Positions 1 through 34,350 of a stretch of 34,350 nt of DNA are shown here, one piece after another. The notes under the pieces were generated by a model. That model was not told where the DNA came from, ran no database searches, and was given only the letters and a program-made list of their open reading frames with translations. Made by a program: the position numbers and the translations under genes. Origin of the DNA: Candidatus Zhuqueibacterota bacterium. GTDB taxonomy: Bacteria; Zhuqueibacterota; Zhuqueibacteria; Thermofontimicrobiales; Thermofontimicrobiaceae. The first letter of the stretch is position 1. Each line of letters begins with the position of its first letter. The stretch lies in assembly GCA_016783825.1 (NCBI GenBank), contig JADHVV010000025.1:1-34350 (forward strand), in the 5' to 3' direction.

Positions 1-10
1 AAAAAATTCT

Positions 11-62
11 TAATCCTTTAATCTTATACCTTACTCCGCCTTAGCCTTCGCCTCAGCCTTTT
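11..62. repeat. Half-arm of low-complexity CCTT/GCCT word repeat
   Basis: The stretch is a run of degenerate 6-base words (CCTTAG, CCTTCG, CCTCAG, CCTTTT) of the style that forms one arm of the inverted intergenic repeats elsewhere in the window. No complementary arm is visible here; it may lie left of the window edge or be lost. It lies just beyond the broken end of the oxidoreductase stump at 120-416. Assignment to the repeat family is by resemblance only. Confidence 0.35.
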
Positions 63-119
63 TGATGTAAGAGTTAAGTGATCTGGGTTAGAAAAAACTT
101 TTGCACAAAAAACAAAGAT

Positions 120-416
120 TCAACTGGTAATACTATAAGTAAGGGTCTGATTTTTTAGTGATACTTTATTTTCCTTTGTATTTATTTCCTGAACCTCATC
201 AACGATAACCTCAAAATCATGCTTTCTTTTGAGATCATCTAACTGAATACAGACTTCAGCAAATTCTCTTTTTCGGACAGGTATCCAAATTGAAACCGGG
301 TAAACAAAAACATAATCCCGGTTGGAAACTAATGTCACACCAAATCCCTTTTTACGCAAATAAATGGCTGCCTCTACTCCGGCAAATCCACCACCAAGTA
401 TCAATACATTTTTCAC
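120..416 (-). pseudogene. Truncated FAD/NAD(P)-dependent oxidoreductase (NDH-2/sulfide:quinone reductase-like), N-terminal stump
   Basis: The 98-residue product begins with a textbook dinucleotide-binding Rossmann motif (VLILGGGFAGVEAA, residues about 4-17) followed by an acidic/polar strand region. This is the FAD-binding start of NADH dehydrogenase type II and sulfide:quinone oxidoreductase proteins, which are normally about 380-430 residues. The start is GTG at 416 with a strong GGAGG eight bases upstream, so the 5' end looks intact. After NQTLTY, where homologues continue with a DYLVIATG-type strand, the reading frame runs into SITS and a stop. The remaining 119 bases contain no recognisable continuation, only repeat-like DNA. 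I read it as a gene that lost about three quarters of its length. A contig misjoin or sequencing artefact at the edge is the alternative. Confidence 0.7.
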
Positions 417-852
417 CTATTCTTCCTCCAAAATATTTTTATATTTTAATTTTGATATTTTTACAAAAGTTGTGTAGTTAGATGCAATCTTCATAAACAT
501 GATTCATTTTAGGGAGTGGGATAAAAAAAGTCAATCATATTAGCTTCACAAGTCATTATTTTTCAATATTAATTCTACTTTGTCAGATTAAAAAAATGAC
601 CTTAAATCAGTCATTCCAGCACGTTTTTTTGCCGGACTCTCCTGCCATTTTATAATGAGATTCCGGTATTCCGCTTCGCTTCAACCGGAATGACAAGGGA
701 ATACAGGTAATGTGACAAAGTAGAATTAAGAAAATTTAAAATGTACAAGTTATTTTATCCAATCCCCTGAATTTAAATTCGGAACGCTTATCACTTCTTT
801 TCGTTAAATAAATTCAAACAGTCACAAATGATTTTTTTTATTTCCGAATGTC
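417..852. other. Intergenic region with MITE-like element
   Basis: No coding potential is seen here. The region holds the inverted-repeat element at 569-729 and AT-rich sequence. The genes on both sides are divergent (minus to the left, plus to the right), so promoters for both should lie here, but I could not pick a convincing -35/-10 pair. Confidence 0.5.
569..729. repeat. 161-bp MITE-like element with 17-bp perfect terminal inverted repeats
   Basis: TTAATTCTACTTTGTCA at 569-585 is exactly complementary to 713-729. Nested inside is a second inverted repeat: GTCATTCCAG at 610-619 faces CCGGAATGAC at 685-694. The GTCATTCCGG word recurs at 33724-33733 and 33832-33841 in the gap at the far end of the window. 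No open reading frame is inside, so it would be non-autonomous if mobile. No target-site duplication is obvious. Confidence 0.7.
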
Positions 853-1839
853 ATGGTTAATCTCAAAAACTTACAACATTTTTTCTCACAAAATTCCAGC
901 TTGATTTTGCAAACTGGCGCACCCTGGTCTAAATTCATTTTATTAAAACCAGGTGATAAAGATTATGAGTCAACAAAACAGCTTTTATTGAACCATGAAA
1001 ATATAAAACAAATTCTTTCCTTGCTCGAAGATCAGGAAATCGGTATTAATTCACTCAATAACAATCCTGCTGATTTTCGCTTGTACAATTCCTTTTATTG
1101 GACATTACGTTTTTTAGCTGATATCGGCATCTTTGCGGAAGAATTGGGAATTAATCATCTAATTCAAAGACTAATGCTCCAGCAGTCCGAAGATGGACAA
1201 TTCATCATCCGTTATTATAAAAAACGACAGCAAGAAATTAGCTTAATTTGTATGACAGCTCATCTCACCTACTGTTTGACTCGATTGGGATTTCAGAACT
1301 CGCCTACTACAGAAGCAGCTATAAAACACATCATTTCAAGCCAGCGAAAAGACGGCGGCTGGCATTGTAAAAAACTCCATCAAAATGGTGAGCGTGATGA
1401 AAATCTACCCAGTTGTCCTGCAGCTAACATTCATGTTTTTCGCTTGTTGGGTCAATTTGGGAAAAAGTATGAATCAAATATTTCTGCAATTAAGGATACA
1501 ATCCTTGTCTCGTATAATTCAACCAAAGCTGACTTTTGCAATTACACTTCAGAACAAAATATAAATTACTCCAAATTAAGATATCCTCCCCATTTCACAG
1601 GGCTGGATATTTTAAATTTAATAAACAGCCTTTCTTATTTGCCTAATATTTCTTTGAAAAAATATTTCAACAAACTAATTAACAATGTTTTACGTCGCTG
1701 GGATGGAATGCATTTTTTATGTTCTGAAAAAAGAATACCCGCATGGTCATCTTTTGACTTTGGTCATAATAATAAAGGTTCGGATTGGATCACGGCGATT
1801 TTTCTTTCTGCTTTAAAACGTGCATATTTAAAAAAATAA
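853..1839 (+). CDS. Prenyltransferase/squalene-cyclase-like alpha-alpha toroid protein
   Basis: The 328-residue soluble protein carries repeats typical of the terpene cyclase/protein prenyltransferase alpha-alpha barrel superfamily. LQQSEDGQF (about residues 109-117) and SSQRKDGGWHCKK (about 167-179) are QW-like turns between paired helices, with a later FTGLDILNLINSL segment. There is no DxDD motif of class II cyclases and the length is about half that of squalene-hopene cyclase, so cyclase activity is unlikely. These short toroids are commonly annotated only as prenyltransferase/squalene oxidase repeat proteins. There is no signal peptide. The ATG at 853 has no clear ribosome-binding site. 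It stands alone, followed by an inverted repeat. The fold is fairly secure; the function is unknown. Confidence 0.75.
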   Translation: MVNLKNLQHFFSQNSSLILQTGAPWSKFILLKPGDKDYESTKQLLLNHENIKQILSLLEDQEIGINSLNNNPADFRLYNSFYWTLRFLADIGIFAEELGINHLIQRLMLQQSEDGQFIIRYYKKRQQEISLICMTAHLTYCLTRLGFQNSPTTEAAIKHIISSQRKDGGWHCKKLHQNGERDENLPSCPAANIHVFRLLGQFGKKYESNISAIKDTILVSYNSTKADFCNYTSEQNINYSKLRYPPHFTGLDILNLINSLSYLPNISLKKYFNKLINNVLRRWDGMHFLCSEKRIPAWSSFDFGHNNKGSDWITAIFLSALKRAYLKK

Positions 1840-1866
1840 CCGTAATCCATTCAGCTTAGTTTTTTT

Positions 1867-2040
1867 GCCACGAAGACACCAAGTCACGAAGTTTCACAAA
1901 GAAAAGCATTGTTGCTTTTTTATTTAATCAAAAACATAATAATTGAAATTGCATTGCAGAATAAAATCTACCCCTAAAAAGGGTGGTAATTTGATTTTTT
2001 TCTTTCTTTGTGTTTCTTGGTGTCTTTGAGTCTTGGTGGC
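1867..2040. repeat. Inverted repeat element, GCCACGAAGACACC / GGTGTCTTTGAGTCTTGGTGGC type
   Basis: The left arm at 1867-1904 (GCCACGAAGACACCAAGTC...) is imperfectly complementary to the right arm at 1999-2040 (...CTTGGTGTCTTTGAGTCTT, ending GGTGGC), enclosing about 95 bases of AT-rich DNA without an ORF. Arms built of CACGAAG/CACAAAG words are degenerate repeats of themselves. A related word pair (CCACAGAGAC / GTCTCTGTGG) appears in the element at 17895-18153. The element sits between the toroid gene and the DUF4412-type gene. Confidence 0.65.
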
Positions 2041-2137
2041 TGAATTGTTACAAATAACTGTACATAATTTTAAAAGGAACTAAACAGAATTTAAAAAGTC
2101 AAATTATAAAACAATCAACTAACCGGAGGAAAGTCTT

Positions 2138-2935
2138 ATGAAAAATATTACCAGAAAAACAACTGTCTTGATTTTAATTATGCTCTTTACCATCAGTATG
2201 TTTAAATCTAACGTTTTCGCTCAGAAAAAATTTGAGGGGTATTGGGAATCTGTTACAAATTCAAAATCAACCATGCCGATGGCGCCAAAGAAAACCAACG
2301 AAAAACAAAAAAGCTTTTACAAACCAGGGAAAATTAAAATTATAAATTTGACTAAAAACAAGACAACGATTCTCCGATTTGACAAAGGTCTGATGTGGGA
2401 AATTGACGACAATAATAAAACATATTCTGAGATGACTTTTGACCAGATGCAAATGGAAATGAAAAATGCGAAAACTAAGATGGCTGAGGCAATGAAAGAA
2501 ATGGATCCGGAACAACGCGAAATGATGAAAAAAATGATGGGCGGCAAAATGGGCGCCATGTTCGGAGATAGTGAAACACCGATGATCTCATTTAAAAATA
2601 CAGGGAAAAAGAAAACGATCAAAGGTTATAATTGTACACAATTCTTGATGTATTTGGGAAAAGATCCGATGATGGAAATGTGGTTGACAAAAAAGTACAA
2701 TCTTGGCGATGATTTTATTAAAATTTATCAAAAAATGGGATTAATGAAGGGGAAAATGCCAAAAAATTCCAAATTAAATGGATTTCCAATATTGATGAAA
2801 ACGAATGTCGATTTGGGAATGGGAAAGATGGAAGAGGAAACCATAGTTACAAAAATTGTCAAAACCGGAGTTTCTGATAAAGAATTTGAATTGCCAAAAG
2901 GATACAAAAAAATTGAAAATCAGATGGCTTTTTAA
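2138..2935 (+). CDS. Secreted methionine-rich DUF4412-type protein
   Basis: The 265-residue product starts with a classic Sec signal peptide (KNITRKTT then a hydrophobic stretch, cleavage probably after VFAQ near residue 29). A strong GGAGG lies upstream of the ATG. The mature part has the layout of DUF4412 proteins: a predicted beta-rich N-terminal half (IKIINLTKNKTTILRFDKGLMW), a methionine/lysine-rich linker (about residues 105-150, MEMKNAKTKMAEAMKEMD and MMKKMMGGKMGAMF), and a C-terminal half with IKGYNCTQF and an FELPKGYKK ending. DUF4412 proteins are periplasmic or exported with no proven function. The Met-rich linker suggests metal (copper) binding or redox protection, but that is inference. 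No operon partner is evident. Confidence 0.7.
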   Translation: MKNITRKTTVLILIMLFTISMFKSNVFAQKKFEGYWESVTNSKSTMPMAPKKTNEKQKSFYKPGKIKIINLTKNKTTILRFDKGLMWEIDDNNKTYSEMTFDQMQMEMKNAKTKMAEAMKEMDPEQREMMKKMMGGKMGAMFGDSETPMISFKNTGKKKTIKGYNCTQFLMYLGKDPMMEMWLTKKYNLGDDFIKIYQKMGLMKGKMPKNSKLNGFPILMKTNVDLGMGKMEEETIVTKIVKTGVSDKEFELPKGYKKIENQMAF

Positions 2936-3279
2936 TTTCAAATTGTCATAGTATGGATGAGTTCTCGCAGTTGAAAACAATAAATTATGCCCAACGGATA
3001 GAAACAACCCAACGGATTAAAAAAAAATAATAATAAATGAAAGATTTCTTTTAAAAATTAAACAATGAGCTTTCTTCAAATAGGTTAATAGGTAATAAGG
3101 TAATTAGGCAAATGATCCATCCACCAATTACCTAATATATTAGTTTACTTATTTCCTGAAAATTTGAACTGGACTATTAGAAATAATGCTTTTCATCCGT
3201 TGGGTTGTTTCTATCCGTTGGATTTTTTTTATTTGAATGGCTACAATTTTTTTAACAAAACCACTCTAATCACTATATG
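2936..3279. other. Convergent intergenic region filled by nested inverted repeats
   Basis: The gap separates two convergent genes and is mostly the inverted-repeat element at 2991-3221. I see no small ORF with a plausible ribosome-binding site. The strong pairing could terminate transcription from both sides, but there is no classical U-run directly after a short stem. Confidence 0.5.
2991..3221. repeat. Nested inverted repeat, 27-bp perfect CCAACGGAT arms around GGTAAT words
   Basis: The 27 bases at 2991-3017 (two CCAACGGAT words separated by AGAAACAAC) are the exact complement of 3195-3221. Inside, a second inverted pair of a different word type is present: AGGTAATT at 3098-3105, within a run of GGTTAATA/GGTAATAA/GGTAATTA, faces AATTACCT at 3126-3133. 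The CCAACGGAT word reappears at 6057-6122, and GGTAATTA reappears at 10154-10382 and 20684-20709. Confidence 0.8.
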
Positions 3280-4233
3280 CTAATTATCGTCCGAATAATT
3301 TTCTGCCGCCAATAAAATTGCTCCTACAATCCCTGCATCGTTTCCCATTTGCGCCCTGACAATTTTTAAATTTTGCATAATAGCTTTTACTGAGTATTGC
3401 CGTACTTCATTTTCGATCTGTTTTATGAACGGGTCACCGGCTTCGGAAACGCCGCCACCGATTATTACAACTTCCGGATCAATGATGTTGGAAATGCTTG
3501 CAATACCGGCGCCAAGGTATTCACAAGTTTCCGCTATTGTTTCAATAGCCAGACCTTCATTTCTACTTGCTTTTTGAAAAATAAATTCTGTATTCAGTTC
3601 ATTTATATTATAGGCTAAACCCAGTCGTTTCAATTTTTTTTGATATCTCTTGACCATTGCCGGCGCTGTGGTGTATGCCTCCAAACATCCTTTATTACCG
3701 CAATTGCAGCGTATCCCATTGTATGCAATAATTATGTGTCCAACTTCAGCAGCAGAATAATGTTCACCCCGAAGCACCTGGTTGTCAATCAAAATGCCGC
3801 CGCCAATTCCTGTTCCCAGTGTGAGACACAGAATATTTTTATAGCCTTTTCCTGCGCCGAGTCGAGCCTCTGCAAGCGCCATGATATTTGCATCATTATC
3901 TGCCCAGGTTGAAATATTGAATTTTTCTTCCAATGTTTTTTTTATGGGCGCCTTTGCCCAATTAGGCAAGTTTGGTGTACTCCCTTTTAATTGACCGGTT
4001 TCAAAATCAATACTTCCCGGGCTACCTACCCCGATGGATAGAATTTTATTTTTGCGCTTTTCTGCTTCAGCTTTCAGTTCTTCAACTGCAATAAACATAT
4101 TTTCAAATATTGTTTTTTGAGACTGATTTGCCTGAGATGGTCGGCTCTTTTTTATAATTATCTCTCCGTTTTCATTTCCCAGGGCATACTTTAAATTTGT
4201 TCCCCCGAGATCCATTCCAATAAATAAATCCAT
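3280..4233 (-). CDS. ROK family sugar kinase (glucokinase-like)
   Basis: The 317-residue protein has the N-terminal ATP phosphate-binding motif FIGMDLGGTNLKYAL. It also has the ROK signature region LTLGTGIGGGILIDNQV, the catalytic acidic residue in the STWADNDANIMALAE segment, and the zinc motif CNCGNKGCLEAY preceded by EVGHI. This matches bacterial ROK glucokinases, which phosphorylate glucose or a related hexose with ATP. I chose the ATG at 4233 because it gives the usual short N-terminus; an in-frame GTG lies two codons upstream. Neither has a good ribosome-binding site. It lies downstream of xylulokinase on the same strand with a 122-bp gap containing a perfect hairpin, so co-transcription is possible but could be attenuated. 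The family is certain; the sugar is not. Confidence 0.88.
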   Translation of the reverse strand: MDLFIGMDLGGTNLKYALGNENGEIIIKKSRPSQANQSQKTIFENMFIAVEELKAEAEKRKNKILSIGVGSPGSIDFETGQLKGSTPNLPNWAKAPIKKTLEEKFNISTWADNDANIMALAEARLGAGKGYKNILCLTLGTGIGGGILIDNQVLRGEHYSAAEVGHIIIAYNGIRCNCGNKGCLEAYTTAPAMVKRYQKKLKRLGLAYNINELNTEFIFQKASRNEGLAIETIAETCEYLGAGIASISNIIDPEVVIIGGGVSEAGDPFIKQIENEVRQYSVKAIMQNLKIVRAQMGNDAGIVGAILLAAENYSDDN

Positions 4234-4333
4234 TAACACAATCCATATTTTGTTTTAAGTTACTATTTATCCAAAAAATTTAAACTTTTAATTTAATAAA
4301 ATATTATGTAATAATCAAGTATTTTTGCTACTA

Positions 4334-4366
4334 AACTTTACTAAACCTTAAAGGTTTAGTAAAGTT
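4334..4366. repeat. Perfect 16-bp palindrome overlapping the xylulokinase stop
   Basis: AACTTTACTAAACCTT at 4334-4349 pairs exactly with 4351-4366 around a single A. The stop codon of the minus-strand xylulokinase (4356-4358) lies inside the right arm. On the minus strand the hairpin is not followed by a U-run, so a standard terminator is not supported. It separates xylulokinase from the ROK gene and shares AAACCTT words with 30966-31084. Confidence 0.75.
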
Positions 4367-5939
4367 GCACCAATTTTTTTCGCAACTCAAATGGATTATC
4401 TTTACTCCCAATTCCCCTGATTTTCTTACTCAAACAATTAAATAGTTTTTTTAATACCCGGTAACATGCTGCATTTTCAGCAATAGGATAGCTGCGTTTA
4501 CTTTCCAACAAACTAATGAAAGGATGCACTATTTGATTCAAGGGAATATTTTTATGATTCTCTTTTTGATAAACCCAGGCTGCATGCAAAGCCGCTCCCA
4601 AAGCTGCACCTTCTCCTTCTACCGGTACAACCTCTGTTTCGAAAATATCGGCAATTGTCTGGCGCCATACTTCTGATTTTGATAATCCACCTGTCAGCCT
4701 GATCTCTTTTGTTGTTATTGGCATTCTCTGAAATCCATTATATAAATTGAGAATGTGACCTTCCAACACCGCACGACACAGGTATGATTTGTTAAAATCT
4801 CCCAATTGAAAACCAAAATAAAATGGCGCGGCATGGGGTAAGTCAGGAGTTCGTTCGCCTGAGAACCAGGGAATTATTAATCTGCCCGCACAGCCCGGAA
4901 TCACTTTTTTAACAATTTCATTAAATTCAAGATGTGATAAATCAAACTGATTTAAAAGCGTGTTATACCCGTTCGCCAGGTTGGAAACGCACAATAATGG
5001 CAGGTAATTTCCGGTGCTGTCACAAAATGAAGCAATTTCTCCTTCCGGGTCAATAAAAGCTTTTTCCATGAATGAACATGCAGTACCGCTTGTGCCCAGG
5101 CTTATGGTAACAATACCAGGTGTTACATTCCCTGTTCCAACTGCGCCAAACATATTATCACCACACCCGGCATCGATTCGACATTGCGGATCAAAACCAA
5201 AACGCTCCACCAACTGTTGTGAAATATTCCCAATAGATTTATCCGATGGTAACACAGGCGGTAATTTTGCCATTAAATCGGGGGATATTTTTTGAACAAT
5301 TTTTTCAGACCAGCATTTTTTTTGTGGATGCCAAAGCGCCATTCCCGATGTATCTCCAGATTCCATAACCCTGACGCCATTATTCTTACCTCCTGTCAAA
5401 TACCAATTTATAAAATTATGAACAAGAAATAATGTTGTTGTTTTATCGAATGCTTCCGGTTCATGTCTCGCAAAATGGTAAATTTTAGAGGCTGTATAAC
5501 CTGTCCTTTGTGTATTCCCCACCTCTGCAATCATTTTTGACTTGCCACCGACCGCTTCAGTCAGCAAATCACATTCTTCCTGGGTCGAAAAATCATTCCA
5601 CAATTTACTTTTTGGACGGGATAATTCCCCAAATTTATCCAGGCAAACCAAACCATGTTGCTGCCCGGAAACAGAGATGGATTTTATATCACAAATTGGA
5701 AACGAGGATTTTTGCAATTTGAAAAATAACATTTCCAGACTATCGATCCACATTTGCGGATCAGATTCTGACAGACCCTCTATCGAACTCTGCTCCACCC
5801 CATTATTTGTATTATATTGAGGTAAATCAACATCATAATTGATTTGATCGGAATACAAAACTTCTGCTTTATCCAGGTCAATGATTACCAGTTTTTTGCT
5901 TTGAGTAGAGCAGTCAAATCCGGCGAATAAGTTATTCAT
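4356..5939 (-). CDS. xylB: Xylulokinase (FGGY family carbohydrate kinase)
   Basis: The 527-residue protein shows the FGGY-kinase N-terminal phosphate loop (FAGFDCSTQSKKLVIID), the substrate-region motif SVSGQQHGLVCLD and DAGCGDNMFGAVGTG. The C-terminal ATPase half follows: SLGTSGTACSF, GGLSKSEVWRQTIADIF and the adenosine loop GEGAALGAALHAAW. SGQQHG followed by LWND and the TASKI segment are typical of D-xylulose kinases, which make xylulose 5-phosphate for the pentose phosphate pathway. It is about 30 residues longer than E. coli XylB because of an extended basic C-terminal tail. The ATG at 5939 has a good AAGGAG upstream. No xylose isomerase is in the window. Confidence is high for FGGY and good for xylulokinase. 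Confidence 0.88.
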   Translation of the reverse strand: MNNLFAGFDCSTQSKKLVIIDLDKAEVLYSDQINYDVDLPQYNTNNGVEQSSIEGLSESDPQMWIDSLEMLFFKLQKSSFPICDIKSISVSGQQHGLVCLDKFGELSRPKSKLWNDFSTQEECDLLTEAVGGKSKMIAEVGNTQRTGYTASKIYHFARHEPEAFDKTTTLFLVHNFINWYLTGGKNNGVRVMESGDTSGMALWHPQKKCWSEKIVQKISPDLMAKLPPVLPSDKSIGNISQQLVERFGFDPQCRIDAGCGDNMFGAVGTGNVTPGIVTISLGTSGTACSFMEKAFIDPEGEIASFCDSTGNYLPLLCVSNLANGYNTLLNQFDLSHLEFNEIVKKVIPGCAGRLIIPWFSGERTPDLPHAAPFYFGFQLGDFNKSYLCRAVLEGHILNLYNGFQRMPITTKEIRLTGGLSKSEVWRQTIADIFETEVVPVEGEGAALGAALHAAWVYQKENHKNIPLNQIVHPFISLLESKRSYPIAENAACYRVLKKLFNCLSKKIRGIGSKDNPFELRKKLVQLY

Positions 5940-6001
5940 TGGTTCTCTCCTTACTGATAGATAATTTTATTCTGATTTTTTCATAAATGAGCAGTAGGAT
6001 T

Positions 6002-6212
6002 GGAGAGTGGGAGAACGGGAGTGGTGGAGATGGGGAGAAGATAAAATCGAAAAAATCCAACGGATGAGCAGCAGGATAAAAAAAACAATCCTTCTTTTAT
6101 CCGTTGGCAGTTCATCCGTTGGGAACAATTATTTTATACAGCTACGCAATCTCCTCCAACATAATTCTACTACATCTTTCTCCCACTCCCCCAATCTCCC
6201 TGTCTCCCCTTT
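6002..6212. repeat. Nested inverted repeat: GGAG-rich outer arms, CCAACGGATGA inner arms
   Basis: The outer left arm at 6002-6040 is purine-rich (GGAGAGTGGGAGAACGGGAG...). The outer right arm at 6176-6212 is its degenerate complement (CTTTCTCCCACTCCCCCAATC...). The inner arms CCAACGGATGA at 6057-6067 and TCATCCGTTGG at 6112-6122 are exact, and GGATAAAA at 6074-6081 pairs with TTTTATCC at 6095-6102. The CCAACGGAT word is shared with the 2991-3221 element. No ORF with coding character lies inside. Confidence 0.75.
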
Positions 6213-6315
6213 CACTTGATCAAACAGGCATTAAAATTATACGATTGATTCTTTATAAATTTCCATTGTATTACATTTTTTTAACCGGAAATGGCTTAAA
6301 AAGATAATATTTTTC

Positions 6316-6343
6316 TTGTTTTTTAAATTAAAAACTTTATATT
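6316..6343 (+). promoter_or_regulatory. Putative sigma70 promoter for alanine dehydrogenase
   Basis: TTGTTT at 6316-6321 is followed after 16 bases by TATATT at 6338-6343, placing a start near 6350 and a leader of about 40 bases before the ATG at 6393. The match is moderate in a very AT-rich context, so chance is a real alternative. Confidence 0.4.
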
Positions 6344-6392
6344 AGAGCGAGTTAAAATAATTAAATAATCAGTTTCAAATTTGGAGGAAAAT

Positions 6393-7502
6393 ATGAATAT
6401 TGGGATTCCAAAAGAAATATTATCAGAGGAAAAACGAATCTCATTAACAGCTCAGGGTGTTTATTCGCTCGTAAAAGAAGGACATAATGTTTATATTGAA
6501 AAAGGAGCTGGAGTTGAAAGCAGTTTTTCAGATGTTGATTTTCAAAAAATGGGTGGAGAGATTGTTTTCTCTCCTGACGAAGTCTATATGCGCTCTGATT
6601 TGGTCGTAAAAGTTAATCCGCCAACTGAAGCGGAAACTGAACTTTTACGCCCCGATCAAATGATTTTCTCGTTTTTGCAGTTAGCATTGCAATCAAAAAA
6701 TGCGCTGCAGAATTTAATTGATAAAAAAGTTACCGCCATCGGCACCGAATTGATCGAAATTGCACCAAAATACAGACCTGTATTAGTTGCCATGAGTGAA
6801 ATTGCAGGAAATATGATGCCGCAAATTGCCGGACGATTTTTACAACATGACGCAGGCGGGAGAGGTATTGCCATCGGTCGTTTTCCCGGCATTGCTCCTT
6901 CTACTATTGTCATTCTCGGAGCAGGCAACCTGGGATTTAACTCAGCTAAAAGTTTTGTTAGTTTGGGCGCACAGGTTATCGTGCTTGATGAAGATGTAGC
7001 AAGATTACGACATGTCGAAAATGAGTTAGGCAGCAGTGTGATTACTGCTATTGCCAACCATTATTCCCTTGAAAAAGCATTAAGATCCGCAGATGTTTTT
7101 TTAGGAGCTGTTTACCAGACTTCCAAAAAAGCGCCAATTTTAATTACACGAGACCATCTCAAGTTAATGAAAAAGGGCTCATTAATTATTGACGCTGCAA
7201 TTGACCAGGGGGGCTGTGTTGAGACAAGCAGGCCGACAACACACTCTGATCCGATTTTTATTGAAGATGATATTATCCACTATTGTGTGCCCAATATAAC
7301 ATCTGTTGTTGCTCGTACAAGTTCACGCGCATTGAATAATATTGTTCTACCATTTATTCTGGAAATTACAAGAAACGGTTTAAAGACGATATGCGAAAAT
7401 AATAATATACTTTTATCCGGAATGTACATTCGTAAAGGAAAATGTATTAATAGTGGTATCGCTGATCTGTTTGATCTTGAATACCACGAGTTTAAATGCT
7501 AA
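6393..7502 (+). CDS. ald: Alanine dehydrogenase family protein (catalytic His replaced)
   Basis: The 369-residue product matches the alanine dehydrogenase/PntA family, which interconverts L-alanine and pyruvate plus ammonia with NAD. It has MNIGIPKE at the start, the substrate arginine in EEKRISL (R15), the lysine in VVKVNPP (K73), MSEIAGNMMPQIAG, a dinucleotide loop ILGAGNLGFNSAKS (about 174-187) and the aspartate in AAIDQGGCVETS. The usual YLHLA segment with the active-site His96 reads FLQLA, with Gln at residue 96. The ATG at 6393 is chosen because GGAGG sits six bases upstream; an in-frame TTG at 6381 would destroy that spacing. It probably belongs with the CoA-transferase and Pgk genes downstream, though 146 bp separate it from the next. 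The family is secure; strict alanine dehydrogenase activity is less so. Confidence 0.82.
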   Translation: MNIGIPKEILSEEKRISLTAQGVYSLVKEGHNVYIEKGAGVESSFSDVDFQKMGGEIVFSPDEVYMRSDLVVKVNPPTEAETELLRPDQMIFSFLQLALQSKNALQNLIDKKVTAIGTELIEIAPKYRPVLVAMSEIAGNMMPQIAGRFLQHDAGGRGIAIGRFPGIAPSTIVILGAGNLGFNSAKSFVSLGAQVIVLDEDVARLRHVENELGSSVITAIANHYSLEKALRSADVFLGAVYQTSKKAPILITRDHLKLMKKGSLIIDAAIDQGGCVETSRPTTHSDPIFIEDDIIHYCVPNITSVVARTSSRALNNIVLPFILEITRNGLKTICENNNILLSGMYIRKGKCINSGIADLFDLEYHEFKC

Positions 7503-7561
7503 AATTAAACATCAAAAAAATTAAAACATAAAAAAATTATTCCTTTTATATCAATAAAATC

Positions 7562-7613
7562 GTATGAAAATAATTCATACATAATTTTTACAAATAAAAA
7601 ATATAGTTATAAT
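7562..7613 (+). promoter_or_regulatory. Putative operator and promoter upstream of CoA-transferase
   Basis: GTATGAA at 7562-7568 and TTCATAC at 7574-7580 form a 7-5-7 palindrome of operator type. Seven bases further, TTTACA (7587-7592) and TATAAT (7608-7613) are separated by 15 bases, close to a sigma70 pair. The ATG of the next gene is at 7649. The palindrome immediately upstream of the -35 would suit an activator or repressor, but this is inference from layout only. Confidence 0.35.
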
Positions 7614-7648
7614 AATTGATTTAATATTCAAAGAAAAGAGAGTTTAAT

Positions 7649-8944
7649 ATGAGTATGATTGAAGACTATAAAAAAAAATTGACCACGCCAGAAGATGCTG
7701 TTTCGATAATTGAGAGTGGGACGAGAATTTATGTTTCAGGGAATGCTGCCACACCTTTTCCATTGGTTCGGGCACTGGCAGCAAGAAAAGATAGTTTAAC
7801 CGACGTTGATGTTGTTCACGTTTTGCTTTTAGGAGACGATCCCCTGTCAGTGCCTGGTATGGAAGGGCACTTCAGACACAAATCTCTATTCGTGGGACCT
7901 GCCGATAGAAAAGCTGTGCACGAAGGTAAAGCTGATTATTTCCCCATTTTTCTTTACGAAATTCCTGATCTTTTTATTAAAGGAACACTTCCGCTCGATG
8001 CTGCCATCATTCAAACGTCACCGCCAGATGCGCATGGCTTTCTCTCCTTTGGCGTTGAAGACCTGGCTACAAAAGCAGCAGCAGAAAATGCTAAACAACT
8101 TATCGTTCAAATAAATGATAAAATGCCGCGAACGTTAGGCAACTGTTTCATTCACATTTCACGAGTGACAAAAATTATTGAAACGTCAGAAGACCTTCCT
8201 GAATTGTCTCTTAAACCATCGACTGAAGTTGAACTAAAAATTGGTGAATATATTGCTGACTTAGTTGAAAATGAATCAACATTACAAATGGGAATTGGGG
8301 GCATACCCAATTCAGCTTTAGCCGCGATGGACAATAAAAAAGATATTGGCATTCATTCAGAGATGGTGTCCGATGGAATAATGGAAGTTATTGAGAAAGG
8401 CATTATCACAGGGACTAAAAAAAGTTTGCATCCCGGCAAGGTTGTTGCAACATTCCTGTTAGGAACAAAAAAACTGTATGAGTTCGCGCACAATAATCCA
8501 CTCTTTGAAATGCACCCGGTTGAATATACCAACGATCCTTTCATAATTGCACAAAACGAAAAAATGGTGGCAATAAATTCTGCCATTGAAGTAGATATGA
8601 CCGGGCAAGTCTGTTCTGACTCAATTGGATACAAAATTTATTCCGGCTTTGGCGGTCAGGTTGATTTTATCAGGGGCGCAGCCAGATCAAAAGGTGGAAA
8701 ACCAATTATTGCACTGCCATCAACAGCCAAGAACGACACTATTAATAAAATCGTAACCCATCTCAAAGAAGGCGCCGGCGTTGTAACAAGTCGGGGTGAT
8801 GTGCATTATATTGTGACAGAACATGGAGTTGCTTACCTGCACGGTAAAAGTTTAAGCCGCCGGGCAAGTGCGCTTATCCGTATCGCTCATCCAAAATTTA
8901 GGGATGAATTGACATTTTTTGCAAAAAAACAAAAGTTGATATAA
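7649..8944 (+). CDS. Acetyl-CoA hydrolase/transferase family protein (4-hydroxybutyrate CoA-transferase-like)
   Basis: The 431-residue cytosolic enzyme belongs to the acetyl-CoA hydrolase/transferase family, which includes AbfT (4-hydroxybutyrate), butyryl- and succinyl-CoA transferases. The N-terminal domain has IYVSGNAATPFPLVRAL. The C-terminal domain has the CoA-site glycine run LQMGIGGIPNSAL and the catalytic glutamate in IGIHSEMVSDGIMEV, through which a glutamyl-CoA thioester forms. A later SGFGGQVDFIRGAARSKGGK is also family-typical. The size matches AbfT (about 430). It ends 12 bases before the pgk ATG, with the pgk ribosome-binding site directly after its stop, so the two are almost certainly co-transcribed. 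It probably exchanges CoA between acetyl-CoA and a fermentation acid; the exact acid cannot be told. Confidence 0.88.
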   Translation: MSMIEDYKKKLTTPEDAVSIIESGTRIYVSGNAATPFPLVRALAARKDSLTDVDVVHVLLLGDDPLSVPGMEGHFRHKSLFVGPADRKAVHEGKADYFPIFLYEIPDLFIKGTLPLDAAIIQTSPPDAHGFLSFGVEDLATKAAAENAKQLIVQINDKMPRTLGNCFIHISRVTKIIETSEDLPELSLKPSTEVELKIGEYIADLVENESTLQMGIGGIPNSALAAMDNKKDIGIHSEMVSDGIMEVIEKGIITGTKKSLHPGKVVATFLLGTKKLYEFAHNNPLFEMHPVEYTNDPFIIAQNEKMVAINSAIEVDMTGQVCSDSIGYKIYSGFGGQVDFIRGAARSKGGKPIIALPSTAKNDTINKIVTHLKEGAGVVTSRGDVHYIVTEHGVAYLHGKSLSRRASALIRIAHPKFRDELTFFAKKQKLI

Positions 8945-8956
8945 CAGGAGAAAACA

Positions 8957-10153
8957 ATGGCAAAACTTACAATTGACGATTTATATTTGAAAGATAAACG
9001 CATACTGATGAGAGTTGATTTTAATGTTCCATTAAATGATAAATTAGAAGTAACAAATGACGCAAGAATAAATGCTGCACTTCCTACAATCAAAAAAATA
9101 ATTGAATCAGATGGCAAAGCAATACTCATATCCCATTTAGGAAGACCCAAAGGAAAAATTATTGAGACAATGCGTTTGACGCCTGTTGCAAAACGGCTTT
9201 CTGAACTCATCAATAAAGAAGTAAAATATGTAGATGATTGTATCGGCGAAAAAGTTGAACAGGTAGTGAATCAATTACAAAACGGAGAAATTTTACTGCT
9301 CGAAAATCTTCGCTTCTATGAGGAAGAAACCAAAAACGATGCTGAGTTTGCAAGGCAATTGGCAAAGTTAGGTGATGTTTATGTGAATGACGCATTCGGC
9401 ACTGCTCACCGTGCGCACGCTTCAACAGAAGGCGTTACCAAATACTTTGATGAATGTGCTGCCGGATATCTTATTCAGAAAGAGTTAAAATACCTGGGCG
9501 GCGCCATTGAAAATCCCGAACGACCTTTAGTGGCAATTTTAGGTGGGGCAAAAATTTCCGGGAAAATCGATGTCATCGAAAATTTATTAGATAAGGTTGA
9601 TGCATTGCTCATTGGCGGCGGCATGACCTACACATTTCTAAAAGCAAAAAATATCGGGATTGGGAATTCCCTGCTTGAAGCTGATAAGATCGAAATAGCT
9701 GCTGAAACATTGGAAAAAATTTCAGCAAAAAATGTCAATTTCAACTTGCCAATTGATCATATCATCGCGACTGACATTTCTGATGAAGCGGAAGTAAAGA
9801 CAACTGAAAATGAAATTGTACCTGCTGATTGGGCTGGAGTCGATATAGGGCCTAAAACTATCCTGGAATTTCAGAATATTTTAAAAACCGCTCGCACTGT
9901 TGTCTGGAATGGGCCTATGGGAGTATTTGAGATAGACAAATTCTCCAAAGGCACGCTTGCAATCGCTGAAATGTTAGCCGATATAACTGATAAAGGCGCC
10001 ACAACGGTAGTTGGAGGCGGTGATTCTGTTGCAGCATTGGCAAAAGCGAATAAAACAAACAAAGTTTCTCATGTCTCCACCGGAGGCGGGGCTTCATTAG
10101 AATTTTTGGGTGGCATAAAATTGCCAGGGATTGAGGCTTTGAGTGAAAAATGA
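8957..10153 (+). CDS. pgk: Phosphoglycerate kinase
   Basis: The 398-residue protein is a full-length phosphoglycerate kinase, which transfers phosphate from 1,3-bisphosphoglycerate to ADP in glycolysis and the reverse in gluconeogenesis. Visible signatures are RVDFNVPLN (about 16-24), the substrate loop ISHLGRPKG (about 58-66), [13 protein letters not shown] (about 144-156), the hinge segment [16 protein letters not shown] and the C-terminal nucleotide motif [13 protein letters not shown] with [19 protein letters not shown] lies eight bases before the ATG. It sits immediately after the CoA-transferase. The gene is followed by a large inverted repeat (10154-10382) that begins right at its stop codon and may act as its 3' processing or termination structure. 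Confidence 0.97.
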
Positions 10154-10382
10154 ATTATTGGGTAATTGGGTTACTGGGTAATAAGGTAATTAGGTGATTG
10201 GGTAATTAGGTGATTGGGTAATTAGGTGATTGGGTAATTAGGTGATTGGGTAATTAGGTGATTGGGTAATTGGATTAGTAATATTTAGAATAGATTTTAT
10301 TACCTTATTACCCAGTAACCTTATTACCTATTTACCCTGTTACCCAATTACCTTTTTACCTAATCACCTTATTACCCAATTA
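10154..10382. repeat. Large inverted repeat with five exact 16-bp tandem copies (GGTAATTAGGTGATTG)
   Basis: From 10185 to 10264 the unit GGTAATTAGGTGATTG is repeated five times without error, with a partial sixth copy. GGTTACTGGGTAATAAGGTAA at 10169-10189 is exactly complementary to 10300-10320, and the whole left side (10154-10273) is roughly complementary to the right side (10300-10382, made of TTACC/ATTACC/AATCACC words). Only the left arm shows perfect tandem copies; the right arm is degenerate. It fills nearly all of the pgk-FdhE gap. The same words occur at 3081-3133 and 20649-20709. Confidence 0.85.
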
Positions 10383-10410
10383 GCATTGCATTTAACTGAA
10401 TGTGGTTTTG

Positions 10411-11268
10411 ATGAGCAACAAAATAAAAAATATGCAACAATTTTCAAAATTATATATTGAATTTCACGAAAAAATATTCAATGTTCAGGTAAAGTGCATG
10501 CAGCATTTAGTTGCTGTTTTACCATTTCAGAAGTTAAACAGCATTGATATTGCTGCTCGATTATCAACCAAACAACCAATTTTAAATAACGATCAGTTGT
10601 TGATAGATGATAAAAACTTAGAACCAATATTCGATTCTATTTTTCCTGTTTTAAAACAGTACTCGTATCGAAATAAAGAACAATTATTAAGACTCGAAGA
10701 ATTAAATGACCGACGGAAGTTCTCTCTTAAACAACTGGTTTTAGGTCTCATTAATAACCACAACGAGTTGATAGATGAAATTGCACAAAAATTCGATATT
10801 TCGAACCAGGTTCTTGAATTAGTGGGTGAACTTATTGCAGTTCCCTATTTAGAGTTAAGCGCTGAATATTTTACAAAAAAATTATCAAAGTTTCATTGGC
10901 GTGAACCGTTTTGTCCTGTCTGCGGAAATAAACCTTCAATGGCGAAAATCGATGAACAGGATCGTGTTAAAACGTTGTGGTGCCGGTTTTGTGATACAAA
11001 CTGGACATTTTTCGACAAAGTATGTCCCCATTGTTTGAATGACAATATTGAAACTCAGACATTCATTTTCCCTTCCAACAACAAACCATTCAGAATCGAG
11101 GCGTGCGATAAATGCAAAAATTATTTAAAAACAGTTGATGGTCGTGCCTCTTGGGGTGAAATAAATTTCAGCGTAACAAACGTCGCCACCTATTATCTTG
11201 ACCTGTTGGCTAAAAAACATGGCTACAATTTAAATAATTATTTTAAATTTTATTTTGAATCAAATTGA
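10411..11268 (+). CDS. FdhE-like formate dehydrogenase accessory protein
   Basis: The roughly 285-residue cytosolic protein has an N-terminal helical region and then four CxxC pairs: FCPVCGNKPSM, LWCRFCDTNW, KVCPHCLNDN and EACDKCKNYLKT. This is the double-rubredoxin, iron-binding arrangement of FdhE. FdhE proteins help assemble or deliver membrane-bound formate dehydrogenase to the Tat system and interact with its catalytic subunit. No formate dehydrogenase gene is in this window, so the partner must be elsewhere. Start choice is uncertain: ATG at 10411 is taken, with an in-frame GTG at 10402 and ATG at 10432 as alternatives, none with a clear ribosome-binding site. The upstream gap is a large inverted repeat. 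Confidence 0.8.
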   Translation: MSNKIKNMQQFSKLYIEFHEKIFNVQVKCMQHLVAVLPFQKLNSIDIAARLSTKQPILNNDQLLIDDKNLEPIFDSIFPVLKQYSYRNKEQLLRLEELNDRRKFSLKQLVLGLINNHNELIDEIAQKFDISNQVLELVGELIAVPYLELSAEYFTKKLSKFHWREPFCPVCGNKPSMAKIDEQDRVKTLWCRFCDTNWTFFDKVCPHCLNDNIETQTFIFPSNNKPFRIEACDKCKNYLKTVDGRASWGEINFSVTNVATYYLDLLAKKHGYNLNNYFKFYFESN

Positions 11269-11302
11269 AATGTCCAAAATATTTAATCCAACCCCCTAAA
11301 CA

Positions 11303-12085
11303 ATGAAGCCCAATGGTATCATAACGCTATGCACGGATTTTGGCATAAAGGATGGGTTTGTCGGTGTAATGAAGGGAATTATATACGGCATAAACCCGCA
11401 TGCCAGAATCGTTGATATCACCCATCACATTCCTCCTCAAAACATCCAAGCAGGTTCTTTTATTTTACAGAACAGCTACAAGCATTTTCCCGATGGAACA
11501 ATCCATGTTGTGGTTGTGGACCCTGGTGTGGGCAGTGAAAGAAAAATTTTAGCTGTTGCCGCGAACAATCATTTTTTCATTGCACCTGATAACCAAATCC
11601 TGAAATATATATTTTATAAAAATGAAACCTTAACTGTTGCCGAGGTGTTAAACAAAAGTTATTTTAGTCAAAATATCAGCCGGACTTTTCATGGCAGGGA
11701 TATTTTTGCCCCGGTTGCCGCTCACTTATCGAACGGTGTGTCCATTGAATCGTTGGGTGAAATAATCACGGATTTTGACAGGGGGAAATTACAATGGCCT
11801 GTTTTTTCAAAAAACAAAATTACCGGTACGATTATTCATATTGACACATTTGGTAATTTAATTTCAAATATTGAAGAAAAAGATTTACTAAACCGGTCTG
11901 TTTCGATTAAAGCCGGGAAAATACTTCTGGAGAAATTATCAAATTCCTATGCCGAAGTAAACATGGGGCAGCCTTTGGCAATTTTTGGCAGTTCCGGATT
12001 TTTAGAGCTCGCAGTGCGCAATGGAAATGCAAAAGATTTTTTATCTTTGAATATCGGCGATAGGTTTGAGGTAGATTTTGTTTAA
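11303..12085 (+). CDS. SAM hydrolase (SAM hydroxide adenosyltransferase, DUF62 family)
   Basis: The 260-residue protein matches the S-adenosyl-L-methionine hydroxide adenosyltransferase family, related to fluorinase/chlorinase, which splits SAM into adenosine and methionine. Family motifs are the N-terminal ITLCTDFGIKDGFVGVMKG, ITHHIPPQNIQAGSFIL, VVDPGVGSERK with the conserved Asp and Arg, and RTFHGRDIFAPVAAHL with the conserved His. IIHIDTFGNLISNI belongs to the C-terminal beta-barrel domain. The Asp/Arg/His side chains that bind water rather than halide appear present, and there is no sign of the halogenase-specific insertion, so hydrolase is preferred. The ATG at 11303 has no strong ribosome-binding site. 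It is 34 bases downstream of the FdhE-like gene. Confidence 0.85.
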   Translation: MKPNGIITLCTDFGIKDGFVGVMKGIIYGINPHARIVDITHHIPPQNIQAGSFILQNSYKHFPDGTIHVVVVDPGVGSERKILAVAANNHFFIAPDNQILKYIFYKNETLTVAEVLNKSYFSQNISRTFHGRDIFAPVAAHLSNGVSIESLGEIITDFDRGKLQWPVFSKNKITGTIIHIDTFGNLISNIEEKDLLNRSVSIKAGKILLEKLSNSYAEVNMGQPLAIFGSSGFLELAVRNGNAKDFLSLNIGDRFEVDFV

Positions 12086-12221
12086 CTTGGAATATTTAAA
12101 ATAAATTCACCGCAAATATTTATTATTAAGATAATGGTTGATTTTATTTTTTGATTAGTTTATATTATTACTGTTCAAATATGTATTACGAAATGAGTTT
12201 TATCTGAGCCAAGGAAAGTAA

Positions 12222-12467
12222 ATGTTTCCAACCTGGTGGAATTGGGAATTAGAATTAACCTCTCATTTAGAAAAACGAATGGTTGATCGTGATTTCAGTG
12301 AAATTGACTTGCGAATTATGTTAGAAAATGCAAGCGTCTGTATTCGAGACAAAGTTGAGGGCAGGTGGATGATTAAAACAAAGTATAATAGAAAAAAGTG
12401 GGAGATGATAGTCGAACCCGATTTCTAAGAAAAAGTTATTGTTGTCGTTACAGCCTATCCGCGATAA
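12222..12467 (+). pseudogene. DUF4258 protein with in-frame TAA stop
   Basis: The first 68 codons encode ELTSHLEKRMVDRDFSEID and then RWMIKTKYNRKKWEMIVEP. This is the small DUF4258 fold (a His...Arg-Met...Arg helix followed by beta strands) found in many stand-alone proteins and in some toxin-antitoxin loci. A TAA at 12426-12428 interrupts the frame, but the same frame resumes with EKVIVVVTAYPR and a second stop at 12465. VVVTAYP is the usual last strand and end of this family. The natural gene is therefore 12222-12467 (about 81 codons) with a nonsense codon at codon 69. The start ATG has an AAGGAAAG ribosome-binding site. A recent nonsense mutation, a read error or suppression are the options; loss of the last strand would probably unfold the protein. 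Confidence 0.65.
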
Positions 12468-12543
12468 AGTTAAAAAATCTGCCTTTACAAAAATCGGATT
12501 TTGCACCATTGTTATATGCATAATGTTAACGAAAATTCTTATA

Positions 12544-13413
12544 ATGAATAAGTCATTTCAATTCAACTTCAATTCTTTTAACAAATTCAAGCTAAATAAC
12601 AGGTACCGAATATTTGATCGTGTACGAGGAGATCGTCCCCAAATCAACTTGATTCTTCTTTTGCTCACCGTTCTTACTACTTATTTGATGAACGGTATTT
12701 TATATTCAATATCGATTATTTCCATTTTATTGGCTCACGAAATGGGGCACTATTTAATGTGCCGAAAATATGGGATCAATGCAACACTGCCGTATTTTAT
12801 CCCGATGCCATTGCCGCCATTTGGCACCATGGGCGCATTCATTAAAATGAAATCTCCAATCCCGGATAAGCGCGCTCTTTTTGATGTTGGTGTTGCCGGA
12901 CCTATCGCCGGGTTTATTGTAACCATCCCCATATTGATAATCGGTTTAGAAAATTCCGCATTTATTCCCAAACCGGAAACACAAGCAGCCGGCTTTTATT
13001 TGGGCGAATCATTTTTGTTCTCCAAACTTGCTGAATTGATTTTAGGGCCCGAACCCGAAGGATTTGATACGCTGCTCCACCCCATGGCTTACGCCGGTTG
13101 GGCAGGACTTTTTGTTACTGCGTTAAACCTCCTCCCCATCGGTCAATTGGATGGCGGGCATGTTCTCTATTCTCTTTTTGGTCGAAGAAGTCAGGATATT
13201 TATAAATTAACCATTGCCGGTTTTATGATCGTCTGCGCTGTGTGGTATCCCGGTTGGTTATTGCTAATTCTTCTGTTGCTGTATTTTCGTTTGAAACATC
13301 CGCCAACAATGAATGATCACATTGAACTTGATCCAGGACGAAAACTTATTGCTTATGCCACATTGATTATTTTTATTATTTCATTTATCCCGGTTCCTTT
13401 TCATATTACTTAG
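12544..13413 (+). CDS. Site-2 protease family zinc metallopeptidase (M50)
   Basis: The 289-residue integral membrane protein has several hydrophobic segments and the M50 metalloprotease signature LLAHEMGHYLM (HEMGH near residues 65-69). It also has a matching Asp in LLPIGQLDGGHVLYSLF, the third zinc ligand in site-2 proteases and SpoIVFB. GVAGPIAGFIV and ALFDVG are further S2P-family segments. Such enzymes cut substrates within the membrane, often to release anti-sigma factors or clear signal peptides. The open frame continues upstream to a TTG at 12439, overlapping the DUF4258 gene, and an ATG at 12523 is also possible. I prefer 12544, though no start has a clear ribosome-binding site. The substrate is unknown; no anti-sigma gene is adjacent. 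Confidence 0.87.
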   Translation: MNKSFQFNFNSFNKFKLNNRYRIFDRVRGDRPQINLILLLLTVLTTYLMNGILYSISIISILLAHEMGHYLMCRKYGINATLPYFIPMPLPPFGTMGAFIKMKSPIPDKRALFDVGVAGPIAGFIVTIPILIIGLENSAFIPKPETQAAGFYLGESFLFSKLAELILGPEPEGFDTLLHPMAYAGWAGLFVTALNLLPIGQLDGGHVLYSLFGRRSQDIYKLTIAGFMIVCAVWYPGWLLLILLLLYFRLKHPPTMNDHIELDPGRKLIAYATLIIFIISFIPVPFHIT

Positions 13414-13721
13414 GCTGGTCGAATCTGAACAGGTGATTGCACCTTAATGGTTTCAACAATCATTTAATTTTAAAAAATTATAAAGTAATAAGGTCAAAAT
13501 TTGTGGGTTATTTTTATTCTACTTAAGGTTAAGAAGACAAAAAATAAGGTTTCACTAATATTCAGTTGAGCAAAAAAATTTTAACATCTGATACTGGTGA
13601 ACGATTACGAAAAATTAAATACTTTTCCTATAGCTTTGCCTTTACCTTTCTATTCAATTATTTAGAAAAAAATATTTTTGCCCAAAATTCAAAAAATTCA
13701 TCGTTTAGATACTAAAAAAAT
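13414..13721. other. Intergenic region, AT-rich with scattered repeat words
   Basis: No gene is seen. The region contains AGGTGATTGCACCT, a weak hairpin at about 13431-13444. It also has an AAATAAGGTTTCAC stretch near 13535-13550 resembling the AAACCTT-type repeat at 30966-31084, and a CTTTTCCTATAGCTTTGCCTTTACC run near 13622-13645 resembling the right arm of the 29216-29336 element. None forms a clear long inverted repeat here. Confidence 0.4.
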
Positions 13722-14669
13722 ATGGAAGAAAAAGAATTAATCCCGGAAGTAATCGAAAAAAAAACAGATAATATCTTCTTGAAAATTTTTAAAAATAAAA
13801 ATCTTTTGATTACTTCTGCCTTACTTATTACAATCATTACCTTCGAGTTCACAACCGATTTTGTTGAAATCTTTTTGGGAAAAGTGATTGAACTTACCAA
13901 TCCTTTCCGACCAAAAGCCGGCACAATTTGGGATATGAATAAACAGGATCAACTTGCCAGCGACAGGTTAAAAGAGATTGCTAAAAATATTCCCATCCGG
14001 AAAAACGAACTTCGCGAAATAAAAGACTTAAAAGAGTTAAGTGAAATATTGGAGACAGAGCAAACAGTTCTCCTAAATCCTGAACAGTTCCGAATTATTT
14101 ATAACCAAATTCCGCCCCGGCTTTCTTTTGATATTATTTCTCCGTTTGATTTTTTAAAATTATCCCACAGTCGCAAATGGACCTGGACAAAGATATCAAA
14201 GCAAGAAAACAATTTAAGTTTTTACTTTTTGGATGGTGACAAACAGCTATTAATGGATACCTATCCCCCATTAACTGTTTTGTATAATATTCCCCATGAA
14301 AATAATTTCCATTCCACAAGTTTGGATTCAATGGATATGTTCCGGGGACGTACCTTTTCCCGCGAGCAGTTTTTTACTGCGTTTGATGAGCTGTCCAATC
14401 ATGTAAAACTGCAATTGATCAATAATCCTTATCAATTGATCAAATGGGAAAAAGACATCCGTAAAGTTGGTATTTCCCAGTACACCACCGATAACGTTGT
14501 CCTAATAGGATTTGAAATAAACCAAAATATTTACACAGAGGTATCCACTTTTGAAGCAAGCGAGTTAGCAGCGAATTTTTTAATTGCCCGCTTGAACGAA
14601 CTTTTTCCTGAACTCTATTTGGAATTTCCGGAAAAAAAATACAGAGAGTATCGCTATTATGATTTTTAA
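13722..14669 (+). CDS. Membrane-anchored protein of unknown function, upstream of PBP1
   Basis: I do not recognise the family. The 315-residue product has an acidic/basic N-terminal cytoplasmic stretch and one transmembrane helix at about residues 28-46 (NLLITSALLITIITF). An extracytoplasmic domain of about 260 residues follows, with charged helices (ELREIKDLKELSEILE) and several aromatic strands (KWTWTKIS, LSFYFLDGD). The topology is that of a single-pass type II envelope protein. Its last 11 bases overlap the start of the penicillin-binding protein gene, so translation is coupled and the two products are probably made together. By context it could be a partner or regulator of peptidoglycan synthesis; the sequence itself gives no direct sign. 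No ribosome-binding site stands out before the ATG. Confidence 0.75.
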   Translation: MEEKELIPEVIEKKTDNIFLKIFKNKNLLITSALLITIITFEFTTDFVEIFLGKVIELTNPFRPKAGTIWDMNKQDQLASDRLKEIAKNIPIRKNELREIKDLKELSEILETEQTVLLNPEQFRIIYNQIPPRLSFDIISPFDFLKLSHSRKWTWTKISKQENNLSFYFLDGDKQLLMDTYPPLTVLYNIPHENNFHSTSLDSMDMFRGRTFSREQFFTAFDELSNHVKLQLINNPYQLIKWEKDIRKVGISQYTTDNVVLIGFEINQNIYTEVSTFEASELAANFLIARLNELFPELYLEFPEKKYREYRYYDF

Positions 14670-16701
14670 TAAAAAGCGTATTTATATTTTTTCTGCAATT
14701 GCCCTGATTCTGATTTTTTTAACGATCTTCTTACTGTTCGTGTTGACATTACCCCAGCTACCTGAACAATTGCATGACCTTTCATTAAGTACACCCACAG
14801 AAATTTATTCCGACAGTGGAGAACTGATCATTGTTCTTGCTAATCGCCAGGAAGTAAAACTCAGCCAGATTTCATCCCATTTTATAAACGCCCTTTTGGC
14901 CATGGAAGACACTGAATTTTTCAAGCATCATGGTTTAAATAAAAAGGGTCTTTTAAGGGCTATTTTTACCCATTTAATTACAATGAAACGTTCCGGGGGT
15001 GGCAGCAGTATCACACAGCAATTAGCAAAAAATATGTATTTTTCTTTTGATCGCAGTTGGAGTCGAAAAATTAAAGACGCGCTGCTTGCCTGTCAGATTG
15101 AAGAAAGATATTCAAAAAATGAGATTTTGGAAGCCTACTGCAACCAAATCGATATGGGCTCAAATTCTTATGGCATAGAGCAGGCTTCCCAAACTTATTT
15201 TGCTAAACACGCAGACGAATTAACTTTGGCTGAAGCTGCGTTCTTATCCAATCTTACACGGTGGCCCACCAGGTATAATCCATACCGGAATTATGATATT
15301 GCAAAAGAACGGCAACGCATTGTTTTATTGCGCATGCGTAAGTCCGGTTTTATTTCACAAGAAGAAATGGACCAGGCAAATGCTGAACCGTTAAACCTGC
15401 AAAGGCTCAATCTTTTTTGGGGCAAAGCCAGTTACTTTCTCGATCACATCAAAAATTTAGTTGAAAAAGAATATTCCCATGAGGTTTTATCTTATGGCGG
15501 CTTAAAAATTTATACGACGCTTGACACCCGGCTTCAAAACATTGCCCAGGCTGCGGTTCGGGATGAATTAGCAAAACTGGATGAAAGGTTGGGTTTTCAG
15601 GAATATGATTTAGCCAGTATTGAAGAAAAGAAACATTACATTCAAGCAGCATTAGTGTCGATGGATCCGCGAACCGGCAAAGTGAAAGCAATGGTTGGTG
15701 GCAGGGATTTTTCAGTGAGTCAATTCAATCGATCCATCAGCAACAATCGACAGGCGGGATCATCTTTTAAACCTTTCCTTTTTCTCGCCGCAATTGACCA
15801 GGGCAAATACACACCTGCGTCAATTGTGGTTGACTCTGCTGTTACCTTTGAATATGATCGTCAAAAGTGGACGCCTTCTAATTTTGACAATTCATTTAGC
15901 GGGCCCATTACAATTAAAACTGCATTATCAAAATCCCGAAATGTTGTGGCTGCAAAAGTGATATTTGATATTACTCCGGAACGAACAGTAGATTATGCAA
16001 AAATAATGGGGATAAAAAGCCCGCTATCAGCTACTCCCTCCCTGGCATTGGGTACCTCCGGCGTTTCACCTTTGGAAATGTGCAGCGCTTACTGTCCATT
16101 TGCCAATGGCGGCATTAGCCGTGAACCATTAATAATAAAATATATTGAAAATTCCCTGGGAAATACATTGGATGAATTTTCCAGCCAAAGCAACCAGGTT
16201 GTTGATCCGCAATCGATTTATTTGGTTTTGGATATGCTGAGAGAAGTCGTGGAAACAGGCAGCGGTAGAAGCGTTCGTTCGTTAGGATTCCACAGACCTG
16301 CGGCAGGGAAAACCGGAACAACGAACGATGCCCGGGACGCCTGGTTCATTGCTTTTACTCCTGAATTGGTCACAGCTGTTTGGGTTGGTTTTGATGATAA
16401 TCGCCCGATAAAGGATAAGAACAACGTGGAATTGAGCAGTGCTATTGCTATTCCAATCTGGACACAATTTTTGGAAAATGCGCTCCGTGGTGAACGATAT
16501 CGTAATTTCCCCATACCCGAAGGAATTATTTTTGTTTACGTTGATCCTAAAACCGGTGAAATTGTTCCGCAAGATTTTCCCGGTGCACAACAGGTTGCTT
16601 TAAAAGCCGGTACAGAGCTCCCTCTAAAAGACTTGACAAGGGCTTATTCTTTTGATGATACTACATCAACTATAACGGATTCGCTTGAACATATATTCTA
16701 A
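14659..16701 (+). CDS. Class A penicillin-binding protein (transglycosylase/transpeptidase)
   Basis: The 680-residue bifunctional peptidoglycan synthase has a short cytoplasmic tail and one N-terminal transmembrane helix (about residues 7-31). A GT51 glycosyltransferase domain follows, with its catalytic Glu in ALLAMEDTEFFKHHG (about 80-94), then GGGSSITQQLAKNMYFS and the RKIKDALLACQIEERYSKNEILEAY segment. The penicillin-binding transpeptidase domain has SSFK (catalytic Ser at about 368), SKSRN (SxN motif) and KTGTTNDARDAWF (about 551). It polymerises lipid II glycan strands and cross-links stem peptides outside the membrane. The size and motifs fit PBP1a/2a; no PBP1C C-terminal domain is visible. 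It overlaps the preceding unknown envelope gene by 11 bases and is followed by a terminator. Confidence 0.94.
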   Translation: MIFNKKRIYIFSAIALILIFLTIFLLFVLTLPQLPEQLHDLSLSTPTEIYSDSGELIIVLANRQEVKLSQISSHFINALLAMEDTEFFKHHGLNKKGLLRAIFTHLITMKRSGGGSSITQQLAKNMYFSFDRSWSRKIKDALLACQIEERYSKNEILEAYCNQIDMGSNSYGIEQASQTYFAKHADELTLAEAAFLSNLTRWPTRYNPYRNYDIAKERQRIVLLRMRKSGFISQEEMDQANAEPLNLQRLNLFWGKASYFLDHIKNLVEKEYSHEVLSYGGLKIYTTLDTRLQNIAQAAVRDELAKLDERLGFQEYDLASIEEKKHYIQAALVSMDPRTGKVKAMVGGRDFSVSQFNRSISNNRQAGSSFKPFLFLAAIDQGKYTPASIVVDSAVTFEYDRQKWTPSNFDNSFSGPITIKTALSKSRNVVAAKVIFDITPERTVDYAKIMGIKSPLSATPSLALGTSGVSPLEMCSAYCPFANGGISREPLIIKYIENSLGNTLDEFSSQSNQVVDPQSIYLVLDMLREVVETGSGRSVRSLGFHRPAAGKTGTTNDARDAWFIAFTPELVTAVWVGFDDNRPIKDKNNVELSSAIAIPIWTQFLENALRGERYRNFPIPEGIIFVYVDPKTGEIVPQDFPGAQQVALKAGTELPLKDLTRAYSFDDTTSTITDSLEHIF

Positions 16702-16806
16702 CAGTGAATTCAGGATTCATTTGGATTTTTCATACGCTCAAGGATTATTTGTACATCGAAATGCACATTTGCACGTAAATTAAAATTAGCAATTGCCCAC
16801 GGAAGT

Positions 16807-16853
16807 GAACAGGTCCCAGAAAATTTTTCTGGTTTTTTTTCTGTGACCTGTTC
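16807..16853 (+). terminator. Rho-independent terminator after PBP1, nested in an inverted repeat
   Basis: CCAGAAA at 16816-16822 pairs with TTTCTGG at 16826-16832 and is followed by eight T (16833-16840), a standard terminator for the PBP1 transcript. It is itself wrapped by GAACAGGTC at 16807-16815 and GACCTGTTC at 16845-16853, an exact 9-bp pair that would compete with or extend the structure. Confidence 0.75.
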
Positions 16854-16889
16854 TATTCAGTGACCTCGATAAGGTTAGATAAATAAAAA

Positions 16890-17822
16890 ATGGATAATCA
16901 AAAATTCAACATTGTTGGCATCGGTGAAATACTCTGGGATATTTACGATAATAACCGAAAATATTTAGGCGGTGCGCCAACAAACTTTGCCATCCATTGC
17001 GCCCAATTGGGAAATAATGGTATCGTTGTCAGCCGGGTTGGTGAAGACAAATTGGGTCAGGACATTCAAAATTCTTTGCACCAGAGAAATCTATCCCACG
17101 AGTACATACAAATAGATTCAAAAAAACAAACGGGAACTGTTAACGTAACGTTGGACAAAAACAGTGTACCTCATTTTCTCTGTACAACTGATGTTGCATT
17201 TGATTATTTGCAGCCGAATGAATTACTTTTCCAATTAGCTAAAAAAGCTGATGGTGTTTTATTTGGTACCTTAGCTCAACGTAATGAAATATCAAGAAAA
17301 ACCATCCTAAATTTTCTCTATCAAGCGAAAACAGTGTTCAAAATTTACGATGTCAACTTGCGCGGCTGGAGTAAAAAAACAGAAGAAATAGTCCATAGTT
17401 CTCTTGCTCTCTGTGATGCGATTAAATTAAATGATTCTGAATTACACATTTTGAAAAATGCCTGGCAGCTAAATTTAGATGCAGTAGCTTTTCTGAATTA
17501 TCTTATAACAAAATATCATTTAAAATTAGCAGCGTTAACGTTGGGTAAAAATGGATGTCTATTATTAGACCAGGATACCACAGTTGAAACAAAAGGATTA
17601 AAAATCTCGCCGGTTGATACAACAGGTTGCGGAGATGCATTTGCTGCCGGGTTAATGAACCAGTATTTAGCCGGCAAATCATTAAAAGAAATATCTGAAT
17701 TTAGCAATGCGCTTGGCGCTTTTGTAGCGCAATATTTTGGTGCGACACCGGTTTATTCGTTGAAAAAGCTGAAAACTTTCCAACATTCTTTAACACAAAC
17801 TACTCATATCAATCATCACTGA
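16890..17822 (+). CDS. PfkB family carbohydrate kinase (fructokinase-like)
   Basis: The 310-residue protein has the N-terminal PfkB substrate-binding region IVGIGEILWDIY and KYLGGAPTNFAIHCAQLG. SRVGEDKLGQDI follows, and the C-terminal PfkB signature VDTTGCGDAFAAGLMNQYL contains the anion hole and catalytic Asp. This is the ribokinase-fold family that phosphorylates sugars such as fructose, ribose or 2-keto-3-deoxygluconate. GGAPTNFA and the short GEILWD beginning resemble bacterial fructokinases most, so ATP-dependent fructose phosphorylation is the best guess. It has its own gap after the PBP1 terminator. The ATG at 16890 lacks a strong ribosome-binding site. The family is certain; the substrate is inferred. 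Confidence 0.87.
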   Translation: MDNQKFNIVGIGEILWDIYDNNRKYLGGAPTNFAIHCAQLGNNGIVVSRVGEDKLGQDIQNSLHQRNLSHEYIQIDSKKQTGTVNVTLDKNSVPHFLCTTDVAFDYLQPNELLFQLAKKADGVLFGTLAQRNEISRKTILNFLYQAKTVFKIYDVNLRGWSKKTEEIVHSSLALCDAIKLNDSELHILKNAWQLNLDAVAFLNYLITKYHLKLAALTLGKNGCLLLDQDTTVETKGLKISPVDTTGCGDAFAAGLMNQYLAGKSLKEISEFSNALGAFVAQYFGATPVYSLKKLKTFQHSLTQTTHINHH

Positions 17823-18182
17823 TGCTTAACGTTTTGAGTAATTAATCTCACCAAAATGGTAATATTTTTATCAATAATATATATTAGAATTTTAGTAACT
17901 ATTCAGCCACAGAGACTCGGAGACGCAGAGTTTAGAAAATGAGTTCTTAAAAATGAAATAACTTTAGAATTTAAGGCTGTCAATAGGTTTGAAGCTGTTT
18001 TCAAGGTACAGCTACTATCTTATTTGCGTTTAACAAAAATAAACTAGATTTTCTTATAACCTTTTATGTACCAATTTTTAAAGATGGCATTGATAGAGTA
18101 GCTATAAAAGACTCTGTGTCTCTGTGGCAATTTTATTATAGCTGAATAGTTACGAATTTTAAAATATAAGGGAAGGAATAAA
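17823..18182. other. Intergenic region occupied by MITE-like element
   Basis: Nearly the whole gap between the PfkB and homoserine dehydrogenase genes is the element at 17895-18153. I see no ORF with a ribosome-binding site inside. A GGAAGGA directly before the homoserine dehydrogenase ATG is outside the element. Confidence 0.5.
17895..18153. repeat. 259-bp MITE-like element with GTAACTATTCAGC terminal inverted repeats
   Basis: GTAACTATTCAGC at 17895-17907 is exactly complementary to 18141-18153. Just inside, CCACAGAGAC (17907-17916) pairs with GTCTCTGTGG (18118-18127), and a degenerate GGAGACGCAGAG / GACTCTGTGTC match continues the arms. The core has no coding frame. The first ten bases of the terminus, GTAACTATTC, also form a hairpin at 33713-33750, so the terminus is shared between distant sites. 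Confidence 0.75.
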
Positions 18183-19217
18183 ATGAAACATAAACTTATT
18201 TTAATCGGATTTGGAGTTGTAGGGCAGGGTTTAACAAAAATTATAATTAACAAAAAAGACTACCTAAAAAAGGAATATGATTTCGACTTTGAAATTGTTG
18301 CCGTATCTGATATATTAAAAGGCTCCATAGCCAATCCTGCCGGATTAGACCCGGAAAAATTATTATCACTTGTAAAAAAAGGCGGGAAGCTTGATGAATA
18401 TCCTGAGGGTATAAAAGGAATGGATGCTTTGACAACCATAAACAACGTTGACGCAAACATAATGATTGAACTTTCTTATACTGATGTAAAAACCGGTGAA
18501 CCTGCCACATCTTTTTGTAAAGCCGCTTTTATAAAAGGCATACATGTAGTCACATCTAATAAAGGTCCGGTATCACTTTTTTATAACGAATTGAAAAACT
18601 TAGCCACATCCAAAAATTTAATGTTGGGAATTGAAGGAACAGTTATGAGCGGGACTCCAGTACTAAATACAGCATTGAAGAGTCTGGCAGGTTGTAAAAT
18701 ATCAAAAATCAGCGGCATCTTAAATGGTACAACAAATTACATCCTGTCAGAAATGGAACAGGGCAACACTTATGAAGATGCTCTGAAAAAAGCACAGGAA
18801 TTAGGATATGCTGAAGCTGATCCAACAGGTGATGTTGAGGGTTGGGATACACTTGCAAAAGTTATTATTCTCTCTAACGTTGTTATGGGTGGCAACGTTA
18901 AAATTGAAGAAACAGATAATGAAGGCATTACGAAAATAACATTGGAAGATGTCGAAAAAGCAAAAGCAGAGGGAGCGCGTTGGAAATTAATCGGCGAGAC
19001 CAGTTTAAAAAATGGTCAAATTGAAGCAAAAGTAGCCCCGGTTAAATTAACGTTATCTGACCCGCTTGCCAATGTAATGGGCGCAACAAACGCTATCACA
19101 TTTGAAACTGATTTGCTTGGTCCTGTAACAGTCATCGGAGCCGGGGCTGGAAAAAGTGAGACGGGGTATTCTATACTCACCGATCTGTTAGATATCAATC
19201 GTTCGTTGAAAAAATAA
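18183..19217 (+). CDS. hom: Homoserine dehydrogenase (short form)
   Basis: The 344-residue protein has an N-terminal Rossmann motif (LILIGFGVVGQGLTKII), the active-site lysine region VTSNKGPVSLFY (K127), the family signature GILNGTTNYILSEM and the catalytic GYAEADPTGDVEGWDTLAK. It reduces aspartate 4-semialdehyde to homoserine, the branch point to threonine and methionine. It lacks both an N-terminal aspartokinase and a C-terminal ACT domain, so it is the compact form without built-in feedback control seen in archaea and some bacteria. A GGAAGGA ribosome-binding site lies upstream of the ATG. The next gene, a Cys/Met metabolism PLP enzyme, could use an activated homoserine, which makes a methionine role likely. 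Confidence 0.93.
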   Translation: MKHKLILIGFGVVGQGLTKIIINKKDYLKKEYDFDFEIVAVSDILKGSIANPAGLDPEKLLSLVKKGGKLDEYPEGIKGMDALTTINNVDANIMIELSYTDVKTGEPATSFCKAAFIKGIHVVTSNKGPVSLFYNELKNLATSKNLMLGIEGTVMSGTPVLNTALKSLAGCKISKISGILNGTTNYILSEMEQGNTYEDALKKAQELGYAEADPTGDVEGWDTLAKVIILSNVVMGGNVKIEETDNEGITKITLEDVEKAKAEGARWKLIGETSLKNGQIEAKVAPVKLTLSDPLANVMGATNAITFETDLLGPVTVIGAGAGKSETGYSILTDLLDINRSLKK

Positions 19218-19230
19218 AAATAAATTTTAC

Positions 19231-19259
19231 TTGACTGTTAATCAATATTTTATTATTAT
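19231..19259 (+). promoter_or_regulatory. Putative sigma70 promoter for the PLP enzyme gene
   Basis: TTGACT (19231-19236) and TATTAT (19254-19259) are separated by the ideal 17 bases, 95 bases before the ATG at 19354. The AT-rich surroundings reduce its weight, but the -35 match is five of six. Confidence 0.5.
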
Positions 19260-19353
19260 ATATTACTTTCAAATCTTATAATTTTATTTCGTTATTTACA
19301 TGTTTTGAATAATAATATTATCAATTACCTTCACATAAAGAGGAGACATAATT

Positions 19354-20619
19354 ATGGGGAAACATGATTGGCGAGAGCCACCTAAAAAGTGGAATTTTAG
19401 AACAAGAGCGGCGCATGTTGGCTACGATCCTTTTCTCAGCATGGGCGCTGCCAGACCTCCAATTTTTTCATGCTCAACATTCATCGCCGAAAATGCAGAA
19501 AAACTGGAAAATATGTTCAGAAGATCTGCGGGATTGGACAAAGTATTGGCTCCGGACGATGAGTGGCCAATTTATACAAGAATTTCAAATCCAAACTTCA
19601 TTATGCTTTGTGACCGGCTGCAATGTCTTGAGCAAGGCGCTGACAATAGCAGAGCTGTATATTTCCCAAGTGGTTTGTCAGCTATTTTTACGACTGTATT
19701 AGCTCTCTGCAATCCGGGGGATACATTAATATTTGGCATTCCTATTTATGGCGGCACTGATCATCAATTTCGACATTTAATGCCTGAAAAATTAGGCTTA
19801 AATGTAGTTCCTGTCGATGTCAGCGATCCCAACAAAATGGAAGAAGCGATCAAAAAATATGCAAATACGCTAAAATTAGTTTTTATTGAAACACCAGCCA
19901 ATCCAAGTTTAACAATGGTTGACATTCAAGCGGTTGCTGATCTGACACATTCCCTGTCCGATGGTATTCTTGCTGTCGATAATACATTTATGTCGCCAAT
20001 TCTCCAGCATCCCTTTAAATACGGAACAGATATCATCATCTACTCAGGTACAAAATCCATTGGCGGACATTCCGACTTAATAGCAGGTTTCATTGTTGAC
20101 CGGGATGTTTCACGAGCGGCAAAGATAAATTCAACGCGATCCACTTCAGGTCCGACTCCCTCAGCTTATGATGCCTGGCTATTATTCAGATCATTGGATA
20201 CCCTTGAAGTGAGAGTATTAAAATCCCAGGAAAATACAAAAAAAGTTGCCAAATTTTTGCTTGATCACCCCAAAGTTGACAGGGTGATCTACCCGGATTT
20301 CTATGATAAAAATAGCGCTAACTGGGAAATATATCAGAAACAGTGCGAAGGCCCCGGATCAATGATTACCTTTGATCCGGCCGGCGGCAAAGAAGAATCT
20401 TATACCATTCTGAACAATCTCGAAATTTTTGGTCTGGCTGTTTCTTTAGGCGGGGTCGAATCATTAGCAGAAAATCCCTGGTTTCATACGCACCTTGATG
20501 TGCCCGATGAAGACAAGTTGAATTCAAACTTTAAACCGCAAACAGTCAGGCTCGCCGTTGGTTTGGAAGACCCGGATGACTTGTGCGGGGATTTGGAGCA
20601 AGCACTGGCGAGAATATAA
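19354..20619 (+). CDS. Cys/Met metabolism PLP-dependent enzyme (cystathionine gamma-synthase / O-acetylhomoserine sulfhydrylase / methionine gamma-lyase type)
   Basis: The 421-residue fold-type I PLP enzyme has the Schiff-base lysine in IIYSGTKSIGGHSDLIAG (K234). The PLP phosphate region is FPSGLSAIFTTVLALC, and VFIETPANPSL and LAVDNTFMSPILQHP are standard for the family. Family members make cystathionine or homocysteine from acylated homoserine, or cleave methionine and cystathionine. The length is between methionine gamma-lyase (about 398) and O-acetylhomoserine sulfhydrylase (about 430), so the reaction cannot be fixed from sequence alone. It has a good AGAGGAG ribosome-binding site and follows homoserine dehydrogenase, which favours a biosynthetic role. 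A repeat array begins immediately after the stop codon. Confidence 0.88.
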   Translation: MGKHDWREPPKKWNFRTRAAHVGYDPFLSMGAARPPIFSCSTFIAENAEKLENMFRRSAGLDKVLAPDDEWPIYTRISNPNFIMLCDRLQCLEQGADNSRAVYFPSGLSAIFTTVLALCNPGDTLIFGIPIYGGTDHQFRHLMPEKLGLNVVPVDVSDPNKMEEAIKKYANTLKLVFIETPANPSLTMVDIQAVADLTHSLSDGILAVDNTFMSPILQHPFKYGTDIIIYSGTKSIGGHSDLIAGFIVDRDVSRAAKINSTRSTSGPTPSAYDAWLLFRSLDTLEVRVLKSQENTKKVAKFLLDHPKVDRVIYPDFYDKNSANWEIYQKQCEGPGSMITFDPAGGKEESYTILNNLEIFGLAVSLGGVESLAENPWFHTHLDVPDEDKLNSNFKPQTVRLAVGLEDPDDLCGDLEQALARI

Positions 20620-20620
20620 T

Positions 20621-20844
20621 GGTGAGTGGTTAGTGGTGAGTGGTTAGTGGTGATTGGTTAGTGGTGATTGGTTAGTGGTGAATTAGGTAATAGGGTAATG
20701 GGGTAATTAGATTGAGGTAGTAGATATTTATTTTATTGTTACTTAATTTGGACAAACCAGATGAAAAAAAGGAGTATTGGAGTAATGGAGCGATGGATTT
20801 TTCAAACACAAACTTTATTGCTCCAAAACTCCATTTTTCCTTTT
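20621..20844. repeat. Composite of GGTGAGTGGTTAGT 14-mers, GGTAAT words and a GGAG inverted pair
   Basis: From 20621 to 20676 a 14-base unit (GGTGAGTGGTTAGT twice, then GGTGATTGGTTAGT twice) repeats in tandem, then changes to GGTAAT words (20684-20709). After a gap, GGAGTATTGGAGTAATGGAGC (about 20772-20793) faces GCTCCAAAACTCC (20821-20833). Seventeen bases at 20622-20638 are the exact complement of 22091-22107 in the next element. Thus three word families occur side by side in a single gap. Confidence 0.7.
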
Positions 20845-20912
20845 TGATTTTTTCTTGATCTCAGCCTTGATCTCGACCTTTCTTTAACTCCAAACTCTAT
20901 AGGGCTAAAACA

Positions 20913-21254
20913 ATGAAAATTGACCATTACAAAAACATAGAATTAGAAAAGATAACAGACCCCAAGACCAAAGGTGTAACCAAGCGTGTTCTTATCTCCC
21001 CTAAAGACGGCGCGCCGAATTTCACTATGAGAATGTTTCACGTTGAAACCGGCGGTTACACGTTCCACCATTCTCATGATTTTGAACATGAGGTTTTTAT
21101 TACCGAGGGAAAAGGCTTGGTAATTTCTGAAAACGGAAGTACACCTGTTGAGAAAGGTTTTTCTGTTTTGATTGAACCGGGTGAAATCCATCAAATCAAA
21201 AATACCGGAGAAACAGAACTTACGTTTTTGTGTTTGATTCCGAACCAGAAGTAA
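20913..21254 (+). CDS. Small cupin domain protein
   Basis: The 113-residue single-domain cupin has the conserved metal-site strand motif GGYTFHHSHDFEHEVFITEG (ligand His, His, Glu). The second motif is GFSVLIEPGEIHQIKN with its His. Such small cupin_2 proteins bind a divalent metal and may act as isomerases, dioxygenases or binding proteins; no specific activity can be inferred. It starts with ATG after a TATAGGGCTAAAACA leader that lacks a good ribosome-binding site. It stands alone between a repeat array and the convergent amidase gene. Confidence 0.85.
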   Translation: MKIDHYKNIELEKITDPKTKGVTKRVLISPKDGAPNFTMRMFHVETGGYTFHHSHDFEHEVFITEGKGLVISENGSTPVEKGFSVLIEPGEIHQIKNTGETELTFLCLIPNQK

Positions 21255-21331
21255 ATTTAATTTATTAAATTTTTAGTAACGTTCACCAGGTGTTAATGAA
21301 AATAAGATTGAATAATTCCAACATATGATTT

Positions 21332-21997
21332 TTATTTAAACAACCCCGCAAAAAAATCCAAAATAGATTCCACAATAGTACGATCCTTGCCAGAGGGAAG
21401 TTTAACATCATCCGTCTCATCCAAATAGATGATGCCGTCGCCATCTGTATCCAATGAATCATCAAATGCAGGTATGTCTGAACCCGGCGCAGTAACCGAG
21501 GCTAAACCTTGTTTTAACCGATCCCAGTCAAATAACTGACCCGGATCAGGTTTGCGGGGCGTAATTTCTTCGTGTCCGCGAACCAGTTCGATGGGAATAT
21601 TAAACTGCTCCATTTTTTGTTTCACTAACCAAATGAGCGCGTCATACTGAAAATCCGAATAACGAAATAACTGACCATCGCCCTGCAATTCAATTCCGAT
21701 GCTGCGGTTGTTTAAATTTTCTCTTAACACACCGTTTATCTCCCAACTGCTTCTGCCGGCATGCCAGGCAGTGTGTTCATCTTTCACCATTTGAATGATC
21801 GGGCGCAAATCCCGGGCAATAATATATTGTGCTGAAACCTGCCGCGTTGAACGCCAAACATCCGGTTTAAACCAGCTAATGGTTCCCTGCAAGCTGTTGA
21901 TTCTTCCATTATTGCTGCCGGTGTGATGTATTATGATCATTTCGTTGGCAATTTTGTCGGTATGAAAGAATTGGCTTTCTATCCATTCTATTTGCAT
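21332..21997 (-). CDS. N-acetylmuramoyl-L-alanine amidase (Amidase_2 family) with C-terminal EF-hand-like loop
   Basis: The 221-residue protein has the zinc amidase fold shared with AmpD and PGRPs. MIIIHHTGSN carries the first zinc His (H24/H25), AWHAGRSSWEING is the substrate loop, IGIELQGDG follows, and GHEEITPRKPDPG supplies H142 and D151. It cleaves the bond between N-acetylmuramic acid and L-alanine. No signal peptide is present, so it may recycle cytoplasmic muropeptides like AmpD. The start at 21997 is set by GGAGG just upstream; the open frame extends 40 codons further, but that part is the inverted repeat at 22025-22129. After the domain a 12-residue EF-hand-type loop DTDGDGIIYLDE (183-194) and a short hydrophobic tail appear, unusual for AmpD. 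Confidence 0.9.
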   Translation of the reverse strand: MQIEWIESQFFHTDKIANEMIIIHHTGSNNGRINSLQGTISWFKPDVWRSTRQVSAQYIIARDLRPIIQMVKDEHTAWHAGRSSWEINGVLRENLNNRSIGIELQGDGQLFRYSDFQYDALIWLVKQKMEQFNIPIELVRGHEEITPRKPDPGQLFDWDRLKQGLASVTAPGSDIPAFDDSLDTDGDGIIYLDETDDVKLPSGKDRTIVESILDFFAGLFK

Positions 21998-22024
21998 GTT
22001 TTCCTCCAATTGTTTGGTGTATTT

Positions 22025-22129
22025 GTGAGTGGTGAGTGGTGGAGTAGTGAGTGGTAGAGTAGTAAGTACAATCAATGCTTCAATTTTACTCACCACTAAC
22101 CACTCACGACTCACCACCTACTACTCACC
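22025..22129. repeat. GTGAGTGG-word inverted repeat overlapping the AIR-synthase stop codon
   Basis: The left arm at 22025-22068 (GTGAGTGGTGAGTGGTGGAG...) and right arm at 22087-22129 (...CACCACTAACCACTCACGAC...) are degenerate complements around an 18-base loop. The stop codon of the upstream minus-strand gene (22121-22123) lies in the right arm, and the amidase ribosome-binding site begins only some 18 bases past the left arm. The structure therefore sits inside a probable operon. Bases 22091-22107 are complementary to 20622-20638. Confidence 0.8.
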
Positions 22130-23146
22130 AAATAATTTAGTAATCTCATCTTGATAGAATTCAGGAAAATCAATTTCATCATGTTCCGAAATAAGTTTAA
22201 TCCCATATCCCGGTTCCATAATTTTCCCAATTTTTTTAGCTAAAATATTCTTCTCTTTCAAACTCTCTATTATTTTGTGGCTTGATTTTCTTTCAGTGAC
22301 AATTAATAAGGCGCCAGAGGCAATAACACCAAAAATATTTATATCGTACTGATCACATAAAAGCTTTGCTTCAGGTATTTTGGGAATCTCTTTTTCGAAT
22401 ATTTTCATACCACATCCGGCTGCATTTGCCAATTCATGAAGACCCATTGCTAATCCGCCTTCTGTGGGATCGTGCATTGCTTTTACACCGCCTGTTTTAA
22501 CCGCTATTTGAGCCTCTCTTAAAATACTGATCCCCGGTTGATAAATAAAATTTTTACATTTTTCCACCAAATCTGTGGAATAAATTTCTGTTAATTTATC
22601 TTCCTTTTCACGAGCGATAATTGAAGTTGCTTCAATGGCGATTCCTTTGGTTAATAAAATATCATCACCCGGCTGCGCATTTTCATTTTTTATCAGCAAG
22701 TCTTTTTTTACTTCACCTAACATCTGACCAATAAGGATTGGACGATTAATGCCATAAGTTACTTCGGTATGTCCGCCGCAAAAAGAGATTTTTAATTGGC
22801 AGCAGACTTGATTCACCTGGGAGAAAATATCTTCCACCATTTCTTGGGTTGTTGCTGCCTCAGGAAGCAATAGTGTGCCCAAAAACCATTTTGGCACACC
22901 ACCCATGCAGGCGATATCATTGGCGTTGATATTGATGGCATAATAGCCGATGTCATCGGTAACAAATGTTATGGGATCAGTTTTGGCGATTAAATATTGA
23001 TCACCAAAATTAATCACGGCAGCATCCACGCCAACTTTAGGACCAATTATTATCGAATCGTCACCGGTTGTATATTTCTTTATCATTTCACCCAGAAATT
23101 GCGGCGACATTTTTCCCAACGGCAGAAAGTCAGTTTTTTCTGTCAT
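22121..23146 (-). CDS. AIR synthase-related (PurM/HypE-like) ATP-binding protein
   Basis: The 341-residue protein belongs to the PurM superfamily (AIR synthase, HypE, SelD, ThiL). The N-terminal domain has VGVDAAVINFGDQYLIAKTDP and the Asp-rich dimer strand NINANDIACMGG. The second half has AQPGDDILLTKGIAIEATSI and GVKAMHDPTEGGLAMGLHELA, the conserved nucleotide/dimer motif. The closest shape is HypE, but the C-terminal PRIC-type cysteine end of HypE is missing (it ends ITKLFGE), and there is no Cys/Sec loop of SelD. It therefore represents the uncharacterised AIR-synthase-related group that presumably phosphorylates a small metabolite. Its ATG overlaps the stop of the TIGR04076-type gene by four bases (ATGA), so the two are translationally coupled. 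Confidence 0.82.
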   Translation of the reverse strand: MTEKTDFLPLGKMSPQFLGEMIKKYTTGDDSIIIGPKVGVDAAVINFGDQYLIAKTDPITFVTDDIGYYAININANDIACMGGVPKWFLGTLLLPEAATTQEMVEDIFSQVNQVCCQLKISFCGGHTEVTYGINRPILIGQMLGEVKKDLLIKNENAQPGDDILLTKGIAIEATSIIAREKEDKLTEIYSTDLVEKCKNFIYQPGISILREAQIAVKTGGVKAMHDPTEGGLAMGLHELANAAGCGMKIFEKEIPKIPEAKLLCDQYDINIFGVIASGALLIVTERKSSHKIIESLKEKNILAKKIGKIMEPGYGIKLISEHDEIDFPEFYQDEITKLFGE

Positions 23147-23457
23147 TCAACAACCTCCACCTCAAAGACAACAGTTCCCCCTCCTGTATAGTTGCACGGG
23201 TCCAAACAATGAACGAAACCTTTGTTTTCATTTTTCCTGTTTAATCCAATTGAAAATGGGCTAACACCGTGGGACAGGGCAACATGATACGGTAAAATTG
23301 AAGATAATGAATGCATACATATACTGGAAGATTTTGAGGGATCAATGATATATCCTTTTTTCAAGTAAAACGAATCTCCCTTTTGATAAACAGGGCAGGT
23401 GCCAGTAATTTTAATCACTTTTACTTGAAGATCTTTAATGTCTTTTTCAACTGCCAT
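23143..23457 (-). CDS. TIGR04076-type small cysteine protein
   Basis: The 104-residue cytosolic protein has the pattern of the TIGR04076 family. It shows a beta strand VKVIKITGTCPVYQKGD, then ICMHSLSSILPYHVALSHGV, and a final Cys pair in HCLDPCNYTGGGTVVFEV. The function of this family is unknown; it is often found next to redox or corrinoid-type genes. I chose the ATG at 23457 because GGGGA lies six bases upstream; the frame is open eight codons further. It ends in a four-base overlap with the AIR-synthase-like gene, which suggests that the two proteins act together. The four conserved Cys could bind metal, but this is inference. Confidence 0.72.
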   Translation of the reverse strand: MAVEKDIKDLQVKVIKITGTCPVYQKGDSFYLKKGYIIDPSKSSSICMHSLSSILPYHVALSHGVSPFSIGLNRKNENKGFVHCLDPCNYTGGGTVVFEVEVVE

Positions 23458-24063
23458 AAGAATTCCCCTTTTTGCAATCAAATTAAAATAAATTAAAAAT
23501 ATGTAAATAGCAAGTATTTTTTTGGAAACGTAATTCTAAATTTTTTTCTTGACTTTTAGTCTCATTATATTAACTTATAATTGGAGAAATTGGTATCCAC
23601 TCGAAATTATTAAAAGTTATTTTATTCTTTTATTCATCCTCTACGAGGATGTAAAACTTCAGCGATGATTTATTTTACAATAATAATTTATAAAACAAAA
23701 AGTTGGCAGAAGTGTGCAATAGAATTAGCAGAATTATTGATAGCAGCCTGTCCGACTTCTTTTTGGCGAAAATAATAAAAAATAGAGAGTAAAATAATTC
23801 TGCTATAAATCATTCTGCGATATAATTGTTTTAAATTATATTCAATTTTGGATGCAGCTTTGCTGCATTAGTCTGTTATCAGTTCAATCTTTGTTTTTTT
23901 TGCAAAAATTTTCAAATATACAGCAATTTGGTGGATGGGAAGGGACTAATCACCAATAACAATTCACCAGTTACCAATGCACTTTAGTGCGCTAGGAATA
24001 ACCGACTTATTTTTTCAATCATAATTCTCTTTTCTTTTAAAAAACAGAGAGGTAACTGAAAAA
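23458..24063. other. Long divergent intergenic region with four compact hairpins
   Basis: This 606-base gap has no gene that I can support. It contains CATCCTCTACGAGGATG (23635-23651), a 13-bp inverted pair TAGCAGAATTATT / AATAATTCTGCTA (23726-23738 and 23793-23805), ATGCAGCTTTGCTGCAT (23852-23868) and GCACTTTAGTGC (23979-23990). Two share a 7-3-7 geometry. The promoter for the giant secreted protein should lie near the right end, and AGAGAGGTAACTG before its ATG serves as ribosome-binding site. Confidence 0.5.
23635..23990. repeat. Cluster of short-loop palindromes
   Basis: Four palindromes lie within 356 bases: 7-3-7 at 23635-23651, 13-bp arms 23726-23738 with 23793-23805, 7-3-7 at 23852-23868, and 5-2-5 at 23979-23990. 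None is followed by a U-run, so they are not terminators. The different sequences but similar geometry suggest REP-like units or protein-binding sites. Confidence 0.5.
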
Positions 24064-27000
24064 ATGAAGATATATTTTAAACATCTCCAAATTGTTCAAA
24101 TATCTCTATATTCAATTCTTTTGCTATTTGAACCTTCTTTTTGCCAGAATATCCAATTACCAAATGTTGATACAGTAAATTTAATTGGTGGAAATATTGT
24201 TTATGTGAATATCAATGCATCAGGTGCTAATAATGGCAATTCCTGGAGCGATGCCTTTACAAATATAGAAGATGGAATAGAAAAAGCAAATTCATCAAAC
24301 GCCCAGGTTTGGGTTGCAAAAGGAACATATCGTGAAAATCTTGTTATGCAAAATAGCGTTGGGATTTATGGCGGTTTCAATGGAAACGAGACATCATTAA
24401 ATGACAGGAATCCTTCTCAAAATATAACAACCATCGATGGTCAGAGACGTACGAGAACGATCCTTTGTTATGGTTCCAACACAGTTGACGGTCTTACTAT
24501 TAAAAACGGCTATGTGCCTGAAGGTAACGGTGATGTTTTACAAAACCGAGGCGGTGGTATTCTTTTTTACATGGCAAATGGTGCAGTTAAAAATAATTTT
24601 ATTTCTGATAATTCAGCCGGCTGGGGTGGCGGTATTTATGTCGAAGGAAATGTAAACAATCCCGGTTATGTTTTAATTGAATACAATATTATTACCAGGA
24701 ATACAGGTACTTCTTGTGCCGGCGGTATAGAAATTGATCACTCGCGTGCAACTGTAAGATTTAATACGATTGTTGACAATATTGGGCACGGACTTGAAAT
24801 CCCGACCCACCCTCCTATCACTTATGGAGAATTTCATAGCAATATTGTTGATGGTAATTTATTCAACAATCATCCGCGTTGGAACGGATACCGTCCAAAA
24901 GGCATGGATGTTTGGGCTTACGCCAGGGCTTGTACGGATTATACTTTTATCGGAGAAATTTGGGATTACGATTCAAGATGGGGTTCGCCATTTGATCATC
25001 CAACTAATATTTATGGAGATCATGAAAACAAGGATCCTCGATTTATCAATCGTCAGGGTCGCGATTTTCGTCTTCAATCAAATTCTCCCTGTAAAGGCAC
25101 TGGAAAGCCAAGTGGTGGCAGTGCAACGAACATGGGGGCGATTCAAGGTGGCAGTACAACTTCCGAAACAGTATCAACTCCGAACCAGCCATCCGGGCCT
25201 TCCAGCGGTACAATAAATCAAAATTTAAGTTATAGTACCGGTGGTTCATCGAGCAGTTCCGGGCACACAGTTGAGTATCAATTCAACTGGGGAGATGGTA
25301 ATTATTCGGGATGGGGATCTTCATCGCAGAGTCATAGTTACGCTAATTCCGGTAATTACTCAATTCAAGCACGGGCGCGCTGTATAACGCATACGAATAT
25401 TATGTCAGGTTGGTCTGCAAGTAGAAGTGTATCAATATCAGCTGATAGCTATACCTTATCCATTTCGATTTATCCATCCGGGAAAGGCACAGTATCAAGA
25501 AATCCCAATAAGAATTCATACAATTATGATGAGACTGTGTGGCTAACAGCCACTCCTTCATCCAATTATTTATTCGACCAATGGGGTGGTGCTTTAAGCG
25601 GAAACACCAATCCCAGAAAAATAATAATGAATGACAATAAAAGTGTTACCGCATATTTCAAGCAAATACCCGAAGAGGTTTCCACACCTAACAAGCCGTC
25701 GGGACCTGCCAGCAGCAAAATAGATTTGAGCGTAACTTTTACTACAAGCGGTTCAATATGTAATTATGGACATGCGGTTGAATATCAATTTAGCTGGGGA
25801 GCAAGCGATCAATCAGAGTGGGGATTTTCTTCACAATCAACTAACTACTCAACTGTTGGAACATTTACAATAAGCGCCCGGGCACGATGTAAAAACGATA
25901 CGAACATTCTTTCTGATTGGTCTTCAGGGAAAAGCTTTTCAACCTCAGGTTATAAGTTAAATATTTCGATAAATCCTTCCGCTGCCGGAACGGTGTCAAT
26001 AAATCCCCTAAAATATCAATTCAATTCAGGTGAAGTTGTACAATTATTTGCGAATCCATCATCGGATTATTTGTTCGATAAATGGAGCGGTGATTTAAGT
26101 GGAAGCGATAACCAGGTGTTATTAATTATGAATAACGACAAAAAAGTTATCGCTCACTTCAAACAAATACCAGAAAAAATATCAACGCCAAACAAATCCA
26201 CAGGCGCTTCCGATGGCAAAGTAGATCAGAACTTAACTTTTACTACTGACGGATCGTCAAGCAATTTGGGTCATTCAGTTGAATACCAATTTAGTTGGGG
26301 AGATAGTACAGAATCAAGTTGGAATGGAAATAGCAGCAGCCACGCTTACACTAATCCTGGAACTTACCAGGTAAGAACTCAAGCAAGATGTATTGATCAT
26401 CCAAATATAGTTTCCGATCTTTCAGAAAGCCAGTCAATTACCATTACGCCAAATTTTTATTCGATCTCCGGTAAAGCCTGCTACTATTCAGGAGAGCAAC
26501 CCATTCAGAATGTAACAATAGCAGTATCAGGTGATAAAGACACAAATCAGCAAACTGACACAAACGGTGAATATACTCTCCAACTTGAATGTGATAAAAA
26601 TTTTAAAATGACGCCCATAAAGGCAAAAGGTATGAATATTGGATATTTAGACATTACCATGTATGACGCCGTGTTAGCTGCCCGGTATTCCATGGGTTTG
26701 GAACAGTTAGATGATTACCAGCAAATCGCTGCTGATGTGGACAGGGATGGAAATGTCAGCCTTTTTGATGCGGTTTTAATCGCCCGTTATACAATTGAAT
26801 TACCATCACCTACCGACTCATCCTGCGTAAGTGAATGGACTTTTTCTCCATCGGAAAGATTCTACCAGAATCTCAATTCAAATTTTTCCGATCAGAATTT
26901 TTTTGGTATTATTTTGGGCAATATTCATGGTAGCTGGCAACCGCCCGGATCTATAAAAATAAACCGGTTAAAAACTTTAACTTATCAATATTTGGATAAA

Positions 27001-27654
27001 ATAAAAATTGAAAAAAAAAGAGTTATCCTTCCATTAATTATCGATCCGGAGCAAAATGTTCAATCAATTGAAATTGAGCTAATGTATGATTCAAACGCAC
27101 TAAATTTTCAGAAAATTGAAAAGACAAAATTATCTGAAAAATTCCAATTATTTCATAATAACTGTAAAGGTCAGTTGAGAGTAGGTATGTTTTCCGTTAC
27201 TCCCTCAAATGGAGGTGGTGTATTACTAAAACTTATTTTTTCAACAAATCCGTCGTTCAACAAAAAGGTGTTTTTTCATCTAAAAGAATTTAAAATAAAC
27301 AAAAAAATTAATATGCAAGTAAAAATGGAAATCATTTTAAATAAAAAAGTTTTTCCAATCACTAATTATAAATTGAGTCAGTGCTATCCGAATCCATTTA
27401 ATAATTCAACTCAATTCAATCTCGATCTGCCTGAAAGTGGTTTTATTTTCGCTGTGATTTATAATATAAAAGGTCAGGAAATTATCAAATTAATTGAAAA
27501 TAATTTTCCTGCGGGGCATCATATTCTGAAATGGAATGGGACAGATGAAGCCGGAACATTTGTAAACAGTGGCATCTATCTATTAAAATTAGTATTTAAT
27601 GGAAAATCAGGGAGCAAAGAATCTAGCATCAGGCGTATCATGTTAATGAAATAA
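24064..27654 (+). CDS. Giant secreted multidomain protein: beta-helix, PKD-like/InlB repeats, dockerin- and cohesin-like modules, T9SS sorting domain
   Basis: The 1196-residue protein begins with a Sec signal peptide ending near FCQ (about residue 28). Then come a right-handed parallel beta-helix (about 44-360; YVNINASGANNGNSWSDAF is the usual start). Next are PKD-like unit 1 (about 369-460, FNWGDGNYSGW), InlB-type B-repeat 1 (about 463-537), PKD-like 2 (about 539-628), InlB-type 2 (about 630-704) and PKD-like 3 (about 705-797) with no third InlB unit. A carboxypeptidase-regulatory-like fold (about 798-860) precedes a dockerin-like pair whose second loop ADVDRDGNVSLFDAVLIARY has full calcium ligands. 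A cohesin-like beta domain follows (about 984-1080). It closes with a Por/type IX sorting domain (about 1102-1196; LSQCYPNPFNNSTQFNL and a SSIRRIMLMK end). It is probably exported by the type IX system and held on the surface, perhaps binding polysaccharide; no catalytic residues are certain. Confidence 0.9.
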   Translation: MKIYFKHLQIVQISLYSILLLFEPSFCQNIQLPNVDTVNLIGGNIVYVNINASGANNGNSWSDAFTNIEDGIEKANSSNAQVWVAKGTYRENLVMQNSVGIYGGFNGNETSLNDRNPSQNITTIDGQRRTRTILCYGSNTVDGLTIKNGYVPEGNGDVLQNRGGGILFYMANGAVKNNFISDNSAGWGGGIYVEGNVNNPGYVLIEYNIITRNTGTSCAGGIEIDHSRATVRFNTIVDNIGHGLEIPTHPPITYGEFHSNIVDGNLFNNHPRWNGYRPKGMDVWAYARACTDYTFIGEIWDYDSRWGSPFDHPTNIYGDHENKDPRFINRQGRDFRLQSNSPCKGTGKPSGGSATNMGAIQGGSTTSETVSTPNQPSGPSSGTINQNLSYSTGGSSSSSGHTVEYQFNWGDGNYSGWGSSSQSHSYANSGNYSIQARARCITHTNIMSGWSASRSVSISADSYTLSISIYPSGKGTVSRNPNKNSYNYDETVWLTATPSSNYLFDQWGGALSGNTNPRKIIMNDNKSVTAYFKQIPEEVSTPNKPSGPASSKIDLSVTFTTSGSICNYGHAVEYQFSWGASDQSEWGFSSQSTNYSTVGTFTISARARCKNDTNILSDWSSGKSFSTSGYKLNISINPSAAGTVSINPLKYQFNSGEVVQLFANPSSDYLFDKWSGDLSGSDNQVLLIMNNDKKVIAHFKQIPEKISTPNKSTGASDGKVDQNLTFTTDGSSSNLGHSVEYQFSWGDSTESSWNGNSSSHAYTNPGTYQVRTQARCIDHPNIVSDLSESQSITITPNFYSISGKACYYSGEQPIQNVTIAVSGDKDTNQQTDTNGEYTLQLECDKNFKMTPIKAKGMNIGYLDITMYDAVLAARYSMGLEQLDDYQQIAADVDRDGNVSLFDAVLIARYTIELPSPTDSSCVSEWTFSPSERFYQNLNSNFSDQNFFGIILGNIHGSWQPPGSIKINRLKTLTYQYLDKIKIEKKRVILPLIIDPEQNVQSIEIELMYDSNALNFQKIEKTKLSEKFQLFHNNCKGQLRVGMFSVTPSNGGGVLLKLIFSTNPSFNKKVFFHLKEFKINKKINMQVKMEIILNKKVFPITNYKLSQCYPNPFNNSTQFNLDLPESGFIFAVIYNIKGQEIIKLIENNFPAGHHILKWNGTDEAGTFVNSGIYLLKLVFNGKSGSKESSIRRIMLMK

Positions 27655-27677
27655 ATTTTACAAATTAAATTTTTATA

Positions 27678-27706
27678 TTGACAATGTGCAAAAAATTTAT
27701 TATAAT
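27678..27706 (+). promoter_or_regulatory. Perfect-consensus sigma70 promoter for RRM protein gene
   Basis: TTGACA (27678-27683) and TATAAT (27701-27706) match the sigma70 consensus exactly with 17-base spacing. Transcription would start near 27713, leaving a leader of about 100 bases before the ATG at 27814. Long leaders are common in cold-shock-induced RNA-binding protein genes, but no known element is recognised here. Confidence 0.7.
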
Positions 27707-27813
27707 TACAGCTAACATATTTTGAATACTATTCAAATCTTAAAATGTGAGGTCTGCCTATCCAAAAAAAGTAGCCAAGTCTAACCTATCTAATGCCTTT
27801 CAGGAGGGGAAAA

Positions 27814-28092
27814 ATGAAAATCTACGTAGGGAATTTACCTAAGGATGCCGATGAGGGTGACCTGATGGAAATGTTCGAGGAATATGGACGTGTAAGGAAT
27901 ATCAAAATCATTCGTGACCGTTTTTCAAACCATTCAAGGGGATATGCTTTTTTGGAACTGCCTGACGAAAAGTCTGCGCGCCAGGCAATAGAAGATTGGG
28001 ATCAAGGATCTATCGATGACCAAATTATCAAAGTAGATGTTGCCAAAGTATCTCGAGGTCATGTGCTTCATCGGAATAATCCGATGGCATAA
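27814..28092 (+). CDS. RNA-recognition motif (RRM) protein
   Basis: The 92-residue product is essentially a single RRM. It has RNP2 KIYVGNLPKDADEGDL at the N-terminus, FEEYGRVRNIKIIRDRFSNH, RNP1 SRGYAFLELPDEKSARQAI and DQIIKVDVAKVSRG at the end. Aromatic residues at RNP2 position 2 (Tyr) and RNP1 (Tyr, Phe) that stack on RNA are present. Single-RRM proteins in bacteria bind short RNA stretches and are often cold-induced. The ATG at 27814 is chosen because GGAGGGG lies just before it; an in-frame ATG seven codons upstream would put this signal within the coding region. It has its own consensus promoter and terminator, so it is monocistronic. The RNA targets are unknown. Confidence 0.92.
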   Translation: MKIYVGNLPKDADEGDLMEMFEEYGRVRNIKIIRDRFSNHSRGYAFLELPDEKSARQAIEDWDQGSIDDQIIKVDVAKVSRGHVLHRNNPMA

Positions 28093-28132
28093 TTTTTTTA
28101 ATTGAATAAAATTAATCTCTTAAAGATTAGCT

Positions 28133-28192
28133 GTCAGTGGAATAATAATGAATTCTGCCTGATTTTTTTTGGGCGCCACTGACTTTTTTTTT
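28133..28192 (+). terminator. Rho-independent terminator after RRM gene
   Basis: GTCAGTGG at 28133-28140 pairs with CCACTGAC at 28176-28183, followed by nine T (28184-28192). The 35-base loop is long and includes its own T-run, but the stem and U-tract are clear. Confidence 0.7.
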
Positions 28193-28215
28193 AGGATCTA
28201 CACCGAGGAATATTT

Positions 28216-28269
28216 ATGCCCCAGCGATTTTGTATGAGTATTATCAATTTTATAAAATTATCAAAGTAA
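28216..28269 (+). CDS. Short leader ORF upstream of ABC permease
   Basis: ATG at 28216 has a good GAGGA six bases upstream and reads 17 codons (MPQRFCMSIINFIKLSK) to TAA at 28267-28269, eleven bases before the permease ATG at 28281. The permease itself has no ribosome-binding site, so translation of this leader could bring ribosomes to it. It may be a regulatory leader, a coupling peptide or a relic of a deleted upstream gene such as the missing ATPase. There is no homology evidence. Confidence 0.35.
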   Translation: MPQRFCMSIINFIKLSK

Positions 28270-28280
28270 AAAACATAACA

Positions 28281-29222
28281 ATGGATAAAAATTTATACGC
28301 CCATTATTTTCGGAAACTTGCGTCCTTATTAAGTTTACTGATCATTGTTATTCTTCTGTCAATTCTCTCCCCATATTTTTTTACAACAGAAAATCTTTTT
28401 TCAATCGGATTACAAATGGCAGTAATTGCCATCATGTCCATCGGACAAATGTGGATCATTATTTCCGGTGGAATTGATCTTTCAGTCGGTTCTGTGCTTG
28501 CCTTATCCGGTGTTGTCTCAACCCTGCTTATTTCCAGTGGATTTGATATCCTGACTGCCTCATTGGTCGGAATAATGGTTGGCTCGCTGTGCGGAGTCAT
28601 TAGTGGTTTTCTTATTTCAGCGGGAAAGCTTCCACCTTTTATTGCAACATTAGGAATGATGGGTATCGCCAGGGGTATGGCGCTGATTTTAACAAAAGGC
28701 GTTCCGGTTTTTGGCTTGCCCGAATCCTTTTCTGTAATTAGCAACGGCAGAATAGCAAACCTGGTTCCTATTCCAATACTCATTACTTTATTATTAGCTC
28801 TAATAGGACACATTATTCTGACTCGCACACCGTTTGGTAGATACACTTATGCAATCGGCAGTAATTTTGAAGCTGCCAGACTTTCCGGTATTCGCACATC
28901 ACGCACACTGATTTATATTTATACACTGGGTGGCATGTTGTCCGGGCTTGCAGGTATTATTTTAGCGTCCAGGCTTAGCACAGGTCAACCTACAGCCGGC
29001 ACCGGTTATGAACTTGATGTGATAGCTGCCTGCGTAATTGGAGGCGCCAGTTTAAGCGGCGGCGCTGGCACAATTTGGGGCGCTATTCTTGGCGCTCTTT
29101 TAATCGGGGTGCTGCGAAACGGATGTAACCTTATGGATATTTCAGCATTTTGGCAACAAGTAGCCATTGGCGCGCTTATTGTTATTGCAGTTTTTATTGA
29201 TCAATATCAGAAGAACAGGTAA
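28281..29222 (+). CDS. Sugar ABC transporter permease (RbsC/XylH family)
   Basis: The 313-residue integral membrane protein has about eight to nine hydrophobic segments. Hallmarks of the ribose/xylose/galactose permease family (BPD_transp_2) are SPYFFTTENLFSIGLQMAV, the GGIDLSVGSVLALSGVV motif after the second or third helix, LPPFIATLGMMGIARG, and GRYTYAIGSNFEAARLSGI, the cytoplasmic loop that couples to the ATPase. It would form a homodimeric pore in the inner membrane. The ATG at 28281 gives the standard N-terminus; a TTG 17 codons upstream is the alternative. A binding lipoprotein gene follows, but no RbsA-type ATPase gene is nearby. The stop codon overlaps the left arm of an inverted repeat. 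Confidence 0.9.
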   Translation: MDKNLYAHYFRKLASLLSLLIIVILLSILSPYFFTTENLFSIGLQMAVIAIMSIGQMWIIISGGIDLSVGSVLALSGVVSTLLISSGFDILTASLVGIMVGSLCGVISGFLISAGKLPPFIATLGMMGIARGMALILTKGVPVFGLPESFSVISNGRIANLVPIPILITLLLALIGHIILTRTPFGRYTYAIGSNFEAARLSGIRTSRTLIYIYTLGGMLSGLAGIILASRLSTGQPTAGTGYELDVIAACVIGGASLSGGAGTIWGAILGALLIGVLRNGCNLMDISAFWQQVAIGALIVIAVFIDQYQKNR

Positions 29223-29336
29223 AGGTAAAAGAACAGGTTAAGGTCAAGGTCAAGAAATCATCACAAAATATACTCTTATTTCAATTTTGGAAAATCTTTT
29301 CCTTTACCTATACCTATACCTTTTCCTTTACCTTTT
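29216..29336. repeat. GGTAAAGG-word inverted repeat overlapping permease stop
   Basis: The left arm at 29216-29252 consists of AGGTAAAGGTAAAAG and AGGTTAAGGTCAAGGTC words. The right arm at about 29299-29336 is a degenerate complement (CCTTTACCTATACCTATACC then TTTTCCTTTACC). The permease stop codon TAA (29220-29222) lies in the left arm. The element separates permease and binding-protein genes of one transporter and may set their relative expression. Confidence 0.7.
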
Positions 29337-29375
29337 CAAAAATCTTCACCTAATTTTTTACACGGAGGAAAAACA

Positions 29376-30323
29376 ATGTACAAACGATTTTTTATTCTTT
29401 TTGTAATTACTATCTTATTATTCCAAGTAGGATGCTCAAACCAATCCACACAAACACAAAAAAGGATTCTCGTTTCGCCTAAAGGACTCGTGCTTTCTTT
29501 CTGGGTAACTGTCAAAGCTGGTGCAGATTCTGCGGGAAAGGAATTTAATGCAAAAATTATCTGGAAAGGACCTAACCAGGAAACAGATATTGCAGGACAA
29601 ATTGCAATTGTAGAAGATTACATTAACAAAGGGATAGACGCGATTGTTATTGCTGCTTGCGATGCGCAAGGTCTTATTCCGGTATTGAAAAATGCAAATA
29701 ATAAAAACATCCCTATAATCACAATTGATTCGGGAATTGAATCTGACCTGCCGCGCAGCTTTATCGCAACAGACAATACCGTTGCTGCACATAAAGCCGC
29801 ACAAGCATTGGCAAAAATGATTAACGAAGAGGGAAAAGTTGCCTGTATTCCATTTATTCCCGGGGCTGCAACTTCAATATGGCGGGAGAAAGGATTTGTG
29901 GAAGAAATAAAAAAATATCCCAATATTGAACTTCTCCCCATCCGCTATTCTCAGAGTGACGTGGCTATAGGAATGGCTGTAGTAGAAGACATTTTAACTG
30001 CACATCCGGATCTAAAAGGTATATTTGCAGCTAACGAATCAGGGACAATCGGGACTATTCAAGCATTAAAGACAAAGAATAAAATTGGTAAAGTAAAAGT
30101 GATTGGTTTTGATGCAGCGCCAAACGAGATAAAAGCATTAAAAGCCGGTGAAATAGATGGTTTGATTGTACAGGATCCTTTCAAAATGGGCTACGAGGGA
30201 GTAAAAGCAGCAATTAAATCTATGCAAAACGAACCCATACCAAAAAGAATCGATACCGGTGTTTATGTTGTAACTAAGGATAATTTATCCCAACCTGAAA
30301 TTCAACAAATAATCAATCATTGA
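29376..30323 (+). CDS. Sugar-binding lipoprotein of ABC importer (RbsB-like)
   Basis: The 315-residue protein has a lipoprotein signal peptide with lipobox FQVGC (C20) and the periplasmic binding protein type 1 fold (Peripla_BP_4). GADSAGKEFNAKIIWKGP, IDAIVIAACDAQGLIPVL and NIPIITIDSGIESDLPRSFIATDN mark the first lobe and hinge. GKVKVIGFDAAPNEIKALKAGEIDGLIVQDPFKMGYEG marks the second lobe. Such proteins bind ribose, xylose or related sugars and deliver them to an RbsC-type permease. A strong GGAGG precedes the ATG. It is probably co-transcribed with the permease, separated by the inverted repeat. Ligand identity is not readable from the sequence. Confidence 0.92.
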   Translation: MYKRFFILFVITILLFQVGCSNQSTQTQKRILVSPKGLVLSFWVTVKAGADSAGKEFNAKIIWKGPNQETDIAGQIAIVEDYINKGIDAIVIAACDAQGLIPVLKNANNKNIPIITIDSGIESDLPRSFIATDNTVAAHKAAQALAKMINEEGKVACIPFIPGAATSIWREKGFVEEIKKYPNIELLPIRYSQSDVAIGMAVVEDILTAHPDLKGIFAANESGTIGTIQALKTKNKIGKVKVIGFDAAPNEIKALKAGEIDGLIVQDPFKMGYEGVKAAIKSMQNEPIPKRIDTGVYVVTKDNLSQPEIQQIINH

Positions 30324-30341
30324 TATAATTGTAAAAACTCC

Positions 30342-30370
30342 TTGACAATTATCATTTTATGTATTATATT
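30342..30370 (+). promoter_or_regulatory. Sigma70 promoter for DksA/TraR-like gene
   Basis: TTGACA (30342-30347) and TATATT (30365-30370) are spaced by 17 bases, giving a start near 30377 and a leader of about 60 bases before the ATG at 30438. Confidence 0.6.
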
Positions 30371-30437
30371 TACTCCGCATTTTAGTTAGCGACAATTTAA
30401 TAAATAATTTTTTATTCCAAACAGAAGGATTTTTCTA

Positions 30438-30806
30438 ATGACCCACAAAGATTTGGAATACTTTAAAAAACTTCTTTTGAAAAAAAGAGACGAAATTTTG
30501 CATGAGCTCGGATTCATTAAGGAGTCATCAAAAAATCAAAATAAGGAAACTTCAGGAACTGATTCCACATATTCTATTCACATGGCTGATCACGGTACTG
30601 ATGAAGAGCAGAGAGAAAAAGCATACTACCACGCATCAAGAGAAAACAAGTATTTACTTTATTTGGAAGATGCTTTGACAAGAATCGAAGAGGGCTCTTA
30701 TGGAATGTGTCTCGGCTGTGAGCAAGAGATACCAAAAGAAAGATTAAAAGCAGTACCGCATACCCAATTATGTGTTCCATGCAAAATGAAAGAAAAACAA
30801 GCCTGA
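30438..30806 (+). CDS. TraR/DksA family zinc-finger transcription factor
   Basis: The 122-residue protein has the DksA/TraR architecture. An N-terminal coiled-coil helix (MTHKDLEYFKKLLLKKRDEI) is followed by an acidic middle and a second helix. The C-terminal C4 zinc finger is CLGCEQEIPKERLKAVPHTQ followed by LCVPC (C91, C94, C112, C115). These proteins enter the secondary channel of RNA polymerase and alter initiation, often with ppGpp. The coiled-coil tip, where DksA has a DxxDxA motif, here reads ADHGTDEEQRE, a related acidic tip with Asp residues. It has its own promoter and a strong terminator. The ATG is preceded by AGAAGGA. Confidence 0.92.
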   Translation: MTHKDLEYFKKLLLKKRDEILHELGFIKESSKNQNKETSGTDSTYSIHMADHGTDEEQREKAYYHASRENKYLLYLEDALTRIEEGSYGMCLGCEQEIPKERLKAVPHTQLCVPCKMKEKQA

Positions 30807-30860
30807 TATTTCGCAGCTAGTTTTTTGGAAATATGCAGCAACATCTATATTTGATCTTAC

Positions 30861-30902
30861 CCCAATTTCTACCTGTTAGGAAGTTGGGATTTTTCTTTTT
30901 TT
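30861..30902 (+). terminator. Rho-independent terminator of DksA-like gene
   Basis: CCCAATTTC at 30861-30869 pairs with GAAGTTGGG at 30880-30888 (nine pairs including one G-U), followed by a T-rich tract (30890-30902). Confidence 0.85.
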
Positions 30903-30965
30903 CCAACCTGGGCTAGTCCAACCCGACACCGACTAAAAAATATCGTAAAACCTCAGTTATCGATA

Positions 30966-31084
30966 AATGTAGAGTTACTAAAAACCTTATTTTTATCTTT
31001 AAAACCTTAATAGAATACAAAAATCAACTAAATTCTTAAACCTTATTACCTTATTTGTGACATGAAAGCAGAAAAATAAGGTTT
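30966..31084. repeat. AAACCTTA-word repeat zone
   Basis: AAAACCTTATTT, AAAACCTTAATA and AAACCTTATTACC words recur at about 30983, 31002 and 31038. AAACCTTAT at 31038-31046 pairs with ATAAGGTTT at 31076-31084. The words resemble the palindrome at 4334-4366 and a stretch near 13535. Membership in a family is tentative. Confidence 0.4.
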
Positions 31085-31101
31085 CTGTCCTAACATCATA
31101 T

Positions 31102-31190
31102 TGGTATAATTCTGAATATATAAAAAAAAAGCAGCCTTAAAAAATAATGGGAAGAAAGGAGGTAAAACCCAGAATAATTTAAGGCCGCAA
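31102..31190 (+). ncRNA. Candidate small RNA with Shine-Dalgarno in apical loop
   Basis: TGGTATAAT at 31102-31110 is a perfect extended -10 promoter. Downstream, GCCTTAAA (31134-31141) pairs with TTTAAGGC (31178-31185) and GGG (31149-31151) with CCC (31168-31170). This leaves a 16-base purine-rich loop AAGAAAGGAGGTAAAA whose AGGAGGT (31157-31163) is a full anti-16S match. No start codon follows at a usable distance. The structure is direct; transcription is inferred. It could alternatively be a leader-peptide relic or a repeat. Confidence 0.35.
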
Positions 31191-31306
31191 ATATTTATAA
31201 ATAACTATTTTTTATTATGTTACATTTTTGAGCAATAATTCAAAACATCAATTATTAACAAATTAGATGAGTTTAACTTTATAAGGATTCAAAAGTTCCA
31301 ATTTTT

Positions 31307-33508
31307 TTATTTTTTTTCTCGCTTCATTTTTTTTCTCAATGAAATGGGCACGTTAAAAAAGAGATCGAAGATCCAGTGTTCCAATAAAGCGCCGCGTTCT
31401 CCGAAAACCGGAATAATGTGAACAATGCTTGTCGCCCATCTGCCAGCCATTAAGCGGGATAGCGCAGGAAATTTTGCCACCATTTGAATGGGAAATCCCA
31501 AGTATCCAACATAATGCCAGAACGAGATCAATGCTGCAATCCAGTAATTTTTTATATCTCTCTCTTTTATCATAAGGTATATTACATAAGTCCCCCTGAC
31601 TAATGAGCCCGGAGAAATCGGTGTTGCCTGAAATGCTGCTAATACTATTCCAGCATATAAAAGACCTTCTGCCCATGTTTTTCCAAACGCAATCATAGCA
31701 TAAATAGCTGCAACCAATGAAATTACTTGCGTGATAGGCAAAGTTGCCACATGAACTGCAACGCATTTTAAATATTTTTGAATGAACGGATCTTTAATAT
31801 TATCCCGAATATAATCAGCCTCGACTTCTGACAACATTCCTTCATCATGTCCGGCATTTACATTTTCTAATAACCATTGCTCCCTGAATTCTGCATCTCT
31901 ATAAAATCGAACCGGGTATGTTACGGCAAATTTGAAAGCTTCCCAGGCGAATTTTCCATCAGTGAGAAAACGAAACCATTTTGGAGGCAGCCAACTAATT
32001 AAAAATCTTTGCCGCCAGAAAGAGAATGGTTTGTTTAATAATAATAATACTCTTTCTTCGGTCACTCTCCCATCGCGGTACCAGTCAATTAATGTAAGCG
32101 CCTGCTTTGCTTTAAGCACTCTTCCAAAATAACCTTTTGTTGAGAACAAACTCTTGATATGGCGCGAGTAATTATCATTTCCCCACAGCCTTCTAAAAAA
32201 TCGACCTAAAAAAGGAATCAAGCCGAGCAGGTAAAATAAAATAAATTTAAAAACAGATGAATTAAAAGATTCGCTATGTTTCTCATCTACCAATCCTTTA
32301 CATTTCCATCCTTTAATGATGCCCGCTCTCACTGATTTTCGCAACTTCTTTTTATAGATTAATTTAATCCAGTGGTGCGTTAAATCAGGCAGAGATTCCC
32401 GATATTGTGGATCTCTTACTTTTAATTCTTCAATTACAGGTTTCAGATCAATGAATTCCTGTTCATATTTTTCAATGAATTCATCTAATTTTTTATAATT
32501 AGCCCGATCAAATTGAACGAGCTTGCCGCGGAACAATCCTTTAATGATCAACTTAAAATCAGCAGGACTCATCGGCAAAAAAGGTAACAGCGCCAGTCCG
32601 GCTCTGAAATCGATAGCAGTCACACCATCATAGTTGTTTTTGGAAAGCTGTGTCCGTTTAAGCGCATTTGGCTGACTTTTCATAGTGGACCATTCATATT
32701 GTCGCGCTAATTCCGGGGCGCCCATATCATGCAGCAATTTGACAAGATCAGCCATGAATTTTCTTTTTGTAAGAAATTCAGCTGATGTAATAGACCCGTC
32801 GTCAGGAATTTCTTCAAATTTTTTCCAATTTTTTCGTTTAAAAATTTCATCATCTATCTCGAATTTCCAATTTCGTCCGGTGATCCATTCATTGACCTCT
32901 CCGAAACTATCCATTGTATTATCATAAAAGGTCGCATAAGTATTAACGACAGCATCTTCACTATCCAGATAAATTTTTGCAGCACGACGAATGAGTTTCT
33001 GCCATAGCACACCAACCCTGGCAGCAGAATAATGCGTTTGAGCAGCAAAAGGTCCCTGGTATGCAAGCCAATAAATTAAATTTCTAAAAGAATGCGAGAA
33101 GTTTGATGGAGGAATTAATATCTTGATCGCATAAACATTGCCAACTTTGAGATCAGAAAAAGCCATCGAAGAATTCATCTGCTCAATTTCAACTAATTTT
33201 ACACGATAAACCTGTCCCGCAAATCCACCACCAACAAATTTTTCTATTTCTAATGTTGCAGTTGCTTTTTCATCAGGGCAAATCGCTGTTAAATTGTAGT
33301 GAAGCAGATCGCCAGTTTCATAACGTGATGGTGGATATGACCTGATTAAATTCGCCTTGTCCACCTCCTGGCGCAGCTTATCACATACTTCTAATGAATA
33401 TGGTAAATCAAATTCGCGCTGGTTTTTGGTGTCTTGTTTTTCAGCTTCACTACTTTTTTTAGTTTCATTTATTTTTACAGTTAGTTTTTCTTTCTCGGTA
33501 ATCCCCAT
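31307..33508 (-). CDS. Large protein with kinase-like N-terminal domain and multi-pass membrane C-terminal domain
   Basis: I do not recognise the family of this 733-residue product. An acidic/basic tail (1-35) leads into a segment that looks like an atypical protein kinase. It has a glycine-rich loop FVGGGFAGQVYRVK (91-104) and an alpha-C/beta-3 lysine in VYAIKIL (K129). Further on are a helical insert, GEVNEWITGRNW (203-214, possible hinge), VKLLHDMGAPEL (256-267, position of an HRD-like loop) and GVTAIDFRAGLALLP (295-309, position of a DFG-like Asp300). The C-terminal half is rich in aromatic and basic residues. It has hydrophobic segments at about 418-436, 584-608, 613-632 and 655-676, and a short basic tail. 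Thus it is probably a membrane-bound pseudokinase or kinase. It is flanked by convergent and tandem gaps and has no obvious operon partner. The ATG at 33508 has AGGGAAATT upstream. Confidence 0.75.
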   Translation of the reverse strand: MGITEKEKLTVKINETKKSSEAEKQDTKNQREFDLPYSLEVCDKLRQEVDKANLIRSYPPSRYETGDLLHYNLTAICPDEKATATLEIEKFVGGGFAGQVYRVKLVEIEQMNSSMAFSDLKVGNVYAIKILIPPSNFSHSFRNLIYWLAYQGPFAAQTHYSAARVGVLWQKLIRRAAKIYLDSEDAVVNTYATFYDNTMDSFGEVNEWITGRNWKFEIDDEIFKRKNWKKFEEIPDDGSITSAEFLTKRKFMADLVKLLHDMGAPELARQYEWSTMKSQPNALKRTQLSKNNYDGVTAIDFRAGLALLPFLPMSPADFKLIIKGLFRGKLVQFDRANYKKLDEFIEKYEQEFIDLKPVIEELKVRDPQYRESLPDLTHHWIKLIYKKKLRKSVRAGIIKGWKCKGLVDEKHSESFNSSVFKFILFYLLGLIPFLGRFFRRLWGNDNYSRHIKSLFSTKGYFGRVLKAKQALTLIDWYRDGRVTEERVLLLLNKPFSFWRQRFLISWLPPKWFRFLTDGKFAWEAFKFAVTYPVRFYRDAEFREQWLLENVNAGHDEGMLSEVEADYIRDNIKDPFIQKYLKCVAVHVATLPITQVISLVAAIYAMIAFGKTWAEGLLYAGIVLAAFQATPISPGSLVRGTYVIYLMIKERDIKNYWIAALISFWHYVGYLGFPIQMVAKFPALSRLMAGRWATSIVHIIPVFGERGALLEHWIFDLFFNVPISLRKKMKREKK

Positions 33509-33712
33509 AATTTCCCTTATTCATTAAACATTATTTTGTGATTATTATTTCACAAGGATTAAATATATGCCCTGCCATTAATCAGGCTGGGAAATATAAA
33601 GAATTAAAAATACAAAATCAAGAGAAAATCATTCTTAAAAAATCTTATTTCTAATATGATTAAGGTCGATTTTAAAAATTGATATGAATAATGGGTAATT
33701 TAAAAACAAAAA

Positions 33713-33841
33713 GTAACTATTCTGTCATTCCGGCAATCCTGAATAGTTACATTTTAAAAACAGGGAAATACAGACTATGCTTTAAGCTGGAATCTCCTTT
33801 GTTCTCCACGGAGATACCCGATAAGAGATTTCGGGAATGAC
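33713..33841. repeat. Interleaved inverted repeats GTAACTATTC and GTCATTCCGG
   Basis: GTAACTATTC (33713-33722) is exactly complementary to 33741-33750. GTCATTCCGG (33724-33733), lying in the loop of that hairpin, pairs with CGGGAATGAC (33832-33841, nine of ten). The two pairs overlap in A-B-A'-B' order. The first word is the terminus of the element at 17895-18153 and the second is the inner arm of the element at 569-729, so this site looks like a chimera of two repeat families. Confidence 0.7.
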
Positions 33842-33907
33842 ACATTTTAAATTTCAAATATCTTGATAGTGACCAAAAAATTCTACTGAAAATTGAACTA
33901 TAAGTTC

Positions 33908-33939
33908 AAAAAAAAAGGGAGAGGCAAAACCTCTCCCTT
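33908..33939 (-). terminator. Rho-independent terminator of SusD-like gene
   Basis: AAGGGAGAGG (33915-33924) pairs with CCTCTCCCTT (33930-33939) over a five-base loop, and the run of A at 33908-33914 gives a U-tract on the minus strand. A plus-strand A-run on the other side makes it possibly bidirectional. Confidence 0.85.
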
Positions 33940-33995
33940 AAAAAATACTCCCCTGATTAAATCAGAGGAAAAACAAAATCCCATCTCCAATCCAA

Positions 33996-34350
33996 TTAAT
34001 TCGGATCATTTTCATTGCGCTCATTAATTCCAAAACTCGATGGCGATGGAATATTTGGATTTGAATTTCTTTCCTGCATCGAATATAGAAAACGCCTCGG
34101 CACCGGTCGATCGCTGTATGTTGTTGTAAAAACCGGGTAATTTGTTCTCTTCCAGTCGCTCCATACAACCATATTGAGGAACATGGCGATATACTTTTCC
34201 ATCATGATCGCTTCAAGAACCTGTTCGCCTGTCAGTCCGGTATCTGAATAACGTGTCAGCGTAATGTTAAATTTTCCTTCAATGCCAGCCAGAACGCCAT
34301 CAAGTGTTGAAAGTGCACAGCTTCATCTGCGGCAGCATATTGACATTCTG
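33996..34350 (-). CDS. SusD/RagB family outer-membrane lipoprotein, C-terminal part (partial, probable frameshift)
   Basis: The reading frame ending at 33996 encodes LEAIMMEKYIAMFLN, VVWSDWKRTNYPVF, RPVPRRFLYSMQERNSNPN and a short polar end. This is the typical C-terminus of SusD/RagB proteins (helix with EKYIALF, then W-DWRRTGYP, then PRRFxYP-E-NxNP). SusD lipoproteins sit on the cell surface and hand glycans or peptides to a SusC TonB-dependent porin. The gene extends beyond the right edge. Its frame has a TGA at 34323-34325, while the neighbouring frame reads AAADEAVHFQHL across 34310-34350. A single-base frameshift between about 34285 and 34320 is therefore likely, either real or from the contig end. 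It is followed by a strong terminator. Confidence 0.75.

Follow-up and report, generated by a model that had tools for sequence, protein, structure and literature searches.

Palindromic intergenic mosaics in a Candidatus Zhuqueibacterota genome as probable deposits of several nested mobile element families

The intergenic gaps of a Candidatus Zhuqueibacterota contig (the window, i.e. the whole stretch of 34,350 nucleotides analysed) carry inverted repeats with arms made of short degenerate words, raising the question of how such palindromes arise. A first-pass annotation offered two options, a process copying word arrays into inverted pairs, or nested insertion of several element families. The second is supported by target-site duplications, by terminal repeats shared around different interiors and by a pair of filled and empty sites differing by 85 bp. 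The palindromes are in all likelihood the sediment of several small non-autonomous mobile element families, which have inserted into gaps and into one another. Three classes of component may be distinguished. The first comprises MITE-like elements with terminal inverted repeats of 12-15 bp and target duplications of fixed length (8 bp in family A, 4 bp in family C and probably 4 bp in family B), the second of an element of 41-46 bp, here termed S, with covarying ends and a precise insertion point, and the third of palindromic modules of short degenerate words, occurring alone, inside MITEs or behind conserved tails. The first two classes would be moved by enzymes supplied in trans.

Abundance of inverted repeats in intergenic gaps

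All nine sites previously described as inverted repeats of recurring words were confirmed. Counts were made in a sample of 650 kb of the genome, encompassing 321 gaps, with dinucleotide shuffles as control; targeted fetches complemented the sample. An inverted-repeat score of at least 16 is reached in 91 of the 321 gaps compared to 0.8 per shuffled set, and a score of at least 20 in 42 gaps compared to none after shuffling. More than half of the gap DNA (54%) has a match in another gap (shuffled 3.4%, coding 12%), and inverted-repeat gaps make up 28% here compared to 2-10% in related genomes. Against their own shuffles, the gaps at 10154-10401, 2936-3279 and 29223-29375 score 48, 32 and 19, respectively, the corresponding maxima being 14, 18 and 13. 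Read as single hairpins, the gaps at 417-852 (20 vs 20) and 17823-18182 (18 vs 21) are marginal; both were confirmed through additional copies of the same elements elsewhere in the genome. Although some individual hairpins of the window are thus no better than their own shuffles, chance or low complexity of AT-rich gaps is virtually impossible as an explanation and is refuted by the shuffles above and by the reversed-pattern controls of the element searches (0-1 matches).

MITE-like families and the exchange of interiors

Three sites in the window (573-725, 1842-2051 and 17895-18153) represent MITE-like elements with target-site duplications. The family A terminal repeat, GTAACTATTCAG, is present in 102 exact copies (one for the reversed control), and an 8-bp duplication agreeing in at least 7/8 positions is found in 33 of 61 pairs compared to 1.9% by chance, at length 8 only. 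In family C a perfect 4-bp duplication flanks all seven copies of the sample, whereas mismatched flanks predict 0.19. The duplication of family B, probably of 4 bp, is seen in 15/16, which is weak against a chance level of 0.61 because the duplicated sequence is almost always AATT. Terminal inverted repeats common to many copies, by which MITEs are recognized, exist in A and C and less surely in B, while the accompanying target-site duplication of fixed length exists in A (8 bp) and C (4 bp). Element end sequences include GTAACTATTCAG, TTCTACTTTGTCA and AGTGTCTGTCCGA.

The family C element of the window (569-729) has the terminal repeat TTCTACTTTGTCA, occupies 573-725 and is flanked by TTAA at 569-572 and 726-729. 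Nested in it is an inner palindromic module, GTCATTCC...GGAATGAC (610-694), where the word reported earlier as GTCATTCCGG at 610 actually reads GTCATTCCAG. The first family A element (1834-2059; element proper 1842-2051) has degenerate ends (GTAATCCATTCAG / CTGAATTGTTAC) and inner CCACGAAGACACCAAG words, and its 8-bp flanks, AAATAACC and AAATAACT, agree at 7/8 on direct reading; a copy in a sister genus (L281:3475-3677) shares its ends, carries related CCACAAAG words and has a perfect 8-bp duplication. The second (17887-18161) has GTAACTATTCAG ends at 17895-18153, inner CCACAGAGACTCGGAGACGC words and GAATTTTA on each side as a perfect 8-bp duplication.

Ends and interiors are exchanged between these chassis. 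At least five unrelated inner palindromes were found within the terminal repeat GTAACTATTCAG, the interiors tabulated for family A being GTCATTCTGA, GCAGAAT, GTCATTCC, CTCCCACAGAA or CCACAGAG, and the inner palindrome GTCATTCC is in turn enclosed by terminal repeats of four kinds (A, B, C and G). The outer CCAACGGATAGAAACAACCCAACGGAT palindrome at 2991-3221 encloses a GGTAATTA word hairpin (about 3079-3144), and at another locus (L158:13362-13707) the same outer arms are copied exactly around a different content, a family A MITE with its 8-bp duplication. A dispersed GCAGAATTATTGATAGCAG palindromic element of 91 bp (23728-23818) has arms that are also found within family A MITEs. The earlier contrast with REP and MITE families as having one conserved sequence holds for each family taken singly, but the genome contains many families together.

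Element S and the palindromes of degenerate words

Element S (41-46 bp) is present in 98 strict copies in the genome, with none for the reversed control, and no copies were found in 12 relatives or in IMG/VR. Insertion is precise: S enters between C and TT (or AA) and always points the same way with respect to its target, which in MITEs is sometimes hit in both arms of one element. The copy in the window (33739-33780, forward strand) interrupts one arm of the GTCATTCCGG...GGGAATGAC palindromic module (about 33723-33841) in the gap region 33713-33841, where a single GTAACTATTC end precedes the module and an 8-bp duplication is absent. Where the module is uninterrupted, its sequence here is CAATC-TTTTAAGC, and in L235 this site is likewise occupied by S. 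The supposed word CTGAATAGTTAC at 33739 is the 5' end of a separate element of ~42 bp, distinguished by one base from the reverse-complemented GTAACTATTCAG repeat. The precision of the insertion is apparent from an empty site of 160 bp (L130:6278-6437) and its filled counterpart of 245 bp (L159:12116-12360), in which two inserts (42 and 43 bp), placed identically in the two arms, exactly account for the additional 85 bp, an empty-site comparison of the kind expected of SDR-like elements. Of the arm states recorded, 20 are empty, six have one arm filled and two have both, and the two arms of such double elements hold different S subtypes.

The ends of S covary in a manner consistent with a predicted pseudoknot: 97.9% of cells are paired and four pairs are changed on both sides, a result reached in 0/500 shuffles; these do not keep relatedness, the changes on both sides nonetheless occurring in several distinct forms. 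Such compensatory changes in a predicted structure again recall SDR elements. Since the orientation of S is fixed and the two arms of a palindrome present identical targets, the inserts come to form a corresponding pair, and landing in both arms of other elements therefore builds mosaic palindromes. It is possible, albeit rather unlikely, that S travels as a single strand, either RNA or ssDNA, folded into a pseudoknot, that it is restricted to the genus and that it enlarges palindromes by orientation-specific insertion into both arms, with the tandem-word arrays spreading through some related mechanism as yet undescribed. Mobile elements shorter than 50 bp are scarcely documented. With about 100 strict copies, paralogous sites in both the empty and the filled state and covarying ends in this genome, target choice and structure of S become testable by sequence alone.

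The word palindromes differ in unit and content. The one at 10154-10382, directly 3' of the pgk stop codon, is composed of GGTAATTA/G words with an 8-bp unit, a perfect tandem repeat of 32 bp lies in its left arm, and its words have 78 matching places in the genome; the same pgk gap in the relative L044 instead holds a short GGAGCGATGGAGAAAT hairpin. Units of 7 bp and 6 bp characterize the GTGAGTGG / CCACTCAC palindrome at 22025-22129 and the AGGTAAAGG / CCTTTACC palindrome at 29216-29336, respectively. Direct reading identified a GGGAGTGG / CCACTCCC palindrome around CCAACGGAT words at 6002-6212, not scored as a single gap because the simple ORF caller took part of it as coding. A short dispersed palindrome, AACTTTACTAAACCTTAAAGGTTTAGTAAAGTT (4329-4366), is represented by 10 pairs in the sample. 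At 23938-23999, TTGGTG/ACCAATTCACC words are followed by the conserved tail TGCACTTTAGTGCGCTAGG, which at other loci comes after AAGGCTGAGGCG or GTGAAACGTCAAACG words. The gap at 20620-20884 is a mosaic in which a GGAGTATT hairpin (20765-20838) is accompanied by three unpartnered arrays, of GTGAGTGG, GGTAAT and CTTGATCTCAGC words; the GTGAGTGG array noted before at 20622 lacks a partner arm within its own gap.

Such arrays might also suggest template switching across hairpins combined with strand slippage, whereby tandem duplication lengthens the arms and copying across the hairpin follows, the architecture staying constant while the sequence drifts. The tandem arrays, including the 32-bp repeat, fit this process, as does a left-arm stretch (10161-10190) recurring off-register in the right arm, and in Ignavibacteria the hairpin 3' of pgk takes either a simple or a word-like form at what is a single orthologous site. 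Template switching is also documented to create and preserve RNA hairpins (PMC8794818). However, tandem-word arms are no closer to their own partner than to arms of other loci (cis rank 0.35-0.53), the words (GGTAATTA, GGAGTAAT and others) recur at many loci with fixed polarity (counts of 5:0, 12:0, 5:0 and 13:1), and the S subtypes differ between the arms of double insertions. Hairpin copying is therefore disfavoured and quite improbable, and with it the earlier option of word arrays copied into inverted pairs. Complex palindromic mosaics can evidently come from nested insertion instead, and the genome illustrates why short-read assemblies break at such repeats.

No clear target duplication was seen in the two word families examined for it (CCACKAATT and GCAGAAT). 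Among 40 named relatives, the word family GGAGTRWTGG was found only in the genome of L044. A plasmid search gave a single weak partial match, for CCAACGGAT, and six chosen word strings were absent from the published text searched. A known RNA family was rejected as the identity of these sequences, as Rfam gave no match in the window.

Candidate movers and related systems

The palindromes could alternatively be REPINs that owe their mobility to REP-associated tyrosine transposases (RAYTs), a search for which had been recommended, along with one for reverse transcriptases sharing the words. RAYT genes do exist: four Y1 transposase matches were found, three with intact frames, and the two clear RAYT genes are flanked by inverted palindromes recurring elsewhere in the genome. 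These palindromes (CACGCCATAAATGGCGTG; TTCGGAGTGCA...) differ, however, from the window words, and searches with word lists, few mismatches being allowed, found no pair of window words flanking any of the four matches; the RAYTs do not account for these words. Families A and C moreover have target duplications, which to our knowledge are not made by Y1 transposases. RAYTs are accordingly rejected as the general mover, and this reading is very doubtful. The reverse transcriptase matches (one full, one partial) have no matching end pair of A, B, C or S in their flanks under loose matching restricted to those ends, and a group II intron or other retroelement was likewise rejected. No cognate transposase sharing the element ends was found, the search being confined to IS66 for family A. 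IS66 elements produce an 8-bp duplication and have a GTAA end. No IS66 DDE domain was found in the 83%-complete genome (G000), and three IS66-type matches in relatives are without the family A end in the fetched flank. The status of a MITE is independent of the survival of its transposase partner.

A function as intrinsic terminators or as hairpins that stabilise mRNA, maintained by selection, is very unlikely for the palindromes. G-T mismatches on the transcript strand exceed A-C mismatches (98 vs 66, p=0.015), A and T runs flank some arms, and in Ignavibacteria word-like hairpins sit where the pgk terminator is placed, but their placement gives no support: a 3'-end preference is not significant (78/256 co-directional, 7/30 convergent and 6/35 divergent gaps; p=0.11 for co-directional vs divergent) and the distances are alike (median 64 to the upstream stop, 78 to the downstream start). 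Nor are the arms specifically matched to each other, and related genomes have far fewer of these palindromes (2-10% of gaps vs 28%).

The known systems closest to the palindromes are MITEs, REPINs, neisserial intergenic mosaic elements (NIMEs) and cyanobacterial SDR (small dispersed repeat) elements. The SDR elements of Nostoc reportedly have a length of 21-27, show compensatory changes and lie nested within tandem heptamers and minitransposons. They resemble S as very short dispersed elements with precise insertion, SDR5 being inserted between nucleotides 3 and 4 of HIP1 (PMC4390886), while S is longer (41-46 bp), belongs to a KSB1-related lineage, lies in both arms of palindromic MITEs and may be unrelated in sequence. 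In Geobacter metallireducens, five tandem heptamers per site are drawn as paired arms (PMC2700814), and BrickBuilt of Porphyromonas gingivalis is a MITE around a 23-bp minisatellite (PMC4596501); their words and units are others, and the portions available describe no nested 42-bp element. NIMEs, made up of dRS3 and RS repeats, are likewise intergenic arrays, combining various short repeats and having inverted ends (PMC3898611), but the GTCATTCCC module reads ATTCCCGCATGTTTTTAGCGGGAAT with a spacer of 13, longer than that of dRS3, ATTCCC(N8)GGGAAT. REPINs and BIMEs, associated with RAYTs, also pair short extragenic words in inverted orientation, the polarity being defined (PMC3116915, PMC2817692), whereas here the words are many and unrelated, the arms are tandem arrays and the two RAYTs examined have other palindromes. 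Like the Correia elements (100-155 bp, with 26-bp inverted repeats and a TA duplication; PMC3898611) and other MITEs, the elements described here are gene-free, intergenic, 100-300 bp long and present in many copies with terminal inverted repeats and target duplications, but this genome harbours several families side by side, different inner palindromes are found within one and the same terminal repeat, and the autonomous partner is putative.

Inverted repeats in the intergenic gaps

The mosaic palindromes described in the first-pass annotation are real, as inverted repeats are present at all nine of the window sites it noted and, in a sample of the genome, lie far above shuffled gaps. In this sample of 650 kb, taken in stretches and equal to ~14% of the genome, an inverted-repeat score of at least 16 was reached in 91 of 321 gaps versus 0.8 in dinucleotide shuffles, and a score of at least 20 in 42 gaps versus none; gap borders are approximate because gene calling relied on a simple ORF rule. 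Forty targeted regions were retrieved in addition. Such gaps make up 28% here and 2%, 10%, 5% and 10% in same-family relatives, where samples are small. As much as 54% of the gap bases match another gap, compared to 3.4% after shuffling and 12% for coding pieces. The assembly (4.54 Mb in 260 contigs, 83% complete, the window being contig 40) represents a KSB1-related lineage, since the phosphoglycerate kinase of the window is 74% identical to that of one MAG, ~71% to another and 70% to that of a candidate division KSB1 MAG. A small open frame at 27815-28092 (start MKIYVGNLPKDADEGDLMEMFEEYG) encodes a putative RNA-recognition-motif protein, as judged by eye.

MITE-like families and their interiors

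The palindromes are mostly explained by nested insertion of small non-autonomous elements from several families, one of the two processes proposed in the annotation, given the duplications flanking families A and C and an empty/filled pair of sites for element S, an inserted unit of 41-46 bp. The family A end, GTAACTATTCAG, has 102 exact copies (reversed pattern, one), and 33 of 61 paired copies are flanked by an 8-bp duplication (at least 7/8 matching), 1.9% being expected from mismatched flanks; among duplication lengths only 8 bp stands out. Family C (TTCTACTTTGTCA) shows a perfect 4-bp duplication in seven of seven copies (0.19 by chance), while the family B end, AGTGTCTGTCCGA, has 49 exact copies and AATT-like flanks in 15/16, a weak signal because AATT is common there. 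In the window these are represented by a family C element (573-725), a family A element with perfect duplication (17895-18153) and a degenerate family A element with a 7/8 duplication (1842-2051). Exact family A ends also occur in the related genomes G001 (24), G003 (20) and G009 (23). No mover was identified for family A, for which IS66 was tried, or for S.

The interchangeability of the words was likewise confirmed, one terminal repeat enclosing different palindromes and one palindrome occurring in several repeats. Family A ends with good duplication surround GTCATTCTGA, GCAGAAT, GTCATTCC, CTCCCACAGAA or CCACAGAG palindromes, and the GTCATTCC palindrome is found within terminal repeats A, B, C and G; in the table of terminal repeats against interiors the S column is unreliable, as family A ends are also picked up by the string used to search for S. 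A sister-genus family A element with a perfect 8-bp duplication encloses CCACAAAG words, as at 1842-2051, and the tail TGCACTTTAGTGCGCTRGG is found behind three kinds of word palindrome.

Element S

The most interesting part of the finding is element S (CTGTRYAGTYAC...RYACAGACTRTGC), with 98 strict copies in the genome, none in 12 relatives and none in IMG/VR. Copies stand alone, form head-to-tail rows or lie within other elements; the window copy (33739-33780) lies inside a GTCATTCCGG module, and its 5' end (CTGTATAGTTAC, 33739-33750) equals the family A end in reverse complement except at one base. Two near-identical family A copies, L130:6278-6437 (160 bp) and L159:12116-12360 (245 bp), differ in that the longer carries S inserts of 42 and 43 bp at the same point in each arm, GAGATTC^TTC. 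Among 28 scorable copies, 20 have no insert, six have one and two have both arms filled; in these double copies the arms hold inserts of two different subtypes, so neither arm is simply a copy of its partner. Five head-to-tail S copies at a contig end (L123:1-209, start of C83) suggest that S arrays break the assembly.

The S ends show the covariation of two helices arranged as a pseudoknot: across 30 distinct copies 97.9% of cells are paired and four pairs have changed on both sides (0/500 shuffles, which ignore the relatedness of copies). Several kinds of paired change are seen (CTGTATCG/CGAT, CTGTCCAG/CTGG, CCGTACAG/CGG). A plain six-pair hairpin covaries too, less completely.

Tandem-word palindromes and alternative explanations

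Palindromes built as arrays of 6-9 bp degenerate words lie at 10154, 22025, 29216 and 6002 and in inner parts of other sites. Their polarity is fixed, + before - (GGAGTAAT 5:0, GGTAATTR 12:0, CACKAATTN 5:0, AGGCGA 13:1), and their distribution is patchy, CACKAATTNCACKAATTNCAC words being present in 12 of the 82 genomes sampled from the phylum and GGAGTRWTGG words in a single one of 40 named relatives. In the two word families tested, CACKAATT and GCAGAAT, no clear duplication was seen.

Word arrays are also seen elsewhere. CACKAATTNCACKAATTNCACKAATT is present in thirteen IMG/VR viral contigs (L183-L195), for the most part as one unpaired intergenic array of ~30 bp, with other word arrays nearby in L183 and L186. 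Ignavibacteria pgk 3' gaps (e.g. loci L062, L070, L072, L073, L079, L081) hold a plain terminator, AAGAAGCAGTCTAA, in some species, and at the same orthologous site in a neighbouring clade AAGAGC/AAGAGT word hairpins, which in L072 extend to a long array. A 29-bp match to AACCACGAATTACACGAATTTCACGAATTAA in the RusA gene of phages HK140 and mEp043 (93%, E=0.005) is possibly due to chance.

An RNA role for the palindromes is left some room, since G-T mismatches are mildly more frequent than A-C mismatches when the transcript strand is read (98 vs 66, p=0.015); placement shows no significant bias toward gene 3' ends. The annotation's other proposal, that word arrays are copied into inverted pairs, was not borne out, as arms resemble their own partner no more closely than they resemble arms of other loci (mean rank 0.35-0.53, from small numbers with some loci entered more than once), which disfavours hairpin copying and strong selection for exact pairing. 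The genome contains RAYT genes, two with their own flanking palindromes: the Y1 transposase genes at L009 (1489-1932) and L011 (1279-1827) lie between inverted palindromes of which further copies occur at other places in the genome, and are likely two RAYT/REP systems. The tandem words may possibly have spread by a REPIN-like route or by S-like targeted insertion.

Follow-up and report, generated by a model that had tools for sequence, protein, structure and literature searches.

The window, as we call the whole stretch of 34,350 nucleotides analysed here, carries on its minus strand a reading frame (31307-33508) that runs uninterrupted from an ATG start to a stop and encodes 733 amino acids, with an AAGGGA-like, plausible ribosome site just 5′ of the ATG. 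This frame, which a preliminary description made from the letters of the DNA had listed at the same positions, is real and lies on the minus strand; its own genome holds one copy of the gene. The features of the locus are given below.

30438-30806, plus strand: DksA/YteA-like zinc-finger protein, whose gene converges on the kinase-like gene, with synteny in L116/L002
31307..33508, minus strand: whole reading frame of 733 aa, kinase-like plus helical/membrane domain, conserved in 43 homologues
32474..33337, minus strand: kinase-like domain, residues about 58-345 (AlphaFold model of 53-405; best 50 Foldseek PDB matches are protein kinases)
33206..33235, minus strand: glycine-rich loop VGGGFAGQVY (92-101), which fits GxGxxGxV; 93-101 invariant in 43/43
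33122..33133, minus strand: YAIK (126-129) with K129 as candidate beta-3 ATP lysine; A127 and K129 invariant in 43/43
32858..32899, minus strand: hinge-like segment EVNEWITGRNWKFE (204-217), after strand 201-207; E204, W208, G211, R212, W214 and E217 invariant
32726..32731, minus strand: 'HD' (260-261) of the preliminary description, not the catalytic loop; D261 variable among homologues
32660..32713, minus strand: catalytic-loop equivalent ELARQYEWSTMKSQPNAL (266-283); N281 invariant, M276 at the HRD-Asp position
32597..32617, minus strand: DFG-equivalent AIDFRAG (298-304) with D300 as candidate metal ligand; D300 invariant in 52/52 aligned rows, divergent ones included
31790..32218, minus strand: helical middle region (431-573), all-helical in the model and moderately conserved
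31310..31789, minus strand: C-terminal membrane domain (574-733) with hydrophobic segments; 26 of 127 positions of 574-700 invariant

Scans of the 733-residue protein against Pfam, NCBIfam and PADLOC did not return any credible match, and PDB sequences gave chance matches alone, whether searched with this protein by itself or with a profile of 15 sequences. Fifteen family members scanned against Pfam likewise matched no family. The preliminary description knew no named family with such an order of motifs, a statement that holds for Pfam, NCBIfam and PDB sequence families. Weak matches to DUF1722, DarT and Ktr were dropped, being either not common to the homologues or not significant. No relative of the protein was found among the viral contigs and plasmids searched, and a text search of the literature did not find the motifs of the family in papers.

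Full-length or nearly full-length homologues (43 in number, 42-69% identical) were present in KSB1-type, Kiritimatiellota, Cloacimonadota and Acidobacteriota genomes, the rows labelled 'KSB1' being those of the window's phylum, and a related-locus search of genome records yielded 16 loci from candidate division KSB1, Kiritimatiellota, Cloacimonadota and Acidobacteriota. A cultured Kiritimatiellota carrier is Pontiella sulfatireligans (strain F21, locus L011). Whole-genome searches detected the gene in 15 of the 82 genomes of the window's phylum and in 15/118 genomes of the phylum of the Cloacimonadota locus; it occurs in 8/195 genomes of the phylum of the Pontiella locus, two of the eight belonging to the degenerate branch described below, and in 4/199 of that of the Acidobacteriota locus, one of the four being of the sister branch. 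In the relatives L023, L042 and L063/L065/L067 the reading frame of this gene is split or carries an in-frame stop, which could represent assembly errors or pseudogenes. In the phylogenetic tree, which is unrooted, the Cloacimonadota formed one group (support 100/99) and the rows of the window's phylum were split into several places, so that the distribution appears patchy and gene transfer between phyla likely. At least four little-studied bacterial phyla have this strongly conserved family, which is undescribed, without a name and absent from Pfam and NCBIfam.

Ninety-four positions are invariant across the 43 homologues. They include G93-G-G-F-A-G-Q-V-Y101, A127 and K129 in the N-terminal part; E266, A268-R-Q-Y-E-W273, T275, K277 and Q279-P-N281 in the region of the catalytic loop; and D300-F-R302 and G304 in the DFG region, where the motif reads A-I/V-D-F-R-A-G. 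Both N281 and D300 are present in 52/52 aligned rows. The positions assigned previously were correct for GGGFAGQV (93-100), for the AIK that ends at Lys129 and for the Asp of IDF (Asp300). Non-conservation of the glycine loop and Lys129 had been named there as evidence against a kinase; both are invariant in the orthologues. K129, N281 and D300, three of the four residues whose conservation had been proposed as a check, are invariant, but the fourth, D261, is not: H260 is nearly invariant, whereas position 261 holds D, E, R, Q, K, L or N, and the 'HD' at 260-261 had to be given up as catalytic loop. The 'unusual spacing' of the motifs is explained in part by a variable insertion after the hinge (residues 221-241, where conservation within the domain is lowest) and is in part an artefact of the misplaced catalytic loop.

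The catalytic-loop equivalent corresponds to the near-invariant stretch A-R-Q-Y-E-W-x-T-x-K-S-Q-P-N281 (268-281), which contains no Asp. When the HRD-Asp position was located by counting back from N281, it fell on residue 276, which in 46 aligned rows is Met (24), Cys (13), Leu (4), Trp (2), Ala (1), Ser (1) or Ile (1); with a one-residue insertion in the loop it would fall on T275, which is invariant and also non-acidic. Since the interval between K129 and E204 has no invariant acidic residue among the 43 homologues, the alpha-C glutamate seems to be missing as well. The equivalents of the catalytic loop and the activation segment are the most conserved parts (mean conservation 0.87 and 0.84), and E272, D317 and D334 are invariant among the 43 homologues.

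AlphaFold2 was run on the full protein (15 sequences; mean pLDDT 72.5, pTM 0.68) and on residues 53-405 (16 sequences; mean pLDDT 72.9, pTM 0.76). The model has strands at 68-75, 81-94, 99-110 and 125-130 followed by helices 136-150 and 160-181, then strands 190-196 and 201-207, helix 243-262, and strands 282-284 and 295-297 just before D300. In the two predicted models the order of elements is kinase-like, namely beta1-3, alphaC, beta4-5, hinge, alphaE, beta7-8 and D300. For each of the two, the best 50 matches of a Foldseek search against the PDB were all protein kinases, GSK3-beta, HIPK3, VRK and MPS1 being among the matches listed, with best E values of 4.8e-3 (full model, GSK3-beta) and 3.4e-4 (domain model) and a probability of 1.00 for most. 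However, TM-scores of the domain model against PDB kinases were 0.22-0.38 with an rmsd of 8-17 Å, and in the full model two stretches near the catalytic loop and the activation segment, 273-280 and 303-318, had a confidence below 50. Given TM-scores of about 0.3 and these low-confidence stretches, support for the C-lobe is partial at most; it is good for the predicted N-lobe and for the chain as far as D300. Structure prediction, one of the checks suggested in the preliminary description, bore out the kinase element order but not clearly a second lobe. Its central proposal, a kinase-like domain fused to a membrane domain, stands on conservation, the order of strands and helices and the Foldseek results, and more weakly on a profile comparison with 16 Pkinase sequences of related genomes (P 2.3e-4), which is confined to the glycine loop and VAIK.

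The low TM-scores, together with the absence of a significant sequence match to kinase profiles, are what would be expected if there were no kinship with kinases and a glycine-rich loop had arisen by chance in an unrelated membrane-protein family. We regard this as quite unlikely. The pattern G-x-G-x-x-G-x-V plus A-x-K arose in 32 of 200,000 shuffles of the protein and the full order of motifs through N and D in 0/200,000; because the pattern was formulated after the sequence had been seen, the invariance of the motifs across phyla is the stronger argument. Moreover, both structure searches list kinases alone, and a sister branch (see below) has the same motifs.

With the Hanks-type Ser/Thr kinases (PF00069), to whose group the best structural matches listed belong, the family shares the GxGxxGxV loop, AxK, the catalytic-loop Asn and the DF motif, in the same order. 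The glycine loop and the VAIK Lys of PF00069 are present in 43/43 homologues, and its catalytic-loop Asn and DFG Asp (as DFRAG) in 52/52 rows. By contrast with those kinases, the family lacks the HRD Asp (M/C/L/W/A/S/I in 46 rows) and an alpha-C acid, and it has a post-hinge insertion and a C-terminal membrane domain. Pkinase (PF00069) gave no match at E≤10 for the window protein or at E≤1 for 15 members.

UbiB/ABC1/COQ8 proteins, named as a candidate in the preliminary description, are likewise atypical kinases with membrane segments, and are defined by KxGQ, ExD, HxDxHPxN and an Ala-rich loop (PMC4718504). A divergent UbiB/ABC1 protein (PF03109), regulating quinone or isoprenoid lipids, would agree with a kinase-like domain that precedes membrane segments and with the GQV after the loop, which resembles the GQVH of UbiB. 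However, KxGQ, HxD and the ExD of the beta3-alphaC region are missing, the loop is Gly- and not Ala-rich, a profile comparison gave P 0.018 over 21 columns, and relatives carry genuine ABC1 genes separately; we therefore rejected this assignment, which is largely refuted and extremely improbable.

SelO, an AMPylating pseudokinase with the motifs WHLK, Hgvmntdn and DYG, keeps the Lys, the Asn and the DFG Asp and lacks the HRD Asp (PMC12599244 Table 1). Its residue pattern, K, N and D without the HRD Asp, is the closest to that of the family here, although no sequence relation between the two was found. SelO is not known to be a membrane protein. A SelO-like AMPylase transfers AMP from ATP bound in a flipped orientation; what the family has in common with it is the residue pattern only. 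A kinase fold with a degraded catalytic motif is joined to transmembrane segments in ActPs2, ActPs3/MviN, GLW and EssB/YukC, and the bacterial pseudokinase families covered by the review have lost the ATP Lys and/or the DFG Asp or, in the case of CP1, are without membrane segments (PMC12599244). In those four groups the ATP Lys, the DFG Asp or both are missing or replaced; the present family keeps the two residues invariant and has lost the HRD Asp alone, apparently together with the alpha-C Glu. A pseudokinase has been defined as a kinase fold without shown activity in which the Lys, the HRD Asp or the DFG Asp is lost (PMC12599244); one of these three, the HRD Asp, is lost throughout, and under this published definition the protein is a candidate pseudokinase.

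The C-terminal half carries the motifs QxTPxSPGSLxRG, GYLxFPxQM and IPVFGExGALLEH. Hydrophobicity peaks near residues 426, 599, 628 and 665, in agreement with the about four hydrophobic segments reported previously, and the main segments lie within 574-733. None of the 50 matches listed for the full-length Foldseek search (down to E 0.096) was a fold match to this half.

A divergent Acidobacteriota protein (L064) led to the relatives L109, L113 and L114, with which it forms a sister branch. The proteins of this branch are shorter (about 545-686 aa) and combine a kinase-like and a membrane domain in the same way. Their profile aligned with that of the main family over 492 columns (P 3.8e-18), and the relation was also found for the kinase part alone (P 4.1e-7) and for the membrane part alone (P 4.8e-13). 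The motifs of this branch are GxGR[SA], Lys, N-[FL]-L and [IV]-D-[LAF]-E-S-G; it is likewise without the HRD Asp and, in addition, without E272. Neither L064 nor L109, the two members scanned, matched a Pfam family.

The degenerate branch (L058/L059 of genome G259 and L060/L147 of G366) has lost the glycine loop and K129 and keeps the membrane domain at 46-48% identity. Retention of the membrane domain while the kinase half decays suggests that the former has a job of its own. In L058, N281 and D300 remain, and E272, K277 and P280 changed together with the loss of the glycine loop and K129. This joint loss links the residues to one function and suggests that loop 272-280 shares its ATP-related function with the glycine loop and K129.

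A branch with decayed ATP-handling residues and a persisting membrane domain would suit a non-catalytic pseudokinase, in which predicted ATP binding would act as a switch, structural or regulatory, for gating or assembling the membrane domain. The missing HRD Asp also speaks for such a role, as do EssB/YukC and MviN, membrane pseudokinases with scaffold-type roles (PMC12599244). Those proteins, however, lost all three motifs, whereas in the present family Lys, Asn and Asp do not vary from phylum to phylum, a constancy that suggests ATP chemistry is being used; we hold the non-catalytic role to be a tentative possibility, somewhat short of probable.

The neighbourhoods of the kinase-like gene differ among phyla. 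In Cloacimonadota it lies 5-34 bases after a divergent polysaccharide deacetylase gene in 11 of the 12 loci with flanks (three deacetylases confirmed by Pfam PF04748, the others by blastp clustering), and holA mostly comes next. In two Acidobacteriota loci its start lies within the last 4 bases of another gene, starch-synthase-like in L003 and ManC, itself preceded by phosphomannomutase, in L142. The degenerate-branch gene of L147 lies 13 bases after a SIS-CBS sugar isomerase gene. In Kiritimatiellales, the gene and a riboflavin-type cluster, so named from sequence starts only, are transcribed away from each other. The window's copy is a lone gene in convergent orientation to the DksA/YteA-like gene, an arrangement also seen in the relative L116/L002. 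The neighbourhood survey proposed earlier thus found glycan genes beside it in Cloacimonadota and Acidobacteriota, but none directly adjoining in the window and Kiritimatiellales. Co-occurrence with polysaccharide deacetylase was dropped as functional evidence because PF04748 occurs in 76/82 genomes of the window's phylum and is uninformative. The family is possibly linked to envelope glycans.

Adjoining glycan genes in some phyla would fit an active atypical kinase acting on lipid, sugar or protein, in which the HRD Asp has been relocated and the base is E272, D317 or D334, or is dispensed with. The invariance of these three acids and a conservation of the catalytic loop and activation segment beyond that expected of a dead domain argue in the same direction. 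Nevertheless, no member has an acid at the HRD position, E272 is not shared by the sister branch and no alpha-C acid is conserved, which leaves the atypical kinase doubtful.

We consider it reasonably probable that the protein is the founding member of an unnamed, membrane-anchored kinase-fold family with putative ATP binding and probably no ordinary Ser/Thr phosphorylation. Between the alternatives offered by the preliminary description, a lipid or protein kinase or a pseudokinase, an ordinary kinase is disfavoured by the absence of the HRD Asp, and the best reading is a membrane-anchored, predicted ATP-binding atypical or pseudokinase family. Residues ~58-345 would form a cytoplasmic kinase-like domain, in which the glycine loop, K129, N281 and D300 may bind Mg-ATP. 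Ordinary Ser/Thr phosphorylation is probably not carried out, since the HRD aspartate is absent in both the family and its sister branch. Kinase-fold proteins without the catalytic aspartate include AMPylases, glutamylases and scaffolds. The domain could perform a non-standard ATP-dependent transfer from the ARQYEWxTxKSQPN loop, with E272 and K277 as candidate replacements, or it could be an ATP-dependent switch controlling the fused membrane domain; the likeliest place of action, tentatively, would be the inner membrane, in glycan or lipid metabolism of the cell envelope. Rather unlikely is the bolder version, a new branch of the kinase superfamily that lacked the HRD Asp from its origin, with ARQYEWxTxKSQPN as a new active site for non-phosphorylation ATP transfer to an envelope glycan or lipid carrier, the transferred group presumably being, for example, AMP or another activated group. 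Across four phyla the family keeps the residues predicted to hold ATP together with a near-invariant replacement loop, and it is fused to a conserved membrane domain; K129, E272, K277, N281 and D300 offer a residue set for mutational tests, with P. sulfatireligans F21 as cultured host.

Rfam and tRNA scans of the window gave no match. Elsewhere in the window, a 1196-aa secreted protein (24064-27654, plus strand) has matches to InlB-like B-repeat, PKD, dockerin-like and type IX secretion sorting-tail models, and 28230-30323 (plus strand) encodes a ribose-type ABC permease and a periplasmic binding protein. An AIR-synthase-family protein (22121-23146, minus strand), whose scores to HypE, SelD and ThiL are all below NCBIfam cut-offs, is adjoined by an AmpD-like amidase gene at 21332-22117.
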